Part shown: positions 1 through 64,000 of the stretch, in pieces
How the letters are laid out: each line of letters begins with the position of its first letter
Numbering within the stretch: position 1 is the first letter of the stretch
Origin: Aureliella helgolandensis
GTDB taxonomy: Bacteria > Planctomycetota > Planctomycetia > Pirellulales > Pirellulaceae
DNA: 64,000 nucleotides
Reading direction: 5' to 3'
Assembly: GCF_007752135.1 (NCBI RefSeq)
Contig: NZ_CP036298.1
Span: forward strand, 124,001-188,000
The notes under the pieces: model-generated
The model's database searches: none
Seen by the model: the letters and a program-made list of their open reading frames with translations, nothing else
What the model was told of the DNA's origin: nothing
Made by a program: the position numbers and the translations under genes

Positions 1-1158
1 ATGAACGCCACATCTGATTCCAGCCAACTCGCTACCTACCAGCTGAAAGATCCCCAGAAACTTACCACGCCATGTTTGCTGGTGTACCCTGAATTGATTG
101 CGAGTAATCTACAAGAAATGCTGCGTTTGGCTGGTGGTGCTCAGCGATTGCGACCCCATGTGAAAACGCACAAAACATCGCAGATTATACGCATGGAATT
201 GGAGGCGGGGATTACCAAGCATAAGTGTGCTACGCTCGGTGAAGCACTCATGTTGGCACGCGCGGGGGCAGCCGATGTGCTCATCGCCTATCCTCAAGTT
301 GGCCCATCGATGGGATTGCTGGTCGACTTGTTGCAGCGTTTTCCTGAGACCCGTTTCAGTGTGACCGTCGATGATTTGAGCAACGCGCAGCAGTTGGAAC
401 AATGCTTTTCGGATCGCAAGGCTCAGATTGACGTCATGCTCGACATGGACTCCGGCATGCATCGTACCGGTATCGCACCGGGGCCCTTGGCTGTGGAACT
501 GTACGCCTTCCTCAGCCAATCCGAGTCACTTCATGCAGCGGGCTTGCATGTCTACGATGGCCAAAATCATCAGCCAAGTCGTATTGAACGCGAAGCGGCG
601 GTAGCGGCACTCATGCAGCCTGTGCTCCGCTTTGTACGCGAGTTGCTCGCTGCAGGGTATTCCGTCCCAGCACTCGTGTGCGGTGGGACTCCGACTTTCC
701 CAGTCTTTGCGAATTTTAAGTGTGAAGATCTACCGCTTTCCATTGAGCTCTCGCCTGGAACTTGCGTGCTCTCCGACTTTAACTACGGGCGAGACTACCA
801 GGATATGAGTGGCATTCAGAATGCTGCGGTACTCATGACGCGGGTGATTTCCAAGCCAGAGGCCGGTCGCGTCACGGTGGACCTGGGGCACAAGGCGGTC
901 TCCCCGGATCAACCGGCCGGTCACCGCTGCCACTTCCTGTGGCCTGCCGATGTTAAGGAAGTGGGGCATAGCGAGGAGCACTTGGTGCTTGAGACCTCGC
1001 AGGCGGAGCAATTGTCCGTGGGCGACGTTCTCTACGCACTGCCCGCTCACATCTGTCCCACGGTTGCCCTGCACAGTCACCTGCAAGTCGTCCGCCAGGG
1101 AGACGTCTGCGACTCGTGGCCGGTCGATGCTCGAGATCGTGTCTACTCTGGGTTTTAG
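1..1158 (+). CDS. D-threonine aldolase / D-serine dehydratase-like PLP enzyme
   Basis: A 385-residue fold-type III (alanine-racemase-like) PLP enzyme. The N-terminal motif RPHVKTHK carries the likely Schiff-base lysine at K55. Near the C-terminus H350-I-C352-P-T matches the His-x-Cys metal site of the DSD1/D-threonine aldolase family. Family members cleave D-threonine to glycine and acetaldehyde or deaminate D-serine, with a divalent metal; which substrate applies here cannot be told from sequence. Length is normal for the family. The ATG is the first base of the window, so the ribosome-binding site is not visible and a slightly earlier start is possible. The next gene is convergent, so it appears to stand alone in what is visible. 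Confidence 0.85.
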   Translation: MNATSDSSQLATYQLKDPQKLTTPCLLVYPELIASNLQEMLRLAGGAQRLRPHVKTHKTSQIIRMELEAGITKHKCATLGEALMLARAGAADVLIAYPQVGPSMGLLVDLLQRFPETRFSVTVDDLSNAQQLEQCFSDRKAQIDVMLDMDSGMHRTGIAPGPLAVELYAFLSQSESLHAAGLHVYDGQNHQPSRIEREAAVAALMQPVLRFVRELLAAGYSVPALVCGGTPTFPVFANFKCEDLPLSIELSPGTCVLSDFNYGRDYQDMSGIQNAAVLMTRVISKPEAGRVTVDLGHKAVSPDQPAGHRCHFLWPADVKEVGHSEEHLVLETSQAEQLSVGDVLYALPAHICPTVALHSHLQVVRQGDVCDSWPVDARDRVYSGF

Positions 1159-1224
1159 AGTTCACGGGGGCAGTGCGTTTTTCGTGAGTACTTGGGGGGA
1201 AGTGCGGGGAGGGCAGCTCCAACC

Positions 1225-1947
1225 CTAGTACCAGCCTTGCGTCAGGGGTTTCACGACAAGTTCAGGGACATGGACCGAATCGGGTAAAGCAATCAATCCC
1301 ACTACCAACTCGGCCACATGTTCCGGCTGCAGGATACGCGCCTTGTGCTCCTCGGAGACAGGTGCAGGCCTCTGTTCAAGAAGCGGTGTATTCACTTCCC
1401 CCGGATAGATATTGGTGACGCGTACGCCATCCTCGGCCACTTCGTTGGCAACGCAGGTTCCCAGGGCGGTCATCGCAAACTTGCTGGCCGAGTACGCGAT
1501 GCCTCCGAGCGCGATCGCACGCTTGCCGGCGATTGAGGAGATGTTGATGATGAACCCATCTTTGCGTGCTCGCATGGCGGGCAGGACTGCATGCAGGCAG
1601 TTGTAAGCGCCGGTGGCGTTGATCGCAAAAATCTGATCCCACTGCTCGGGGAGCATGTCGGCCATGCTGCGATTTTTGATGTTGATGCCGGCCGCGTTGA
1701 TCATGACGTCGATTTGTCCGAGCTGCTCGGTTGCCCAGGCAAAGAACTCATGGGTGTCCTCGCGAGAGGCGACATCGATAGTCCGGGTGAGAATACTCGT
1801 CCCGCTGGCCGTCTCCTGGAGCGCCGCGATGCGCCGGCCGCCGACCACGACTTTCGCGCCAGCGGCGTCCAACTGGCGAGCCACGGCTTGCCCCATACCC
1901 GTTCCACCACCCACAATTACTACGCGTTTTCCTGCAATCTCGGCCAT
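1225..1947 (-). CDS. SDR family oxidoreductase
   Basis: A 240-residue classical short-chain dehydrogenase/reductase. The cofactor loop GGGTGMG sits at residues 13-19, NAAG at about 84-87, and the catalytic set is S138, Y152 and K156 (YSASK). The family uses NAD(P)H to reduce or oxidise alcohols, sugars or ketoacyl groups; nothing in the sequence fixes the substrate. It is convergent with the PLP enzyme and divergent from the ArsR-methyltransferase gene, and looks monocistronic. Cytoplasmic. Confidence 0.85.
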   Translation of the reverse strand: MAEIAGKRVVIVGGGTGMGQAVARQLDAAGAKVVVGGRRIAALQETASGTSILTRTIDVASREDTHEFFAWATEQLGQIDVMINAAGINIKNRSMADMLPEQWDQIFAINATGAYNCLHAVLPAMRARKDGFIINISSIAGKRAIALGGIAYSASKFAMTALGTCVANEVAEDGVRVTNIYPGEVNTPLLEQRPAPVSEEHKARILQPEHVAELVVGLIALPDSVHVPELVVKPLTQGWY

Positions 1948-2155
1948 CGGTCGACTCTTTTCTTTAGATGTATTACGCCTCAGACGGAGAGGGGCCTCAG
2001 TCTGGAATGAGGAACAGCATACGAAGAATCGACTCTGCGCGTAGGGTCTCGAGCGGCTAGATCGCCCGAGCAGAAGTGTCCCCCTTGGGAGCGCTCCGCA
2101 GCGCGAGGGTTCGGAAGCTTTGGGGGACCAGGGGGCTGTGGCGGGGCAGAATGCC

Positions 2156-2210
2156 TTGACTTTTGGAGGGGAATTCTAAATAATTGACCATCCGGATGGA
2201 CGGATGGATG
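2156..2210 (+). promoter_or_regulatory. Promoter and operator candidate of the ArsR-methyltransferase gene
   Basis: TTGACT at 2156-2161 is followed after about 15-16 bases by an AT-rich CTAAATA, a plausible -35/-10 pair. Just downstream, CCATCCGGATGG (2188-2199) is a perfect 12-bp palindrome. Two further GGATG(G) half-sites follow in direct orientation (2202-2207 and 2206-2210). ArsR-family proteins bind such palindromes as dimers, so autoregulation is inferred. The start codon lies 29 bases beyond the last half-site. Confidence 0.5.
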
Positions 2211-2238
2211 TGGCTTGTCACGATTGGTTGGGTAAACG

Positions 2239-3174
2239 TTGTTGAAGAATGCTTCGCTAGACTGGCTACAAACCCTTGCCGATGGGACGCGAGTTCGCCT
2301 GCTGCGCCTGCTGGAACGGGAGGAATTGGCGGTTTCGGAGCTGTGTAGCGTGCTGCAGTTGCCCCAGAGTACGGTTAGCCGGCACTTGAAGGTCCTGGCG
2401 GCCGGGGAATGGATTGCCAATCGACGCGACGGCACGAATCAGCTCTACCGGATATCGTTGGAAAGCTGGGAAACGCCTCAAAGTGAGCTGTGGCAGTGGG
2501 TGCGTGCCCAAGCGGATACTCCCACGACCTCGCTGGATGAGCAGCGTTTGCAGACGGTGTTGTCGCAGCGGAGTCAGGGCGAAGTCTTTTTCCAATCGGC
2601 GGCCCAGCAGTGGGATCATTTGCGAACCGAGTTATTCGGCCAGCACCTGGACACCTTTGTACTAGCTGCCTCCCTGCCTCATGAGGGGGTGGTCGGAGAG
2701 CTAGGATGTGGTTCGGCTCCCCTGAGTCAGTTGGTATCCCCGTATGTTCAGCAGGTCATCGCCATCGATAGTTCGACGGCCATGCTTTCCGCCGCGCGGA
2801 AGCGATTGCGCGAGCTTGGCAATGTGCGGTTAGTCAACAATCAACTCACGGAGCTGTCGTTGGCTGACGACACGTTGGACGTCGCTTGGCTGGTGGTCGT
2901 GCTCCCCTACTTGAGCGATCCGGTTTTGGTGCTGACCGAAGCGGCCCGAGTGCTGAAGCCTCGGGCGAGTCTCGTCATTGTCGACCTGCTGCCGCACGAC
3001 CGTTCGAGCTACCGGCAGGAGCTGGGGCATTTGCGACTCGGCGTCCAGCGCACCGAACTCGAGGGCTGGCTAGAGCAAGCTGGCTTACAACTGAGAGCCT
3101 ATCATCGGCTTCCACCCGATCCAAAATCCAAGGGACCTGCTCTGTTCGCCGCCACGGCGGCGAGATGTCCCTGA
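2239..3174 (+). CDS. ArsR-family regulator fused to SAM-dependent methyltransferase (SahR-like)
   Basis: 311 residues with two parts. Residues 1-90 form an ArsR winged helix (recognition helix around [11 protein letters not shown], 43-53). Residues about 115-300 form a class I methyltransferase fold with motif I ELGCGSA at 154-160. No Cys pair typical of arsenic sensing is present. ArsR-methyltransferase fusions beside ahcY are known as SahR-type regulators that sense S-adenosylhomocysteine, and ahcY follows here after 85 bases on the same strand. So it probably represses its own gene and ahcY until SAH accumulates. The start is a TTG; no strong Shine-Dalgarno is visible. Whether the methyltransferase domain still catalyses is unknown. 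Confidence 0.8.
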
Positions 3175-3259
3175 GGCGCGCCTCGATACGAGCGTCACCA
3201 CACAACGATCTTTTGATTTAGAAACCAAACCTTTTTTTGCAATTGAAACTGGAGACTTA

Positions 3260-4789
3260 ATGAGTACTGCTACTAGTCCGACCGCCGCTTCGACCGATCG
3301 TCTACCTTTTAAGGTTCGAGCGTACGACCTGCTCGCTGCGGGCAAGCGAGAGGAGGCACAGTCCCTGCTCGATTTGGGGCGTAAGGAACTCACCCTAGCT
3401 GAAGACGAGATGCCAGGCTTGATGGCACTGCGCGAGCGTCATGGTGCCAAGAAGCCCTTGGCTGGGGTTAAGGTCATGGGGTCGTTGCACATGACTGTGC
3501 AGACCGCAGTCCTGATTGAAACGCTGACCGCCTTGGGCGCAGACGTTCGCTGGGTCAGCTGCAATATTTTCTCGACTCAAGATAGTGCTGCGGTTGCGGT
3601 AGCTGTAGGCCCTAACGGCACCTTGGATGACCCTCAAGGCATCCCCGTCTTTGCTTGGAAGGGCGAGACCCTTCCTGAGTATTGGTGGTGCACGAATGAA
3701 GCACTGGTATGGCCTGACGGAAGTGGCCCAGACCAAATTGTCGATGACGGTGGCGATGCCACCATGTTGATTCACAAGGGAGTTGAGTATGAAGCGGCCG
3801 GTGCAGTACCAGCCTTCGATGCTGAGAATGAGCCTGAAGAGTGGGGAGTGATCCTCGAACTTCTGCGTGACGAGCTGGTTAAGAATCCTGGCAAATGGAC
3901 CGCGATGGCCAAGGCAATCCGTGGCGTGAGCGAAGAGACCACTACCGGAGTCGCTCGTCTATACGAAATGGAGAAAGCCAACAAGTTGCTCTTCCCTGCC
4001 ATCAACGTCAACGACTGCGTCACCAAGGCCAAGTTCGATAACGTCTATGGCTGTCGCCACTCGCTCATCGATGGCATCAATCGTGCCAGCGACGTGATGA
4101 TGGGTGGTAAAGTTGCGGTCGTTTGTGGATTCGGTGACGTCGGCAAGGGCTGTTGTCAATCGCTGCGGGGCCAAGGCTGCCGAGTGATCGTGACTGAGAT
4201 CGATCCGATCTGTGCACTGCAAGCCGCCATGGAAGGCTATGAAGTCAAGACGTTGGAAGACGTGGTTGGCTCCGCGGACATCTTTGTGACCACTACTGGA
4301 AACAAAGACATCATCAACGCTCAGCACATGCAACAAATGAAGAATGGTGCGATTGTTGGAAATATCGGTCACTTCGACAATGAAATTGACATCGCCGGCC
4401 TGCAAAAATTGCAAAAGTCGGGTGAAGTAGAACGCACCAACATCAAGCCACAATTCGACAAATTCACCTTCAAGAGCACCGGTCACAGCATTCTGATGCT
4501 GGCCGAAGGCCGCTTGCTGAACCTCGGCTGTGCGACTGGCCACCCAAGCTTCGTGATGAGCGCTAGCTTCACGAATCAAACCTTGGCGCAGCTCGAACTG
4601 TGGGAAAAGAAGGACACGGGAGAGTATGGCAACCGGGTCTACGTCTTGCCAAAGCACCTGGACGAAGAAGTCGCCCGTTTGCACCTCAACAAGCTCGGGG
4701 TAAAGCTCACCACGCTGACACAGTCGCAAGCCGACTACATCGGTGTGCCGGTTGAGGGTCCTTACAAGTCCGAGCACTACCGCTACTAG
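3260..4789 (+). CDS. ahcY: Adenosylhomocysteinase
   Basis: 509 residues; hydrolyses S-adenosylhomocysteine to adenosine and homocysteine, clearing the product inhibitor of methyltransferases. NAD-binding loop GFGDVGKG, the [13 protein letters not shown] and [12 protein letters not shown] active-site segments, and the C-terminal HYRY that reaches into the neighbouring subunit's NAD site are all present. It is longer than many bacterial enzymes, partly through an N-terminal extension of about 30 residues. A GGAGA sits eight bases ahead of the ATG. It follows the SahR-like gene on the same strand and is closed by a strong intrinsic terminator. Cytoplasmic. Confidence 0.97.
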
Positions 4790-4911
4790 GTCTCCCTCAA
4801 TACCCACAGCTGAACCTCTTCCAGATTTCCGCGCAGTTGGCGTCAAGTCCCTCTGAGGGGCATCGCATCTCGCAAAGACGCAGCCGCGTGCTGGAAACTT
4901 AGCATCCGCAG

Positions 4912-4947
4912 CGCCTCCCGTTCTGATTAGAACTGGGAGGCGTTTTT
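4912..4947 (+). terminator. Intrinsic terminator after ahcY
   Basis: CGCCTCCC-GTTCT (4912-4924), loop GATT, then AGAAC-T-GGGAGGCG (4929-4942) pair as a 13-bp GC-rich stem with one bulged T. TTTTT follows at 4943-4947. It lies about 120 bases past the ahcY stop and before the thioredoxin/PDZ gene, so it separates the two transcription units. Confidence 0.9.
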
Positions 4948-5073
4948 CGTTCACACGCAGCGGTTTCATTCGTTAGACTGGGATTGCAACCGAAATCCTT
5001 CGGGCTGTGCAGCAAGCTCATCTCGCCTCGGATCTGCCTCCCGTCCCCGCTCAAAACCGAAGATTCTCCGACT

Positions 5074-6402
5074 ATGCGAAAATTTCTGTGTTTACTCCTC
5101 GCTTTCGCTTGCACACCCTTGGTGGTCAGTGCGCAGAACCCAACTCGTGAGCAAAAAGTGCGAGCGGACAAGGCAAAGGTTGAAGCCGAGGGCTTCTGGC
5201 TTTACAACGACTTGGACCAGGCCTACAAGATTGCTCGGCAGACCGGCAAGCCAATTCTGGTTTCCCTGCGCTGTATTCCCTGTGAGGAATGTGTCAAGCT
5301 CGATGATGACCTCGTCGATACCGATCCGGTAATCCGCCCGCTGCTGGAACAATTCGTGTGCGTCCGGATCGTGGGCACGAATGGACTCGATTTGAATACC
5401 TTCCAGTACGACACCGACCAGTCGTTCGCGATGTTTATGCTAAATGCGGACCAAACGATCTACGGTCGCTTCGGCACCCGCTCCCATCGAACCGATTGGG
5501 TGGGAGACGTCTCTCTGGAAGGGATGGCGGTCGCCTTGCAAGGTGCCTTGGAGCTCCATGCTCAACAGCCCCAAAGCAAAGTGCAACTGGCTGCCAAACG
5601 CGGTGAGCCACTCGAATTCAGCTCGCCAGAACAGTATCCTTCGCTACAAGATAAATTCACCGATCAACTGAACTATTCAGGGGATGTTGTTAAGAGCTGT
5701 ATCCACTGTCACCAGATTGGCGATGCACGCCGCGATTTTTACTGGGGCCAGTCGCAACCCATTCCGGAGGAGTTGCTCTTCCCCTACCCACATCCGAAGT
5801 CGATCGGTTTAGTATTGGATCCGAAGCAACGAGCTACCGTCAAAAGCGTTACGGAGGGAACCCCAGCTGCAGCAGCCGGTTTGCAAGCCGGAGATGCGAT
5901 TGTTGCGTTGAATGGCCAGCCTCTCCTGTCCATGGCCGATGTGCAGTGGGTGTTGCACAACACCCCTGCCACGGGCGCCGATCTTTCATTGCAGGTGGAA
6001 CGAGATGGACAGAATTCAGAAATCGTCCTTAAGCTTAGCGAAGGCTGGCGTCGTCTGGATGACCCGTCGTGGCGGGTTGCCTCCTGGGGGATGCGGCGCA
6101 TCGCTACCGGTGGCATGCGATTGAGTAGCCTTTCGGACGAAGAGCGCCAAGAATTGAAAATAGAAAGCCCGATGGCCTTGCAGGCTACGCACGTTGGTAA
6201 GTTTGGCGCTCATGCCGCCGCACAGCGGGCTGGATTCAAAGTCGATGATGTGATCATTGAGTTTGATGGGCAGACCGACCTGGGGCGCGAAGCAGACTTG
6301 TTTGCCTACGTGAATGATCACCATCAACCAGGAGACGTTGTGCGTGTCAAAGTAATGCGGTCCGGCAAGGTCCAAACCCTCGAGTTGCCCATTCAAAAGT
6401 AA
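5074..6402 (+). CDS. Secreted thioredoxin-like protein with CxxCH haem motif and two PDZ domains
   Basis: 442 residues from the ATG at 5074, chosen because it opens directly with a signal peptide (MRKFLCLLLAFACTPLVVSA); an upstream TTG would bury it. Residues about 40-165 form a thioredoxin-like domain, with C67-I-P-C70-E-E-C73 in place of a classic WCxxC. C209-I-H-C212-H213 is a c-type haem attachment motif. PDZ domains follow at about 245-320 and 365-440. The combination suggests an exported redox protein that binds peptide C-termini or partners through its PDZ domains. The substrate is unknown. It stands alone between the ahcY terminator and the nitrilase-like gene. Cells need a cytochrome c maturation system for the haem to be attached. 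Confidence 0.75.
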   Translation: MRKFLCLLLAFACTPLVVSAQNPTREQKVRADKAKVEAEGFWLYNDLDQAYKIARQTGKPILVSLRCIPCEECVKLDDDLVDTDPVIRPLLEQFVCVRIVGTNGLDLNTFQYDTDQSFAMFMLNADQTIYGRFGTRSHRTDWVGDVSLEGMAVALQGALELHAQQPQSKVQLAAKRGEPLEFSSPEQYPSLQDKFTDQLNYSGDVVKSCIHCHQIGDARRDFYWGQSQPIPEELLFPYPHPKSIGLVLDPKQRATVKSVTEGTPAAAAGLQAGDAIVALNGQPLLSMADVQWVLHNTPATGADLSLQVERDGQNSEIVLKLSEGWRRLDDPSWRVASWGMRRIATGGMRLSSLSDEERQELKIESPMALQATHVGKFGAHAAAQRAGFKVDDVIIEFDGQTDLGREADLFAYVNDHHQPGDVVRVKVMRSGKVQTLELPIQK

Positions 6403-6568
6403 GCCATCGTCCCGCTAGAAATCAAAGCTTTCGTAGACTTGGGGGAGGCACCGCATCCTCCAAAGCAAAGGCGCCCCAACCGATGTGTGAAGGGGCGTCG
6501 AGCAAGTCCCCTCGGCTTGTTCTTCATTCGCCAGCCATCTCATGACTCCAGCAAAAGGTACTCCAATC

Positions 6569-7639
6569 ATGCCTGCTCAGAACTCTTCCCCAAAAACACC
6601 TGTTTCTGCTCGGCGACAATTCTTAGCCACGGCCGCCAGTGGTACGGCAGCGTTGGCTGGCCTGGGGGTGGTGGGAGCTCAAGCCCAGGGGGCCGACCTG
6701 CCAAAGGCGCAGCGTCCCGCTCGCTTGCCTCGCGAGGTAACCATCGCAACCGTCTGTCAGGATGGTTTGCGCGAGAGTTCCCCAGAGAATATGGTTCGCG
6801 CTATGCTGAAGCGAGCTGAGCAGGCGGCCTCGCAGCAGCCCGATCTCGTCTGCTTTCCCGAAGTCTTCACCTGTGCCAATTTGAGCAACGGTCGTCCAGA
6901 GTTGGCCAAATTTGCCTCGACGCCCTTGTGCCCCGTGACGCAACCGGTTGCTGACTTTGCCAAGCGACACCAATGCTACGTGATTTGCCCGACCTACACG
7001 CAGCACGATGGGCGGTATTTCAACGCAGCAGTCCTGTTCGACCGCAGTGGCCGCGTGGCTGGTGAGTATCAGAAGATACGCTTGACGCTAGGGGAAATCG
7101 AAAACGGGCTAACGCCAGGGCCCGATACACCGCCTGTTTTCGAAACCGATTTTGGACGATTGGGGTGCCAGATCTGTTTCGACATGGAGTGGATGGACGG
7201 GTGGCAGAAGTTGCGAAAGGCTGGTGCCGAGATCGTCGTTTGGCCCAGCGCTTTTGCCGGGGGCAGTATGGTCAATACCATGGCGGCACTCCATCGCTAT
7301 GTGGTCGTGAGCAGTACCCGTAAGGATACGAGTAAGGTGTGTGATATTGACGGAGCCCAACTCGCGGCAACCAGTCGTTGGAACACCTGGGCCGTGACTA
7401 CCGTGAACCTAGAAAAAGTCTTTATGCACACGTGGCCCTTCGTGCAGCATTTTGAAGCAGTCCTGGGCAAGTATGGGCCTCGAGTGTCCATCAAGACGCA
7501 TTCCGAGGAGGAGTGGTCCATCCTGGAAAGCCATGATGCCAACTTGCGGGTAGCAGACATTCTGCAAGAATTTGGGCTCGAGCAGATTGACGCTTACCTG
7601 GCTCGCGCGGAGCAGGCGCAGCAAAAGGCCAAGTCCTAA
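6569..7639 (+). CDS. Carbon-nitrogen hydrolase (nitrilase superfamily), Tat-exported
   Basis: 356 residues from the ATG at 6569, preferred over one at 6542 because AAAGG lies about 11 bases upstream. The N-terminus SARRQFLATAASGTAALAG is a twin-arginine signal, so the enzyme probably acts outside the cytoplasm. The nitrilase triad is visible: E98 (CFPEVF), K169 (EYQKIRL) and C203 (QICFDMEW). The family hydrolyses nitriles, amides or carbamoyl groups; the substrate is not deducible. Export is less usual, since most nitrilase-fold amidases are cytosolic. No operon partner. Confidence 0.85.
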   Translation: MPAQNSSPKTPVSARRQFLATAASGTAALAGLGVVGAQAQGADLPKAQRPARLPREVTIATVCQDGLRESSPENMVRAMLKRAEQAASQQPDLVCFPEVFTCANLSNGRPELAKFASTPLCPVTQPVADFAKRHQCYVICPTYTQHDGRYFNAAVLFDRSGRVAGEYQKIRLTLGEIENGLTPGPDTPPVFETDFGRLGCQICFDMEWMDGWQKLRKAGAEIVVWPSAFAGGSMVNTMAALHRYVVVSSTRKDTSKVCDIDGAQLAATSRWNTWAVTTVNLEKVFMHTWPFVQHFEAVLGKYGPRVSIKTHSEEEWSILESHDANLRVADILQEFGLEQIDAYLARAEQAQQKAKS

Positions 7640-8022
7640 ATCCCGGGAGACGCTGTGCGAACGCAAGTTGAATTTCAGCGTAGTTGGGGAGGTGGCGTGT
7701 CGATCGATCCGGTGGATCTAGGGCTCACTGGCTCGTTCACGACCCGACTTTCATCTCGAATTCGGTGCAGGCATTAGTGCTTCGACCCGTTGGGTTTCTG
7801 GGGGAACTGTCCAGGGCCGTGATTTCCTACCTGGACAGCTTCCCGTTCGCCAAGAAGTCTCTAAGGCCGGCTAGCGGGCACGCGCTGGCTTGTTCTCCTC
7901 TGGAAGCAGGTTGCTCAGCCAGCAAACTGCGGTGGCGCGGACTGCGACGGACCGGGCCCGTGCTACAGGAAGTCCCGTGCTACAGCAAGTATGGAACCCG
8001 AAAGCTAGGTCTACCGGAAGCA
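7640..8022. other. Intergenic region with short repeats
   Basis: 383 bases between convergent genes, no credible gene. CTGTCCAGG (7807-7815) and CCTGGACAG (7830-7838) form a 9-bp inverted repeat with a 14-base loop, but no T-tract follows. At 7957-7990 a 17-base unit (CCCGTGCTACAGGAAGT) is repeated in tandem with one mismatch. Confidence 0.5.
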
Positions 8023-9804
8023 CTAGTTGACTCGTGTCGGCACTCCCCCGCCTCCCAGCGCTTGGTAGGCCTTGACGGTGGCAGACAATTGCTGCTGCTT
8101 GGTTTCGATTAAGACCATCTTCGCCTCCATCATGTCGCGCTGAGCTAGCAGTACTTCGACATATTCGGCGCGGGCGTTTTGGAAGAGCTGGGTGGCACTG
8201 TCGACCGAGGCTTCGAGCGAATCCAATTGCTGCTTCTTGATCTCAATGCTTTGCCGGTAGTTTTCAACCTTGGTTACGTAATTGGTGACTTCGGTGAAGG
8301 CGTTGAGGATAGACCGCTGGTAATTGTAGACACTTTGGAGCTGTCGGGCATTCGCGCTCATGTAGTCTGCCCTGATCGCCTTTTTGTTGATCAAGGGGGC
8401 GATCAAGTCCCCGGCAGCGTTGTAGATCAGCGATTCGGGACTCGTCAGCAAGTAGTTCGGGTTGAAGGCTCGGTAGCCCACTCCAGCGGACAAGTTCAGG
8501 GAGGGGTAGAAGCGGGCTCGGGCGACTTTCACTTCCAGTCCGGCAGCAGCCAGTTCGCGTTCTGCCTCGCGAATATCGGCTCGGTTTTGGAGTAACTGCG
8601 AAGGGACTCCCACGCTCAGCGCATGCAAGTTCAGATCGACGTACTCCACGGAGATCCGATCCACAGGTTGTGGGTAGCGACCGAGGAGAAAATTGATTCG
8701 GTTCTCGGCCTCGACGATCTTTTGCTGGATAATTAGTTTCTCACTCTGGTTCTTGCGAACCTCAGCCTGAAATCGCTGGACTGACAACTCGGTGCCACGG
8801 GCGGCTTCTTTCATGGCATTGGCCGTCTCTAGACTCCTCTGCTGAATGTCAATGGTCTTGTCCAGAGTGATTAGCTGGTTGTCGAGGGCCAGCAGTTCGT
8901 AATAGTTTTCCGCAACCTCAGCGACCATGCGAGTCACCACATAGTTCCGGCCTTCCCGAGTTCCCAGATAGCGCAGCGCGGCCGCATTTCTGGCATTCCG
9001 CAGCTTTTTCCATATATCGATTTCCCACGAGACGTTGGTCGCGATTAGGAAATCCGGTAGTGGATCGGGAAAGGCCTTGCCGGGTAGGACCTCCAGTTGG
9101 TCCTCGACCGCTCCGTTGCGCGTGAACAGGCTTGGCTTCTCAACACCTGCGCCGGCTCCCAACGTCACGAAAGGAAGGTATTCCCCTTGCCGCGACTGAA
9201 CCTCATTCGATGCAATCTGGATCTCCTCGGCCAGGATTCGTAGCTCCTGGTTGCCGACCAACGCTTGGTTGATTAGCCCGGTGAGAATCGGGTCATTGAA
9301 GAAGTCGCACCATGCGATTTGGGAGGAGTTCTCAAAAGTGTTTACGCTCCCGTCCAGGTTCGGTGGGGCGTCCAGGTTGGTTGGGGAAAGATCGGTGGGG
9401 CCAAGATCGTAACCCGTTGCACCTTGGATGCCGCCCGAGGGTGCTGCGTTAGGGGCGGATGGGTCTTGCAGATCTAAAGAGCTAGCAGGCTTGACGGCGC
9501 TGGTGAGCTGGAAGGGACTTGCGGGGATTTCGGAGTTGGCGGCGGTCGTCTCTGCAGCGGAGCCCTGCTGTGCGGTGCTGGCAGAGGGCTGTGCTCCACT
9601 TGTGGAACCAAAGCCCCAGCTGGTGGGATGGTTGTTCCAATAGGTAGAGAGGTTGTAGCTCTGGGGGAGCACCGGTCCCGGTTGAGCACAGCGAAGTGTG
9701 GGGATGGAGCAGGCCGGCAGGGTGAGCAAGATGCTGAGAGCGAAGGCTTTCCGAAGCCGAGCGTTTCTACGCTCCACGCTCTGGTTTTTTACTGAGAATT
9801 TCAT
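8023..9804 (-). CDS. RND efflux outer-membrane lipoprotein (NodT/TolC family)
   Basis: 593 residues. A lipoprotein signal ends in LPAC (lipidated C32). A low-complexity Ser/Ala/Pro-rich stretch of about 125 residues follows, unusually long for the family. The two outer-membrane-efflux repeats begin near FFNDPILTGLINQALVGNQELRIL (given here as two parts: FFNDP, then LINQALVGNQELRIL). The protein forms the outer-membrane channel of the adaptor-pump complex encoded just upstream. The order on the minus strand is adaptor, pump, outer-membrane protein, but 577 bases separate pump and this gene, filled by a decayed copy of a related gene. It may therefore need its own promoter. Confidence 0.9.
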   Translation of the reverse strand: MKFSVKNQSVERRNARLRKAFALSILLTLPACSIPTLRCAQPGPVLPQSYNLSTYWNNHPTSWGFGSTSGAQPSASTAQQGSAAETTAANSEIPASPFQLTSAVKPASSLDLQDPSAPNAAPSGGIQGATGYDLGPTDLSPTNLDAPPNLDGSVNTFENSSQIAWCDFFNDPILTGLINQALVGNQELRILAEEIQIASNEVQSRQGEYLPFVTLGAGAGVEKPSLFTRNGAVEDQLEVLPGKAFPDPLPDFLIATNVSWEIDIWKKLRNARNAAALRYLGTREGRNYVVTRMVAEVAENYYELLALDNQLITLDKTIDIQQRSLETANAMKEAARGTELSVQRFQAEVRKNQSEKLIIQQKIVEAENRINFLLGRYPQPVDRISVEYVDLNLHALSVGVPSQLLQNRADIREAERELAAAGLEVKVARARFYPSLNLSAGVGYRAFNPNYLLTSPESLIYNAAGDLIAPLINKKAIRADYMSANARQLQSVYNYQRSILNAFTEVTNYVTKVENYRQSIEIKKQQLDSLEASVDSATQLFQNARAEYVEVLLAQRDMMEAKMVLIETKQQQLSATVKAYQALGGGGVPTRVN

Positions 9805-10384
9805 CCGTCGATTCCTTGACGTCCCATTCCAGGATCTTCAGCTCCTGGGTGCCGACCACATCCTTGTGGATCAATCACGTAACTTTTCGGATCATTGAAA
9901 AACTCCTCTGTCCAAGGCTGGGCTAAGAGGGGAATTCCGAGCGGGCGCTCCGTTGAAGACTGCTGGTGGGCTGGTTGTTCCGCTAAAGCGGATTCGGCCC
10001 TGCGTCAGAACTGGCAGCATGTAAACGATTGATACAACTGTTTCTTCGACAGGCGAAGAGGCGGCTCTTTATCGGTAGTTCTGCAAAACTCTTAAACTTC
10101 CCAGGATCCGCAAGCTTCCTGCGCGCACCGGGAGCGCAGAAGACAATTCGGTGGGTGGTGGGTGAAGCGAGCGAGGATTGCGGGCCTTCGAGACGCAGCA
10201 ATTAACGAGGACAACTAAGCGGATAGAGGCTACCCGGCTCTAACAAAACAGTTTTCTGTGCGGTTGGGGGATTGGCAGGCTTTGCAGCAGCCAATTCCCC
10301 GGTGCGTGGTGTTTTCCGGCCGACCTTGTCCGGGGGCTGGGGATCGAAGCGCTGGGAAAACGGGTTTGTTCGCATGTTTGTCAC
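9805..10384 (-). pseudogene. Decayed 5' part of a second RND outer-membrane gene
   Basis: Two blocks match the intact outer-membrane protein just downstream. QPWTEEFFNDP is read at 9920-9888, and LIHKDVVGTQELKIL at 9874-9830, in a different frame. The intact gene has AWCDFFNDP followed by LINQALVGNQELRIL. The frame change between the blocks shows small deletions. A GTG overlapping the pump stop (GTGA, 10384-10381) opens a 60-codon frame ending at 10202. The distance from it to FFNDP (about 150-165 codons) resembles that in the intact gene (about 168). The likely reading is that an original third operon gene decayed after a related copy arose beside it. Between the two ends I see no other homology. 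Confidence 0.55.
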
Positions 10385-13300
10385 GCGTCCAGTGGTGAGA
10401 GTGGATCGTGCGGTGGGGAGGCTTCGTGTTCCAGCCGCTCGCTAAGTGGGCGATTGGTCTCGTCTCGAAGCAGTTTCTTTCCGTCCGCCATCTTGGCGAA
10501 GATGTAGTACAGGCCTGGGATGACCAGGACGCCAATCACGGTACCGATCAGCATGCCACCCACAGCGGTCGTTCCAATCGTGCGGTTCCCAATGGCCCCG
10601 GGACCGGTGGCCCGGACCAGGGGAATCATACCGGCGATGAAGGCGAAGGAGGTCATGAGGATCGGCCGGAAGCGCAGCTTGCCGCCTTCGATGGCCGCCT
10701 GCTTGATACTCACCCCTTCTTGGCGACGCTGCACGGCGAATTCCACAATCAAGATTGCATTTTTGCCCAGCAGACCGACCAGCATGACCAGCCCGATTTG
10801 GGCGTAGACGTCATTCGACAGTCCCATGGCTTTGAGGAACAGGAAGGAACCGAACAGCCCAACCGGCAGCGATAGGATTACGGCCAGCGGCAAGAGAAAA
10901 CTTTCGTACTGTCCGACAAGCACGAGATAGACGAACATCACCACGATCAAGAAGATATAGATCGCCGTGTTCCCCTTCTTGGCTTCATCATACGAGAGTC
11001 CTTGCCAGTCGATGTCAAAACCACGCGGTAGCGTCTCGGCAGCGACTTCTTGGATCGCTGCGATAGCTTGACCGGTACTAAAACCAGCGGCCGGGGCACC
11101 TTGAATGGCGGCCGTGGTGTACAAGTTGTAGCGGCTGATCTCGTTGAGCCCTTGTTGTTTTTTCATTTTCATGAACGCGGAGTAAGGCACGTTTTCGCCC
11201 TTATCGTTCTGCACGAACATGTTCTCCAGATCTTCGGGATAGCGTCGGAATTCAGGCGCCGCTTGGACATAGACTTTGTAGAACTGACCGAAACGGACAA
11301 AGCCTTGTTCCCATGTACTGCCCACGACGATCGACAAATTCTTCATGGCGTCACCGATCGACACCCCCTTCTGCATGGCGACGTCGTTATCGATGACCAG
11401 CTCATATTGCGGGTAATTACTAGCAAAGAAGGTGAACAGGCCTTTCAGCTCCGCGCGTTCGGACAGGGCAGCCATGAAGGCGTCGGTCACCTCTCCCATG
11501 CGCTCATAATCACCGCTATTGGTCTTATCGAGCAGATTCAAGGAGAAGCCCCCAGCGGCACCAAAGCCGGGAACGGCCGGAGGTTCATAGAACTCGAGCT
11601 TTACGTTCGCAATGTCGCGTCCCTTTTCCTCGAGGGCTTCAATGATGTCCTTCGAGGTTCGCTCGCGTTCGGCCCATGGTTTCAAATTGATGAGACAGGT
11701 CCCCGCGTTGGAGCCTCGGCCCTGAGTCAACACTTCGTAGCCAGCAATCGACGAAACCGAGATGACTTCCTCAAACTCTTCGCAGATCGCCTGCAGCTCG
11801 TGAGACTTGGAGTTCGTGTACTCGAGTGTCGAACCGGGAGGAGTTTGAATAATGCCGTAGATCATTCCCTGGTCTTCGAGCGGAATAAAACCGGCTGGAA
11901 GCACTCCATTGACGATGATGATGCCATACCCGAAGCCTGCGATGACGAGCATCGTAAATATGCGCCGTGGCACCAACACACCTAGGATGCCGGTAAAGCC
12001 CCCGGTAACCTTCTCAACGCCACGGTCAAAAACGTGCAGGAACATCCCAATGGGACTGCGCGCCTTTTTACCACCATCGCTACCTGAGAACATTGCCCGA
12101 AACGTCAAAGCGGCTAGCAGCGCGACGGCGCCAGCGATTATCTGCATTCTGGTCGCTGTTAGCGGGAGCTGTTCAGACACCATTTCGTGCACGATTTCAA
12201 TGTGCAGCAACGCGTACGCGCCGTAGCCGACCGCGAGCCCGAGTGAGAGGCATAACAAGCCTCTGAGGATGAAGGCATTGTGACCAGCAGCCTTGGTCAT
12301 GACGCGGTTCGACCAGCCCACGAGCCCACGCTGCTTTTCGTAATCTGAATGCGGCTTGAGAATCATGGCGCACAGCACGGGCGTGAGCGTTAGGGCTACC
12401 AGACCGGATAGGACGATGGACATGGCCATCGTCAGACCGAACTCACGGTAGAACACGCCGACCGGGCCGGTCATGAAAGTTACCGGTACAAACACGGCAG
12501 TCATGGTCATCGTGATCGCGATGATCGCGCCGCTAATCTCATGCATTACCTCCTGCGTGGCCCTGTAGGGCGAGAGGTGCTTGGTGTGCATTTTCTCATG
12601 CACCGCTTCCACAACCACAATGGCGTCGTCTACCACGACCCCAATGGCCAGCACCAGCGCGAAGAGCGTGATGAGGTTGATCGAAAGGCCGAACACCAGC
12701 ATGAAGAAGAAGGCTCCGATCAGCGACACGGGAACGGCCAGGGTTGGGATCAAGGTGCTCCGCAGGTCCCCCAGAAACAGGTAGACCACCAAGGACACCA
12801 GCACGAAAGCTTCCAACAGCGTGTGCAATACCTTTTCAATGGACGCATCCAGGAAGCTGGAAACGTCGTAGGTGACCGTATAGTCCATCCCAGGTGGAAA
12901 GGTTGCCTCTTTAATCTCTTCAAGCTTTTCCTTGACCCGCTCGATGACGTCGGTAGCGTTGGAGCCAGGAGTCTGTTTGAGCACGATGGCGGCCGAAGGC
13001 TTGCCATCGATGTCGGAGTAGAGGTCGTAGAAGGAGGAGCCTAGCGAGACCGTCGCGACATCCTTAATTCGCAGGATCTCGCCTTCGGAATTTGCTTTTA
13101 GAATGATGTTTTCGTATTGTTCGGGTTTGTCGTATCGCCCTACCCAGGTCAATACATACTCAAGGGTTTGCGACGTTCTGCCCGTGGCCTGGCCAAGTCG
13201 ACCAGGCGAACCAATCATGCTCTGTTCCGCCAGAGCATCCATCACCTCTTCGGCAGACAAATTGTAGGCACGCAAGCGTTCCAAATTCAGTTCGACGCGC

Positions 13301-13854
13301 ATGGCATAGGCGCGGTTTCCCAGGATGGTGGGGCGAGCTACTCCTTGAATCCGCTTGATTTCAGGCAGAATGTTAACGTTGCAGTAGTTGTAGAGGAAGT
13401 TCTGATCCACGTTCTTGTCGGTGCTGAAGACGTTCACATACATCAGCATACTGGTCATATTCTGCATGACGATGATGCCCTCCCGCTCGACAATGGGAGG
13501 GAGGTTGTTCTTGACGGCTTGGACGCGGTTGTTCACGTTCAACACCGCCACGTTCGGGTCCGTTCCGGGCTCGAAGATGATCTGAATCGTTGCCTCTCCG
13601 GCACTGGTGGCGTCGGACACCATGTAACGCATGTCCTGAACGCCGTTGATCGATTGCTCCAAGATCACCAACACAGAGTCAATAAGGACTTTGGCGCTGG
13701 CTCCTGGGAACGACACCGAGACCACCACGCTTGGAGGCGCGACCGAAGGGAACTGAGAAATCGGCAGCGTAACAATTGCCAATCCACCTAGGAACAAGAT
13801 GATCAGCGAGATGACGATGGCCAAGGCTGGCCTATGGAGTATTCTTGCGAACAT
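10381..13854 (-). CDS. RND multidrug efflux pump, HAE1/AcrB family
   Basis: 1157 residues, an inner-membrane proton-driven exporter that trimerises and passes drugs or other hydrophobic compounds to the outer-membrane channel. TM4 carries the paired aspartates of proton transfer in GVVVDDAIVVVEAVHEK. The N-terminus RPALAIVISLIILFLGG and the late segments (GLLGKNAILIVEFA) are typical. It is roughly 100 residues longer than AcrB. The extra length lies mainly between the two halves, around the segment with SGSDGGKKARSPIG. The adaptor gene ends 13 bases upstream, so they are co-transcribed. Substrates cannot be assigned. Confidence 0.95.
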   Translation of the reverse strand: MFARILHRPALAIVISLIILFLGGLAIVTLPISQFPSVAPPSVVVSVSFPGASAKVLIDSVLVILEQSINGVQDMRYMVSDATSAGEATIQIIFEPGTDPNVAVLNVNNRVQAVKNNLPPIVEREGIIVMQNMTSMLMYVNVFSTDKNVDQNFLYNYCNVNILPEIKRIQGVARPTILGNRAYAMRVELNLERLRAYNLSAEEVMDALAEQSMIGSPGRLGQATGRTSQTLEYVLTWVGRYDKPEQYENIILKANSEGEILRIKDVATVSLGSSFYDLYSDIDGKPSAAIVLKQTPGSNATDVIERVKEKLEEIKEATFPPGMDYTVTYDVSSFLDASIEKVLHTLLEAFVLVSLVVYLFLGDLRSTLIPTLAVPVSLIGAFFFMLVFGLSINLITLFALVLAIGVVVDDAIVVVEAVHEKMHTKHLSPYRATQEVMHEISGAIIAITMTMTAVFVPVTFMTGPVGVFYREFGLTMAMSIVLSGLVALTLTPVLCAMILKPHSDYEKQRGLVGWSNRVMTKAAGHNAFILRGLLCLSLGLAVGYGAYALLHIEIVHEMVSEQLPLTATRMQIIAGAVALLAALTFRAMFSGSDGGKKARSPIGMFLHVFDRGVEKVTGGFTGILGVLVPRRIFTMLVIAGFGYGIIIVNGVLPAGFIPLEDQGMIYGIIQTPPGSTLEYTNSKSHELQAICEEFEEVISVSSIAGYEVLTQGRGSNAGTCLINLKPWAERERTSKDIIEALEEKGRDIANVKLEFYEPPAVPGFGAAGGFSLNLLDKTNSGDYERMGEVTDAFMAALSERAELKGLFTFFASNYPQYELVIDNDVAMQKGVSIGDAMKNLSIVVGSTWEQGFVRFGQFYKVYVQAAPEFRRYPEDLENMFVQNDKGENVPYSAFMKMKKQQGLNEISRYNLYTTAAIQGAPAAGFSTGQAIAAIQEVAAETLPRGFDIDWQGLSYDEAKKGNTAIYIFLIVVMFVYLVLVGQYESFLLPLAVILSLPVGLFGSFLFLKAMGLSNDVYAQIGLVMLVGLLGKNAILIVEFAVQRRQEGVSIKQAAIEGGKLRFRPILMTSFAFIAGMIPLVRATGPGAIGNRTIGTTAVGGMLIGTVIGVLVIPGLYYIFAKMADGKKLLRDETNRPLSERLEHEASPPHDPLSPLDA

Positions 13855-13867
13855 TGAGAACCATTAC

Positions 13868-15148
13868 CTATTCTGCGTGGTATTTTAGGTGGCTAAGTAC
13901 TTCGTCGGGATTGCGATATTCGTATTCCACCTTGTCACCATCGCGAACTTGTTGGGTCCCTTCAAGAACGATCTTTTCGTTGGGTTGCAGGCCGTCTTTA
14001 ATCAGATAAATATCGTCCAATTCGCTTTGGATGACGATTTCGCGTTGGTGGACTACCCCATGCTCTAGTTGTGCATCGTGCTCAGGAGCATTGTCGTGTG
14101 CAGAGGTGTTCGAGTGTTCTGCGGTCGGAGTGGTTGCAGGTGCAGGTTGGTGTGCCTCCTGCGGTTCGTGTGCGTGGGATGGAGCTTCATTCGCTGCCTC
14201 TTCACTCGCATCGGACAGGACGAGAGCATACTTCTTGGCCAGAATCTCAAACGTAGCTCGCTGAGGGATCACCAGAGCGTCCTTGACGACGTGGCTCAGT
14301 AGCACGGTTCCGGTTTGACCATGCCGCAGCAGGCGGTTGGGGTTGGGGAAATCTGCCCGAAAGGCAATGTTTCCATTCTCGTTGTTGAATTCGGCCTCGA
14401 TCGCACCGATGACGCCTTCCTGCTGGAACTTTTGTCCGTTGGCCAGCATCAGTTCTACTTTGAGCTCGTCCTTAGGGCTTTCCTGGTACTCGAGATAACG
14501 CGCTTCGGGCACATTGAAGTACACCCACATGACACTGTTATCGGACAGGGTCGAGAGGACGTCTCCCTCCTCGATCAGACTTCCCAATTGCTGATACTGG
14601 CGGTCGACAATACCGTCGAAGGGGGCCTTGATGTTGGCGAAAGCCAATTCGGCCTGGGCTAGATTTACATTGGCCTGGGCCTTGGCCAGCTTGGCCTGGG
14701 CCAAAGCTACTTCTGGTTGAGCGACCTGCTTTAATTCCAGTAATCTTTGGGAGTTCTGAAGCTCGATTTGGGCCACCTGCGCCTCGGCGATATCCGACTC
14801 GAGACGGGCCTGGTAGAGCGTGGGGAGAATCTTGAAGATCAGATCCCCCTGCCGTACCGCTTGTCCTTCGTTCACTAAGATCTGCTCCAGGTAACCACCC
14901 TCCAGAGAGCGGACCTCGATGTGCCGGCAAGAATGGATCTGGCAGACGTACTGTTGCGTGCTGATGACGTCCTTGAGGACGGGGCTAGTCGCCAAGATCT
15001 TATGCGCCCCGTGGTGCTCACCTTCGGAATGACCTTCATCATGTTCCGCCTCTCCAGCCACTATTTCCTCAAGCTTGTTGCATGCTGGTAGCGTGAAAAT
15101 GGAGAGAATCAGGACAATACCGAAAGCTGGGACCAGTGAAATTTTCAT
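13868..15148 (-). CDS. RND efflux periplasmic adaptor, His-rich lipoprotein
   Basis: 426 residues from the ATG at 15148, chosen because it starts the lipoprotein signal MKISLVPAFGIVLILSIFTLPAC (shown here up to the lipobox, LPAC, C23). The membrane-fusion-protein core has a lipoyl/hairpin region (residues about 85-210) and beta-barrel domains. Two His-rich segments stand out: residues 35-49 (HDEGHSEGEHHGAH) and about 312-367 (many His with Ala/Glu/Pro), inserted late in the barrel/membrane-proximal part. It bridges the HAE1 pump and the outer-membrane channel. His-rich tracts are more typical of metal exporters (HME), though the pump looks HAE1, so metal binding is only a suggestion. First gene of the operon. 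Confidence 0.9.
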   Translation of the reverse strand: MKISLVPAFGIVLILSIFTLPACNKLEEIVAGEAEHDEGHSEGEHHGAHKILATSPVLKDVISTQQYVCQIHSCRHIEVRSLEGGYLEQILVNEGQAVRQGDLIFKILPTLYQARLESDIAEAQVAQIELQNSQRLLELKQVAQPEVALAQAKLAKAQANVNLAQAELAFANIKAPFDGIVDRQYQQLGSLIEEGDVLSTLSDNSVMWVYFNVPEARYLEYQESPKDELKVELMLANGQKFQQEGVIGAIEAEFNNENGNIAFRADFPNPNRLLRHGQTGTVLLSHVVKDALVIPQRATFEILAKKYALVLSDASEEAANEAPSHAHEPQEAHQPAPATTPTAEHSNTSAHDNAPEHDAQLEHGVVHQREIVIQSELDDIYLIKDGLQPNEKIVLEGTQQVRDGDKVEYEYRNPDEVLSHLKYHAE

Positions 15149-16292
15149 AGTTTTTTGGTACTTGTCTGCCAAGTTAGGCCGGACTGCGGGTGGCTGAGGA
15201 ATTTTGAGAGTTGTGGGCGTCCCTGCACTTCCCTGAAGCAAGCAGTGGGAGCGGGCATAGTGGTGGCTAGCCAAGTCCGCTCACTGAGATCGACAGCTCC
15301 AGTGGGACGGGAAATCAGCTTCGCTCGCTTTCCAATGCTGGCGTTAGCTGCAGAGACTTACGCGAAATTTCGATCCTCAAAGGCGTCATAGCAAATGGTG
15401 GGCCCAACCGATTTTGAACAGCTGCAATACCGCAATCCCACCGCTGGCAAGCTCCTGGAATTGGCGAGATTTGACACCATTAGGTTGACTTGGCAAAATT
15501 TTGAATTTTTTCCATCTCCTCGCCGTGGTGGGCTTAGGGGGAGGTGAAATATCCGGAAGCCGCGATTAGGTGACTTGGGTTCACGCTGGACGCAGGCGGT
15601 GATGTATTTCCGACGTTGTTGCTAGAGCCATTCGTCGGAGGTCTTGGGGGATTTGGCCCCTACTGGGACTAGGCTGCAGTGTTTTTTTCTAACCGAAGGA
15701 AAAATGTCCTCACGCGGTAAAACGCTGGGGACAGACAGCCGAAGAGGCGATTCGCGTAGCGAGTTCTGTGAAGTGTCCGCAGCTTGAACAGCAATTGATC
15801 GGTCCGAACAGTTTTCTTCCCGCTGACCTCGTCCAGCCGTGGTTTCCCGAGTCGGTCGGGAGCTGAGGGAGAAAATGCGGCGAGGAACCACGGTGTCGTA
15901 TTTGCGCAGGAGAACGCGTCGAAATCTGTCCGACTGCTAATAACGAAAGTGCAGCCCCCTCCCCAATCAAGTCCCAGGAATACCGTGCTGCTCCGGCAAT
16001 GCCCTATAATCGGCTGCGAAGGAGGGTGGGTTGCTCGGGCGAGTCACGTGGATGCAGCAATGTCCCGCTAGGATTTGTTGCATGGCCCTAGCGAGGAGAA
16101 GAATGAGGGGACTCCGAGGCCTCTAGCTCATCTTGAGGACCTGTTCTCTCCCTGAGGATAGGTGCGCCCTGGCAACGGATCGCTTCGAGGAAATTTCTGC
16201 TTTGGCGCTCGCATGCCTGTGAGCATGCTGCGTCGAGTCTGTCATTGAGACTGTATGAAACATCGAAAACTTGCATTGGAGCAGGCAATATC
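15149..16292. other. Long intergenic region, no gene recognised
   Basis: About 1.1 kb between the divergent efflux operon and msrA. Open frames here are short, mutually overlapping and without recognisable motifs. GCATGC-CTGTGA-GCATGC (16211-16228) is a small inverted repeat 65 bases before msrA. The promoter of the efflux operon must lie in the left part but no convincing -35/-10 pair was found. Confidence 0.5.
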
Positions 16293-16802
16293 ATGACTGA
16301 ACGAGCTGTGTTAGCTGGTGGATGCTTCTGGGGAATGGAAGACTTGTTTCGCAAGCTGCCCGGCGTTGTGTCGACGCGCGTGGGGTACACCGGAGGGGAG
16401 GTGCCCAACGCGACCTACCGCAATCACGGTACGCATGCCGAAGCGCTTGAAGTTGTGTTTGACCCCAGCAAATCCAGTTTTCGAAAAATGCTGGAGTTTT
16501 TCTTTCAAGTGCACGATCCAACGACACTCGATCGGCAGGGCAACGACCGAGGAGCTTCGTACCGCTCCGCAATTTACTATACGAGTGACGAACAGAGGCA
16601 GATCGCACTCGATACGATCGAGGATGTAAATGCATCTGGGATTTGGCCTGGAAAAGTTGTGACACAGGTTGAACCGGCTAGCGAGTTTTGGGAAGCCGAA
16701 CCGGAGCATCAAGATTATTTAGTCAGAAACCCGGGGGGGTATACGTGTCATTTTCCTCGCGAGAAATGGGTACTGCCCAAACGGACCGACACCGCTAAGT
16801 AA
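16293..16802 (+). CDS. msrA: Peptide-methionine (S)-S-oxide reductase
   Basis: 169 residues with the MsrA signature GGCFWGMED (catalytic C11) and the conserved VGYTGG and [17 protein letters not shown] blocks (given in part). It reduces S-epimers of methionine sulfoxide in oxidised proteins using thioredoxin. The ATG at 16293 follows a GGAG 12 bases upstream, and a longer frame from 16245 would add residues not found in the family. No MsrB domain or neighbour. Cytoplasmic (no signal peptide). Confidence 0.95.
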
Positions 16803-16966
16803 CCGCCGCCTCCCCCTGCCCTGTGCTCGTGTTTAGCTCGGTGTGAACAGGGCTGGTTGGTTGTAGCTGCAGGCTGGGTTCGGGAGCGAGCTGCCTAGTG
16901 CATTGTCAAAGCTTAATTTTCGGGTTGCCCGGAAATTCGGGTTGCCCGGAAAAAGGTGTCCGACAC

Positions 16967-18494
16967 GAATGGCACTTAATCGGCGTAAGTCCTATGCCTC
17001 CCCGGGTTTGTATTCGCTTCTTGGCTTTTGCATCAGCTTGTATTTCTTCGGTCTTCGCTTGAGCACCCTGGGCTCGTAGCGGTCCGGTCGATTGCCAACT
17101 GCGTGTTGCAAGCAGCAGCGGTACAACACAGTGCATAATTCATCGGCGTTGCTGATTAGGCCTAGAACCGGAAGCATATCCGTCACCGTTGTCAGTGTTG
17201 ACTTGAAACTGATATGCCAAGGTTGAACGTCGCCTTCGACGGCCGCTTCAGACATCACCCCGCGAATCAAATTGTAAGCCAACATGTGCGTCCGAATTTC
17301 GTTCCGCACTCGATGCGGCTTTTTACAGCGCAAGTGTTCCATCTGCATGACCGTTTTCAAGCTCCGTAAATGAAGTTCTGCTTGCCACCTTCTACGGAAC
17401 AGGGCCGCGATGTCCTCCCTCGTGTACTCCGTATCGTCCGACAGCGATGTGTGAACGATAATCTCGCGAGTGCGAAATCCGTTGTTCTCAACTCGGATAC
17501 GGATCTCGCGAATGGTGATGAAGTCCGGGTACGTCTCGTACTCTTCAATGCTCATCCAGTCGGGACGAGCTGGCTTGTCGATTTGGATGGAGTGATCGTC
17601 TTTGCCGTAACGAATTCCAGTCCGAAAATCTGACTTGCGCAACTGGTGTTTGCGAACAACGACGTGTGCACCACGTTGAATCATCCTCGCCATCTCGAAC
17701 CAACCCGCATAGGCGCGATCAGCTAGGAAAACATCGGTTTCTTCGATGATTGCGTCGATCTGACGAAACAAACTTACTTCGTGAGTGAACTTACCTTTGT
17801 ATCGGCCCATCGCCATGTCGAGCACAACGCCAGTCGACAACGCGAACAGTACAACGACTCGCAAGATCGGAAATCCACAACCGGGTGCTTGACTACTAAG
17901 TTGCGGGTAGGCGGCTTGATTCTCCGACGTGTCTGCCATCGTGACGGTGGCACCATCGGCGGTGATCACGCGGTGCCCCAGCCATCGCCAATGGTCGGGA
18001 CTGCTGTCTTCAATCGCAAGTCCGCTGGCCGTCACAAGACGTTGCATGGATTGCTCGTCGATTTTGTCTCGAGCAATGCAGTAAGCACCGGTTTCGGCAG
18101 AGCAAGCAGTTTGGTTGTTGGCGACTCGATGGGTGATCAGCTTGGCGACCGCAGAGACGCAGCCGTGGTGGATGCTCATGACTTGCGAGAGGAAGACCCA
18201 CAGCGTGACCGATGTGTTGTAAACTCTGGCCGAATCGAGAATGGCACTTGCATTGCCAAAGACTGACGCGATAGTCTCTTTGGAGATCAAGGCGGCGAAG
18301 TAAAGATCGCCGTGTTGGCGCGCATGTTGGACTCGACAGCGGAACGAATCAAACGGATGATGGCACACGGGGGCTTCCTTGCTTGGTGTGTTCGGGAGGT
18401 AAGATTACCCAAACTCATCGCAAGTGAAGCCCCCTGCTGTCAATCGAACTTAACTCTAGAAGCACCAGTACCTTAGGCCGATTAAGTGCCATTC
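16967..18494 (-). mobile_element. IS4-family insertion sequence, copy 1
   Basis: 1528 bp with terminal inverted repeats GAATGGCACTTAATCGGC at the left end and its complement at the right end. It is flanked on both sides by the 11-bp direct repeat GTGTCCGACAC (16956-16966 and 18495-18505), within the 9-13 bp range known for IS4-family targets. It contains one transposase gene. It sits in the left stem of the palindromic miniature element. It appears identical to the copy at 36935-38462. Confidence 0.93.
16992..18368 (-). CDS. IS4-family DDE transposase, copy 1
   Basis: 458 residues; cuts and joins the IS ends. The DDE set is visible: D in ADGATVTMADTSEN, D in VFLADRAY, and the IS4 signature in FRRRWQAELHLRSLK, which fits (Y/F)-x2-R-x3-E-x6-K. 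The frame is full length and uninterrupted, so the element looks active. It starts 126 bases inside the right end and stops 25 bases from the left end. The long open frame on the opposite strand is a shadow. Confidence 0.95.
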   Translation of the reverse strand: MCHHPFDSFRCRVQHARQHGDLYFAALISKETIASVFGNASAILDSARVYNTSVTLWVFLSQVMSIHHGCVSAVAKLITHRVANNQTACSAETGAYCIARDKIDEQSMQRLVTASGLAIEDSSPDHWRWLGHRVITADGATVTMADTSENQAAYPQLSSQAPGCGFPILRVVVLFALSTGVVLDMAMGRYKGKFTHEVSLFRQIDAIIEETDVFLADRAYAGWFEMARMIQRGAHVVVRKHQLRKSDFRTGIRYGKDDHSIQIDKPARPDWMSIEEYETYPDFITIREIRIRVENNGFRTREIIVHTSLSDDTEYTREDIAALFRRRWQAELHLRSLKTVMQMEHLRCKKPHRVRNEIRTHMLAYNLIRGVMSEAAVEGDVQPWHISFKSTLTTVTDMLPVLGLISNADELCTVLYRCCLQHAVGNRPDRYEPRVLKRRPKKYKLMQKPRSEYKPGEA

Positions 18495-18607
18495 GTGTCC
18501 GACACCAAAAGCCGGAACGGCCCTTCGGGTGCTTTGCACTTTTGGGTGTCGGACACCTTTTTCCGAACGCTCGCTAAACCCGAATTCTTAGTCTTGACAA
18601 TGCACTA

Positions 18608-18910
18608 ACGAGACCGCAGCGCACTTGACTGCCGCGCATCCCCACCCCCTCTCTTCGGAGTTCCGGGGCGATGGGATGCCCGTTTGGATGTGGTCGGGGG
18701 ATGCGTACTGAAACGACTGGTGCTTGGGGGCAGCCTATTCGTCGAAGTGGTAATGTGTAAAGTCTGACGTGTTAGTGACGGATTGCACCGCTTGTGCAAG
18801 AATCTGACGCGGCGCCCCACGCGCGGGCCGGTGAGCTGACTGACGCTCTGAGCAGAATTTCCTGCAGGCTAGAGCCAGAGACGTGTTTGTTATGGAGCAG
18901 TGAGAAGGTT
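18608..18910. other. Intergenic region before the antiporter
   Basis: 303 bases between the miniature element and the antiporter start. No gene or clear promoter could be recognised; the antiporter promoter should lie here. Confidence 0.4.
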
Positions 18911-20338
18911 ATGGATCTCTATTCAATCGCGGCCATCATTGTGACACTGGCAGCGATGTTCGGTTATATCAATGTCAAGTTCTTGAAATTGCCGAATACG
19001 ATCGGCCTGATGGTCATCGCGATTCTGTTTACTTTCACACTTTTTGCCAGCACACTGTTTACCAACCAGCTCCTAGAGCGTGCGGAACATTTAATTGCGC
19101 AGATCGATTTCCATGATGTGCTGCTCGATGTGATGCTCGGTTTCCTGCTGTTTGCTGGAGCGCTGCACACCAATTTTTCACAACTCAAAGTCCATCGATG
19201 GCCGATCCTTGTCTTTTCAACTGTGGGGGTGATCGGTTCGTCATTCTTGATTGGTGGCCTAATTTACTTCGCATTTCCTTGGATTGGTCTGTCGGTTTCA
19301 TTCATCCACTGCCTGCTTTTCGGAGCCCTGATTTCGCCTACCGACCCGATTGCCGTGCTAGGCATTTTGAAGCAGGCGAAAGTTCCTAAGCAACTTGAAA
19401 CTAAAATCGTTGGCGAGTCGCTGTTTAACGATGGTGTGGGTGTGGTGGTGTTTATGACCGTCCTGCAGGCCGCCCACGGTCTCACAGGGGCTCCCACCAT
19501 GGAAGTTGCTTCGGACAGCCCCATGGTTGCAGTTAGTCAGTCGGAGGTCGTGCCAGAACCGCATTCGGTCGACTCTCCCTTGCCGGCAGCGACGGTAGCG
19601 GAGCTCACGGAAAATCACGCTGCGGATGAGCATGCAGCTGATACGCATGCAACAGGCTGGACCGGTGTCGTGAAGTTGTTCGTGGTGGAAGTCTTTGGCG
19701 GCATTATCTTGGGCCTGCTCCTGGGCTTGGCCACTTACAAGTTACTGAAGTCAATCGATGACTATGAAATCGAAATCTTGATCACACTGGCGTGTGTCAT
19801 GGGGGGCTATGCGCTGGCTAGCTACTTCCATTTTTCGGCTCCACTGGCCATCGTCGTGGCCGGTTTGTGTGTGGGCAACGATACGGTGCGTGGAACGGCC
19901 ATGTCGAAACAAACCGAAGAGTATGTCGACCGCTTCTGGGAGCTTGTGGACATGCTGATGAACGCCACCTTGTTCGTTTTAATCGGTTTGGAGCTGTTGG
20001 TCCTGACGCTAAATATTCAAGTCCTCTATGCCTCTTTGCTGGCGGTCGTAGTTGTTTTACTGTCTCGCTATCTTTCGCTCCTACTTCCCGTCCGGTTCTT
20101 TCGAAGAAAGCTCGACTTCGCGCCCCATACCACACTGTTAATGACCTGGGCTGGTTTGCGAGGAGGTATCTCCATCGCACTTGCGCTGAGTCTGCCCATA
20201 TCGATGAATCGTGAACTGTTTCTCGCGGTAACGTATGGAGTCGTTGTTTTTTCGATTATCGTGCAAGGACTCTCCGTCGGCTGGCTGGCGCGAAAGTTGA
20301 TCGGCCAACCCGCTACCGTCAGCCCCCCTGTGCTGTAG
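18911..20338 (+). CDS. CPA1-family Na+/H+ antiporter
   Basis: 475 residues, about 12 hydrophobic segments, an inner-membrane cation/proton exchanger. The transport core motifs PTDPIAVLGILK and GESLFNDGVGVVVF (with the ND pair) are those of CPA1 (NhaP/NHE-like) proteins. A hydrophilic, acidic and His-containing loop of about 55 residues (around EVVPEPHSVDSPLPAAT to EHAADTHATGW) splits the core and is not usual for the family. The ATG at 18911 follows GAGAAGG closely; the frame is open upstream to 18794 but that part is not antiporter-like. Role: pH and sodium homeostasis, fitting a marine lifestyle. Stands alone. Confidence 0.9.
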   Translation: MDLYSIAAIIVTLAAMFGYINVKFLKLPNTIGLMVIAILFTFTLFASTLFTNQLLERAEHLIAQIDFHDVLLDVMLGFLLFAGALHTNFSQLKVHRWPILVFSTVGVIGSSFLIGGLIYFAFPWIGLSVSFIHCLLFGALISPTDPIAVLGILKQAKVPKQLETKIVGESLFNDGVGVVVFMTVLQAAHGLTGAPTMEVASDSPMVAVSQSEVVPEPHSVDSPLPAATVAELTENHAADEHAADTHATGWTGVVKLFVVEVFGGIILGLLLGLATYKLLKSIDDYEIEILITLACVMGGYALASYFHFSAPLAIVVAGLCVGNDTVRGTAMSKQTEEYVDRFWELVDMLMNATLFVLIGLELLVLTLNIQVLYASLLAVVVVLLSRYLSLLLPVRFFRRKLDFAPHTTLLMTWAGLRGGISIALALSLPISMNRELFLAVTYGVVVFSIIVQGLSVGWLARKLIGQPATVSPPVL

Positions 20339-20843
20339 GCTTCACAACCTTACCGCGGCGCGCACGCAAGACAATGCAAGCTGGATAGCGCACGCCGGTG
20401 GCCCGAGGCCGTTTTTCAATGCGCATGAGATGCACCGCAGCTCATTGGCGTGTTGGATGAAGAGCGTTTTCAGTTTTACCCTGCAGGGGTCGCAGCCCCA
20501 ATCTCTCTCTGCGGCGCCCACGCATCCCTGCTCACGCAGCGGGGGCTCATTCAACCAGCCGCTAAGCGCAGGTTTCGTGTTCGAAGTCGTCGGTGGAAAG
20601 TGCATTACGAACTTGGGATCCCTCGCAATCGTTCGCATCAATTCAATTCTGATTTGTGCAATTCCTCTGAGCAATTCAGTTTGGTGTGTTTAGTGAGCTG
20701 TTTGGGTGATAGTCCGTATTTCATGAGGTCCCGGTTTCATGAGGACAAAGTGTCGCACTTCTCAAACGGCAATCTCATACGGCAAGGGGAGTTGCATGGC
20801 GCGCCTGCGGGACGCGCTGAATCGGGGGAAGTTTTGAATGCCG
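20339..20843. other. Intergenic region carrying one dispersed repeat unit
   Basis: About 500 bases with no credible gene. At 20465-20580 the sequence resembles the short repeats at 23.3-23.6, 41.9 and 46.0 kb: GTTTTCAGTTTTACC, then CCCTGCTCACGCAGCGGGGG (20526-20545), then GCCGCTAAGCG. Confidence 0.45.
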
Positions 20844-20894
20844 TTGACAACGCCACATCGCATCGCATAAAACCTGTACCAGTTATACAGGTTT
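20844..20894 (+). promoter_or_regulatory. Promoter and operator candidate of the sulfite reductase gene
   Basis: A perfect -35 box TTGACA (20844-20849) and ATAAAA (20867-20872) are separated by 17 bases. Overlapping the -10 and start region is AAACCTGTA (20870-20878), seven bases, then TACAGGTTT (20886-20894), a perfect 9-bp inverted repeat. The start codon is 41 bases downstream. The arrangement suggests a repressor that blocks RNA polymerase. Which regulator is unknown. Confidence 0.65.
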
Positions 20895-20934
20895 CGATGG
20901 CCTAGCGTTAACCCGCGTCGAAGGAAGCTCGCAC

Positions 20935-22719
20935 GTGTCCCAAGAAGAACCCCAAAAATCAAAAGTAGAAGTCATCAAGGAAGCCAGCGTTGGGCTTCGT
21001 GGCAGCATCGCGGCGGAGCTTGCCGACCACAGCACTGACCACGTCGAGGACGCGACGACCAAGCTGCTCAAATTCCATGGGACGTACCAGCAGGATGATC
21101 GGGATCTGCGGAAGGCGCGACGCAAGGAAAAGCTCGGGAAAGCGTTCTCGTTCATGGTTCGCAATCGCATTCCTGGGGGCAAGATGACTGCGGCCCAGTT
21201 TTTGGCGGAATTGGACATCGCGGACGAACTGGGTAACGGCACGATCCGCATCACTACACGACAGAGTATTCAACTTCACGGCGTCGTTAAAGACAACTTG
21301 TGGGGCGTGATTCATCGCATCAATGAAATCGACCTTTCCACACAATCGGCGTGTGGCGATGTGACGCGGAATGTATGTTGTTGTCCTGCGCCACTGCACC
21401 AGGATTCGCTGCGAACGGAGTTGCAAAAACTGACGGATGAGATCGCAGAATTTGTGCGGCCCAAGACGGGAGCCTACCATGAGATTTGGATCAAGGATCC
21501 CGATACTGGAGAGCGCGAACAAGTTGCGGGCCAGCCCGCAGTGTCCGAATTTGAACCGCTCTACGGCGAAGCCTACATGCCCCGCAAGTTCAAGATCGGT
21601 TTGGGGATGTGCCACGACAATTGCATTGACGTCTATGCTCACGACCTGGGGCTATTGGCGGTGACCGAGGGGGACACCATCCTGGGATTCAACGTGTTAG
21701 TGGGCGGAAGTATGGGGACGACGCCCAGTAAGAAGAATTGCTTTCCCGCTATTGGTAAGCGGATGGCGTTTGTGACTCGTGAAGAATTGTTTCCGCTCAT
21801 CACGGCAGTCATGTTGGTGCAACGCGATTTCGGCGATCGTAGCGATCGCAGTCAAGCCAGGATGAAGTATCTGATCCACAACTGGGGCTTGCCCAAATTT
21901 AAAGCCAAGGTGGAAGAGTATCTCACTCAAGCTGAGTCGATTTGCAGTGTCGCCGAGGGGACGGTGCGGCGGCCACTGCTTGATCCGCATCCGGCCGAAG
22001 TAACCACGCATCAAGATCATTTAGGCTGGCACGAACAGGGAGATGGGAAGTGGTTCCTGGGGCTACCCATTGAAAATGGTCGGGTGAAAGATGACGGATC
22101 ACTGCAGCTGAAAGCTGCGTTGCGGAAGCTGTTGCCCGAGCACGTGCCAACCGTGCGTTTGACCTTGCATCAAAATATCTTGCTGTGCGATGTGGAGGCG
22201 AGTCGCCGAGCAGATATCGAAAAGATTCTCTCAGACCATGGTGTCGTTACCGTGGAGCAGATCAGCACGCTGCGACGGCATGCGTTTGCCTGCCCAGCAC
22301 TGCCGACCTGTGGGTTGGCAGTCACGGAAAGCGAGCGCGTGATGCCGCTGGTGATTTCCGACCTGGAGGTGCTACTGGACGAATTGGGGTTGGCCGATGA
22401 GCCCTTTTCGTTGCACATGACCGGTTGCCCGAATGGTTGTGCCCGACCCTACAATTGCGACATTGGACTGGTTGGCAAGAGCATCGACGGAAAGTCTGGT
22501 GAGGGGAAATACACGGTATTCATCGGCGGTAACTTGATCGGTACGCGCATGAATGCGGTTTACAAAGACTTGGTCTTGCGTAGCGACATCCCCGCGACGC
22601 TGCGTCCGCTGTTGATCTGTTTCAAAGAGAATCGTCAAGCGGGGGAAACGTTGGGCGATTTCTTCCACCGCTGGGGAATGGACTCGCTCAAGGAGTTAGA
22701 CGGTACCGCCGAAGTGTAG
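20935..22719 (+). CDS. Assimilatory sulfite reductase (sirohaem, 4Fe-4S)
   Basis: 594 residues of the nitrite/sulfite reductase family, with two ferredoxin-like half-domains and two sirohaem/4Fe-4S domains. The cluster ligands are C453-x5-C459 (CPALPTC) and C498-x3-C502 (CPNGC), the latter in MTGCPNGCARPYNCDIGLVG. This form is closer to sulfite reductase than to nitrite reductase, but the two are hard to separate by eye. The reaction is the six-electron reduction of sulfite to sulfide for cysteine synthesis. The GTG start has AAGGA about 10 bases upstream. No flavoprotein partner lies beside it, so ferredoxin may be the donor. Confidence 0.85.
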   Translation: MSQEEPQKSKVEVIKEASVGLRGSIAAELADHSTDHVEDATTKLLKFHGTYQQDDRDLRKARRKEKLGKAFSFMVRNRIPGGKMTAAQFLAELDIADELGNGTIRITTRQSIQLHGVVKDNLWGVIHRINEIDLSTQSACGDVTRNVCCCPAPLHQDSLRTELQKLTDEIAEFVRPKTGAYHEIWIKDPDTGEREQVAGQPAVSEFEPLYGEAYMPRKFKIGLGMCHDNCIDVYAHDLGLLAVTEGDTILGFNVLVGGSMGTTPSKKNCFPAIGKRMAFVTREELFPLITAVMLVQRDFGDRSDRSQARMKYLIHNWGLPKFKAKVEEYLTQAESICSVAEGTVRRPLLDPHPAEVTTHQDHLGWHEQGDGKWFLGLPIENGRVKDDGSLQLKAALRKLLPEHVPTVRLTLHQNILLCDVEASRRADIEKILSDHGVVTVEQISTLRRHAFACPALPTCGLAVTESERVMPLVISDLEVLLDELGLADEPFSLHMTGCPNGCARPYNCDIGLVGKSIDGKSGEGKYTVFIGGNLIGTRMNAVYKDLVLRSDIPATLRPLLICFKENRQAGETLGDFFHRWGMDSLKELDGTAEV

Positions 22720-22790
22720 CCGGGCGCCATACCGCATCTATCGAATGGTCCGCTAAGTTTTCAGCGACTGGCTTGCAGCAAGGGAGAGGA

Positions 22791-23228
22791 ATGTTGAATA
22801 TCGAGCGACAGCACGCACGCACGCTGTATGGGATCGAAACGCGTATTTCCGATGATCCGGCAGCGCAGATCGGTGCGGTTTGGCAGAAGTTTCTCAGTGA
22901 GAATCTAGCGGATGATATTCCAGAGAGACTCGATGATCTGTTGATCGCAATGTACTTCAATTACGAAGGCGAACCCTCAGATCCCTACCATTTCTTCTTG
23001 GGTTGCGAAGTTGGTGATGTGGCTTGCGTCCAGGATGGTTTTGCCTTGCGAACGATACCTGTTGGCAACTATGCTGAGTTTCTCGCCGTAGGCAAAATGC
23101 CAGCAGCTTTGGTTGAGACGTGGCAACAAATCTGGAAGGCAGACCTCAAACGTAACTTCGCAGCAGACTTCGAAATCCACGATCCAGCAACACCAGATCA
23201 AGTCGCCATTTACGTCGGTGTTATCTGA
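22791..23228 (+). CDS. GyrI-like / effector-binding domain protein
   Basis: 145 residues resembling the stand-alone GyrI-like small-molecule-binding domain (SOUL/AraC effector-binding fold): ARTLYGIETRISDDP at the start, a central FLGCEVGD, and a C-terminal FEIHDPATPDQVAIYVGV. Such proteins bind small ligands or act as cyclopropanoid hydrolases; which applies is not clear. An AGGGAGAGGA directly precedes the ATG at 22791, which decides the start. It follows the sulfite reductase by 71 bases on the same strand, so may be co-transcribed, without an obvious functional link. Cytoplasmic. Confidence 0.7.
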   Translation: MLNIERQHARTLYGIETRISDDPAAQIGAVWQKFLSENLADDIPERLDDLLIAMYFNYEGEPSDPYHFFLGCEVGDVACVQDGFALRTIPVGNYAEFLAVGKMPAALVETWQQIWKADLKRNFAADFEIHDPATPDQVAIYVGVI

Positions 23229-23274
23229 AGCGTCTGCTAGTGCAATTGTCAGACGGCCGATTGATTAAACGCGA

Positions 23275-23600
23275 TTTTGGTTTTGCTGCAGAGGTAGTGC
23301 CCGTGACTGCCCTGTAGCGGCGATCGCCTTTTCTTGCTTACCGGGATGTTGATTTAATCGCAATTTGAATTTTAATGCGGAGGTAGCATCCTTAATTGCC
23401 TTGTAGCCGAGGTTATCTTTCCTTGCTCACGCGGCGGGTTACTATTTCAACAGCCCGTTACGCGGCGGGTTGCGATTTCGATCTTCTTTGTTCGCGGCCT
23501 GTTGAGTGAGGCTAGTTTTTAGTTTTGCCGCAGAGGTAGTGCTCGTGATTGTCCTGTAGCGGCGATCACCTTTCCTTGCTTACGCGGCGGGTTGCGATTT
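23275..23600. repeat. Cluster of imperfect ~80-bp direct repeats
   Basis: Three imperfect units lie at 23281-23345, 23370-23450 and 23521-23600, with a half unit at 23459-23480. Shared blocks are a start near TTTTGCNGCAGAGGTAGTG, a middle TGTAGCGGCGAT, and an end CCTTGCTTACGCGGCGGGTT then TTTC. Related sequences occur at 20.5, 42.0 and 46.0 kb. No coding capacity is apparent; the region lies between convergent genes. Confidence 0.7.
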
Positions 23601-23667
23601 CTGTCAGTCAGCAGTCAGCAGTCTGGGGACTCGAGGCGTGTGGCATCCCTGGCTTCAGTCCCTTGGC

Positions 23668-24087
23668 CTATTGCACGAGCTGGAGTTGGCGAGCCGTTGG
23701 TGCGATGTCCGCGAGGGTCACGCCATCCAGGTATTCACGTTGGACGCGCTCGGCTTCCGCAAGAACCCCTTTGAGTTTGCAAAAACCATGGATGGTACAA
23801 GAATCGTCGGCGCCGACGCAAGCCAATAGGTGTAGGTTGGATTCCATGCAGGCAATCACCGCTCCAATCGAAATGTCGTGGGGTGGCTGGGCTAATTCGA
23901 TGCCCCCACCGACGCCGCGAGTGCTGCGGATGTAGCCCTCTCGCGCCAGCAAGTTGACGACTTTGCCAACGTGGTTGACCGAGATGCCGAATAGCTGTGC
24001 AATGTCGGCGACTTTCGAGCGTGATGATTGCGTCGCTAAAAACATGAGTGTTCGCAACGCATAATCGGTTTGGGTGGTCAGCTTCAT
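23668..24087 (-). CDS. Rrf2-family transcriptional regulator, NsrR-like
   Basis: 139 residues. The winged helix starts MKLTTQTDYALRTLMFLA, the hallmark of the Rrf2 family, with wing GVGGGIEL. Three cysteines in the right place, C90-x6-C97-x5-C103, match the Fe-S ligands of NsrR/IscR-type proteins, so it should hold an Fe-S cluster and respond to nitric oxide, oxidants or iron-sulfur status. NsrR is the closest by Cys spacing. It stands alone; a candidate promoter lies 67 bases upstream. Targets unknown. Whether it binds the 9-bp palindrome at the sulfite reductase promoter is an open possibility. Confidence 0.85.
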   Translation of the reverse strand: MKLTTQTDYALRTLMFLATQSSRSKVADIAQLFGISVNHVGKVVNLLAREGYIRSTRGVGGGIELAQPPHDISIGAVIACMESNLHLLACVGADDSCTIHGFCKLKGVLAEAERVQREYLDGVTLADIAPTARQLQLVQ

Positions 24088-24153
24088 GATGTTTGAGAAT
24101 GCAGACCTTGGAAAGATTGCAGCACAGAGAGTGGTGGGGACGCAGCTTGCACA

Positions 24154-24182
24154 AGCCTAGGCTCACTGAAATCAACGGTCAA
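24154..24182 (-). promoter_or_regulatory. Promoter candidate of the Rrf2-family gene
   Basis: On the minus strand TTGACC (24182-24177) and TAGGCT (24159-24154) are 17 bases apart, upstream of the regulator's ATG at 24087. The -10 box is a partial match. The rest of 24183-24413 holds no recognised gene. Confidence 0.4.
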
Positions 24183-24413
24183 TGAGAAATTGGAAAATAG
24201 GGTTTGCCGGTTTGCAAATGCCGCCCATGTCGGGTGGGGAATTCCCAGCTCACGAAATCGAGAAACCGTCTTTCTCCTACCCTGTCGCAGAGCATTCCGC
24301 AGGCGAAGCAAACAGCTGGGGGCGTCGTCGTCCTATCTATTGCTCTCGTCTTCGGTCTGCGTGGGACGGGCAATGCCGTACGGATCGTCCTCCGATCGAC
24401 TCTGCCTCGATGC

Positions 24414-26828
24414 TTACTGCTGGAGGGCGAAGAGGAGGGTGTTGATGCCGATCCGCGCGGCGTCTTCGCGGAGATAGCCGCGGCATTGCAGGGAGTGGCG
24501 ACTCTCCAGAGCGCAACTCAAGTCGAGCGGTGAGAAGACCACGCAGGTGCGATTGTCGGCTTTGCCAATCTCCAGTCGCGGTGCAATGGTTCGCTTCGTG
24601 GTGAGAATTTGATCTCCCGACTTGTCGGGGTCGAGCAGAGTGACACGTCGAATGTCAAAGCCGTTGAATACCGGTGTGAGCAGGGGATCGGTGTCAGCCA
24701 GAGGGCTCAGGGGGCTGTTGAGGATGATTTCCATCTCGGTGCGAAAGCTGTCGGTGAACGCCTGGTCCGAGCAAATCGAATCCGCGAAAAGAAAACCCCC
24801 ATTGGTGAGATAACTTCGCAGGGCTTCACGCTCCAATTCGCTCAGTTTTAACCGGCCACGTCCATGCATGAAGACGACGGGATACTGCTCTAGGTCGGCG
24901 CTGGCAATGTTGATCAGACGTTTTTCACTGCTCAACTGGAACGGCAATTCTTTGCCGAACCATTGCATCAGGTTAGGGATCGTCCGCGTTGCGTCGTCAA
25001 AGCCCGCGTTGTGTTTGAGGATGGGCAAGAAGAACGTGCCGCGATCGGTCGGGACTTGGGGGAGTTTGTCTTCCAGGATCGTGACCGTATCTAGTTTTTC
25101 CTTCAGTTCCTTGCCGGTGGCATAGGATAGGACGTTGATCCCCATCTTGGTAAAAGTGTTGAGCTCACTCTGAACCGGCTCGGGATAACTCACCGGGGCG
25201 CCGTAAGCGGGATGCAGTTCCCAGCGGCATGAGAGGCTGACTGGTGAATAGACCACCCCGAGACGACAGCAGGTCTGAACTCCATACAGCCAAGCTCCTG
25301 GCGGAAGATCCTTGGGGAGCACTCGGGCCTCCGCATACCAAATGGGATGATCGGGACTCAGCTTTTCCAGAGGCTGATCGAACAACTCCACCACCAGCTT
25401 GCGAAAGTAGTCTTCAAACGCGCGGCCGTCGCATCCATTGCCTTGGCAGGCTTCGGCGTAGATGAATCCCCCTTGCTCGACGTACTCCTTGAGCAGCAGT
25501 TTGTCCTCCTGCGAAAGGACTGGCGTGTTGCTGCCACTTAAGAAGAGTACGGGAGATTCGAGCAGGTCAGCCAGTTTGGCGCGCTTCAAATCAATCGTCT
25601 GCCAGGCGAGGTCGCGTTTCCAAGCCTGCTCGGTGTGGGCGGTGAGGTTTTGAATGGCGGTGGAGTGATGATTCCAATCTTGATCAATGCCGTGCTTCAG
25701 GCGACTCACCACAATCTGTCGTTTCCCCTTGGAGAGGAACAGCAGGCCAAAGGCGGTTTCGGAAAAGGTGTTACCCCCGGGAGCGCTCGTTCTTGAAATG
25801 TATTTCCCAGTAACTTTGTCTTGTTGGCTGATCAGTTCACTGGCGCCCTCGCGATACCAATCGTGTTCACCAATGAACCGTCGTCCCGTTAGTCGCCCCA
25901 CCCGCTCGAGTGCGTAGAGGTAGTAGAGCTGGTAGACATTGGAGACTGGTGTTCGGGTCACGGAAAAGTTGGCTGCCAGCCAATCCAAGCCTTTCTGGAT
26001 GCGATCCTCAGTGGGATTCCCTGCGCTACCACAGCACTCGATGCCGTTGGTCACGGATGCTTCCAAGGCATCGAGCTGTGCCCCGGTAATTACCAACGAG
26101 GCAATGCCAGCGCAGGTCATGCTTCCGCGGGGTGCATCGTTGCGGTTGTAGGGGAACGCCCCGTCACTCCGCTGCAGCGACTCCCAGTACTTTTGAGCTA
26201 ATGCAAAGGTTTTGCCCCACACCTGAGGTTCGAAATGCGCGCTGCCGGTGCGTTGCGCTTCGTGCAGGGCGAGGAGTGCGAATTGGCTGTTGGAGGGGTC
26301 TCCGTCTCCCCGAGCGTCGTTCTTGTTGTAGTCCCAACCTCCGTTAGAGAGCTGAGCATCGAAGAGCCATTGAGCGTTGTGCTGGATTTGTGTGGCATAG
26401 CGATTGGGATTGGCGGCGCAGAAGACCATCGTTTGCAACGAGACGGTATAGACCATATCGGGCTCGCGATCTTTCAGGTGAAGCAGTGCGCGGGCGATTT
26501 GCGGATGTTCTGGGGCAAGTCCGCTGTTGAGCAAGGCTAGGGTCACCAGACCGGTGACTCCTGAGTTGTAGCGATTGATTTCTGCCCAGCCGCCGTCTTC
26601 GAGCTGGTTGATGAGCAGGTACTTGACGGCGAGCTGGATGGAATCCTCGACAATTTGGCTATTCGAGCGTTGGGCCACCGCGGTGGTGGGAGCAATTGGG
26701 AAAATCGCTAGGATCGCTAGAACTGCGGCGATGAGGCGCGGCGGCAGGTTCCAGCGGGGAGCGTGGGGGGCCTGATCAGCGCGAGGTTTGCAAAAAGAGC
26801 TTCGGATTACTGTGTTCGCTCTAAACAA
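24414..26828 (-). CDS. DUF4159 protein with N-terminal prenyltransferase/squalene-cyclase-like repeats
   Basis: About 804 residues. A hydrophobic signal (RLIAAVLAILAIFPIAPTTAVAQ) leads into an alpha/alpha-toroid region with repeats such as QLEDGGWAEIN, QLSNGGWDYN and QRSDGAFPYN. Two DUF4159 regions follow, starting near LFLSGSNTPVLSQED and VFMHGRGRLKLSELE; the second ends at the C-terminus. DUF4159 proteins accompany MoxR/DUF58/BatA genes, as here (moxR is divergent). Function is not established; the DUF4159 fold resembles glutamine-amidotransferase-like domains. The start is uncertain: an in-frame TTG at 26828 has GGGAA upstream and gives a sensible signal peptide; the frame is open to 26906. 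Probably exported or membrane-anchored. Confidence 0.8.
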   Translation of the reverse strand: MFRANTVIRSSFCKPRADQAPHAPRWNLPPRLIAAVLAILAIFPIAPTTAVAQRSNSQIVEDSIQLAVKYLLINQLEDGGWAEINRYNSGVTGLVTLALLNSGLAPEHPQIARALLHLKDREPDMVYTVSLQTMVFCAANPNRYATQIQHNAQWLFDAQLSNGGWDYNKNDARGDGDPSNSQFALLALHEAQRTGSAHFEPQVWGKTFALAQKYWESLQRSDGAFPYNRNDAPRGSMTCAGIASLVITGAQLDALEASVTNGIECCGSAGNPTEDRIQKGLDWLAANFSVTRTPVSNVYQLYYLYALERVGRLTGRRFIGEHDWYREGASELISQQDKVTGKYISRTSAPGGNTFSETAFGLLFLSKGKRQIVVSRLKHGIDQDWNHHSTAIQNLTAHTEQAWKRDLAWQTIDLKRAKLADLLESPVLFLSGSNTPVLSQEDKLLLKEYVEQGGFIYAEACQGNGCDGRAFEDYFRKLVVELFDQPLEKLSPDHPIWYAEARVLPKDLPPGAWLYGVQTCCRLGVVYSPVSLSCRWELHPAYGAPVSYPEPVQSELNTFTKMGINVLSYATGKELKEKLDTVTILEDKLPQVPTDRGTFFLPILKHNAGFDDATRTIPNLMQWFGKELPFQLSSEKRLINIASADLEQYPVVFMHGRGRLKLSELEREALRSYLTNGGFLFADSICSDQAFTDSFRTEMEIILNSPLSPLADTDPLLTPVFNGFDIRRVTLLDPDKSGDQILTTKRTIAPRLEIGKADNRTCVVFSPLDLSCALESRHSLQCRGYLREDAARIGINTLLFALQQ

Positions 26829-26909
26829 CGACTGTTCCCGTACGATAAAGGGTGGTGGATACTGTCGAGTGTGGCCGGATCGTCTGCGAGGGTGAGCTAT
26901 CGTCAACTA

Positions 26910-26933
26910 TACGCTCCCTTAGCGTACTATACT
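26910..26933 (+). promoter_or_regulatory. Promoter candidate of the moxR operon with inverted repeat
   Basis: TACGCT-CCCTT-AGCGTA (26910-26926) is a 6-bp inverted repeat immediately before a TATACT -10-like box (26928-26933). No good -35 is visible, which may mean activation at the palindrome. It lies about 100 bases before the moxR GTG and also close to the divergent DUF4159 start. Confidence 0.4.
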
Positions 26934-27031
26934 TAGCTGAGCTCGGTAAATATGCAGCTCGCTGCGTCACCGAGATCGGAACTCCCTTAAATTTAGCCTG
27001 CAGACTTCACCGTTTTTACAGGAAAGCATCT

Positions 27032-28123
27032 GTGTCGAATCAGCCAGCCGCCAATCGCCCCAAGAATGTAGGTGATTTGCTTCGGGAATTTCGCGAGCAT
27101 CGCGATACCATGCGCCGCGAACTGGCAAAGGTCGTCGTCGGGCAGCATGAGGTGATCGAACAGTTGCTGGCAGCCATTTTCACGCGAGGTCACTGCCTGT
27201 TGGAGGGGGTGCCCGGTTTGGCCAAAACGCTGATGGTCAGCTCCCTGGCTCGCATTATCGACGTTTCGTTCAACCGCATTCAGTTTACCCCAGACTTAAT
27301 GCCCTCTGATATCACCGGCACAAATGTATTGGATGAAGACGAGGCGGGGCGGAGACAATTCCGCTTTGTCGAGGGACCAATTTTCACGAACATCCTATTA
27401 GCGGATGAGATCAACCGGACGCCGCCCAAGACGCAAGCGGCCTTGCTGCAAGCGATGCAAGAGCGAGAGGTCTCGGTGGGCCGCACGACTTACAAGTTGC
27501 CCGATCCCTTTTTTACGATTGCGACCCAGAATCCGATCGAGCAGGAGGGGACCTACCCATTGCCCGAAGCTCAGCTAGATCGCTTCATGTTCAATATTAA
27601 AGTTGGCTATCCAACGGCCGATGAAGAGGAGCAGATCCTGCTGGCCACCACTCGCAATGAGAGGCCTGAAGTCAACAAAATTTTGTCGGCGCGGGCCATT
27701 CTGAATATTCAGAAATTAGTCCAGAGCGTGGCGGTCAGCCCGTTTGTGGTTAAGTATGTCGCACACCTTGTACGGGCGACGCGGCCCGCCGATGAACGAG
27801 CTCCAAAGTTTGTTCAAGAGTTGGTCGATTGGGGAGCCGGGCCCCGAGCGGGGCAGTTCCTCATCAATGGTGGTAAGGCGATGGCAGCCATGGATGGTCG
27901 CTTTAGCATTGCGATCGAAGATGTGCGTCGCGTCGCCATCCCCGTGCTAAGGCACCGAATCAGTACAAACTTCCAAGCTCAGGCTGATGGCCTGAGTAGT
28001 GAACAGATTATCGAGCGCTTGCTAAAGGAGATTCCCGAACCGGACGTGCCCAAATTCAAAGGGGATCCCAACGCACCGCCTCCACCTCCTCCTGGCACTC
28101 CGCCGCCACCACCACCTGCCTAG
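27032..28123 (+). CDS. moxR: MoxR-family AAA+ ATPase
   Basis: 363 residues from the GTG at 27032, chosen for AGGAA seven bases upstream; the frame is open to 26852 but that part has no MoxR similarity. Walker A GVPGLAKT is at 59-66, Walker B LLADEINR near 125, with sensor TIATQNPIEQEGTYPLPEAQLDRF (shown in part: ATQNPIEQ). A proline-rich tail (PPPPPPGTPPPPPPA) ends the protein. MoxR ATPases act as chaperones that activate or assemble VWA-domain partners. The next three genes are such partners, separated by 15, 93 and 5 bases. Cytoplasmic. Confidence 0.93.
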   Translation: MSNQPAANRPKNVGDLLREFREHRDTMRRELAKVVVGQHEVIEQLLAAIFTRGHCLLEGVPGLAKTLMVSSLARIIDVSFNRIQFTPDLMPSDITGTNVLDEDEAGRRQFRFVEGPIFTNILLADEINRTPPKTQAALLQAMQEREVSVGRTTYKLPDPFFTIATQNPIEQEGTYPLPEAQLDRFMFNIKVGYPTADEEEQILLATTRNERPEVNKILSARAILNIQKLVQSVAVSPFVVKYVAHLVRATRPADERAPKFVQELVDWGAGPRAGQFLINGGKAMAAMDGRFSIAIEDVRRVAIPVLRHRISTNFQAQADGLSSEQIIERLLKEIPEPDVPKFKGDPNAPPPPPPGTPPPPPPA

Positions 28124-28138
28124 TTGGGGATCTAGCAC

Positions 28139-29035
28139 ATGGTTGCAGTTGAACAATACCTAAAACCCGAGTTGGCGGCGCAGATTAAGCGCCTCGACCT
28201 GCGCGCGCAAATGGTGGTGCGCGGTTTCATGCAAGGTTTGCACGCCAGCCCGTTTCATGGGTTTAGCGTTGAGTTCAGTGAGCACCGGCGGTACGCGCCC
28301 GGCGATGATCCTAAGGATCTCGATTGGGTTGCCTATGCCAAGACAGGCAAGTACTACATCAAGAAGTTTGAATCGGAAACGAACCTCACGGGGTACTTAG
28401 CGATCGATTTGAGCCAGTCGATGGACTACACCTATCGGCAAAAACTCACCAAGCTCGATTACAGTATTTGCCTGGCAGCCGCGCTGTGCTATCTGATGGT
28501 TCAGCAGCAGGACCCGGTGGGACTCGTGACCTTTGATACCGCGTTGCGGGCCAGTGTCCCGCCGCGCAGTCGCCGCAGTCAGCTGCCAGCGATTCTCAGT
28601 CAATTGACCAAGTTAAAAGTAGCTGGGCAAACCGACTTGGCGGGATCGCTGACTCAGTTGGCCGCCATGCTACGGCATCGCAGCTTGGTAATGCTCTTCT
28701 CCGACCTGCTGTCGGACGAGGATACTATGCTGAAATCGCTGCGGAATTTGCGGCATGCAGGGCACGATATCATCATCTTTCATGTGCTTGATGAGGCCGA
28801 AGTCTCCTTTCCGTTTGAAGGGATGGTGCAGTTGCGCGATCCGGAAACGGGAGCTACCGAGCCGGTGCGGGCCGCTGACGCAGCGGAGGAGTATCGAAAG
28901 GCAATCCAAGCCTTTCGGACTCGCCTGGCCAAGGAGTTTAGTGAGAGCCGGATCGATTACGTACCTCTCGACACGAGCTTGCCGTACGACAAGGCGCTGA
29001 TGGAATATTTGTTGAATCGCCGCAATCGGTTCTAA
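28139..29035 (+). CDS. DUF58 / VWA-domain protein
   Basis: 298 residues. The DUF58 signature is FSEHRRYAPGDDPKDLDWVAYAKTG (key part YAPGDDPKDLDW, 52-63). A VWA-type metal site follows, D90-L-S92-Q-S94. DUF58 proteins are the usual partner of MoxR ATPases. It has no membrane segment. It follows moxR by 15 bases and precedes the BatA-like gene. Role: probably part of a cell-envelope stress or protein-complex maturation system, as inferred for other MoxR-VWA loci. Confidence 0.9.
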   Translation: MVAVEQYLKPELAAQIKRLDLRAQMVVRGFMQGLHASPFHGFSVEFSEHRRYAPGDDPKDLDWVAYAKTGKYYIKKFESETNLTGYLAIDLSQSMDYTYRQKLTKLDYSICLAAALCYLMVQQQDPVGLVTFDTALRASVPPRSRRSQLPAILSQLTKLKVAGQTDLAGSLTQLAAMLRHRSLVMLFSDLLSDEDTMLKSLRNLRHAGHDIIIFHVLDEAEVSFPFEGMVQLRDPETGATEPVRAADAAEEYRKAIQAFRTRLAKEFSESRIDYVPLDTSLPYDKALMEYLLNRRNRF

Positions 29036-29128
29036 CACGCACACTGTTGACCCGAGCGAACGACTGCCCAACTGAATCCATCACTTCCTCTCATTCTCTC
29101 AACTCCATCAGATTGATCTAGTTCCACG

Positions 29129-31519
29129 ATGAGTTTTCTGCATTTGTCACTGCTAGCTGGATTGGCTGCCGTCGCGGTACCGATCATGCTGCATTTTTTC
29201 GGGCAGAAGCAGCCGCAGCTTATCGATTTTCCGGCGTTGCGTTTTGTTCGGGAAACGTCTCGGGAGCAGAGTAGCAGTTGGCGGTTGCGGCACGTGTTGC
29301 TGTTGTTGCTGCGTGTTTTGCTGTTGGCCGCGTTGGCTATTGCCTTGGCCCGGCCACGCGTGCACAGCGCGGTGTTGGGGAGTGTGCTGGGGATCTCTGC
29401 ATTGGGATTGTTAGCGACGCTGGCCTCACTGATTGCTGTGGTGGGCTTGGTCAGTCGACGGCCCATCAGTGTGTGGGGGACGGCAGCAGGGGTAGCGATC
29501 GGCTTGTGGTTGCTGGTTGGAGCGTGGGGTGTGCGCACCTTGGCGACCGGCCCAGCGGTGCCTTCGTCCGATCAATCGGCGCCCGTCGCGGCAGCCCTGA
29601 TCGTCGATAATGGGCCGACCATGGACTATCGCGCCGCTGGCCAAAGCCGACTCGAAGAGGCTCAGGCAATGGGGGAGTGGATACTGGATCAGTTACCTGC
29701 CGATAGTCGCGTGGGAGTCGTGGCCGGTGCGCCCATCGGCTCCTTAGGGCTCGACCCAAGTAGTGCTCAGACGCAATTGGGGCTCATTATTCCACGGGGG
29801 CAGCACGTGGACCTGCTCACGCGCATTCGGACCGCCCTTGACCTCGTGGTGGCCAACGAACTGGAGCGCAAGGAAGTCTATGTGCTGACCGATTTAATGT
29901 CCTCCTCGTGGACCGCCGCTCAGGCCGATCTGCCCGATTTGCTGAAGGAGTATTCTGAAGAAGTGCTGTTGCAAGTGATTGATCTGGGGAAGGTGACGGT
30001 TACCAATTGGCACCTGGGCGACGCAGAGCCCGATTTTAAGACCGTGCCGGTGGGAGGGAACGTGACGATTGACGTCACCGTACGGCGACCGGCTGATTCT
30101 AAGGACGAGACGGCAACGGTCGAGCTCCTCCGACAGGCCATCGATCCTCGTCTGCCAGTCATTCGGGATGGAGAGCAGGTAACGGCAACTGCGGAGGTGG
30201 TGGATCGCCGCGTCGTGGATTTTGGCGGGAGTGATACCGTGGATGTTCAGCTCATTGCGCGAGATTTGCCGGAAGGGACGAACAACTTGACGATTCGCCT
30301 GGATAAATCCGATCCACTATCCATCGACAACTCACGTTTTCTGTCCATTCCCGCGTATGCTCAGCGTCCCTCGCTAGTGGTGGCTACCGATCCCGGTATC
30401 GCCTTTATTTTGCAAGCCATTATCGATCCCAGTCGGGGTGGTGCTAGCGGCGGTTCGGTGAGCTTGGCGGAACAAACGCAGTACGTGCAACTGGCCGATG
30501 TAGGGCTCGATAAATTTGCCCTGGTGTGCTTGTACGATCCCCCTGCTCTGTCCCCTCGAGCGGTGCAGAAGTTGGAAGAGCACGTGCGCGGGGGGGGAGG
30601 TTTGATGCTGATCCTTGGTCCGCAGCTTGAGTCGGTTGCGGGGCTGGCCACCAATCCACTGCGCAAGCTGTTGCCAGGTGTCTTGACGGGACCGGCCCTT
30701 CGAAACGAGACCGAACGCAAGGCCTTCCTCGAACCGGTTGCAATCTCGCATCCGGTCTTTGGCGAGTTGGGCGAGTCGCCCAATGATATCTTATGGAACC
30801 TGTTCCCGATCTATCGCAATTGGACCTTCGAGTCGCTCGACGATGGGGTGCAGTTGCTAATGGAGGTGAGCGATGGACAGGGGCCCGCGCTGACGAGTCA
30901 CAGTTTGGGACGTGGCCAGATCCTGACCCTTACGACGCCCTTGCCTGAGCCGGAGGTGCGTGGGCGACCGCTCTGGAATCTACTCTGGGCCAACGATGAT
31001 CCCGTGCCCGCCTTTGGTTTGCTGCTGGGAGCCTTTCGTACGCTGAGCGGAACCAGCCAAACCGGGTTTGATTATCAAGTTGGCCAGGCGGTGCAGTTGG
31101 AGAATGATCCGAGTCACTGGCCGGCCCAGTACACTTTGTATGCGCCGGGAAGGGATGTTGAGCAGCGAGTTCGAGCGGACCAAGGGCGGCTGGAGCTGGG
31201 GAGCTTCGATCAAATGGGGATCTACGCACTGCGTGGGCAACGCACGGAACCGATTGTCCGCGGTTTTAGCATCAATGTTCCCGCCGAAGATACTCAGTTG
31301 GAAAGGCTCTCGCCGCAACAACTCGACGAATTGTTGGGCGCGGGGAATTATCGCTTGGCTCGAAACCGCGACGAAGTGGAAAGCAGCGTGGGGCAGGCCC
31401 GCTTTGGCCGCGAGCTCTATCCCTTGTTGATGGCCTTGGTGGCGACCTTATTTCTCGCCGAACAAGCCATGTCCAATCGCTTCTACAAGCTCAAGTTTAC
31501 GAGAGCGAGGAGCGTTTAG
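29129..31519 (+). CDS. BatA-like membrane protein with degenerate VWA domain
   Basis: 796 residues. The N-terminus MSFLHLSLLAGLAAVAVPIM plus HFFGQKQPQLIDFPALRFV is the BatA/aerotolerance signature. Two further membrane segments lie near residues 50-140. A VWA-like domain has D160-N-G162-P-T164 in place of DxSxS, so metal binding may be altered. A glutamine-amidotransferase-like stretch follows around LEEHVRGGGGLMLILGPQL, and a membrane segment lies close to the C-terminus (LYPLLMALVATLFLAEQ). Its neighbours make it a candidate substrate of MoxR. It spans the inner membrane with most mass on the periplasmic side. Confidence 0.85.
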   Translation: MSFLHLSLLAGLAAVAVPIMLHFFGQKQPQLIDFPALRFVRETSREQSSSWRLRHVLLLLLRVLLLAALAIALARPRVHSAVLGSVLGISALGLLATLASLIAVVGLVSRRPISVWGTAAGVAIGLWLLVGAWGVRTLATGPAVPSSDQSAPVAAALIVDNGPTMDYRAAGQSRLEEAQAMGEWILDQLPADSRVGVVAGAPIGSLGLDPSSAQTQLGLIIPRGQHVDLLTRIRTALDLVVANELERKEVYVLTDLMSSSWTAAQADLPDLLKEYSEEVLLQVIDLGKVTVTNWHLGDAEPDFKTVPVGGNVTIDVTVRRPADSKDETATVELLRQAIDPRLPVIRDGEQVTATAEVVDRRVVDFGGSDTVDVQLIARDLPEGTNNLTIRLDKSDPLSIDNSRFLSIPAYAQRPSLVVATDPGIAFILQAIIDPSRGGASGGSVSLAEQTQYVQLADVGLDKFALVCLYDPPALSPRAVQKLEEHVRGGGGLMLILGPQLESVAGLATNPLRKLLPGVLTGPALRNETERKAFLEPVAISHPVFGELGESPNDILWNLFPIYRNWTFESLDDGVQLLMEVSDGQGPALTSHSLGRGQILTLTTPLPEPEVRGRPLWNLLWANDDPVPAFGLLLGAFRTLSGTSQTGFDYQVGQAVQLENDPSHWPAQYTLYAPGRDVEQRVRADQGRLELGSFDQMGIYALRGQRTEPIVRGFSINVPAEDTQLERLSPQQLDELLGAGNYRLARNRDEVESSVGQARFGRELYPLLMALVATLFLAEQAMSNRFYKLKFTRARSV

Positions 31520-31524
31520 GGAGC

Positions 31525-33828
31525 ATGATAAATCCATTTTTCTCGCAACGGTTGCTGAGTCAGATCAGTGTGGAACCGCTGTTTGGTTGGCTGGCTTGGC
31601 TGCCGCTGGCTCTCGTGATGTTGGCCAGTCTGTGGTTGACACTCACGTCTACCGGAGTCTCGCGATCGGGGCGTTGGGTCCTTGTCCTACTGCGCTCGGC
31701 CGCCATGTGCGTACTGTTGCTAGGGTGGCTGCGCCCGGGAGTGATTACCACCACCGAACGCGAAAGCGCTGGAGCCATTGCAGTGCTGATGGATCGCTCC
31801 GAAAGTATGGTGCTGCCGGGCGGAGCGAGTGGTAATAGCCGCTGGCAGGAGCAGCAAGGGGTGTGGGACGCCATCGTTGCGGCCACCTCATTGAAAATTG
31901 GCGAATCACAACTCGTTCCCTATTTCTACGATCAGGAGTTGTCGCGGGCGAGCACGGAGGATCTACCCGCGCTGTCGGCCACGTATGGGAAATTGCCGAG
32001 AGGGAAACTGACCGACCTCGGCCAGGCGCTTTCCGAATTGGGGCGGCAACAAGTAGAGCCGCCTCTGCGAGCAGTGATCCTCATGGGGGATGCTACGCAG
32101 ACGCAGCTGCCTCCCCGCGTCGATGCCACAGTCGTGGCGCGCCAGATGGCGCAGCTAGACCAGCCCATCCTGGTGGTCGGATTGGGGGTGCGCGGCGAGA
32201 AAAGCCAGCTCCGAGATGTGGCGATTGAAGGATTACCGGAAAGTTTCTCCGCCTTTGTGAAAAAGGAATTGAATGTCCCCCTAGTGATCCGCGCACTCGG
32301 AATGCAGAACCAACCGATCAACCTGCAGCTGAAGCTACGCTCGAGCGGCAAGCCGGATCAGATTCTTGCCTCGCGAACAGTGTTGGCCACGGGGCCTGCC
32401 GAACAGCTGCCGCTAGAGTTCAAGATTGTAGTGCCGGATGCTGGGGAGTATTTGCTGGAAGCTACCGCCACGGTGGATACGCAAGAGCAAGTCGAATCGA
32501 ATAACAAGGCGATCAGCTTCGTCAGTGTGCGTGAGGGAGGGGTGAATATCCTCTATCTCGAGGGGCAATTGCGAGCAGAGCAAGCGTTCCTCAAACGCTC
32601 CTTAGACGAGTCGTTGGATTTTCAGATTAGTCCCTATTACTTGCCGGAGAAGGATCGTCAGAAGTGGCCCGTTGATTTGAGTCGGACGATTGATTTCGAT
32701 CGATTCGACGCGATTATTATCGGCGATTTGGATGCCGGCGCGCTATCACCTCAGACGCAACAACGCCTTCGTCGCCGAGTGGAGATGGGAGCCGGTTTGC
32801 TGTTGTTAGGTGGTTACCATACCTATTCCCTAGGGGGCTATGCACGCAGCGAATTGGCGTCGCTGTTTCCCGTTGAGCTCAACTTGCGCTCCCAGGCTTG
32901 GGGTGCTCCCGTGGACGAGACGCAGCATATTTTGGGAGACGTAAAGCTCAGACCGACTCGGCCGAATCCCATCACCAGTTTGGCTGGCGATCCTCTCGAC
33001 AACGCGCGGCAATGGGAGTCCCTAAAGCCGTTGCAGGGGATGAACCGACTGGGTCGAGTGGTGGCCAAACCGGGCGTTCAAGTGTTGTTGGAGGATGCCG
33101 AGGGGGAGCCCGCACTGGTGACCGGAGAGGCAGGGCGAGGCCGAGTGCTAGCGTTCGCCGGTGATACGACTTGGCGCTGGTGGCTCGGAGGGCAGAAGAA
33201 GGTGCATCAGCAGTTCTGGCGGCAAGCCATGTTGTGGTTGATCCGACGTGATACGCTCAACGAAGGTTTTCGGCTCGACCTGCAGCGCCGGCGTCTAGCC
33301 CTGGGGGACACTCCTCCGTTGAGCGTCGAGTGGTTTGGTGGGAGCGAGAACAAAGCGATGCCAAGTGAAGTGAAAATTGAACTGTCTTGTGAGGGACGGT
33401 GGCTGCAGAACTTGGTGTCAACCAAGCAATCCGAGTCAATGCTACAAGCCACGCTGGCGGGGTTGGAGGCACCGGGGCTGTACCGGGCCGCGCTTACCGC
33501 CACGGGCGCGGATGGGACACCCTACGAAGCCGACATCGCCTTTGTGGTGCGGGATGAATCGGTCGAACTGGAGAATCCTTCCGCCGACTGGCAGATGATG
33601 GCCAATATCGTCTCTGCCAATGCGGCCGCGGAAGGGCAGTTAGTGCTGCCAGAGGAGATCGGCCAAGCCCTGGGGTGGCTGCGTGAGCGACAGGATGCCA
33701 CCAAGGTAACGACCATTGAAAAACGTCGATTGGGCGATGCAGCTTGGGATGCTTGGCTGTATTTGGTGTTGTTCTGCGCTTTGATGAGTGTCGAGTGGGG
33801 GCTCCGCAAGGCATGGCAGCTCCCTTAG
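31525..33828 (+). CDS. VWA / glutamine-amidotransferase-like membrane protein
   Basis: 767 residues. Two N-terminal membrane segments (about 15-35 and 45-70) are followed by a VWA domain with an intact metal motif D90-R-S92-E-S94. A class-I-glutamine-amidotransferase-like domain (GLLLLGGYHTYSLGGYARSE) lies around residues 425-440. A C-terminal membrane segment (DAWLYLVLFCALMSVEWGLRK) closes it. It starts five bases after the previous gene, so they are translated together. Planctomycete loci with MoxR, DUF58 and BatA commonly end with such a protein. The amidotransferase domain lacks a clear catalytic Cys in view, so it is probably structural. Confidence 0.85.
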   Translation: MINPFFSQRLLSQISVEPLFGWLAWLPLALVMLASLWLTLTSTGVSRSGRWVLVLLRSAAMCVLLLGWLRPGVITTTERESAGAIAVLMDRSESMVLPGGASGNSRWQEQQGVWDAIVAATSLKIGESQLVPYFYDQELSRASTEDLPALSATYGKLPRGKLTDLGQALSELGRQQVEPPLRAVILMGDATQTQLPPRVDATVVARQMAQLDQPILVVGLGVRGEKSQLRDVAIEGLPESFSAFVKKELNVPLVIRALGMQNQPINLQLKLRSSGKPDQILASRTVLATGPAEQLPLEFKIVVPDAGEYLLEATATVDTQEQVESNNKAISFVSVREGGVNILYLEGQLRAEQAFLKRSLDESLDFQISPYYLPEKDRQKWPVDLSRTIDFDRFDAIIIGDLDAGALSPQTQQRLRRRVEMGAGLLLLGGYHTYSLGGYARSELASLFPVELNLRSQAWGAPVDETQHILGDVKLRPTRPNPITSLAGDPLDNARQWESLKPLQGMNRLGRVVAKPGVQVLLEDAEGEPALVTGEAGRGRVLAFAGDTTWRWWLGGQKKVHQQFWRQAMLWLIRRDTLNEGFRLDLQRRRLALGDTPPLSVEWFGGSENKAMPSEVKIELSCEGRWLQNLVSTKQSESMLQATLAGLEAPGLYRAALTATGADGTPYEADIAFVVRDESVELENPSADWQMMANIVSANAAAEGQLVLPEEIGQALGWLRERQDATKVTTIEKRRLGDAAWDAWLYLVLFCALMSVEWGLRKAWQLP

Positions 33829-33856
33829 ACCTTTAGTCAGTTTCAGCCCTTTCTGG

Positions 33857-33862
33857 TATGAT
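33857..33862 (+). promoter_or_regulatory. Extended -10 promoter candidate of fabH
   Basis: TGGTATGAT contains an extended -10 (TATGAT, 33857-33862, with an upstream TGG). The -35 region (TAGTCA, 33834-33839) is weak. It would give a transcript starting near 33870, before either of the two candidate fabH start codons at 33896 and 34004. Confidence 0.4.
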
Positions 33863-33895
33863 AAGCAGCTTGCATTTTCGGACTCGGTTTTACGC

Positions 33896-34990
33896 ATGAT
33901 GGTAGCGGCGGATTCAGCATTGTCTTCAGAAACACAGCCTTCAGAATCAAACAAATCAGCCAGGGTCTCTGGTGAGCAGCTTTCCAGCTCTGGGCGAAGT
34001 CGCATGGGGAGTTTGAGGGGCATTGAGATCGCTTCTACGGGAAGCTATGTGCCCGAAACGGTGGTGGCCAATGAGGATTTGGCCGCGCTGGGGTGTGACA
34101 GTAACTGGATTGTGCAGCGCACCGGGATTTTGGAGCGACGGCGGGCGGCCCCCGAGCAGGCGACCAGCGATTTGGCGCTGGCCGCAGCTCGAAAATGTCT
34201 CGAACGCGCGAATTTGGCTCCCTCGGAAGTCGATTTGATCTTGGTTGCTACCATTACACCCGATCAAGCATCGCCCTCCACGGCCTGCCACCTGCAGCGA
34301 CAGCTCGGTTGCATCGCTCCTGCTATGGATCTGAACGCCGCCTGCGCCGGGTTCATGTACGGACTCGTGACGGGCTCGCAGTTCGTTGCAACGGGAGCCG
34401 CGCGGAATGTGCTCGTGGTGGGAGCCGAAGTGATGAGCCGCACCATCAATCCGCAGGATGTAAAGACCTACCCCTTGTTTGGTGATGGCGCCGGAGCAGT
34501 CCTGCTTCGCCCGACACAGGACTCGTCGAAAGGTCTGCTGAGCTACACGTTGGGAGCGGAGGGATGCGGTGGGCAAATGCTCTGCATTCCGAGCGGTGGC
34601 AGTCGTCTGCCGTTGACGGCACAGTCCATTGCGGAAGGGGCTCACTTCCTGCACATGGAGGGCCGAGCGGTCTTTAAGTGGGCCGTGCGAGTGGTAGCAG
34701 ACAGTACGCGAGACTGCTTGGCGCACAGCCAAGTCGCTGTCAAAGACCTCGACATGATGATTTTGCATCAAGCGAATACCCGGATCATCGATGCGGCGGT
34801 CTCCGACTTCAATATCGACCCCGACAAGGTTTATGTTAATCTCGATCGATTCGGGAATACGAGTGCGGCCAGCATCCCACTAGCGCTGGATGAAGTCATG
34901 TCGGCGGGACGCATTGGCCCCGGTAGCAAACTGCTCCTTTGTGGTTTCGGTTCTGGACTGGCTTGGGGCACGGCGGTCATGCAATTGTGA
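33896..34990 (+). CDS. fabH: 3-oxoacyl-[acyl-carrier-protein] synthase III
   Basis: 364 residues from the ATG at 33896. The catalytic triad is present: Cys in DLNAACAGFMYGL, His in ILHQANTRIID and Asn in RFGNTSAASIPLA. The enzyme condenses acetyl-CoA (or a branched starter) with malonyl-ACP to start fatty acid synthesis. The first 36 residues are Ser-rich and not FabH-like; the family body starts at MGSLRGIEIASTGSYVPE, so the ATG at 34004 (328 residues) is an equally good start. The frame is open to 33788, overlapping the previous gene. No fatty-acid gene cluster surrounds it. Cytoplasmic. Confidence 0.92.
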   Translation: MMVAADSALSSETQPSESNKSARVSGEQLSSSGRSRMGSLRGIEIASTGSYVPETVVANEDLAALGCDSNWIVQRTGILERRRAAPEQATSDLALAAARKCLERANLAPSEVDLILVATITPDQASPSTACHLQRQLGCIAPAMDLNAACAGFMYGLVTGSQFVATGAARNVLVVGAEVMSRTINPQDVKTYPLFGDGAGAVLLRPTQDSSKGLLSYTLGAEGCGGQMLCIPSGGSRLPLTAQSIAEGAHFLHMEGRAVFKWAVRVVADSTRDCLAHSQVAVKDLDMMILHQANTRIIDAAVSDFNIDPDKVYVNLDRFGNTSAASIPLALDEVMSAGRIGPGSKLLLCGFGSGLAWGTAVMQL

Positions 34991-35092
34991 ATCGATCCCT
35001 GCTTTGGGGGAATGGGCGTGTCCCTCCTGGCTTGCTAGCCTGGATGTCTCTTGCTGAACTTAACTTTCGAGAATGATTAAAAGAGAATTGCC

Positions 35093-35941
35093 GTGAGTGA
35101 CGAAACGCAGTGGGTGATCAATACAACCGATGCGACCTTTGAGCAGGATGTGCTACTGGCGTCGCAGCAGGGGTTAGTGGTCGTTGATTTTTGGGCCGAG
35201 TGGTGCGCCCCGTGTCGTACCTTGGGGCCGATTCTGGAAGGGCTAGCAGAGGATTACCAGGGCGGCTTCTTGCTCGTCAAGGCAGACACGGAGACCAACC
35301 AGGCGGCGGCGGGCGAGTTTTCGGTTTCGGGCATTCCCGCCGTGTTTGCAGTTCTCGATGGTGAGGTTGTCGACTCCTTTCAAGGGGCTATGCCAGAGCC
35401 TCAGGTTCGGCAGTGGATTAACTCCCTGTTGCGTCAGCGGGAGCTGAAGGCGGCCAAGGAAATGTTGGAGACCTCCCCAGACGAGGCTGAGGTTATCCTC
35501 CGCAGCCAGTGGCTAGAGACCCCCGATGATGCGGCCGTGGCGGCGCCGTTGGCCGAGCTGCTGTTGAGCCAGGGGCGTACCGATGAATGTGTTGAGATCA
35601 TCGAGCAGCTGGAGCAACGCGGGTTCTTGGAGCCCGAAATGGAACGCGTGAAAGCAGCTGTCGAGTTGGGATCGAAGGCGGATGTCGATGTCGAGGCAGC
35701 CAGAGCTGCAGCGGCGGCAGCCCCCAACGATTTCGAGCTTCAATTCACGCTGGCCGAAGCCCTTGCCGGAAGTGAGCAGTATGAGGCCTCTTTCGAGATT
35801 TGCTTAGATCTCGTCAGTCGCGATCGGCACAAAACGGGCGAGAAGGCGCGTGCGCTAATGGTCGATGTCTTCCGTGTCCTGCCGGAGGGATCCGAATTGA
35901 CAAGCGACTACCGCCGCAAGTTGTCGATGCTGTTGTACTGA
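35093..35941 (+). CDS. Thioredoxin-TPR co-chaperone (CnoX/YbbN-like)
   Basis: 282 residues. The N-terminal thioredoxin domain has an intact W37-C38-A-P-C41 redox motif and the cis-proline GIPAVF; residues about 120-280 are TPR-like helices. This layout matches CnoX (YbbN), which protects proteins during oxidative stress and hands them to chaperones. Here, unlike E. coli CnoX, both cysteines are present, so disulfide reductase activity is likely. The GTG start follows an AAGAGA. The next gene begins directly after its stop, which suggests co-transcription. Cytoplasmic. Confidence 0.9.
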   Translation: MSDETQWVINTTDATFEQDVLLASQQGLVVVDFWAEWCAPCRTLGPILEGLAEDYQGGFLLVKADTETNQAAAGEFSVSGIPAVFAVLDGEVVDSFQGAMPEPQVRQWINSLLRQRELKAAKEMLETSPDEAEVILRSQWLETPDDAAVAAPLAELLLSQGRTDECVEIIEQLEQRGFLEPEMERVKAAVELGSKADVDVEAARAAAAAAPNDFELQFTLAEALAGSEQYEASFEICLDLVSRDRHKTGEKARALMVDVFRVLPEGSELTSDYRRKLSMLLY

Positions 35942-36850
35942 TTGCCATCTGTGAGAACTCAAGACCTATTGGGAGTGTTTGGGCTGCCCTTGCTGTCAGC
36001 GATGTTGTTCGCGGTTGCAGCCATTGGATTGAAACTCACTTCCAAATATTGCATTGATATTTGGCGGACCTGTTTTGTTTCGAACATCACTACGGCGATA
36101 CTCTTTCAACCGTTGTGGTGGCTGTCAAGCGATTGGCCCGTGTGGCATTTGTGGTGGCAGCCAGCAATTGTCGCAGGTGTCTACATTCTTGGGCAAGTGT
36201 TGACGCTGGTGTCGTTAACGCGCGGCGAGATCTCGGTCTCCGCTCCCGTGCTGGGATTGAAGATCATCTTTGTGCCGATCTTCTTGTGGACGTTGAGCGT
36301 GAGTACGCTGCCGGCCACTATTTGGGCTGCCTGCTCTCTCGCAACCTTGGCCGTGGTCCTATTGAACTACACGACGGAGAGTGGGAATCGCAAGAACATT
36401 GCATTCTCGGCTACAACTGCTGCGTTGGGTGCAGCCAGCTTTGCACTGTTCGACGTGTGCGTGCAGAGTTGGAGTCCCCATTGGGCCGGTGGTGGATTCC
36501 TGCCCGCCATATTCGTGTTTGCTACGTTATTCACACTAGCCCTAATTCCCATGTTCGATGCTAGGCTGCGCGAGATTCCGGCTGCGGCCTGGCCGCCACT
36601 GTGGGTCGGCTCGATCTTCATCGCTATTCAGGCTTTGGCGATTGTCGTCAGCGTCGCCTTCTGGCAGCAAGCCGCTTCCACGAATGTCGTGTACAGTACT
36701 CGAGGATTGTGGAGTCTCGGCTTAATCGCCTTGGTCGGCCAGCGGTTTGGAATCCCTGACAAGGGGCTCAGCCGACGGGTGTTTGCGGTCCGGTTGAGTG
36801 GTGCACTGCTGCTGATGGTTGCCATTGGGATGCTCGTCAGTGATGGCTAG
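35942..36850 (+). CDS. EamA/DMT-family membrane transporter
   Basis: 302 residues with about 10 hydrophobic segments, two halves of the EamA (drug/metabolite transporter) type. No substrate is indicated. The TTG start (35942) abuts the stop of the preceding gene; a GTG at 35951 is an alternative. No Shine-Dalgarno is obvious, so translation may be coupled. The copy-2 miniature element begins 24 bases after its stop. Confidence 0.8.
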   Translation: MPSVRTQDLLGVFGLPLLSAMLFAVAAIGLKLTSKYCIDIWRTCFVSNITTAILFQPLWWLSSDWPVWHLWWQPAIVAGVYILGQVLTLVSLTRGEISVSAPVLGLKIIFVPIFLWTLSVSTLPATIWAACSLATLAVVLLNYTTESGNRKNIAFSATTAALGAASFALFDVCVQSWSPHWAGGGFLPAIFVFATLFTLALIPMFDARLREIPAAAWPPLWVGSIFIAIQALAIVVSVAFWQQAASTNVVYSTRGLWSLGLIALVGQRFGIPDKGLSRRVFAVRLSGALLLMVAIGMLVSDG

Positions 36851-36934
36851 GCGCTGGCCAGCTCCCACAAGCTACTGCGTTGTCAACACTAAGAATTAGG
36901 GTTTAGCGAGCGTTCGGAAAAAGGTGTCCGACAC

Positions 36935-38462
36935 GAATGGCACTTAATCGGCGTAAGTCCTATGCCTCCCCGGGTTTGTATTCGCTTCTTGGCTTTTGCA
37001 TCAGCTTGTATTTCTTCGGTCTTCGCTTGAGCACCCTGGGCTCGTAGCGGTCCGGTCGATTGCCAACTGCGTGTTGCAAGCAGCAGCGGTACAACACAGT
37101 GCATAATTCATCGGCGTTGCTGATTAGGCCTAGAACCGGAAGCATATCCGTCACCGTTGTCAGTGTTGACTTGAAACTGATATGCCAAGGTTGAACGTCG
37201 CCTTCGACGGCCGCTTCAGACATCACCCCGCGAATCAAATTGTAAGCCAACATGTGCGTCCGAATTTCGTTCCGCACTCGATGCGGCTTTTTACAGCGCA
37301 AGTGTTCCATCTGCATGACCGTTTTCAAGCTCCGTAAATGAAGTTCTGCTTGCCACCTTCTACGGAACAGGGCCGCGATGTCCTCCCTCGTGTACTCCGT
37401 ATCGTCCGACAGCGATGTGTGAACGATAATCTCGCGAGTGCGAAATCCGTTGTTCTCAACTCGGATACGGATCTCGCGAATGGTGATGAAGTCCGGGTAC
37501 GTCTCGTACTCTTCAATGCTCATCCAGTCGGGACGAGCTGGCTTGTCGATTTGGATGGAGTGATCGTCTTTGCCGTAACGAATTCCAGTCCGAAAATCTG
37601 ACTTGCGCAACTGGTGTTTGCGAACAACGACGTGTGCACCACGTTGAATCATCCTCGCCATCTCGAACCAACCCGCATAGGCGCGATCAGCTAGGAAAAC
37701 ATCGGTTTCTTCGATGATTGCGTCGATCTGACGAAACAAACTTACTTCGTGAGTGAACTTACCTTTGTATCGGCCCATCGCCATGTCGAGCACAACGCCA
37801 GTCGACAACGCGAACAGTACAACGACTCGCAAGATCGGAAATCCACAACCGGGTGCTTGACTACTAAGTTGCGGGTAGGCGGCTTGATTCTCCGACGTGT
37901 CTGCCATCGTGACGGTGGCACCATCGGCGGTGATCACGCGGTGCCCCAGCCATCGCCAATGGTCGGGACTGCTGTCTTCAATCGCAAGTCCGCTGGCCGT
38001 CACAAGACGTTGCATGGATTGCTCGTCGATTTTGTCTCGAGCAATGCAGTAAGCACCGGTTTCGGCAGAGCAAGCAGTTTGGTTGTTGGCGACTCGATGG
38101 GTGATCAGCTTGGCGACCGCAGAGACGCAGCCGTGGTGGATGCTCATGACTTGCGAGAGGAAGACCCACAGCGTGACCGATGTGTTGTAAACTCTGGCCG
38201 AATCGAGAATGGCACTTGCATTGCCAAAGACTGACGCGATAGTCTCTTTGGAGATCAAGGCGGCGAAGTAAAGATCGCCGTGTTGGCGCGCATGTTGGAC
38301 TCGACAGCGGAACGAATCAAACGGATGATGGCACACGGGGGCTTCCTTGCTTGGTGTGTTCGGGAGGTAAGATTACCCAAACTCATCGCAAGTGAAGCCC
38401 CCTGCTGTCAATCGAACTTAACTCTAGAAGCACCAGTACCTTAGGCCGATTAAGTGCCATTC
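36935..38462 (-). mobile_element. IS4-family insertion sequence, copy 2
   Basis: 1528 bp, the same length and, line by line, the same sequence as copy 1, which implies very recent transposition or gene conversion. It is flanked by GTGTCCGACAC on both sides (36924-36934 and 38463-38473). It lies in the same strand orientation as copy 1, although its host miniature element is in the opposite orientation. Confidence 0.93.
36960..38336 (-). CDS. IS4-family DDE transposase, copy 2
   Basis: 458 residues, identical in amino-acid sequence to the transposase at 16992-18368, with the same intact DDE residues and IS4 signature. The frame is uninterrupted. The two identical genes can act on either element in trans. 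Confidence 0.95.
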   Translation of the reverse strand: MCHHPFDSFRCRVQHARQHGDLYFAALISKETIASVFGNASAILDSARVYNTSVTLWVFLSQVMSIHHGCVSAVAKLITHRVANNQTACSAETGAYCIARDKIDEQSMQRLVTASGLAIEDSSPDHWRWLGHRVITADGATVTMADTSENQAAYPQLSSQAPGCGFPILRVVVLFALSTGVVLDMAMGRYKGKFTHEVSLFRQIDAIIEETDVFLADRAYAGWFEMARMIQRGAHVVVRKHQLRKSDFRTGIRYGKDDHSIQIDKPARPDWMSIEEYETYPDFITIREIRIRVENNGFRTREIIVHTSLSDDTEYTREDIAALFRRRWQAELHLRSLKTVMQMEHLRCKKPHRVRNEIRTHMLAYNLIRGVMSEAAVEGDVQPWHISFKSTLTTVTDMLPVLGLISNADELCTVLYRCCLQHAVGNRPDRYEPRVLKRRPKKYKLMQKPRSEYKPGEA

Positions 38463-38562
38463 GTGTCCGACACCAAAATTGCAAAGCACCCGCAGGGCCG
38501 TTCCGGCTTTTGGTGTCGGACACCTTTTTCCGGGCAACCCGAAATTAAGCTTTGACAATGCA

Positions 38563-39276
38563 CTACGCCAGTGGCCATTGTTTTCCCAGGCTCTCTTGCT
38601 GAATCTTGGTTAACTGCTTGATTCCGGCTTTGGCGAGCTTGATTAAGGCAGCGAGCTCGTCGTCGTCAAACGTTGCTTCCTCCCCCGTGCCTTGAATCTC
38701 TACGAATTGACCTTTGCCCGTCATGACAACGTTCATGTCGACGGCGGCGGCAAAGTCTTTCTCGTAGTCGAGATCTAGGGTGGGTTTTCCATTGACAATT
38801 CCCACGCTGATGGCGGCAATGCTATCCCGCAGTGGATGCTCCGCGGGAGGCGTTTTGCGGAACTCTGGGTAGAGTGCATCGGCCAGTGCTAGAAAGCCTC
38901 CGGTGATGCTGGCGGTCCGCGTCCCACCATCGGCTTGCAGAACATCGCAGTCCACCGTAACCATTCGCTCTCCGAGTCGCTCGAGGTCGACCACAGCCCG
39001 CAAGCTACGACCGATTAAACGTTGGATCTCTGTGGTGCGTCCATCGACCTTGCCATCGCGATCTCGACGCTTACGACGATTGGTGCTGTGGGGCAACATG
39101 TTGTATTCGGCAGTAACCCAGCCTTTACCAGACCCCGCCAGCCAGGGTGGCACGCCATCTTCGATGCTGGCAGTGCAGAGCACAATCGTGTCGCCACTTT
39201 GGTAGAGCACCGACCCGGGGCTGCTACGAGTGTACTTGCGTTTAACCTTGACGGGACGAATCGATTGAGTGGACAT
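38563..39276 (-). CDS. rph: Ribonuclease PH
   Basis: 237 residues, the usual length. Phosphorolytic 3'-5' exoribonuclease that trims tRNA 3' ends. The start RPVKVKRKYTRSSPGSVLYQSGDT and the core GWVTAEYNMLPHST, RRKRRDRDGKVDGRTTEIQRLIGRSLRA (in part: GRTTEIQRLIGRSLRA) and DCDVLQADGGTRTASITG are typical. The stop codon is formed at the edge of the inserted miniature element, so the last residues may differ from relatives. The gene is divergent from the SDR gene. Cytoplasmic. Confidence 0.95.
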   Translation of the reverse strand: MSTQSIRPVKVKRKYTRSSPGSVLYQSGDTIVLCTASIEDGVPPWLAGSGKGWVTAEYNMLPHSTNRRKRRDRDGKVDGRTTEIQRLIGRSLRAVVDLERLGERMVTVDCDVLQADGGTRTASITGGFLALADALYPEFRKTPPAEHPLRDSIAAISVGIVNGKPTLDLDYEKDFAAAVDMNVVMTGKGQFVEIQGTGEEATFDDDELAALIKLAKAGIKQLTKIQQESLGKQWPLA

Positions 39277-39463
39277 GCTGCGAGAACTCGGATGGTAAGA
39301 AGGGCCGTGCCAGCCGCTTGAGGCCAGGTGCTGTGGGGGATCGCTGAATACTCAATACCGTACCGAGTCGGGGTTAGTCTGACCAGATGCAATGGTCGAA
39401 TATGCTAGACTCGGTTCTTCCCTAGGCCTGTCCCCCTACGACCATTGAAGGAAGCAATCGAGA

Positions 39464-40249
39464 ATGTCTGCTATCGAGTTACCTGGAATCGCTCAGTTTC
39501 GTTTGGATGGGCAATCAGCTATTGTGACGGGCGGTTCCAAGGGGTTGGGACTGGCCATCGCGGCGGGCTTTGCCTCGGCGGGTGCCAACCTATTGTTGGT
39601 GAGTCGCAATGGCGACGAGGCAAGCCAGCAAGCTGCTTTGATCGCGGAACACTACCAAGTTGAGTGCCTGGGAGTAGCCGCCGATGTGACCGACGCGGCA
39701 GCCGTCGAGCGTGCGGTGTCGCTGGCGCGGCAACGCTGGGACAAAGTCGATATTCTGGTCAACAGTGCGGGGATCAATATTCGTGGGCCGATTGATGAAC
39801 TAACGCCCGATCAATTCGACCAGGTGATTAGGACCAACGTGCATGGTACCTGGACGGCCTGCCGAGCGGTCGTGCCCACGATGAAGCAAGCCAAATCTGG
39901 CCGCATTATCAATCTGGCTAGCACGCTAGGTGTGGTGGGACTCGCCAATCGTACTCCCTACGCCAGTAGCAAGGGTGCCGTGGTTCAAATGACGCGAGCC
40001 CTGGGACTTGAGTTGGCACCCTTTGGAATTACATGCAATGCCATCTGCCCGGGCCCCTTTTTGACGGAGATGAACGTGCCTATTGCCGATAGCGAAGAGG
40101 CGAAGAAATTCATTGTGGGTGCGGTGGCTCTGGACCGTTGGGGCCGACTTGAAGAGATTCAGGGTTCGGCGATCTATTTGGCGAGTCGGGCCAGCAGCTT
40201 TACCACCGGCAGCCTGCTTACCGTGGATGGCGGGTGGACGGCGCGCTGA
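39464..40249 (+). CDS. SDR family oxidoreductase (gluconate 5-dehydrogenase-like)
   Basis: 261 residues. TGGSKGLGLAI is the cofactor loop, NSAGINIRG the NAG region, YASSKGAVVQMT the catalytic Tyr/Lys, and CPGPFLTEMN the substrate loop. The best general match is to gluconate/3-oxoacyl-type SDRs, but the substrate is not certain. It is divergent from rph with a 187-base gap. Cytoplasmic. Confidence 0.85.
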   Translation: MSAIELPGIAQFRLDGQSAIVTGGSKGLGLAIAAGFASAGANLLLVSRNGDEASQQAALIAEHYQVECLGVAADVTDAAAVERAVSLARQRWDKVDILVNSAGINIRGPIDELTPDQFDQVIRTNVHGTWTACRAVVPTMKQAKSGRIINLASTLGVVGLANRTPYASSKGAVVQMTRALGLELAPFGITCNAICPGPFLTEMNVPIADSEEAKKFIVGAVALDRWGRLEEIQGSAIYLASRASSFTTGSLLTVDGGWTAR

Positions 40250-40350
40250 CCCTGTTTTCGCCCCGCATTGAGCGAAGTTTGGAACGGAAAATGCAGTGAT
40301 CGAGAACTCACGATCAAAATGACAGTCCGTTCCTTTTAGGCAGGCATGCA

Positions 40351-41046
40351 ATGCTTCTCTACCTTCTGTTTTTTGCTCCGGTTTTGCTGCTGGCACTGGC
40401 CGCACAGTGGATGGTCAAGTCGGCGTATGCTCGCATGAGTCAGGTTCCAGCCTCGATGAGCGGCTTTCAGGCAGCGCGGCGGATTTTAGACAATAGCGGG
40501 TTGCACAATGTTGCCATTGAGCAGGTTCCGGGGGAGTTGTCGGATCACTACGACCCACGGGCAAAGGTCTTGCGACTCAGCCCCGGTGTTTACAGTGGTT
40601 CCTCGATGGCGTCAGTCGGCATCGCTGCACATGAAGTCGGCCACGCGCTGCAGGATGCTCGTCATTACGCGCCGCTAGTACTGCGAAATCTCGCGGTACC
40701 CGCCGCCAGTATCGGTAGTGGCCTGGGTTCTATCGTGCTGAGCCTGGGCTTGTTCCTACTGTTCACATCGCTGGCTCCCCTGGGCAAGCTGATGTTTCTA
40801 GCTGGGTTAGTCGGCTTGGCTGCAGTGGCGGTTTTTCAGCTCATCAATCTCCCCGTGGAGTTCGATGCAAGTTCCCGCGCGAAAGTGGAATTGGTGAACC
40901 TGGGTATCGTGTCTCACTCCGAGATTCACAATGTCAGCAAGGTGCTCAACGCGGCTGCGTTGACCTATGTTGCCGCTACCCTGCAATCGATCATGACGCT
41001 CGCCTACTACATCTTCTACTACATGAGCGCCAGCCGCCGGGATTAG
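40351..41046 (+). CDS. Membrane zinc metallopeptidase (YugP-like)
   Basis: 231 residues with an HExxH zinc site, H94-E-V-G-H98 (AAHEVGHALQD), and three or more hydrophobic stretches (N-terminal, about 130-165, C-terminal). The family (Zn_peptidase_2, YugP) is widespread and poorly characterised; it is probably a membrane protease in quality control. Begins 101 bases after the SDR. Its 3' end converges on the sigma factor gene. Confidence 0.88.
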   Translation: MLLYLLFFAPVLLLALAAQWMVKSAYARMSQVPASMSGFQAARRILDNSGLHNVAIEQVPGELSDHYDPRAKVLRLSPGVYSGSSMASVGIAAHEVGHALQDARHYAPLVLRNLAVPAASIGSGLGSIVLSLGLFLLFTSLAPLGKLMFLAGLVGLAAVAVFQLINLPVEFDASSRAKVELVNLGIVSHSEIHNVSKVLNAAALTYVAATLQSIMTLAYYIFYYMSASRRD

Positions 41047-41138
41047 GAGGATGCGAGGGGCCGTGCGGGCTTGGCGAGAGGACTCGTAACTGACGAGTGC
41101 GCATCGTCCACCAAGTGGGGCGGGTGCGACTCGGCTGG

Positions 41139-41792
41139 CTACGAGTCGTTGGCGAGCTCGGGAAAGACTTCTTCGTTGAGGTTCTGTCGACCAACCAGAG
41201 ATTTGGTGCGAGTTAGAAAGTCCGATTTGAAATTGGCCACTTGCTGTTCGGTGAGGCTGAGATGCTCAGCGACTTCTTTGTTTCCAAGTCCGACGACGAA
41301 CAGCAGTTCGATGCACATCAGCTTGGTCCAGTCCCCGCGCTCCTTCCATTTGTCGATCTGCGATTTTAAAGCGTCGATGAGCGCTTGCTCCTCGAGATGC
41401 ACACGCTCCCCGCTCCGCGCAATGCTGCTAGCTCCCCTGCCCCGCCCCGAAACGATCTGCCAAGGGGAGGACGAATTTTCCTGGGCGTTTTGGGTCAAGG
41501 AAATGGCGGGACGGCGTCCTTCGCGGCGCAGGCAATCGGTCAACTTGTAAGCGCAGATCGAAAACAGATAACTTTCCAGCGGACGTCGACGGTCGTAATT
41601 CGGAAGACTGTTCAAAAAACCAATGAACGTTTCCTGAACAATATCTTCGCTCGTGCTGCGATTGCGAATTCGACTTTCCACAAACGCCAGCAGACGCCCC
41701 TCGTACCGCGCGATCAAGTCCTCCCAGGCGCGGTCTTCTCCTTGACTAATGCGGTCAACCAGAATTTGCTCGGCGGTATTGGTTCCGCTCAT
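41139..41792 (-). CDS. ECF-type RNA polymerase sigma factor
   Basis: 217 residues. Region 2 is visible around residues 20-90 (LIARYEGRLLAFVESRI, DIVQETFIGF) and region 4 near 150-205, with helix-turn-helix NKEVAEHLSLTEQQVANFKSDF. It is longer than most ECFs because of a spacer (about 95-130) between the regions. No anti-sigma gene lies beside it, so control must be from elsewhere. The hairpin CGACTCG-gctggcta-CGAGTCG (41127-41148) overlaps its stop codon. Confidence 0.85.
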   Translation of the reverse strand: MSGTNTAEQILVDRISQGEDRAWEDLIARYEGRLLAFVESRIRNRSTSEDIVQETFIGFLNSLPNYDRRRPLESYLFSICAYKLTDCLRREGRRPAISLTQNAQENSSSPWQIVSGRGRGASSIARSGERVHLEEQALIDALKSQIDKWKERGDWTKLMCIELLFVVGLGNKEVAEHLSLTEQQVANFKSDFLTRTKSLVGRQNLNEEVFPELANDS

Positions 41793-42185
41793 CGATTCTG
41801 CGTTCCTTGGATAAAGTTGAGAGGGTAGACGGAATGTAGTCTAGCTCGCTTTCGACTTGGGGAAAAGTCACTGAGGCTGAGCCGTCCTTGGATCAGAGAC
41901 CAATTTTCGTCGTAGTGGATTGTTGGTTGAGTCGTGTTTTCAGTTTTCCCGTGAGGGTAGCGCCCCGCATCACGCAGAAGCGGTACCACCCTTCCTTGCT
42001 CAATGCGGCAGGATGCCATTGTACACCCGCCGCGTGAGCAAGGCTGGATTCGTTGTTGCTGCACATCGGTTCGAGGGCGACTTAACCAGGACTGGAATTG
42101 AAGCGGCCGCTAACTCCACAGATCACGACGCGTGGGTTTGCTACTGAGATGCGAAGACCAAAAGTGTTTCTGAACTCGGGAGCGA
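41793..42185. other. Intergenic region with a dispersed repeat forming an inverted pair
   Basis: About 390 bases, no gene. A repeat unit like those at 23.3-23.6 kb runs from about 41935 to 42020. Its end CCTTGCTCAATGCGGCAGG (41994-42012) faces an inverted copy of the same core, CCGCCGCGTGAGCAAGG (42027-42043). The two can fold into a near-perfect hairpin with a loop of about 14 bases. Confidence 0.6.
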
Positions 42186-43652
42186 CTAGCGCCGCGACCA
42201 GATGAACGCAGTGAGGCCTACTGCACTGGCCCCGATGACCAAGAGAATTACCGGGCCCCATGCCAGTTGATTCATCCGCACGCTGGAAGTGTGTTGCATT
42301 GCAGGAGCCACGGGCACGTGCTCCATCTGCACTTCACCCTCGATGAAATGTAGTGGGGCAGTCGTGGGCGTTGAAGAGGTTACGGAGACGTGGTGGTAAT
42401 TAGGGGCTGGATGCCGGGTGTGCGCCGGAGGGTAGGATGCTGTCCAGGTGACCGCTTGAGGCGGGCTGGGGGGGAGCGGAATCATGGTCGAAACGTCAGG
42501 TTCTGGGGCAAACACTTCGGGAGGGGCTGGCACGGAGGGGGCGACATCGTGAAGCCTTTCGGCGTGAACTGGAACTCCTTCACGATGCACTTTTAAAGAA
42601 ACGAAGGATAGCAACACCAAGGCTGGAAGCACGAAGATGCAGAGCAGGATGGCAAGGGGGAACAGGCTACGTCGCTTTCTTGAGTGGTGGGAGGGGCGCG
42701 CCGCTTCTTCAGCAGGGTGTCCACCACCCAGAGACGCTAGCTTAGGGGCGCCTCGCCAGCTGCGGAGCGCTAGGTGAATCAATCCTACCAGGGCGAGGCA
42801 GGTAATCAGGCTAGTTGCCAAGACGCCCAGCCGCTCGCGTTGAACCGATTGCTTGTACCAATTGAGGATTTGCAAACGCTGTGCGGGTGTGGTGGAGACC
42901 GATACCCATTTTCGGTACATCGGCTCTCCACCAGTTTCCAGTTCGGCCGTGTATCCCTCCAGGTCATTGATGAGATTCAGGCGGATGTAGGCGTCATCAA
43001 CGAGAGCCGAAATTTGGGCATAGGCACCAGGCTCTTTTACCACGACGCGATCCACATACTCGCGGACCGACGCCAGCAGAGGCTCTTTCAATGCTCCGTC
43101 CAATTCGCTCTCCGCATTGGTCGGCAACGAGCCTACCGGCCAGAGGTGAACTGACGGTGAGTAGTCTGGCTCGCTTACGATCCAGGCGGGGTAATCTGGC
43201 GGCAGCAGCGATTTGAGGTTGGGTTCCACTGACAGCCGACGGGGTTCCCTGGCTGGGATGTCCGCTGGCACGCTCAACGTCGCAGTGGCTGTCTGCTCAG
43301 CTTGGTTGGCTGGTGGAGGGGCTGTTTCGACGACTTCGACTTGAATGTCTTGGCTGGTTTCTCCCTCGACCGCTTCTCCCTCTACTTCAGCAGCCTCTGT
43401 GACGGTAGTTTCCGTGGGGATTGGAGCTGAGTCGGCTGAGTCAGCGACTGCAGCTTCCACGTCGGGCGTCTCTCCAATCAGCAGTGGACTTGGAGCACGC
43501 CCCGCATCCGGAGACGTTACATGCAAGTTCAACGTGACTTGAGCGTCGACGTCGCTCACCAGAGCGCCGACGAGCAGCGCAACCAGTGCCCAGACCAGGT
43601 GGCGGTCCCGGAGAGGTGTTGATGGCAACGTTGTGTTTCGGTTTTGGCTCAT
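42186..43652 (-). CDS. Membrane protein of unknown function, acidic/proline-rich
   Basis: 488 residues; I do not recognise a family. An N-terminal hydrophobic segment (LVWALVALLVGALVSDVDAQ) looks like a signal peptide. An acidic, Ala/Thr/Glu-rich part (about 50-130) follows, then a folded region of about 120 residues with VNLINDLEGYTAELE. Two internal membrane segments (LGVLATSLITCLALVGLIHLAL; FPLAILLCIFVLPALVLLSFV) and a C-terminal one (LAWGPVILLVIGASAVGLTAF) come next, with a Pro-rich linker between. It begins 26 bases after the kinase gene and should be part of the same operon. Probably an envelope partner of the kinase. Confidence 0.7.
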   Translation of the reverse strand: MSQNRNTTLPSTPLRDRHLVWALVALLVGALVSDVDAQVTLNLHVTSPDAGRAPSPLLIGETPDVEAAVADSADSAPIPTETTVTEAAEVEGEAVEGETSQDIQVEVVETAPPPANQAEQTATATLSVPADIPAREPRRLSVEPNLKSLLPPDYPAWIVSEPDYSPSVHLWPVGSLPTNAESELDGALKEPLLASVREYVDRVVVKEPGAYAQISALVDDAYIRLNLINDLEGYTAELETGGEPMYRKWVSVSTTPAQRLQILNWYKQSVQRERLGVLATSLITCLALVGLIHLALRSWRGAPKLASLGGGHPAEEAARPSHHSRKRRSLFPLAILLCIFVLPALVLLSFVSLKVHREGVPVHAERLHDVAPSVPAPPEVFAPEPDVSTMIPLPPSPPQAVTWTASYPPAHTRHPAPNYHHVSVTSSTPTTAPLHFIEGEVQMEHVPVAPAMQHTSSVRMNQLAWGPVILLVIGASAVGLTAFIWSRR

Positions 43653-43678
43653 GGCAGTTTCTTCCCAAGCAATATTTT

Positions 43679-45808
43679 TTAGGCAGCTTGTGAGGTGTGT
43701 GAGTGCAAGCGTTCAGCCGAGTTGATCCAAGGACTGGAGAGCTGAATGGCGATGGAGGTGCAAGCAGCAATCAAGGCTCCACAGGGATGCGGAAAGGGGA
43801 TGATCAAATGCACCACACCAGCCATGAGTATGCTCCAGATCACGGGCCAAATGCTAAATCGAGTACGACGAAGCGGATCGACTTGTTTCCACCAGTGAGT
43901 CAGCCCCATGACGAGCGGGAAGTAGGCGAGGAATGCAGGCAGCAAGGGCTGCTGTTGGGCATCAAAGAATCCGTGCCAGTGTCGGACCGGAAACTCCCGC
44001 CAGCCTTCTTGGGCAATGGAGCTCCATGGGACCATCAGGAATTCAGCCAAGGCGTAGGCAAACAGGCCAATCGCAAAACCGCAGGTCAACTGAACGAAAC
44101 TGCGGATGGCCCAATCGCCCTCTTCGGCCTGCCAGCGTTTGCCGAGGCCGATGGAGATCCAGGCGGTTGCCAGTGAGACCAGTGCGATCCATACCGTCCC
44201 AATGAGGACCGGTTGGGTCGGATTGCCAGCACCAATTTGAAACAGGACCGCCAGAGCACTGCAGACTCCGATCACGGCACTGGCGCCAAGCCAGCTGCCT
44301 GTGACCTCGCTCCACACGCTTCCGCGTCGCACGTGAGCCAATTGCATCCGCCGGGCGAGTCGCCATTGCTTGTGGCTCATCGGGCGACTGACTTTGGGGC
44401 GATTGACTCTCTGGGGTTGCGGGACGGACTGGGCTACTGCCGGAGTTGGCATGGTGGGGGAGACGCCGTAAACAGGCTGAGCAGCAACTGGCGGCGTGGA
44501 ATGCGGGCTGTGCCTAGGGCCAGTCGATCGATGCGCGCCCGCTCCAGTGCCATTCAATAGCCACCACACTGCATAGTACGGGACGTACAACATCAGCCCG
44601 AGCATGAACAGCCCGACGAATTCGCCCGCGCTGAAGATGCAAAAGATGACGGCCAACGCTAACAGCGCGGCGCGCGCCCCGCCGTTGAGGTTGAGGTGGC
44701 TCCACCAATGGTTGATGCGGAGCCAGCCGGTGTGGATGCCGCGCGCGATCGGCTCCTTGAATTTAACCGAGGTGATGGTTGGCTGTGAAGGTTGACGTTG
44801 CTGCGGTTGGCTGGCGGCAGCAGCGCTGGCGGATGCCTCAGGCTGGGGCTCCAGAGAGCGTTCGGGACGATTCGCACTCCACGGCTGATTAAAAGCGGCT
44901 GCCTGAGGCTGCGGAGATGAAGTGTGAGGTGCCGTTTGAGCAAAGGATGGATTGGTTGATTGGGAGCCGACGACTGGCGGTAGTCCGGTAGGTCGTGTCC
45001 GAACTAGCAAGTAGCGGTCGTCAACTTCCATTCCCAGGGGACGCACCATGTCTCGCACATCGCTAAAACGCTGAGCGGGGTTTTTGACCAGCGCGCTGGC
45101 GATGACCTCCCGTAACGGCGAGGGGACTAGGGAGAGATCTGGATCGGAGGTCAGGTGTTTCATGATGATCTCTTGACTGCTCTCGCCGTCAAAGGGAACC
45201 ATGCCCGTTGCCAGCTCGTACAGGATGACACCGAGCGCGTAGATGTCGATCTCTTTACCGTACTCGCCTTTGCCGATCTCTGGAGCCATGTAGTGGAACG
45301 TGCCCACGCTTTCGGTTTGGCCTCCGCGACGCGAGCAGGAGATGAACTTCGACAGGCCATAGTCGCCTATTTTGACGATTCCCTCGTCTTCAAAAATATT
45401 GGCCGGCTTGAGATCGCGGTGCACAATGCCGTGGTCATGGAGATAAGCTACGCCAGCGGCGATCTGGCCGAACCAACGGTTGAGCTCCTCGCGAGGTAAA
45501 CCTTGAGGGTGGTTTTCGATCACGTCGCGGAGGCTGCGACCCGATACGAATTCCATCACAATCCAGCCCTGGCTCTCCTCGTCGAACTTGATGTCGTACA
45601 AGGCAATGAGGTTGGGGTGCTTGAGGTTCATGCACTGCCGAACCCCTCGGACCTCGACATCCAAGTTGCGTTGGATCTGCTTTAGGGCAACTTCCTTACC
45701 CGCATCGTTGATCGCGAAGTAGACTTCACCGAATCCACCAACGCCCACCCCGCGCTTGATGGTGAAACCGCTCAAGGGCTGATCGCCGTTGCCAAATCTA
45801 AATTTCAT
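43679..45808 (-). CDS. Ser/Thr protein kinase with C-terminal membrane segments
   Basis: 709 residues from the ATG at 45808, chosen because AAGGA lies seven bases upstream. The kinase domain (about 10-275) has glycine loop GVGVGGFGEVYFA, K43, HRDLKPAN (130-137), D149-Y-G in place of DFG, and APE (175-177). A Gln/Pro/Ser-rich linker (about 300-370) leads to roughly eight hydrophobic segments. It phosphorylates Ser/Thr; the DYG variant is seen in some active kinases. It lies between the unknown membrane gene and an intergenic repeat; the FHA gene is 439 bases upstream on the same strand. Together they suggest a phospho-threonine signalling unit at the inner membrane. Confidence 0.9.
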   Translation of the reverse strand: MKFRFGNGDQPLSGFTIKRGVGVGGFGEVYFAINDAGKEVALKQIQRNLDVEVRGVRQCMNLKHPNLIALYDIKFDEESQGWIVMEFVSGRSLRDVIENHPQGLPREELNRWFGQIAAGVAYLHDHGIVHRDLKPANIFEDEGIVKIGDYGLSKFISCSRRGGQTESVGTFHYMAPEIGKGEYGKEIDIYALGVILYELATGMVPFDGESSQEIIMKHLTSDPDLSLVPSPLREVIASALVKNPAQRFSDVRDMVRPLGMEVDDRYLLVRTRPTGLPPVVGSQSTNPSFAQTAPHTSSPQPQAAAFNQPWSANRPERSLEPQPEASASAAAASQPQQRQPSQPTITSVKFKEPIARGIHTGWLRINHWWSHLNLNGGARAALLALAVIFCIFSAGEFVGLFMLGLMLYVPYYAVWWLLNGTGAGAHRSTGPRHSPHSTPPVAAQPVYGVSPTMPTPAVAQSVPQPQRVNRPKVSRPMSHKQWRLARRMQLAHVRRGSVWSEVTGSWLGASAVIGVCSALAVLFQIGAGNPTQPVLIGTVWIALVSLATAWISIGLGKRWQAEEGDWAIRSFVQLTCGFAIGLFAYALAEFLMVPWSSIAQEGWREFPVRHWHGFFDAQQQPLLPAFLAYFPLVMGLTHWWKQVDPLRRTRFSIWPVIWSILMAGVVHLIIPFPHPCGALIAACTSIAIQLSSPWINSAERLHSHTSQAA

Positions 45809-46247
45809 GGCTGTTCCTTGTGCAGTAATCACGTGTCGGATCGCTTTTCTCGAAATGGTTACGAGCTGTGCCAAATTTGTGGGAGTGTCTGGGCCAGTGC
45901 CCATCCCTTGTCGTTCCGTCCAGTATTGTGGTCGCCAGGCTCAGCCTGGGAGTGAGGCGTAAGTAGGTGCCTATGACTCTTGCCTTGCTCCTGCGGCGGG
46001 GTACTCTTCGGATATGCCGCTAAGCGAAGGATGGGTAGTAGGGCCTTGTTTATGTTTACGCTTCGGATTGCATTGGTTGGGTCGATCGCAAAGTGACTGA
46101 ATCGGCGGTCGCTAGGCAGCCGACGCAAGTCGGTGGATGTTTAGCATTCGTCTCAGGGGCTTTGTATCTTGGCATAAAAACGGGCAACATAGGGCGCCGC
46201 TTTTTCTCCGAGCTCGCTTGGGCAAGCAGGAGGCGACTCAGTGCGAT
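45809..46247. other. Intergenic region with one dispersed repeat
   Basis: About 440 bases between the FHA gene and the kinase gene, both minus strand. 45983-46009 reads CCTTGCTCCTGCGGCGGGGT then ACTCTTC, matching the core at 23421-23447. The kinase promoter should lie here but was not recognised. Confidence 0.5.
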
Positions 46248-46988
46248 CTATTCAATACTCAGTGAAAAATCCTCTCCTTGCACGCGCATTCCCGACACTA
46301 GCGGGACCTTGCCCGCACTGGGCTGACCATTGATGGTTACGCCCATTGGTAGTCGAAAGAACCAATTCTCCTGGTGGCGGTAGAGCTGAACTTCCTGCGA
46401 CCAGTTGGGGCAGACGATGTGGCAATGGTTCGTAGCGCCCAGCAGGCAGGAGTCGGCCATCAGCAAAACACCATCCACGCTCGGTTTAAAGCGATGGTGG
46501 CTGACCAAGTCGAGTCGGGCCGTCGCACTCAAGCGATTTGCGACGGTAAACTTCAGCTTCACGCGCTCGCCCAGCTGCAGGGTGTGTCCAGAATGCAATA
46601 ATTGTGGTCGCTCTACTGCTGCGCCATCAAGCCGCGTCGACTGTAGTGGCTGGAGCAAGTAGTCGCTGCCGCTGCGAATGATGGCCGCCGCTTGCCGGCT
46701 CAAATCACCCACAATCGGTACCGAGACAGGGCTTCCGGAGAGAGCCTGGCCAATCACAATGTCGTTGGAACTGACGAGCAAGTATCCTCCAACCCCATCA
46801 ATCCATAAGATTCGGCGCTGTTTTCCCGCCGAGCTTGATGCTAGCAACTCGCCCGCAGGAGAGTCGCTTGATTGCGAAGAGGGAGGGAGGGGCGTGGGAG
46901 CGGATGTCGAGTTGGGCTCCAGCATGAATTTCCTCCAAGGTCCAATCAATCCCTGTAGCGCTGCATTCATTCCAAGGCGGCTTTCCAT
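46248..46988 (-). CDS. FHA-domain protein
   Basis: 246 residues from the ATG at 46988; the frame is open to 47342 but that part overlaps the coiled-coil gene and is not FHA-like. The forkhead-associated fold is seen around IVIGQALSGSPVSVPIVGDLSRQAAAI (conserved G, then S-R) and LLQPL, LDGAAVERPQLLHSGHTLQLG. The GxNG-type turn is poorly conserved, so phospho-threonine binding is not assured. A C-terminal beta-rich part (MGVTINGQPSAGKVPLVSGM) suggests a second FHA-like unit. It lies between the coiled-coil gene and the kinase gene and is a candidate kinase substrate or reader. Cytoplasmic. Confidence 0.7.
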   Translation of the reverse strand: MESRLGMNAALQGLIGPWRKFMLEPNSTSAPTPLPPSSQSSDSPAGELLASSSAGKQRRILWIDGVGGYLLVSSNDIVIGQALSGSPVSVPIVGDLSRQAAAIIRSGSDYLLQPLQSTRLDGAAVERPQLLHSGHTLQLGERVKLKFTVANRLSATARLDLVSHHRFKPSVDGVLLMADSCLLGATNHCHIVCPNWSQEVQLYRHQENWFFRLPMGVTINGQPSAGKVPLVSGMRVQGEDFSLSIE

Positions 46989-47094
46989 TGTAATCCATCT
47001 TAGTGGCACTGCCTGCGCACGACGCCCTCCGCAGGGGCTCCCGCGGAGGGCGATCGGTGAACTTTTGCTCGGGAGGACTGATGAAAGGCTTTCC

Positions 47095-47901
47095 CTACAA
47101 CTCTTGCGAGCTGACCAGTGTTTGGACTTCGGGTTGTCCTTCACCGAAGTAGGTCGCAATTTCGTCGAGCAAGTTATCGTCCTGCGGTTCATCCAAGCGA
47201 ATGCTGCCGGCCAGGGAACCCTCACTATCGACAAGCCGTTCAGCCACGTCGATCCGCGTTGCAATCGAGTCCAGCAGTTGTCGAGTGTGGCTAAGTTGGC
47301 TATCGTCGATCGAGACAGGGCTGGCGGTTTGCGCGACTTCAACCATCGTCATTCGAGCTTGCAGATTCTCAACTTGAACCTCCAATTCGCGTTTAGCGGC
47401 TAGCATCTCATCCAGCTTCATCCGAGCCGCATCTAGGTTCCGTTCACGGGCGTCCAGGACTTGTTCAAGTTTCGAGGTTGTCGCCTCATGAACTTGAAAC
47501 TGCTTGAAGCGATGGGACAGGTCCTCTTGGACCTGAGACGCTGAGTAATTGCGACCTGCGTAGACAAACTTTGTTGAGCCGCTTTGCAGATCTTCCTTGA
47601 GCCGCATGATGTCGTCGCGGTTTTGAGCCAGCGAGGCTTGCTTCTTCACGATCTGGTCGCTCAATTTCTTGACTTCGACCTCTTCGCGAACGACCACTTG
47701 GAGATTGTTGGCAATCTCAGGTTTGAGGTCTTGAATCATTTGCCGCGCCCGCTTGAGTTCCCATTCGATGGGGACGCTGCTGCGGACCGATTCGCTGGCG
47801 GTCGTCACCCCGGTCCGAACATAACTCCAGGCTCCAGTGCCGGCGACAGTTACCGTTCCGAGTAGCGCGAGCACTCCGAGCAAGGTAATCTTCTTTAACA
47901 T
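47095..47901 (-). CDS. Coiled-coil protein with N-terminal membrane anchor
   Basis: 268 residues. A single N-terminal hydrophobic segment (ITLLGVLALLGTVTVAGTGAW) is followed by a long helical, heptad-like region (about 45-215) rich in Glu, Lys, Gln and Leu. It ends in an acidic tail. I do not recognise a characterised family, though short membrane-anchored coiled-coil proteins of this kind occur repeatedly in planctomycetes. It precedes the FHA gene by 106 bases on the minus strand and may be the first gene of the signalling cluster. Confidence 0.75.
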   Translation of the reverse strand: MLKKITLLGVLALLGTVTVAGTGAWSYVRTGVTTASESVRSSVPIEWELKRARQMIQDLKPEIANNLQVVVREEVEVKKLSDQIVKKQASLAQNRDDIMRLKEDLQSGSTKFVYAGRNYSASQVQEDLSHRFKQFQVHEATTSKLEQVLDARERNLDAARMKLDEMLAAKRELEVQVENLQARMTMVEVAQTASPVSIDDSQLSHTRQLLDSIATRIDVAERLVDSEGSLAGSIRLDEPQDDNLLDEIATYFGEGQPEVQTLVSSQEL

Positions 47902-48278
47902 GTTATTTCTCCAACCGGTTAAGGCTTACAGGCATTTGCGAGGTCATAGTCCATGAGCTCGTTCGTGCAATCGAGTATGTGTTTGAATGCTGTCAGCTTC
48001 CCGAAGCCAGCCGAGGCTAGCCCTGCCAACTTGGGCCTTGCTGTCTATGCACGGTTATTCGCTGTGGCTGTCGGTCTCTTGGAAGAATCGTCTGCTTTTT
48101 CTGGAAATACTGCCGCGACGGCGCGGTGCTTCCTGCCGCATTTGTCGCAAAATGTCTCAATGTGGAACGGAAATGTCTCCTTTTGGCAGCAAAATTAATT
48201 TTGAACGAACTTGTATTGTCGATCGCAAATGTTTGACTTATAAGGGTTTACAAAGCAATCTGGAGGTTGAGACGTCAA
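47902..48278. other. Intergenic region, no gene seen
   Basis: Divergent region between the coiled-coil gene and the small gene at 48435. Open frames on either strand are short and without motifs. Position 48279 onward holds a sigma-54-like site. Confidence 0.4.
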
Positions 48279-48294
48279 TGGCATCGGTTTTGCA
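48279..48294 (+). promoter_or_regulatory. Sigma-54-type promoter candidate
   Basis: TGGCATCGGTTTTGCA fits the -24/-12 consensus TGGCAC-N5-TTGCW, with exactly 12 bases from GG to GC. It points towards the small gene at 48435; the transcript would start near 48306. Single-site matches can arise by chance and no enhancer-binding site was identified. Confidence 0.4.
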
Positions 48295-48434
48295 GCGAAC
48301 CTTTGTGTCCTCCCTGACGTCCAAACAGCTCACCGCACTGGTTTTCAGAACTTTCCAAGCAATTGGAGCGTAATACAGTGCAGCAGGGTGCCGATACAAA
48401 AAACCGATGCCAACTTTTAATCGGGGCAAATGCA

Positions 48435-48644
48435 ATGACCAGCTACAGCGATTCAGCCGGTTCCAAGCCAGCCGATGAGGCGACGCCGAACTGGGATTGG
48501 TTAACAGAGCGAGTAAAGAGTGCTCCATTGGAGACGCTCGAAAATTGGCTTGATGCCGAGCTTGAAGAGCTCGAATGCCAATACGCGGACTTCGTCACGG
48601 CCAAGAGTCGCATGCACGAAATGCGGAGTAGTCGGGCCCAGTGA
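48435..48644 (+). CDS. Small acidic conserved-looking protein
   Basis: 69 residues from the ATG at 48435 (the frame is open to 48363). The sequence is well behaved: WDWLTERVKSAPLETLENWLDAELEELECQ is predicted helical and acidic, with the C-terminal part basic (TAKSRMHEMRSSRAQ). I do not recognise the family. There is no Shine-Dalgarno stronger than GGGG about ten bases upstream. It may be driven by the sigma-54-like site, with a 5' leader of about 130 bases. Reported because the composition is protein-like and no longer alternative frame competes. Confidence 0.55.
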   Translation: MTSYSDSAGSKPADEATPNWDWLTERVKSAPLETLENWLDAELEELECQYADFVTAKSRMHEMRSSRAQ

Positions 48645-49028
48645 ATTGTTGGACCCGCAGGGAGCATCGCAAGCTGGCTTGATGCTGGTGGTAACTCTCG
48701 CGATCGCCGCCAGCTCGTTTGGCCGCCAGTGCCGCGTGGGCCAAACTTGAGTTTCGCGTGAAGCCAAATTCAGGGCACGCCGGAACGCTATTCCCGCGCC
48801 AACACGCGGGACGTTGGGTGCTTGACACTTTGATATCGGACAGCTTTTCCGACATCTCCGTGGGTATTCAGGGGGGAGAAGGCAAGGCGATTCCAGCCGC
48901 AGAGCCTAAAGTCTCGCAATCCCCTGCATTGAGTCGCTGGCCCACATTGAATCAGCGCACAATGTGCTCACCTTCTGCCGGTGCGATGACGCCGCCTAGG
49001 TGTGGCTCTCAGAGGGTTGTCAGGCTTT
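48645..49028. other. Intergenic region, no gene seen
   Basis: About 380 bases between the small gene and the convergent histidine phosphatase gene. Frames on both strands are short and lack motifs. No terminator hairpin with T-tract was found. Confidence 0.4.
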
Positions 49029-49694
49029 CTAAGTGATTGCGTTGGTATCTAAGTGACCGGTTGCATTGACGCACCGCAGCATCCATCGCTCGCCTTGCTG
49101 GTAAATGCGGGTGACACCGCAGTTGTGAAGTGGCCCTAGATAATCGGCCATATTTCCCGCGGTTCCAGTGGGGAGCATGACCTCGAGTAATCGCCGTTTG
49201 AAATCTGCATGGATGACCAGAACATGCTGGCCTCCGAGCGGGAGTAGCGTTTCTTGCATCCAAGCTACGGTACGCGCCGCCCGAGCCAGAGCTTCAGCGG
49301 GCGATTCGTAGTTGCGATTCCACCAGCCGGTTTCGGGGATGTTCACGTCGATCGACCAAGTTGGGTAGCGGGCGGCGAGTTCGCGTTGGCCCATGCCGGG
49401 CTCGCCGATCTCTTGCCCCGCTGCATGGCCACTGTAGCACCCACCTTCTTCGAATAATTCACCATGCACAAAAACGGGCAGATTGGTCATTTCTGCCAGC
49501 GGTCGAGCCGTCTCAAGCGAGCGTAGGAAGGGGCTGCAGTACAGATGGGTTGGCCCGGACTGAGCCAGCCAGCGGGCTGTCTCCCGGGCTTGGAGCGCTC
49601 CAAGTTCCGTCAGGGCTGGATCCGGGACACGCTGCTCGGCTGGCAAGGAATTGTTAGCCGATTGGCCATGTCGAATCAGTACGATCTCAGTCAT
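49029..49694 (-). CDS. Histidine phosphatase family protein (phosphoglycerate-mutase-like)
   Basis: 221 residues. The phospho-histidine motif is L-I-R8-H9-G10-Q-S at the N-terminus, with the second His in VLVIHADFKRRLLE and the catalytic RSLETARPL region. It is broadly a dPGM/alpha-ribazole-phosphatase/phosphohydrolase-type enzyme; the substrate is unknown. It overlaps the small membrane protein gene by eight bases at its 5' end, so they are probably translated together. Cytoplasmic. Confidence 0.88.
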   Translation of the reverse strand: MTEIVLIRHGQSANNSLPAEQRVPDPALTELGALQARETARWLAQSGPTHLYCSPFLRSLETARPLAEMTNLPVFVHGELFEEGGCYSGHAAGQEIGEPGMGQRELAARYPTWSIDVNIPETGWWNRNYESPAEALARAARTVAWMQETLLPLGGQHVLVIHADFKRRLLEVMLPTGTAGNMADYLGPLHNCGVTRIYQQGERWMLRCVNATGHLDTNAIT

Positions 49695-50010
49695 GGGGGT
49701 CTTTTTGCGTGGTGTCTTCGTGGTGGAACAGGCGTGTGAGCCGGTCGATGCTGTTCCATTCGATAATCATTAGAGCCACCGGCATGATGAAGTAAAACAA
49801 CTGCCCAATGCGCTGGGAAATGGCCGGACTGCCTAAGCTAGGCAATGACGAGTAAATCGTGAGGCAGAACAGGGCGTTCACCAGCATCATGCCCGAGCTG
49901 ACCAGGATGACAAAGGCGGCATAAATGCAGCCTGACAGAGCGCTGGTGATAGGCCGCTCGGTAAAGGAGTCGCCCAATGCCGCTTTACTGTCTGCCGGTG
50001 AACTCCACAT
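49687..50010 (-). CDS. Small two-TM membrane protein
   Basis: 107 residues with two hydrophobic segments (CIYAAFVILVSSGMMLVNALF; IGQLFYFIMPVALMIIEW). The family is not recognised. It lies between the GntP permease (15-base gap) and the histidine phosphatase (eight-base overlap) on the same strand, forming an apparent three-gene operon. Start ATG at 50010; no strong Shine-Dalgarno. Confidence 0.6.
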   Translation of the reverse strand: MWSSPADSKAALGDSFTERPITSALSGCIYAAFVILVSSGMMLVNALFCLTIYSSLPSLGSPAISQRIGQLFYFIMPVALMIIEWNSIDRLTRLFHHEDTTQKDPHD

Positions 50011-50025
50011 GCAAGAATTCCTTCT

Positions 50026-51717
50026 CTATACCAATGGAAAAATAGTGGCCATGAGCGTGGTGAGTAGGAAGCCCGAAATGCTGAGAATGCTCAACAAAAC
50101 GGTCCAGCTTCGCAGCGTTTCCCCCTCGGTGAGTACGCCCATCTTCGAGAAGACCCAGAATCCCGAATCGTTCATCCAACTGCCCATCAGGGAACCGGAG
50201 CCAATGACGCTCACGAGATAGGCTGGATGGAAGCCGAGATTGTCACTGGCGGCCAGTGGTAGTGCGATGGAGGAAACTAGCGAAGAGCTGATGATCATGG
50301 CCACGGTGCTCGAGCCCTGGGCGATCTTCAACGCGGCGGAGAGGCCAAAGGCGACGACTAGGACAATGAGCCCACCGCTTTCGTTTCCTTCGAACAAGGA
50401 TTTGACCACCAACTGGATTTCTGTCATGGCCAACAGGCCACCGAAGGCGCCCCCTGCAGCAGTGATCAAGATGATCACTCCACCACTTAGCAAGGCGTCC
50501 TCGACATGATCTGCCAGCGCCTTCAAGGAGTGCTTCTGCACTTTCCAGCATAGGAAGATCGCAAATATGGCAGCCAGGATCATGGCCAAATTGGGACTGC
50601 CAATCAATTTCAACCAACTCTGTATGGTTTGAATGTTCTCGTTTGTTGGATTTTTCCCAACCATCGTGCTAAAGATTGTTTCGATAGAAATCAGCAAGAC
50701 GGGCAATAGAACGGGGATAATAGCCATGGGCAGCGAGGGTAGGACGGTGAATTCCTTTTCCTCTGCCGCAGCTCCCGAACCTGCCATAGGCCGCATCTCG
50801 ATAGGCATCTTCTTGTTGAGCCAAGCGGCCGCAAGCAGGCCAATGGCTGCCGAAGGTATGCCGACGCACAGCCCAATGAGCATGACCGTGCCGATACTGA
50901 CTTCTAGTGCCTCCGCAACTAGCAACGGACCTGGGGTGGGAGGCACCAAAGTGTGCGTGACTGCCCCACCAGCGGCGATAGCTCCCAAATACAGCAGGTA
51001 GTTTTTGCCGGTGCGACGGTAGAGGCTACGCGCGAGCGGGACGAGCAGGTAGAACACCGTATCGAAGAACACGGGAATGGACAGGATGAAGCCGCTGACC
51101 ATCATCGCCAGTGCGGCCCGCTTTTCACCGAAAATTGCCAGTGCCGATTTGACGATGCGATCGGCTGCTCCGCTTACCAGCATGCATTTTCCAATAATCG
51201 CTGCCATGGCGATCAAAATGCCAATCCCGCTCACCGCTCCACCTAGGGAGTTGGTAACGCGATTGACGATTTGGATCGGCGCCGCTTGTGAAGCGTTGCG
51301 GACGACATCTGGGACAGGCGATTTGACGAATCCGACCACATCCAGCGGAATCCAGCAGCTGATCACTAAGGCGCCTAGGATCAAGGCGAAAAAGGCGTGC
51401 ACCTTGAGCCCGATCATCAAGCCCAGGACGACGGTAATGCCAAGACACATGGCCGCCAGCGGTCGCCACGCGTTAAAATCCCGCGGCTGGGGTGCGACAG
51501 GTGAGGCTTGGTCGGCCGCCTCGTCTGTGTCCTGAGGGGGAGTCGAGTTGGGGGAGGCGGACTCGGTCGCTGCGGCGGTATTCTCGGGAGCTGGCTCCTG
51601 AGCATTGCCACGCTGAGCGAATGCCATCCCATTAGCTAGGATCAACAAAGCCACCAAGAGGATTCGTAGAGAAAACCTGGAAGAAGGGAAAGAAAAGGCG
51701 GTTGGATTCGGATGCAT
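50026..51717 (-). CDS. GntP-family permease
   Basis: 563 residues from the ATG at 51717, chosen because it leads with a signal-like segment (LRILLVALLILANGMAFA); upstream codons to 51999 are not GntP-like. A Pro/Ala/Ser-rich stretch (about 35-75) precedes about 12 membrane segments. The GntP family takes up gluconate or related sugar acids with protons. The N-terminal exported stretch is unusual for this family, which normally starts with a membrane segment. The presence of pgl nearby supports a role in sugar-acid metabolism, but the substrate is only inferred. Confidence 0.85.
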   Translation of the reverse strand: MHPNPTAFSFPSSRFSLRILLVALLILANGMAFAQRGNAQEPAPENTAAATESASPNSTPPQDTDEAADQASPVAPQPRDFNAWRPLAAMCLGITVVLGLMIGLKVHAFFALILGALVISCWIPLDVVGFVKSPVPDVVRNASQAAPIQIVNRVTNSLGGAVSGIGILIAMAAIIGKCMLVSGAADRIVKSALAIFGEKRAALAMMVSGFILSIPVFFDTVFYLLVPLARSLYRRTGKNYLLYLGAIAAGGAVTHTLVPPTPGPLLVAEALEVSIGTVMLIGLCVGIPSAAIGLLAAAWLNKKMPIEMRPMAGSGAAAEEKEFTVLPSLPMAIIPVLLPVLLISIETIFSTMVGKNPTNENIQTIQSWLKLIGSPNLAMILAAIFAIFLCWKVQKHSLKALADHVEDALLSGGVIILITAAGGAFGGLLAMTEIQLVVKSLFEGNESGGLIVLVVAFGLSAALKIAQGSSTVAMIISSSLVSSIALPLAASDNLGFHPAYLVSVIGSGSLMGSWMNDSGFWVFSKMGVLTEGETLRSWTVLLSILSISGFLLTTLMATIFPLV

Positions 51718-52059
51718 TCGAATGATTCTCGGAGAAGCTCGCTGGGGTTGCAACCTGTTCGCAAGTGGTGATGAAAGGACTCGCGGAGCTTGCGGGAGGG
51801 AGGTTGCCCTAGAATATAGCTCAAAAGCGTTTGGTTTTCCTTCCCCCCTAGAGGAGCATGGAATGGAGCGTAGTCTGCGAACCTTGGCCACCCCCGTTGG
51901 CAAGTTTGAGTGCTTGGCTACCATGAAACAGTAGCACGCGAAGTTGAGGACCCTGCACGTATCTACGGTTCCACCGTGCTGCAACGCGTCTCCGCGCACC
52001 GGTTCAGAGCGAGCGGGAGTGGTAGCGAACCAACAATAATCTCACTGGGAGTAGCTCAA
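51718..52059. other. Intergenic region between divergent permease and fumarase genes
   Basis: 342 bases, no gene. The reading frame of fumC is open through part of it (from 51910) but lacks fumarase similarity. Promoters for both genes should lie here; none could be assigned. Confidence 0.4.
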
Positions 52060-53484
52060 ATGACCGAATTTCGCACCGAACGCGACTCAATGGGGGAAGT
52101 TCAAGTACCGGCTGGCGCGTACTACAGCGCCCAAACGCAGCGCGCGGTCGAGAATTTTCCGGTTTCTGGCTGGCGTCTCCCCCCTGCCCTGATCCGCGCG
52201 ATGGGGCAGGTCAAATTCTCCTGCGCGGTGGCCAATCATGCACTCGGCAAGCTCACCGGCAGTGGCAAGAATCCATTATCCCAAGTCGAAGTCGACGCAC
52301 TGTTCAGTGCCGCCAAGGAAGTGGCGCAGGGAGAATTGGCCGACCAATTTCCCATCGATGTCTTCCAAACCGGCTCGGGCACGTCGAGCAACATGAACGT
52401 CAACGAAGTCATCGCCAATCGAGCTATCGAAATTTGTGGCGGAGACCGATTGGCGGCTGAAAAGGCCATTCACCCCAACGACCACGTGAACATGGGGCAA
52501 AGCACGAACGACACGTTCCCCACCGCAATCCACGTGGCCGTAGCAGTCGAGATCTCGAGTAAGTTGCTGCCCGCTTTGCAGGGATTCCAGCAGCAACTCG
52601 CCGAAAAAGCGGCGGCTTGGGATAAAATCATCAAAATTGGCCGCACCCACCTGATGGATGCTACGCCACTTAGACTCGGTCAGGAGTTTGGCGGATTTGC
52701 ACGCCAGCTCGAGTTGTCGGTTGACCGCGCTCGACGGGGGCTGAATGCCGTCCTGGAATTGCCCGTCGGTGGGACTGCCGTGGGCAGTGGCATCAATACG
52801 CATCCTGAATTCGGCAAGCGGGTGGCGGAGTCACTGGCGAGCGAAACGGGAATCGCGTTCGTGGAAGCCGCCGACCATTTCGAAGCCAACGCGCAGCGGG
52901 ATGGTTTGGTCGAGTGCCACGCGCAACTCAAGACGATCGCTTCCACTCTGTTCAATGTAGCCAACAATATTCGTTGGCTCGGATCGGGGCCACGCTGCGG
53001 GTTTTTCGAAGTCGCCTTGCCAGAGCGTGCACCTGGCAGCTCCATTATGCCCGGCAAAGTCAACCCCGTGATGTGCGAAAGCCTCATGCAGGTTGCCGCG
53101 CGAGTCATGGGGAACGATCAAACCGTCACTACCTGCGGCGCTGCAGGTGGGAATTTCCAGTTGAACATCATGATGCCAGTCATGGGGCACACCACGTTGG
53201 AAAGCATCGATTTGATGGCCAACGGGGTGAACGCGTTTATCGAGTTCTGCATGCAGGGCTTGGAAGTCAATGCGGATGTCTGTGAAGCGGCCGTGGAACA
53301 GAGCCTGTCGATGGCGACCAGTTTGAATCCCCTGATCGGGTACGAAAAGGCTTCAAAGCTAACCAAGGAGGCTTTCGCCTCGGGCAAGACGATCCGCGAA
53401 CTTTGTGTCGAACAGAAGCTGTTGCCGGAAAATCAGTTGCGGGAAGCGCTGGATCCGTTCCGCATGACAGAACCACAAGCTTAA
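52060..53484 (+). CDS. fumC: Fumarate hydratase class II
   Basis: 474 residues from the ATG at 52060, with GGGAG eight bases upstream. Interconverts fumarate and malate in the TCA cycle. The signature G326-S-S-I-M-P-G-K-V-N-P is intact, as are TGSGTSSNMNVNEVI, GRTHLMDATPLRLGQEF and HPNDHVNMGQSTND. Length is normal and the enzyme is a cytoplasmic tetramer. It starts 342 bases from the divergent permease and is followed by pgl after 43 bases, so the two may share a transcript. Confidence 0.97.
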   Translation: MTEFRTERDSMGEVQVPAGAYYSAQTQRAVENFPVSGWRLPPALIRAMGQVKFSCAVANHALGKLTGSGKNPLSQVEVDALFSAAKEVAQGELADQFPIDVFQTGSGTSSNMNVNEVIANRAIEICGGDRLAAEKAIHPNDHVNMGQSTNDTFPTAIHVAVAVEISSKLLPALQGFQQQLAEKAAAWDKIIKIGRTHLMDATPLRLGQEFGGFARQLELSVDRARRGLNAVLELPVGGTAVGSGINTHPEFGKRVAESLASETGIAFVEAADHFEANAQRDGLVECHAQLKTIASTLFNVANNIRWLGSGPRCGFFEVALPERAPGSSIMPGKVNPVMCESLMQVAARVMGNDQTVTTCGAAGGNFQLNIMMPVMGHTTLESIDLMANGVNAFIEFCMQGLEVNADVCEAAVEQSLSMATSLNPLIGYEKASKLTKEAFASGKTIRELCVEQKLLPENQLREALDPFRMTEPQA

Positions 53485-53527
53485 AAATAGAACTTCATTG
53501 CATTGAAAATTGAGTCGCGAGAGGTAT

Positions 53528-54334
53528 ATGAGAGACCAGGTCCACGTTTGTAGTGATGCTGAATCGCTGGCGGTTTACGCCCGTGATTGGCTCGTTCGCT
53601 GTATGGAACAGCATCGGCGCGAAGAAATCGAAGCGGCAGCGGAGACCGGTGAGCTAGTGAGGACCCCCTTTGTCCTCGCGCTGGCTGGTGGCTCAACTCC
53701 CAAACGACTCTATCAGCTTTTGGCAGAATTGCCCGTTGGTAAGATTGATTGGCAGCAAGTGATTTTGATTTGGGGGGATGAGAGGAATGTCCCTGTCGAT
53801 GATCCACAAAGCAATTACCAGATGGTGCAGGAAAACCTCCTAGCCCACATCGACATTCCTCAAGAAAACGTACTCGGTGTTCCAACGCCAGGTGGAAATC
53901 CCAAGAAAGCCGCCGCCGCCTACGATCAATTATTGCGGGAGCGTCTGCCTTCCAAGGATGGTGAGTTTCCACGCATTAGTTGCGTCTTGCTGGGAATGGG
54001 GGATGACGTGCATACCGCCTCGCTCTTCCCGGGTACGGCTGCAATTCACGAATCTAAGAGTGTCGCCGTCGCGAATCAGGTACCGAAGCTCGATACTTGG
54101 CGAATTACGTTGACCGCCCCTGCCCTGAACGCGGCCCGCAATGTCGCGTTCTTGATTAGCGGAGCGGCAAAGCAGGAAGCGCTGGCTATCGTCTGGCATG
54201 CGCCACACGATCCCGATCTCTATCCGTCACAATTGATCCGTCCAACCAACGGTCAACTCTGGTTTCTACTGGACGAGGAAGCTATTGGAAACACTCCGCT
54301 GCCGGAGTCGGTGATGGTTCAAATGATCCGATGA
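53528..54334 (+). CDS. pgl: 6-phosphogluconolactonase
   Basis: 268 residues. Hydrolyses 6-phosphogluconolactone to 6-phosphogluconate in the oxidative pentose-phosphate pathway. ALAGGSTPKRLYQLLAE, WGDERNVPVDDPQSNYQM (in part: WGDERNVP) and GMGDDVHTASLFPGT are the family motifs. The ATG at 53528 has GAGAGG three bases ahead; a TTG at 53510 is a weaker start. It follows fumC and precedes the mtfA-like gene by 41 bases. Cytoplasmic. Confidence 0.95.
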   Translation: MRDQVHVCSDAESLAVYARDWLVRCMEQHRREEIEAAAETGELVRTPFVLALAGGSTPKRLYQLLAELPVGKIDWQQVILIWGDERNVPVDDPQSNYQMVQENLLAHIDIPQENVLGVPTPGGNPKKAAAAYDQLLRERLPSKDGEFPRISCVLLGMGDDVHTASLFPGTAAIHESKSVAVANQVPKLDTWRITLTAPALNAARNVAFLISGAAKQEALAIVWHAPHDPDLYPSQLIRPTNGQLWFLLDEEAIGNTPLPESVMVQMIR

Positions 54335-54375
54335 TCGGCTAGTTCTCCGCTCGAACGACGAAATGTGTACGACCT

Positions 54376-55140
54376 ATGTTTAGTTGGCTGCGGCGTTGGA
54401 AACGATCTGGAATCCTAGCTAAACCGGTCTCGGCATCCTGGGAACGGACGTTGCAGGCCTCGATTCCCTTTTTCACTCATTTGCATCAGGATGAGCAGCA
54501 CCACCTGAGGCAGTCGGTGCAGATTGTGGTGGCCGAGAAGAATTGGGAGGGCTGCGGTGGATTGGTTCTAACCGATGAACATCGCGTTACCATTGCAGCT
54601 CAAATTGCCCGCATGACCCTTGGTTTCGACGATGAGTACTTCGACGAAATCAAATCCATCCTAGTCTATCCCGATGCCTATCTCGCCAAATCGCAAAGCA
54701 ATCTTGGTTCGGGCGTCGTGATGGAGGAGCAAAGCGGTCGCGCTGGCGAAGCCTGGTACCGCGGTCCGGTCGTCTTGTCTTGGTCGGATGTGCTGGCCAC
54801 CGTGCAGGGGCACAACCGCGGACGCAACGTAGTCATTCACGAATTTGCGCATCAGTTTGACATGCGCAATGGAAGCCACGCCGACGGCATTCCGCCCATC
54901 GAATCCTCCGAAGTTGCAGCAGGCTGGCAGGAAATTCTAGAGCGTGATTTCGAGCGATTGAGAGAAATGTGTAGCCGTGGGCATCCGGCAGTTCTGGATT
55001 GCTATGGTGCCACGAGCCCTGCTGAGTTTTTTGCCGTTGCCAGTGAAACGTTTTTCGAAGTACCGCAAGCGCTACAAGCCGAATGGCCCGACCTGTTCCG
55101 CGAACTGGCGCGCTTCTATCAGCAGGAAATCATCGGCTGA
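54376..55140 (+). CDS. mtfA: MtfA-like zinc peptidase
   Basis: 254 residues of the M90 family, with H155-E-F-A-H159 (VIHEFAHQFDM) and a later Glu in the SETFFE region. In enterobacteria MtfA binds the Mlc repressor and regulates the glucose phosphotransferase system; here a role in sugar control is suggested only by its neighbour pgl. Start is an ATG 41 bases after pgl, so the two may be co-transcribed. Cytoplasmic. Confidence 0.85.
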   Translation: MFSWLRRWKRSGILAKPVSASWERTLQASIPFFTHLHQDEQHHLRQSVQIVVAEKNWEGCGGLVLTDEHRVTIAAQIARMTLGFDDEYFDEIKSILVYPDAYLAKSQSNLGSGVVMEEQSGRAGEAWYRGPVVLSWSDVLATVQGHNRGRNVVIHEFAHQFDMRNGSHADGIPPIESSEVAAGWQEILERDFERLREMCSRGHPAVLDCYGATSPAEFFAVASETFFEVPQALQAEWPDLFRELARFYQQEIIG

Positions 55141-55582
55141 GTTGCACTGCCTGCTCAGCATTCCCACGCAAGCGGGAACCCTGCTGTCTCCAAGCGAGTA
55201 GGGCTCACAAATCAGGCAACGCTTCCTAACAATTGGCGATTCCTGATATATCCGGCAACTTCCTAGGTGCACCGCCCAGTGGGATCCCAGGCAGAGGCCC
55301 TGCCCAAGCATTGCACGCAATTCCCAGGGCCTGTCTATTTTACTCGAGGGTCGATCGCCCGAATGCCGTCACCTGCATCGATCGTCGCGTGGACATGCAT
55401 TCAACCGCGAACTAGACGAGAGAAGCGAAAGGAACAGTGGCGGTGCGGGGTTAACGTCTGCTGGCCGTGTACGCTTTACCTGTTCTGAGTGCTGGATGGC
55501 TGGCCGTTGATCGAAGGCGGTTGGCAATCACGAACAGACGAGGTAAGCCAACAGGCGGCAATCATCGCCAACGCATCATCCT
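55141..55582. other. Intergenic region, no gene recognised
   Basis: About 440 bases after mtfA. Open frames are short and conflicting. TTCCC-ACGCAAGC-GGGAA (55162-55179) is a weak hairpin 20 bases past the mtfA stop, without a T-tract. Confidence 0.4.
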
Positions 55583-55804
55583 TCACTTCTCGGTGAACGC
55601 CACCACGGGAATCCCAAAGTCGTACTCGTTCTCAATGCAATGGTGGCGATCTGCGAGAAGTGTTCGTATTTCCGCTATGTTTGCAGAATGCTCGTCGCCG
55701 ACAGAGTGCCTTGGACCGAACGACCACACCACGCCGCATTGGTCGACTAGAATAGAATTCCCCCTTGAGCTCGCACGTGAACTCAAACTTGCCATGGTCG
55801 ACAC
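55583..55804 (-). CDS. Possible small protein, unrecognised
   Basis: 73 codons from a GTG, or 70 from an ATG at 55795. The reading DQCGVVWSFGPRHSVGDEHS then EIRTLLADRHHCIENEYDFGIP has the look of a folded protein and has no stop for its length, but the opposite strand has a longer open frame of 130 codons. I do not recognise a family. It is divergent from the PSCyt1 gene with a gap of 51 bases. It may be a real small gene, a remnant or chance. Confidence 0.35.
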   Translation of the reverse strand: MSTMASLSSRASSRGNSILVDQCGVVWSFGPRHSVGDEHSANIAEIRTLLADRHHCIENEYDFGIPVVAFTEK

Positions 55805-55855
55805 GACTCGGACCGTGGTGCCTGCCCCGAATGAATCGTCACGACACCAATCGCC

Positions 55856-58855
55856 ATGAATACTCCGCGTCGAAGTTCAATTGCTGCCGCTCCCACGTCT
55901 CGCTGGCCGTTGCGCATATCTGGCCTCCTAGCTGCATTGGCAATTGGCACTCCGGCAATCGCGGACGAAGAATTTTTTGAGAAACAAGTTAGGCCATTGT
56001 TGGTCAAGCATTGTTTTGAGTGTCACTCGGGAGCCAAATCAGGCGGCGGTTTGTCACTCGAGACAGCGGCCGGATGGCAGGCCGGCGGAGAAAGTGGTAC
56101 GGCCATCGTTCCGAATAAGCCGGACGAAAGTCTGTTGATTGACGCCATCAACTATGGCTCCATGGAAATGCCTCCCGCAGACAAAGGTGGAAAGTTATCG
56201 GAGGATGAAATCGCCGTTCTAACCCAATGGGTGGCGATGGGAGCTCCCGACCCGCGAAGCGGCATGGATACGATCGGTGGCATGAGCCGACAGCAAGCCG
56301 AAGCATGGTGGGCCTTTCAACCGCTGCCGGATTTCGCCGGCGAACCCACGTCGGAACAGATAGATGCATTGGTGAATGCGGAATCCTCCCGCCGCTCTTT
56401 GTCGATGGCTCCGCCTGCCGATAAACGGACGCTGATTCGCCGGGCAACCTACGACTTGATCGGTTTGCCACCTAGGCCGGAGGACGTCGATCGATTTCTT
56501 GCCGACGACTCGGCCGACGCGTTCTCGAAAGTCGTTGAACGCCTGCTGGCTTCGCCGCAATACGGAGTTCGCTGGGGGAGGCACTGGTTGGATGTCGTGC
56601 GTTACGCCGACACCGCTGGAGAGAATACCGATCGCCCATTGCCGCATGCATGGCGTTATCGAAACTGGGTATTGGATGCGTTTAATCGCGATATGCCGTT
56701 CGATGAATTCGCTCGCTTGCAGATCTGCGGTGACATTGCCATGAATTCGGGTGACGGAAACGCAAGAGCTGAAGGGATTATAGCGACTGGCTATCTGGCC
56801 ATCGCCCGGCGATTCGGTCACGACATCGACAAGGATATTTACCTGACGCATGAAGATTTGATCGATAATCTTGGCAAGAATTTCCTAGGACTTACACTCG
56901 GCTGCGCTCGTTGCCATGATCACAAATACGACGCGGTCACTGCGGAAGACTACTATGCCCTGTACGGAATCTTCGCCAGCACGCGATTGTCGTTTCCAGG
57001 ATGTGAGCCACAGGGGCAACCGCGAGATCTCGTGCCATTGCTTGATGCTGCTGCTGTCGAGTCTCTGCAAGCTGACTACGCAGCGAAGCTGGCAAGCTAT
57101 GAACAACAGACGCAGTTGCTTCCCCAGGAAACAATTCGCCTTCGGGATCTGGCGACTAGTGCGACGCAATTGATTGCCGAATCTCAGGTCGACGAAGGGC
57201 AAAGTGTAGCATTGTGGACTGGTGAAATGGGTTCCGATGCATCTGCGGGTAAGAGGTGTTTAACACTGCGGCGGGGCGAGACACTGCAGCTTACCGTGCT
57301 GCCGAATGAAGGGCATGGAGCCGACACGACTCGCGTTGAGCTGGAAATCTCTCGGATCGGCTCACGAGCAGCTGTCTGGAACGTGGCAAACTTGATTTCC
57401 ACGTTTGCCTCCAGTGGTCCCGCTATGGCTGACAATGGAGCTGCCTGGTGTCTGTTGGATGTCACCGACGGCCCGCAGTTTCTCAATGAACGCAAAACAA
57501 TGGTTAGTGGTCAGCCGAGTCTAGGGGGGTGGGCGATCGGCGATACTCCGTTGTCATTGGTCAACGCATCGGAGGATCCCGTTTCCGTGTGGACCTCACT
57601 GCCTGGCAAGTCGTTCTTCCTGCATCCCGGGCATCTCCGAAACGTGGCGGTCGCGTGGGTTTGCCCAGAAGACGGCGAATACCAAATTCAGGGCACCTTG
57701 ACCGACTCACATCCGGCTGCTGGCTTGGACGGTATTGCGTTCCGATTGGAGCATATTGCCGCACCGAAATACGGCGAAGGTTTGGTCGAAATCGGCAAAC
57801 GCCTCTCTTCCACGACCATGCAGCCTCCGGTCCCCCCTGCAATTCCAGTGGCCTATGCAGCCGTTGACTCCAGTCCCGTCGACGCTCCAGTGCAATTGCG
57901 TGGCGACCCCGAGCAACCTGGCGACGCTGTGCCGCGACGCTGGCTTTCCATCTTTGGTGGAGAGCGAGTCGGCATGGATGGAGGGAGTGGACGGCGAGAT
58001 CTTGCCGACCGAATTGTTCAGCATCCGCTGTTTGCTCGAGTCATGGTCAATCGCATTTGGCAGAATCATTTTGGGCGCGGTTTGGTGGCAACGCCCAACG
58101 ATTTTGGGACGCGCGGCGATCCGCCAACTCATCCAGAACTGCTTGATTGGCTGGCGGTGCAGTTTCGAGCGAATGGATACCGCGTAAAACCCTTGCACCG
58201 ACTGATTATGTTATCAGCTGCCTATCAGCGTGCGTCGTCGGTGCCCGAGGAGCTGTCGTCTGATATGCCCAGGCACAATGCGATAGCCTCTGCGGCACCG
58301 GCAGCTGCTGATCCAGAAAATCTCTGGTTGTCGCACTTTTCACCGCGACGTTTGACAGCCGAGGAGATTCGCGACACGTTGCTAACCGCCAGCGGCCAGC
58401 TCGATTACTCATTTGCTGAAGCTCATCCGTTTCCGCCTGCGGCAGAGTGGGCCTACACACAGCATACTCCCTTCAATGCTGTCTACGAGACCGATCGCCG
58501 TAGCGTGTTTCTGATGGTACAGCGTCAGCGCCGTCATCCGTATTTAGCCTTGTTCGATGGAGCCGATCCGAACTCCAGCACGGCCTCCAGGCAGGCTACA
58601 ACTGTTCCCACTCAGGCATTGTACTTCCTGAACGATCCTTTCTTTCACGCTCAAGCGGCTGCGTTTGCCAGTCGCACGAGCGGCGACGAGCAAATCGAGA
58701 ACGCGTTTCGAGTTTTGTTTCAACGTGCTGCTTCGGATTCGGAGGTTCAAGTGGCGGAGCGCTTTCTTGCGAGCTATCCCGGCACGCCATCGGAAAAGTG
58801 GTCGGCATTCGCACGCGTCCTGATGGCATCCAACGAATTCCTGTACCTGGATTAA
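55856..58855 (+). CDS. PSCyt1/DUF1549/DUF1553 (PSD1) domain protein
   Basis: 999 residues. The planctomycete cytochrome-c domain has C53-F-E-C56-H57 (KHCFECHSG) just after the signal peptide. DUF1549 (PSCyt2) spans about 150-350 (VERLLASPQYGVRWGRHWLDVVRYAD, in part YGVRWGRHWLDVVRYAD). A middle beta-rich stretch (about 430-660) resembles a carbohydrate-binding or concanavalin-like module, and DUF1553 (PSD1) follows to the end (HPLFARVMVNRIWQNHFGRGL, in part). Such proteins are exported and occur beside DUF1501 genes and sulfatases, as here. Their biochemical role is not established; a role in polysaccharide degradation is widely assumed. 13 bases separate it from the DUF1501 gene. Confidence 0.93.
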   Translation: MNTPRRSSIAAAPTSRWPLRISGLLAALAIGTPAIADEEFFEKQVRPLLVKHCFECHSGAKSGGGLSLETAAGWQAGGESGTAIVPNKPDESLLIDAINYGSMEMPPADKGGKLSEDEIAVLTQWVAMGAPDPRSGMDTIGGMSRQQAEAWWAFQPLPDFAGEPTSEQIDALVNAESSRRSLSMAPPADKRTLIRRATYDLIGLPPRPEDVDRFLADDSADAFSKVVERLLASPQYGVRWGRHWLDVVRYADTAGENTDRPLPHAWRYRNWVLDAFNRDMPFDEFARLQICGDIAMNSGDGNARAEGIIATGYLAIARRFGHDIDKDIYLTHEDLIDNLGKNFLGLTLGCARCHDHKYDAVTAEDYYALYGIFASTRLSFPGCEPQGQPRDLVPLLDAAAVESLQADYAAKLASYEQQTQLLPQETIRLRDLATSATQLIAESQVDEGQSVALWTGEMGSDASAGKRCLTLRRGETLQLTVLPNEGHGADTTRVELEISRIGSRAAVWNVANLISTFASSGPAMADNGAAWCLLDVTDGPQFLNERKTMVSGQPSLGGWAIGDTPLSLVNASEDPVSVWTSLPGKSFFLHPGHLRNVAVAWVCPEDGEYQIQGTLTDSHPAAGLDGIAFRLEHIAAPKYGEGLVEIGKRLSSTTMQPPVPPAIPVAYAAVDSSPVDAPVQLRGDPEQPGDAVPRRWLSIFGGERVGMDGGSGRRDLADRIVQHPLFARVMVNRIWQNHFGRGLVATPNDFGTRGDPPTHPELLDWLAVQFRANGYRVKPLHRLIMLSAAYQRASSVPEELSSDMPRHNAIASAAPAAADPENLWLSHFSPRRLTAEEIRDTLLTASGQLDYSFAEAHPFPPAAEWAYTQHTPFNAVYETDRRSVFLMVQRQRRHPYLALFDGADPNSSTASRQATTVPTQALYFLNDPFFHAQAAAFASRTSGDEQIENAFRVLFQRAASDSEVQVAERFLASYPGTPSEKWSAFARVLMASNEFLYLD

Positions 58856-58868
58856 TAGCTGGATAAAG

Positions 58869-60260
58869 ATGAATACTTCTACCATTAATCGTCGTTCTGT
58901 GCTTCGCTCTGCAGTGGGTGGTTCACTGCTGTTGCCGGGAATCGTTCAACAACTTCTGGCCGACAGCGGCGATTCCTTGGCGAAGCCAGCCGTACACTTC
59001 CCGGCTCGTGCGAAGAATGTGATCTTTCTGTTTATGACAGGAGGCGTGTCGCATGTGGATACGTTTGATCCGAAGCCGCAGTTGCATCGAGACCACGGTA
59101 AAGAAATTAATGCCGATCATCCGGAGATCAAAGATCGTCCCGGATACGAGCGGATTTTCTTGAAGCAACCCCAGTGGGAATTCACGCGGCATGGCCACTG
59201 TGGTACAGAGGTTAGCGCACTGTTTCCCCATGTGGCCACTTGCGTGGACGACATCGCGATGATTCGCTCGATGCACACGTCTCATTCCAATCACTACAAC
59301 GCCACATTGGGAATGCATACCGGATCGTTTGCATTTTCTCGACCGAGTCTCGGCTCGTGGATGAGTTACGGACTGGGAACCGAGAATCGCAATCTTCCCG
59401 GTTTTGTGGTCATCGCTCCCCAGCAGACCTATGCCGGAACTCAGGTCTACGCCAACGATTTCTTGCCAGCCGCGCACCAGGGCACTTTGGTCGTTCCCGG
59501 AGCAGAGCCCGTCGCCAATGTGAAGCCTCGCGTACCCGTAGATCGGCAGAGTTTAGAACTGGCCGCATTGCGGGCGATGAATCAATCGCATCTGCAGGCA
59601 CGCTCTGCAGATTCTGAACTCTCAGCTCGAATGAAGTCGTTCGAAACTGCGTTCGGGATGCAGATGGCCGTTCCGGATGCGTTCGATTTTTCTGACGAAA
59701 CCGCAGAGACTCTTGACAGTTACGCACTGCAACCTGGTCAGACGACGGGCTTTGGCTGGCAATGTCTGGCTGCGCGTCGATTGGTCGAGCGAGGTGTCCG
59801 TTTTGTCGAATTGATCGATACCGGCTCGTCGAACAATTGGGACGCTCACGGCGATATGATGAGTCACGTTGCCCTTGCCAGCAACGTCGACCAGCCCATT
59901 GCCGGGTTACTGAAAGATCTGAAGCGACGTGGAATGCTGGATGAAACTCTGGTCGTCTGGACAACCGAATTCGGTCGCACGCCGTTCAATAACACGGCAG
60001 ACGCTAAGGGCCGCGAACACCATCCGTGGGCCTTTACCTCTTGGATGGCCGGTGCGGGAGTTCGTCCCGGAATCGTCCATGGAGCGACGGACGAGCATGG
60101 TCTGCGAGCCGTCGAGCAACCCGTTCACGTTCACGACCTCCATGCCACGATTCTGCGCCTGATGGGACTTGACCACGAGCGTCTAACATTTCGGCACGCC
60201 GGTCGTGACTACCGTCTGACCGATGTTCACGGGAATGTTGTGCAGAATCTGCTCGCATAG
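58869..60260 (+). CDS. DUF1501 protein, Tat-exported
   Basis: 463 residues. The N-terminus INRRSVLRSAVGGSLLLPG is a twin-arginine signal, so it is exported folded. The DUF1501 fold belongs to the alkaline phosphatase/sulfatase superfamily; NVIFLFMTGGVSHVDTFDPK and TEFGRTPF with RDYRLTDVHGNVV are its marks. It pairs with the PSCyt1/PSD1 gene 13 bases upstream, as in most planctomycetes, so the two products probably act together. The activity is unknown. Confidence 0.93.
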   Translation: MNTSTINRRSVLRSAVGGSLLLPGIVQQLLADSGDSLAKPAVHFPARAKNVIFLFMTGGVSHVDTFDPKPQLHRDHGKEINADHPEIKDRPGYERIFLKQPQWEFTRHGHCGTEVSALFPHVATCVDDIAMIRSMHTSHSNHYNATLGMHTGSFAFSRPSLGSWMSYGLGTENRNLPGFVVIAPQQTYAGTQVYANDFLPAAHQGTLVVPGAEPVANVKPRVPVDRQSLELAALRAMNQSHLQARSADSELSARMKSFETAFGMQMAVPDAFDFSDETAETLDSYALQPGQTTGFGWQCLAARRLVERGVRFVELIDTGSSNNWDAHGDMMSHVALASNVDQPIAGLLKDLKRRGMLDETLVVWTTEFGRTPFNNTADAKGREHHPWAFTSWMAGAGVRPGIVHGATDEHGLRAVEQPVHVHDLHATILRLMGLDHERLTFRHAGRDYRLTDVHGNVVQNLLA

Positions 60261-60370
60261 CAGCTGGCGTCAGCGAAGTTGAAGTCAAGTGGTTTTCAGA
60301 GTTTGTTTGCGTCTTTACAGTTTTCTGGGGCTGAGCCTCAGAGGCTGTGCTGATGTGTTGTTTGGTCCTA

Positions 60371-60522
60371 GTGCATTGTCAAGACTAAGAATTAGGGTTT
60401 AGCGAGCGTTCGGAAAAAGGTGTCCGACACCAAAAGTGCAAAGCACCCGAAGGGCCGTTCCGGCTTTTGGTGTCGGACACCTTTTTCCGGGCAACCCGAA
60501 AGTTAAGCATTTGACAATGCAC
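60371..60522. repeat. Palindromic miniature element, copy 3, unoccupied
   Basis: 152 bp with ends GTGCATTGTCAA and TTGACAATGCAC, flanked by TA on both sides. The centre is a 26-bp perfect stem (60411-60436 with 60464-60489) around a 27-base loop. The stem contains the IS target sequence, GTGTCCGACAC, on the left and its complement on the right. Between convergent genes DUF1501 and sulfatase. A run of five T on the 3' side of the stem in each direction gives it terminator-like character. No coding capacity. Confidence 0.88.
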
Positions 60523-60610
60523 TAGATGGAGAGCGTCGTTGACGGTCTTGATAGCATCCAAATTATGCTCAAAGACGATGGCGCTATGGGCAGCGGCAAC
60601 TATCCGAGTC

Positions 60611-62074
60611 TCAAGGAGCTCGTTGAAAGAACTCGGCGAAGTCCTGGTAGTTGTTGTAGGGGACCGCTTGGCTCCGCCAATGTTCTACCTGCGCGTCGTA
60701 AAGAACTCGCATCTTCTGCAACTCGGCAGCAGCAGATTCCGCACCGGCTAGATTTTCTAATTCTAGGGGATCTCCTCGCGTGTAGAACAGCTCTTCGGTG
60801 GCGGAAAATTGGTCGCTCTCATAGGGCCAGCGGATATATTTCCAGTCCCTGGTTACGATTCCTAGACTGTGGGTTGGGTGAGGACCCCAGACGTTGATGA
60901 GCGGGAGAGCGTCATGGATGGTCGACTCGGGGGAGTCGTAAAGCTTTATCAAATCTCCGCCATCGATTGATTGAGGGATAGTCAGGCCGGCGAGTTTTAA
61001 AATGGTGGGCGCAAAATCCACATTGCCCGTTAGAGCATCGCATCGCAGGCCTTTCCCGCTGTTCGGGCTGCGTGGATCGTGGATGATCAACGGTACGCGT
61101 GAAGCCTCCTCATAGGGGAGGACTTTGGAGGCGTAGCCATGAGAACCACAGAGGAAACCGTTGTCGGAGGTGTAGATTACGATTGTATTGTCCTGCACCT
61201 CGTTCGCTGCCAAGGCATCGCGAATCATACCCACCGCCACGTCGATGGCGTAGATTTGCTGGAAGTACTTGGCCATCACGCCATCGTAGTCCGTGCTGTA
61301 GCTCCAGCTATGAAAGCGTTCGTACTGCCGACCTTCGCGACTTTGTGGAGAGAGGTGTTCGCCATGTTCACGGCCGAAATTCTTAGGTTTCGTGAACCGA
61401 GTGTCGCGGTAAATCGAATCAAATTTCGGATCGGGCTGCACTGGGTGATGCGGAGCTTTGAAGCTAATCGAGAGGCAAAAGGGAGTCGATTGCTTAGCTG
61501 CCTGCTCAATAAAGTCTCGTCCAAAGGCACCGTAGGAGAGCGTGGAATGCGGGTACTCGCGAGCATAGTGAGCCATCGATGGGTTTTGAGTCGTCTGGTA
61601 AGAGGTCTGTCCAGGGCCTCCTCCCCAAACATCGAAATCCTCGGAGGGAAGGTGGGGTTTATTCGGCGCGCTGGCAGCGGCGACTTCAAAGCCGAACTTG
61701 CCAGCAAATGCAGTCTGGTATCCTGCAGCGCGTAGCAGTACCGGGTAACTTTGCTGCCAAACCTCGTCGTGCATTGGGCCATGTTCAAAGTTGCATCCGG
61801 TCTTGTATTCGTACATGCCAGTCATCACGCTGGCGCGACTTGCCATGCAGATGGCGGTGGTGTCGTAGTGGTTGTCGAACACCATTCCCCGGCGAGCTAG
61901 CGCGTCCAGATTGGGCGTCTTCGCGGCGGGCGTGCCATAGCACCCCATGGAGTAGGTGGCTTGATCGTCAGCCATCAAGAAGACAATGTTGGGGCGTGTA
62001 TCCGCAGCCGCGCCGAAACGCAGCAGAGACAGCACCAGCCATGCTGCAAGAAGTAGAGAGCGGGGAGACTTCAT
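60611..62074 (-). CDS. Secreted sulfatase
   Basis: 487 residues with a signal peptide ([19 protein letters not shown]). The formylglycine site is C76-M-A-S-R80 in [13 protein letters not shown]: Ala replaces the usual Pro, a variant matured by some anaerobic-type enzymes. Metal residues D36-D37 (ADDQATYS) and the later [10 protein letters not shown] fit the arylsulfatase family. It removes sulfate esters from polysaccharides such as those of algae. It is convergent with the DUF1501 gene and 24 bases from the SHD1 gene, which is transcribed towards it. Exported. Confidence 0.93.
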
Positions 62075-62097
62075 AGGTTCACGTCCGGGGCCATGGG

Positions 62098-64000
62098 CTA
62101 GGATTGGGTGTCGATGATTCCGCGAATGGATACTTGGCTGGCTCCGAAGCCGTTCTGAAACTCTGGTCTCAAGATTTGGGGAGGCAGCTTAAGGTTCTTG
62201 AAAAAGGCGGCATTCGGAACTTCAGCTTCCTTGGCGGATTCCTGCAAGGTTTTGTCGCCGTGAATCATAAAAGGTAGGCTGCTAGTAACACTCCGCTGCC
62301 AGAGGATTTGTCCGTTTTGCTTCACTTCCACTTTGCAAATGTAAGGGGTGAAGGTCACTTTTTCATAACCGAAACCTCGGCCAATGATCCGATACTCTTT
62401 GGTTTGCGTTTCACCGCGTGAGATGGAGGCGACCAACTGCGTCGTGGCTGAATTGCTGGCTTGATACCCCGACTCGGCAACGGCGGCGCCTAGCCAGCTA
62501 TTGAGGTCAGCCGAGGAGATACCTGGTCCTGAAGCGCTGGCGACCACCGCCATGGACTCCCCCTCCCGGACAGCGGCAATGTTGGACGTGTCACGCTTGG
62601 CACTTGCCAAGGCTGCGGGGTGAGGCAGGCGGACCAGGCCTAGCGATTTGGAACTCTCGAACGCCAGTAGGCCCTGGTGTTCCATGTCGGTATACTCGAT
62701 TGCGTCATCAGAGATGTTGTATTTCCAAACGAGCAGGTTTTGATCCAGGTTGAGCAAGGCTCCCGATGGTAGAAGCAGATATTGGTCGTCCAGCCACATA
62801 ATGGGCTTCCCCATCGATCCCAAATTTACATTGGCCTCATGGAATAATTGTTCTTGGCCAGTCTTAGCGTCGAAGACTCGCAGTTGAGTGCCACTGCATA
62901 CGGCCAGTCTGAGTCCGTCGGGAGAGAAGCCGAGGGTTACCGAGCCCGGCATGTCGACCGGGATGGAACCAAGCTGTGTGCCGGTCTTTGACTCGACGAT
63001 CGCGCACTGATTGTCGAGCATGCAAGCGACATACCGACCGCCTGGGGAAATGGCAGGTTCATTGAAAGCCTTGGCCGGGTACGACCATATCTCTTCGCTG
63101 GTCCCATAGTCGAATCCACGCAATTGGTTGTCGGTCATCACGACCGCAACTTGATTCCCCAAGACTTTGCGAAACCGAACGTGGTCTGATTTTCCAGCCG
63201 CGTCGGGGAACAATCGCCAATGGGCGCGTACTTGAGGTTGCTTGGTAGCGATGCCCGAGATAATGCATAGACTGCTCGCCTTGTCTTCACCTCGTTTCAT
63301 CACGATTCCGAGCACGTCACCGCTCTCCGGATCGGCGGAGGCCAACCATACGGCATCCTCTTTAAATTCTCCCACCATGTCCGAGCTGCGGCGTTTGCCA
63401 TCGACCATGTAAATTTTGGTAAAGGGACTGTCGTCGCGTTGGGGAGAGCGAACTTGGTAGCAAAGTTGGGTGCCATCGGCCGAGATGATTACTGGGCGAC
63501 TCACCTCTTCACGAAAGGCAACTTCAGGGATGGTCATCGATGCATTGCCGATGTTGGAAAAATCGACGGGACTTGGATCGGCTTCCAAGTCGGCAGGCGG
63601 CGATAGGTTCTGAAAAGCAATACTCTGCTTGACGGAGAATGTGCTGGCTGCGGGCAGTCCGAAGCCAGCATTGCCTCCAAGGGAGCTCGCGCCGCTATGA
63701 ATCGCCGCATTGTCAGTGGTTGCACTGTTGTTGGCTGCACTGTTCGTTGGCGAACCGCTTCCTGGTTTCATGATGCCCGTTTCAAAGGGATTCGCATTGG
63801 CTTCTTCTAGACCAGCGACATACTCCTGATCGGCAGTCGACAGCGAGCCCAAGGGAACTTTGATCTGGGTGCCATCGGACTTCCTCAAAACGACCTCAAA
63901 GGCCGTTTGTGATTCGAGCGTGGCTTCAATCTTAAATCGCCCGGTGGCGTCACTCCAAGTCCGCGTGGGCTTACTAGCTGCTGGAGCGCCGAGGACCTTG
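62098..64000 (-). CDS. SHD1-domain protein with beta-propeller-like region (partial)
   Basis: Open to the window edge on the minus strand, so the start is missing. At the visible N-terminus [15 protein letters not shown] and [19 protein letters not shown] are an SLA1-homology (SHD1) domain, a fold abundant in planctomycetes. An apparent TTG start at 63888 falls inside this domain and is not real. A low-complexity stretch (around [14 protein letters not shown]) is followed by about 330 residues of beta-rich repeats resembling a WD/PQQ-type propeller. A C-terminal beta-rich part completes it. Function unknown; possibly envelope-associated. At least 633 residues are visible. Confidence 0.8.

Follow-up and report, generated by a model that had tools for sequence, protein, structure and literature searches.

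An IS4-family element of Aureliella helgolandensis in the palindromic arms of REPIN-like doublets

Insertion sequences (IS) that target REP palindromes are already known, and they include a member of the IS4 family. As described in the parts of PMC1525189 drawn on here, all copies of ISRm22 from Sinorhizobium meliloti lie in REPs (nine on the chromosome according to the text, 10 of 10 in Table 2), and three of them carry imperfect duplications that were ascribed to recombination. The element described below resembles ISRm22 in its family, in having all its copies at a repeated palindrome and in inserting at the symmetry axis, but the duplication given for ISRm22 in those parts is 6 bp instead of 11 bp, and ISRm22 belongs to subgroup IS4Sa (PMC2266710, in the part drawn on), to another host phylum and to another palindrome. 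The same parts of PMC1525189 list further elements with REP palindromes as targets whose transposases are of other families: IS1397, ISKpn1 and ISPsy8 (IS3 family) and IS621, ISPpu9, ISPpu10 and ISPa11 (IS110 family), with duplications of 3 bp for ISPsy8, 2 bp for ISPpu9 and ISPpu10 and none for ISPa11. Within the IS4 family, IS231A and other target-selective elements share with our element a DDE transposase, duplications of about 10 bp and a target preference, and some members of the IS4 subgroup are credited with a "spectacular apparent insertion specificity", but the parts of PMC2266710 drawn on do not describe the end repeats of RAYT elements as their target. RAYT/TIRYT elements and REPINs are themselves described, in the parts of PMC3733652, PMC6006769 and PMC2817692 used, as Y1 transposase genes with inverted or palindromic flanking repeats that also occur as dispersed families. 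In the present case repeats of this kind are the probable target.

The earlier note on this DNA had likened the element to REP-targeting IS. That likeness is strengthened by our finding that the palindrome is a REPIN-like arm and lies beside a RAYT-like gene, but an IS4-family case was already on record in ISRm22. Searching the literature for the palindrome gave five hits, none of which, as judged by title, is on the subject, and searches on planctomycete RAYT/REPIN, IS and palindromes, IS4 and REP, and MITEs gave no report of the present element in titles or abstracts. Within the literature searched, what is new is the host, the target and the association of an IS4 clade with the ends of RAYT elements.

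The element and its target in the genome

The window is a stretch of 64,000 nucleotides of the 8.44-Mb A. helgolandensis genome, which holds 12 copies of this 1528-bp IS4-family element. The two copies that the earlier note had placed in the window are both there, at 16967..18494 and 36935..38462, each 1528 bp long and on the minus strand (that of the transposase gene), with no differences between them. The transposase of copy 1 (16992..18368, minus strand, GTG start) is a single ORF of 458 aa with no frameshift, as in the IS4 family, and the offset in copy 1 places that of copy 2 at 36960-38336. NCBIfam transpos_IS4_1 scores the protein at 187.6 bits against a cut-off of 115. Judged by family criteria from the part of PMC2266710 used, the catalytic triad D138, D217 and E331 has 78 and 113 residues between its members, inside the D(60-110)D(100-150)E spacing of the family, and the Y(2)R(3)E(6)K signature is present with exact spacing as F324-R327-E331-K338, with F in place of Y. 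Across 51 aligned transposases D138 is found in 51, D217 in 50 (one gap) and E331 in 51; at position 324, 40 of them have Y and 11 have F, while R and E are present in all 51 and K in 50. Both the length and the 11-bp duplication lie within the limits of subgroup IS4 (1400-1650 bp; 10-13 bp). The ends, GAATGGCACTTAATCGGC, match AATR in the subgroup pattern -AATR--------WTW----, and the WTW positions read TCG.

DDE transposases are seldom as strict in target choice as this one appears to be. Both window copies are flanked on each side by GTGTCCGACAC, copy 1 at 16956..16966 and 18495..18505 and copy 2 at 36924..36934 and 38463..38473, so that the shared 11-bp duplication reported earlier is confirmed. 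Genome-wide, 11 of the 12 copies abut the exact palindrome GTGTCSGACAC on at least one side, and nine are flanked by an exact 11-bp duplication of it. The twelfth, L007, has the one-base variant GTGTCCGACAT at its left and unrelated DNA at its right. The insertion point within the repeated palindrome is thus the same in 11 exact cases and one variant, as in the first type of REP-targeting IS of PMC1525189 (in the parts used). The strict targeting that had been proposed from the two window copies extends to the whole genome, and copies in unrelated sequence, named in the earlier note as the contrary outcome, were not seen among the 12. Two copies have mismatched halves. In L010 they agree at 10 of 11 positions, the centre base being different, and one side is the exact palindrome; a 61-bp repeat is also present there. 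In L006 they agree at 9 of 11, with ATGTCGGACAC at the left. Mutation alone was considered for such mismatches and rejected: the right flank of L006, CTTTTTGGCG, resembles a solo RAYT-type repeat, which makes recombination between IS copies the likelier cause.

Sites of this kind are abundant in the genome. It has 59 free GGTGTCSGACACC 13-mers against one for the reversed control, and the other 146 genomes searched have 0-4 each. In the window, GTGTCSGACAC with at most one mismatch is matched nine times (eight exact) against 1.13 expected, a number equalled in none of 100 shuffles. The genome also contains 34 occurrences of the half-site CTGACACCT, and none of the 12 copies makes use of one.

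The host MITE and the order of arrival

The target palindrome forms one arm of a REPIN-like doublet, which in turn lies inside a TA-ended MITE. One example is the unoccupied MITE, which had been reported at 60371-60522 and in our reading extends over 60369..60524 (plus strand, TAGTGCATTGTC...GACAATGCACTA). Its doublet, at 60411..60489, reads AAAAAG-GTGTCCGACAC, the loop GCAAAGCACCCGAAGGGCCGTTCCGG and GTGTCGGACAC-CTTTTT, with free target palindromes in arm 1 (60420..60430) and arm 2 (60470..60480). Host element 1, a MITE of the same TA-ended, REPIN-like kind, spans 16896..18607 on the minus strand and is split by copy 1, its second arm palindrome (GTGTCGGACAC, 18546..18556) being unoccupied; host element 2 spans 36873..38565 on the plus strand and is split by copy 2, again with an unoccupied second arm (GTGTCGGACAC, 38513..38523). 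The TA-flanked hosts inferred earlier are thus present, although the left end of host 2 has mutated to TACTGCGTTGTC. Direct reading of both loci, from which the orientation of host 2 was assigned by hand, also upholds the opposite orientation of the hosts, so that the two copies split different arms. The TA may be a target duplication or part of the end itself. Terminal inverted repeats are present, and similar ends surround other interiors too. An autonomous partner was sought by the 14-bp end, and no longer element was recognised among the 27 matches, all of which, judged by coordinate, lie at known MITE loci except that at 1359310, which is 160 bp away. The doublet, with its inverted arms 50 bp apart, is dispersed, and its loop core is common to other genera; a pattern scan of named genomes matched 27 stretches, with three loci confirmed, two of these being partial, and all the named ones being planctomycetes.

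A shared target could be inherited instead of chosen, had the IS and the MITE moved jointly. In line with this, 11 of the 12 copies are in one MITE family and the other, L011, is perhaps in a decayed member: its palindrome lies outside a full two-armed MITE, yet its left flank has a MITE-like end. However, both MITE arms and both IS orientations are in use (by reading), and across eight occupied loci the MITEs differ by 5.3% per site and their IS copies by 0.03%. The IS therefore came later and separately, as the earlier note had supposed in calling the events independent, and we reject joint movement as having next to no chance of being right. Position, register, duplication, insertion into either arm and in either orientation, and the late, separate arrival are shown by these loci.

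RAYT elements and the targets of related IS

The palindrome adjoins a RAYT-like tyrosine transposase gene in the A. helgolandensis genome. It lies 27 bases from the end of the Y1_Tnp match, on one side only, and the NCBIfam RAYT model scores the gene at 37.1, below its cut-off of 80. Used as a query, this gene has three matches in its own genome, itself included. In related planctomycetes, AAAG-[11 bp]-CTTT-like inverted repeats flank RAYT genes at 31 of 54 loci (by reading). The GTAG head is absent from the repeats read, and the published TIR motif GGGGWSAS fits only part of them, GGGGTCAG for instance and not GGTGTCGG.

Related IS elements are found close to such genes. Of 142 IS regions, 14 have a RAYT gene or a piece of one at most 700 bp away, where 0.27 would be expected; this expectation assumes uniform placement, whereas mobile elements cluster. 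Left out of this count were the distant rows of G020 (L088-L095, L240) and G070 (L096), with 27-29% identity and 41% for one G020 fragment, as well as L099 and L100, which are records of genomes already counted. In seven regions (L059, L073, L075, L086, L087, L215 and L330) the IS has a RAYT gene or a fragment of one as its neighbour and lies exactly in the AAAG-[11]-CTTT core. In G041, three of four IS copies of the clade are near RAYT against none of seven listed copies of another IS group. The match between target and RAYT repeat of the same genome is modest (p 0.006; 0.036 without the A. helgolandensis genome) and was tested on a hand-read list that omits the RAYT beside G005's own IS.

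The targets themselves are more symmetric than the DNA around them. For 54 distinct targets of relatives, 2.74 of the five inner pairs are symmetric against 1.27 in nearby DNA, and 3.17 of the six outer pairs against 1.53; none of 2000 controls from the same loci reaches this symmetry. By motif, 13 of 51 representative transposases, that of the window included, have a RAYT-type target, and none does in a branch of 21; other branches of the IS have other sites, often symmetric. The relatives in G361 (84% identity), G025 (71%) and L099 (64%) fit the RAYT-type target, and those in L100 (77%), G028 (72%) and G033 (65%) fit it partly or not. The G033 relative has eight different targets among nine copies with intact duplications. 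Tabulating insertion sites, as the earlier note had suggested, bears out the enrichment of GTGTCSGACAC in the A. helgolandensis genome, but the strictness is not common to all relatives. One of the G033 targets is GGGTCAGGCCT, the RAYT core of other species, and the RAYT query has no match in the genomes of G033 or G009; the use of this core in G033 speaks for a preference for sequence.

These data bear on whether the IS follows the RAYT protein, which, sitting on its end repeats, could recruit the IS4 transposase. IS regions beside RAYT genes or fragments are about 50 times commoner than uniform placement would give, and G033 and G009, with no RAYT match, use mostly other targets, as such recruitment would lead one to expect. 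The nucleotide register is nevertheless exact, the A. helgolandensis insertions are in MITE arms away from its RAYT query matches, and the G033 targets keep a half-site, and in one case the whole core, with no RAYT detected. We regard recruitment as highly unlikely.

The folded form of the MITE or doublet, a hairpin or cruciform, might also be recognised in place of the 11-bp base sequence. Folded as single-stranded DNA, the unoccupied MITE gives a long and very stable hairpin (-50.9 kcal/mol, z -10.6), each arm is itself palindromic, and ISRm22 and ISPsy8 also enter palindromes at the axis (PMC1525189, in the parts used). With L011 counted as solo, 11 of 60 MITE arms and one of 11 solo palindromes are occupied (Fisher p 0.68); with L011 as a decayed MITE the figures are 12 of 61 and none of 10 (p 0.19), and an absence from solo palindromes would suit a folded target. 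Against it, imperfectly palindromic RAYT end repeats are used in the same register, the right flank of L006 is like a solo repeat, and the G033 sites include non-palindromic ones, several with a common half-site sequence. Recognition of a fold thus seems unlikely to us.

A proposed mechanism and its meaning

We think it probable that the transposase recognises a symmetric 11-bp site by its sequence and that RAYT/REPIN-like repeats supply this site. In the A. helgolandensis genome the two-fold symmetric site would be G-GTGTCSGACAC-C, duplicated on insertion with an 11-bp stagger, and judging from the family the movement is presumably by cut-and-paste. The transposase itself would read the site as a duplex, by its bases and by its symmetry. 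The site would be the core of the end repeats of RAYT-like elements and of REPIN-like doublets, and in this genome the doublet also rides in an amplified MITE, the source of most of about 70 sites, so that insertions gather in MITEs. In other planctomycetes, some related IS lineages insert into the corresponding 11 bp at the core of the RAYT end repeats (AAAG-[11]-CTTT). The benefit to the IS may be many sites outside genes. Long frames (480 and 364 aa) cross two of the 12 rejoined sites, so not every site is clearly outside genes.

More tentatively, and here we are inclined to doubt, an IS4-family clade of the Planctomycetota may be specialised on RAYT elements, its transposases tracking the changing RAYT/REPIN-like end repeats between species, possibly with direct help from the RAYT protein. 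If this were true, one transposon family would live off the ends of another. The relatives that are 64-84% identical and use partly different sites are natural variants with which the target-reading residues of the transposase could be mapped. Should the link to RAYT ends hold, it would show concretely how one mobile element exploits another, and the origin of the specificity of REP-targeting IS might become easier to explain.

Insertion sites within the genome of the window

The earlier note described two copies of a 1528-bp IS4-family element (the IS) in the window, at 16967-18494 and 36935-38462, each with an 11-bp duplication and each splitting a palindromic, TA-ended host element (the MITE), together with an empty MITE copy, here placed at 60369-60524, and all of these are present as claimed. 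The two IS copies show no difference across their 1528 bp, and direct reading of both sequences confirmed that their host elements lie in opposite orientation. The genome is a single contig of 8.44 Mb (G000:C1, window at 124001-188000) with 12 IS copies. A genome-wide table of insertion sites gave an exact 11-bp duplication at 9 of the 12, which is GTGTCCGACAC at five loci (L001-L004, L011) and GTGTCGGACAC at four (L005, L008, L009, L012). The flanks of L010 are GTGTCGGACAC on the left and GTGTCCGACAC on the right, those of L006 are ATGTCGGACAC and GTGTCCGACAC, and L007 has GTGTCCGACAT on the left and unrelated DNA on the right. The IS of L010 (6763490-6765017) is flanked not by 11 bp but by an exact 61-bp direct repeat that comprises the whole arm-loop-arm module (1440-1500 and 3029-3089 of the locus). 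The mismatched duplication of L006 fits recombination between IS copies, similar to what PMC1525189 proposes for three copies of ISRm22. A clear exchange between IS copies is found in another genome, G033, where the pair L067/L068 has reciprocal flanks; these also point to an inversion of about 90 kb between the two copies.

Free GGTGTCSGACACC sites number 59 in the genome, compared to 1 for the reversed control. Assigned manually from coordinate and context, 49 of them are arms of MITE loci, and the other 10 either are solo palindromes or belong to a short variant with one palindrome. By manual count there are about 35 MITE loci, 11 of them occupied by the IS. The half-site CTGACACCT is close to what the IS relatives prefer; none of its 34 occurrences in the genome holds any of the 12 copies. 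When the sites are rejoined, the longest frame across is at most 161 aa in 10 of the 12 loci, with longer frames at L006 (480 aa) and L011 (364 aa). Elsewhere (L101, G000:C1:5901000-5906500) part of a putative glucosamine-6-phosphate deaminase gene is present twice; each copy is followed by a pair of direct palindromes spaced 60 bp apart, and frames extend into them.

In the eight occupied loci where both halves of the MITE are present, pairwise MITE divergence is 5.3% per site (closest pair, 5 differences in 155) against 0.03% for the resident IS, and the 12-copy IS alignment has few variable positions, small deletions in L012 among them. By manual reading, the IS lies in both MITE arms and in both orientations relative to the MITE. 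Thus the spread of the MITE came before the repeated insertion of the IS, which upholds the earlier claim of independent insertions. The palindrome of L011 is outside a full two-armed MITE, yet its left flank retains a MITE-like end. Counting L011 as solo, 11 of 60 MITE arms and 1 of 11 solo sites are occupied (p 0.68), and counting it as a decayed MITE gives 12 of 61 and 0 of 10 (p 0.19). Neither count gives a significant difference between arms and solo sites, and therefore this genome alone does not prove that solo sites are used.

The doublet and the RAYT-like gene

Inside the MITE, two inverted arms flank the loop GCAAAGCACCCGAAGGGCCGTTCCGG and form a doublet. With at most five candidates scored per genome, some match to the element was found in 19 of 147 genomes, the window's own counted, and 20 of the matching places outside it were retrieved. 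The loop core has 0-4 mismatches in 14 of these (L358-L360, L363, L364, L366-L373, L377) and 6-7 in three (L361, L362, L365); it is absent from three whose match was to the outer MITE end (L374-L376). At L374 both outer ends enclose another interior, and L375 and L376 have one outer end each. The arms of doublets in other genomes vary, for example AAAGGGGTCAGGAGT or AAAGGGGTCAGACCC. This doublet family, with its nearly constant loop and differing arms, spans genera of the organism's order. Given the varied arms on a common loop and the MITE ends on other interiors, the window element is best read as a putative nest of MITE, REPIN-like doublet and IS. At the MITE loci near 503, 2999 and 3005 kb of G000:C1 the inner doublet has the opposite orientation with respect to the outer arms; judged from these three loci, the module may flip between the two inverted arms that it carries.

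The arm palindrome also lies 27 bases off the 3' end, and on the 3' side only, of a match to Y1_Tnp, the tyrosine transposase of REP-linked RAYT genes (G000:C1:5957267-5957974; Pfam PF01797, 49.4 bits, threshold 23). The NCBIfam RAYT model scores this protein below cut-off, and we refer to the predicted product as RAYT-like. Matches to it occur in 85 of 147 genomes, own counted; its nearest relative in the searches made (G402, 72%) carries GGTGTCGGACACC on the upstream side and, on the downstream side, a degenerate copy. We screened the flanks of 54 RAYT loci for a 19-base inverted repeat with one half on either side of the gene. By manual reading, an AAAG-[11]-CTTT repeat or near variant is present at 31, with cores including GTGTCAGGAGT, GGGTCAGGCCT and GGGACGGGGGT; hits at 5 look like chance, and 18 had no inverted repeat, the window's own gene and several loci ending at contig ends among them.

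Targets of related IS elements

Matches to the IS protein come from 69 of 147 genomes and, in a wider sample with mostly at most four candidates scored per genome, from 137 of 396 (own counted in both). The relatives examined were most of the listed complete copies and many partial ones. Both IS ends were located in 83 rows (key GAATGGCAC), of which 60 have a duplication matching at least 9 of 11 positions, 48 exactly (L216 repeats L074), and 23 lack one (L217 repeats L046). An 84% identical relative (G361) is flanked by AAAAG-GGGTCAGGAGC at one end and by GGGTCAGGCCT-CTTTG at the opposite end. A 71% relative (G025) has one copy inside AAAAAG-GGGTCAGGCCT-CTTTTT, downstream of a RAYT gene and about 30 bp from it, and another (L058) with mismatched flanks, of which one closely resembles this repeat. 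A 64% relative (L099) has GTTCCTGACAC-CTTTTT on its sole readable side. Against this pattern, the readable flank of a 77% relative (L100) is CTATCTGTCCC, a 72% relative (G028) is inserted in GGTACTGTTCC, and a 65% relative (G033) has eight different targets in nine copies with duplications; several of these targets have a GTGTCAGA-like half-site in common and one is GGGTCAGGCCT. Across 54 distinct relative targets, 2.74 of 5 inner pairs are symmetric compared to 1.27 in neighbouring DNA, with 0 of 2000 controls as high.

The target CTCCG-GTGTCGGCCAC-CGGAG is common to L076 (G068), L327 (G361) and L305 (G387), which suggests another palindromic repeat used by related elements. In G009, where a RAYT search gave no match, four of four copies (L079-L082) are at GTGGGTGGCAC, one with a single base changed on one side. 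Three have longer flanking sequence in common, so another repeat may be the target.

Of 142 IS regions of relatives, complete and partial, 14 lie no more than 700 bp from a RAYT ORF or fragment, versus 0.27 expected from uniform placement, a null that is too kind because mobile elements cluster. This expectation uses a RAYT count of 19, the maximum observed, wherever a genome had no count, and 6.5 Mb wherever it had no recorded size. In seven of the 14 the IS is exactly in a RAYT end repeat; the adjoining genes are apparently full-length at L059 and L215 and fragments at L073, L075, L087 and L330, while at L086 only the gene's end is visible, as the fetched region stops there. At L321 and L333 the nesting of IS and RAYT may be reversed. 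G041 offers a small contrast within one genome: a RAYT is near 3 of the 4 clade copies but near none of the 7 copies listed for a different IS group. Resemblance of targets to RAYT repeats sums to 180, against at most 117 in 300 letter-shuffles, but targets match repeats of the same genome only modestly better than those of other genomes (p 0.006 with 22 genomes; leaving out the window's own gives p 0.036). By our own motif, RAYT-type targets belong to 13 of 51 transposases on a tree, the window's counted, spread over several branches; one branch of 21 has none.

Identity of the IS and target choice

The transposase matches NCBIfam transpos_IS4_1 (187.6 bits, cut-off 115) and Pfam DDE_Tnp_1. 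Its DDE triad and YREK signature are kept across 51 representative rows, with spacings that agree with those given for the IS4 family in PMC2266710. For subgroup IS4, length and duplication fit and the end signature fits in part only. In the best supported mechanism the transposase would read a symmetric 11-bp sequence and cut with an 11-bp stagger, and we infer that it makes the choice, rather than structure or the RAYT protein. Five IS families, IS4 among them, are reported to target REPs in PMC1525189. Within the literature searched, three things are new: the host, the target, and a connection between an IS4 clade and the ends of RAYT-like elements.
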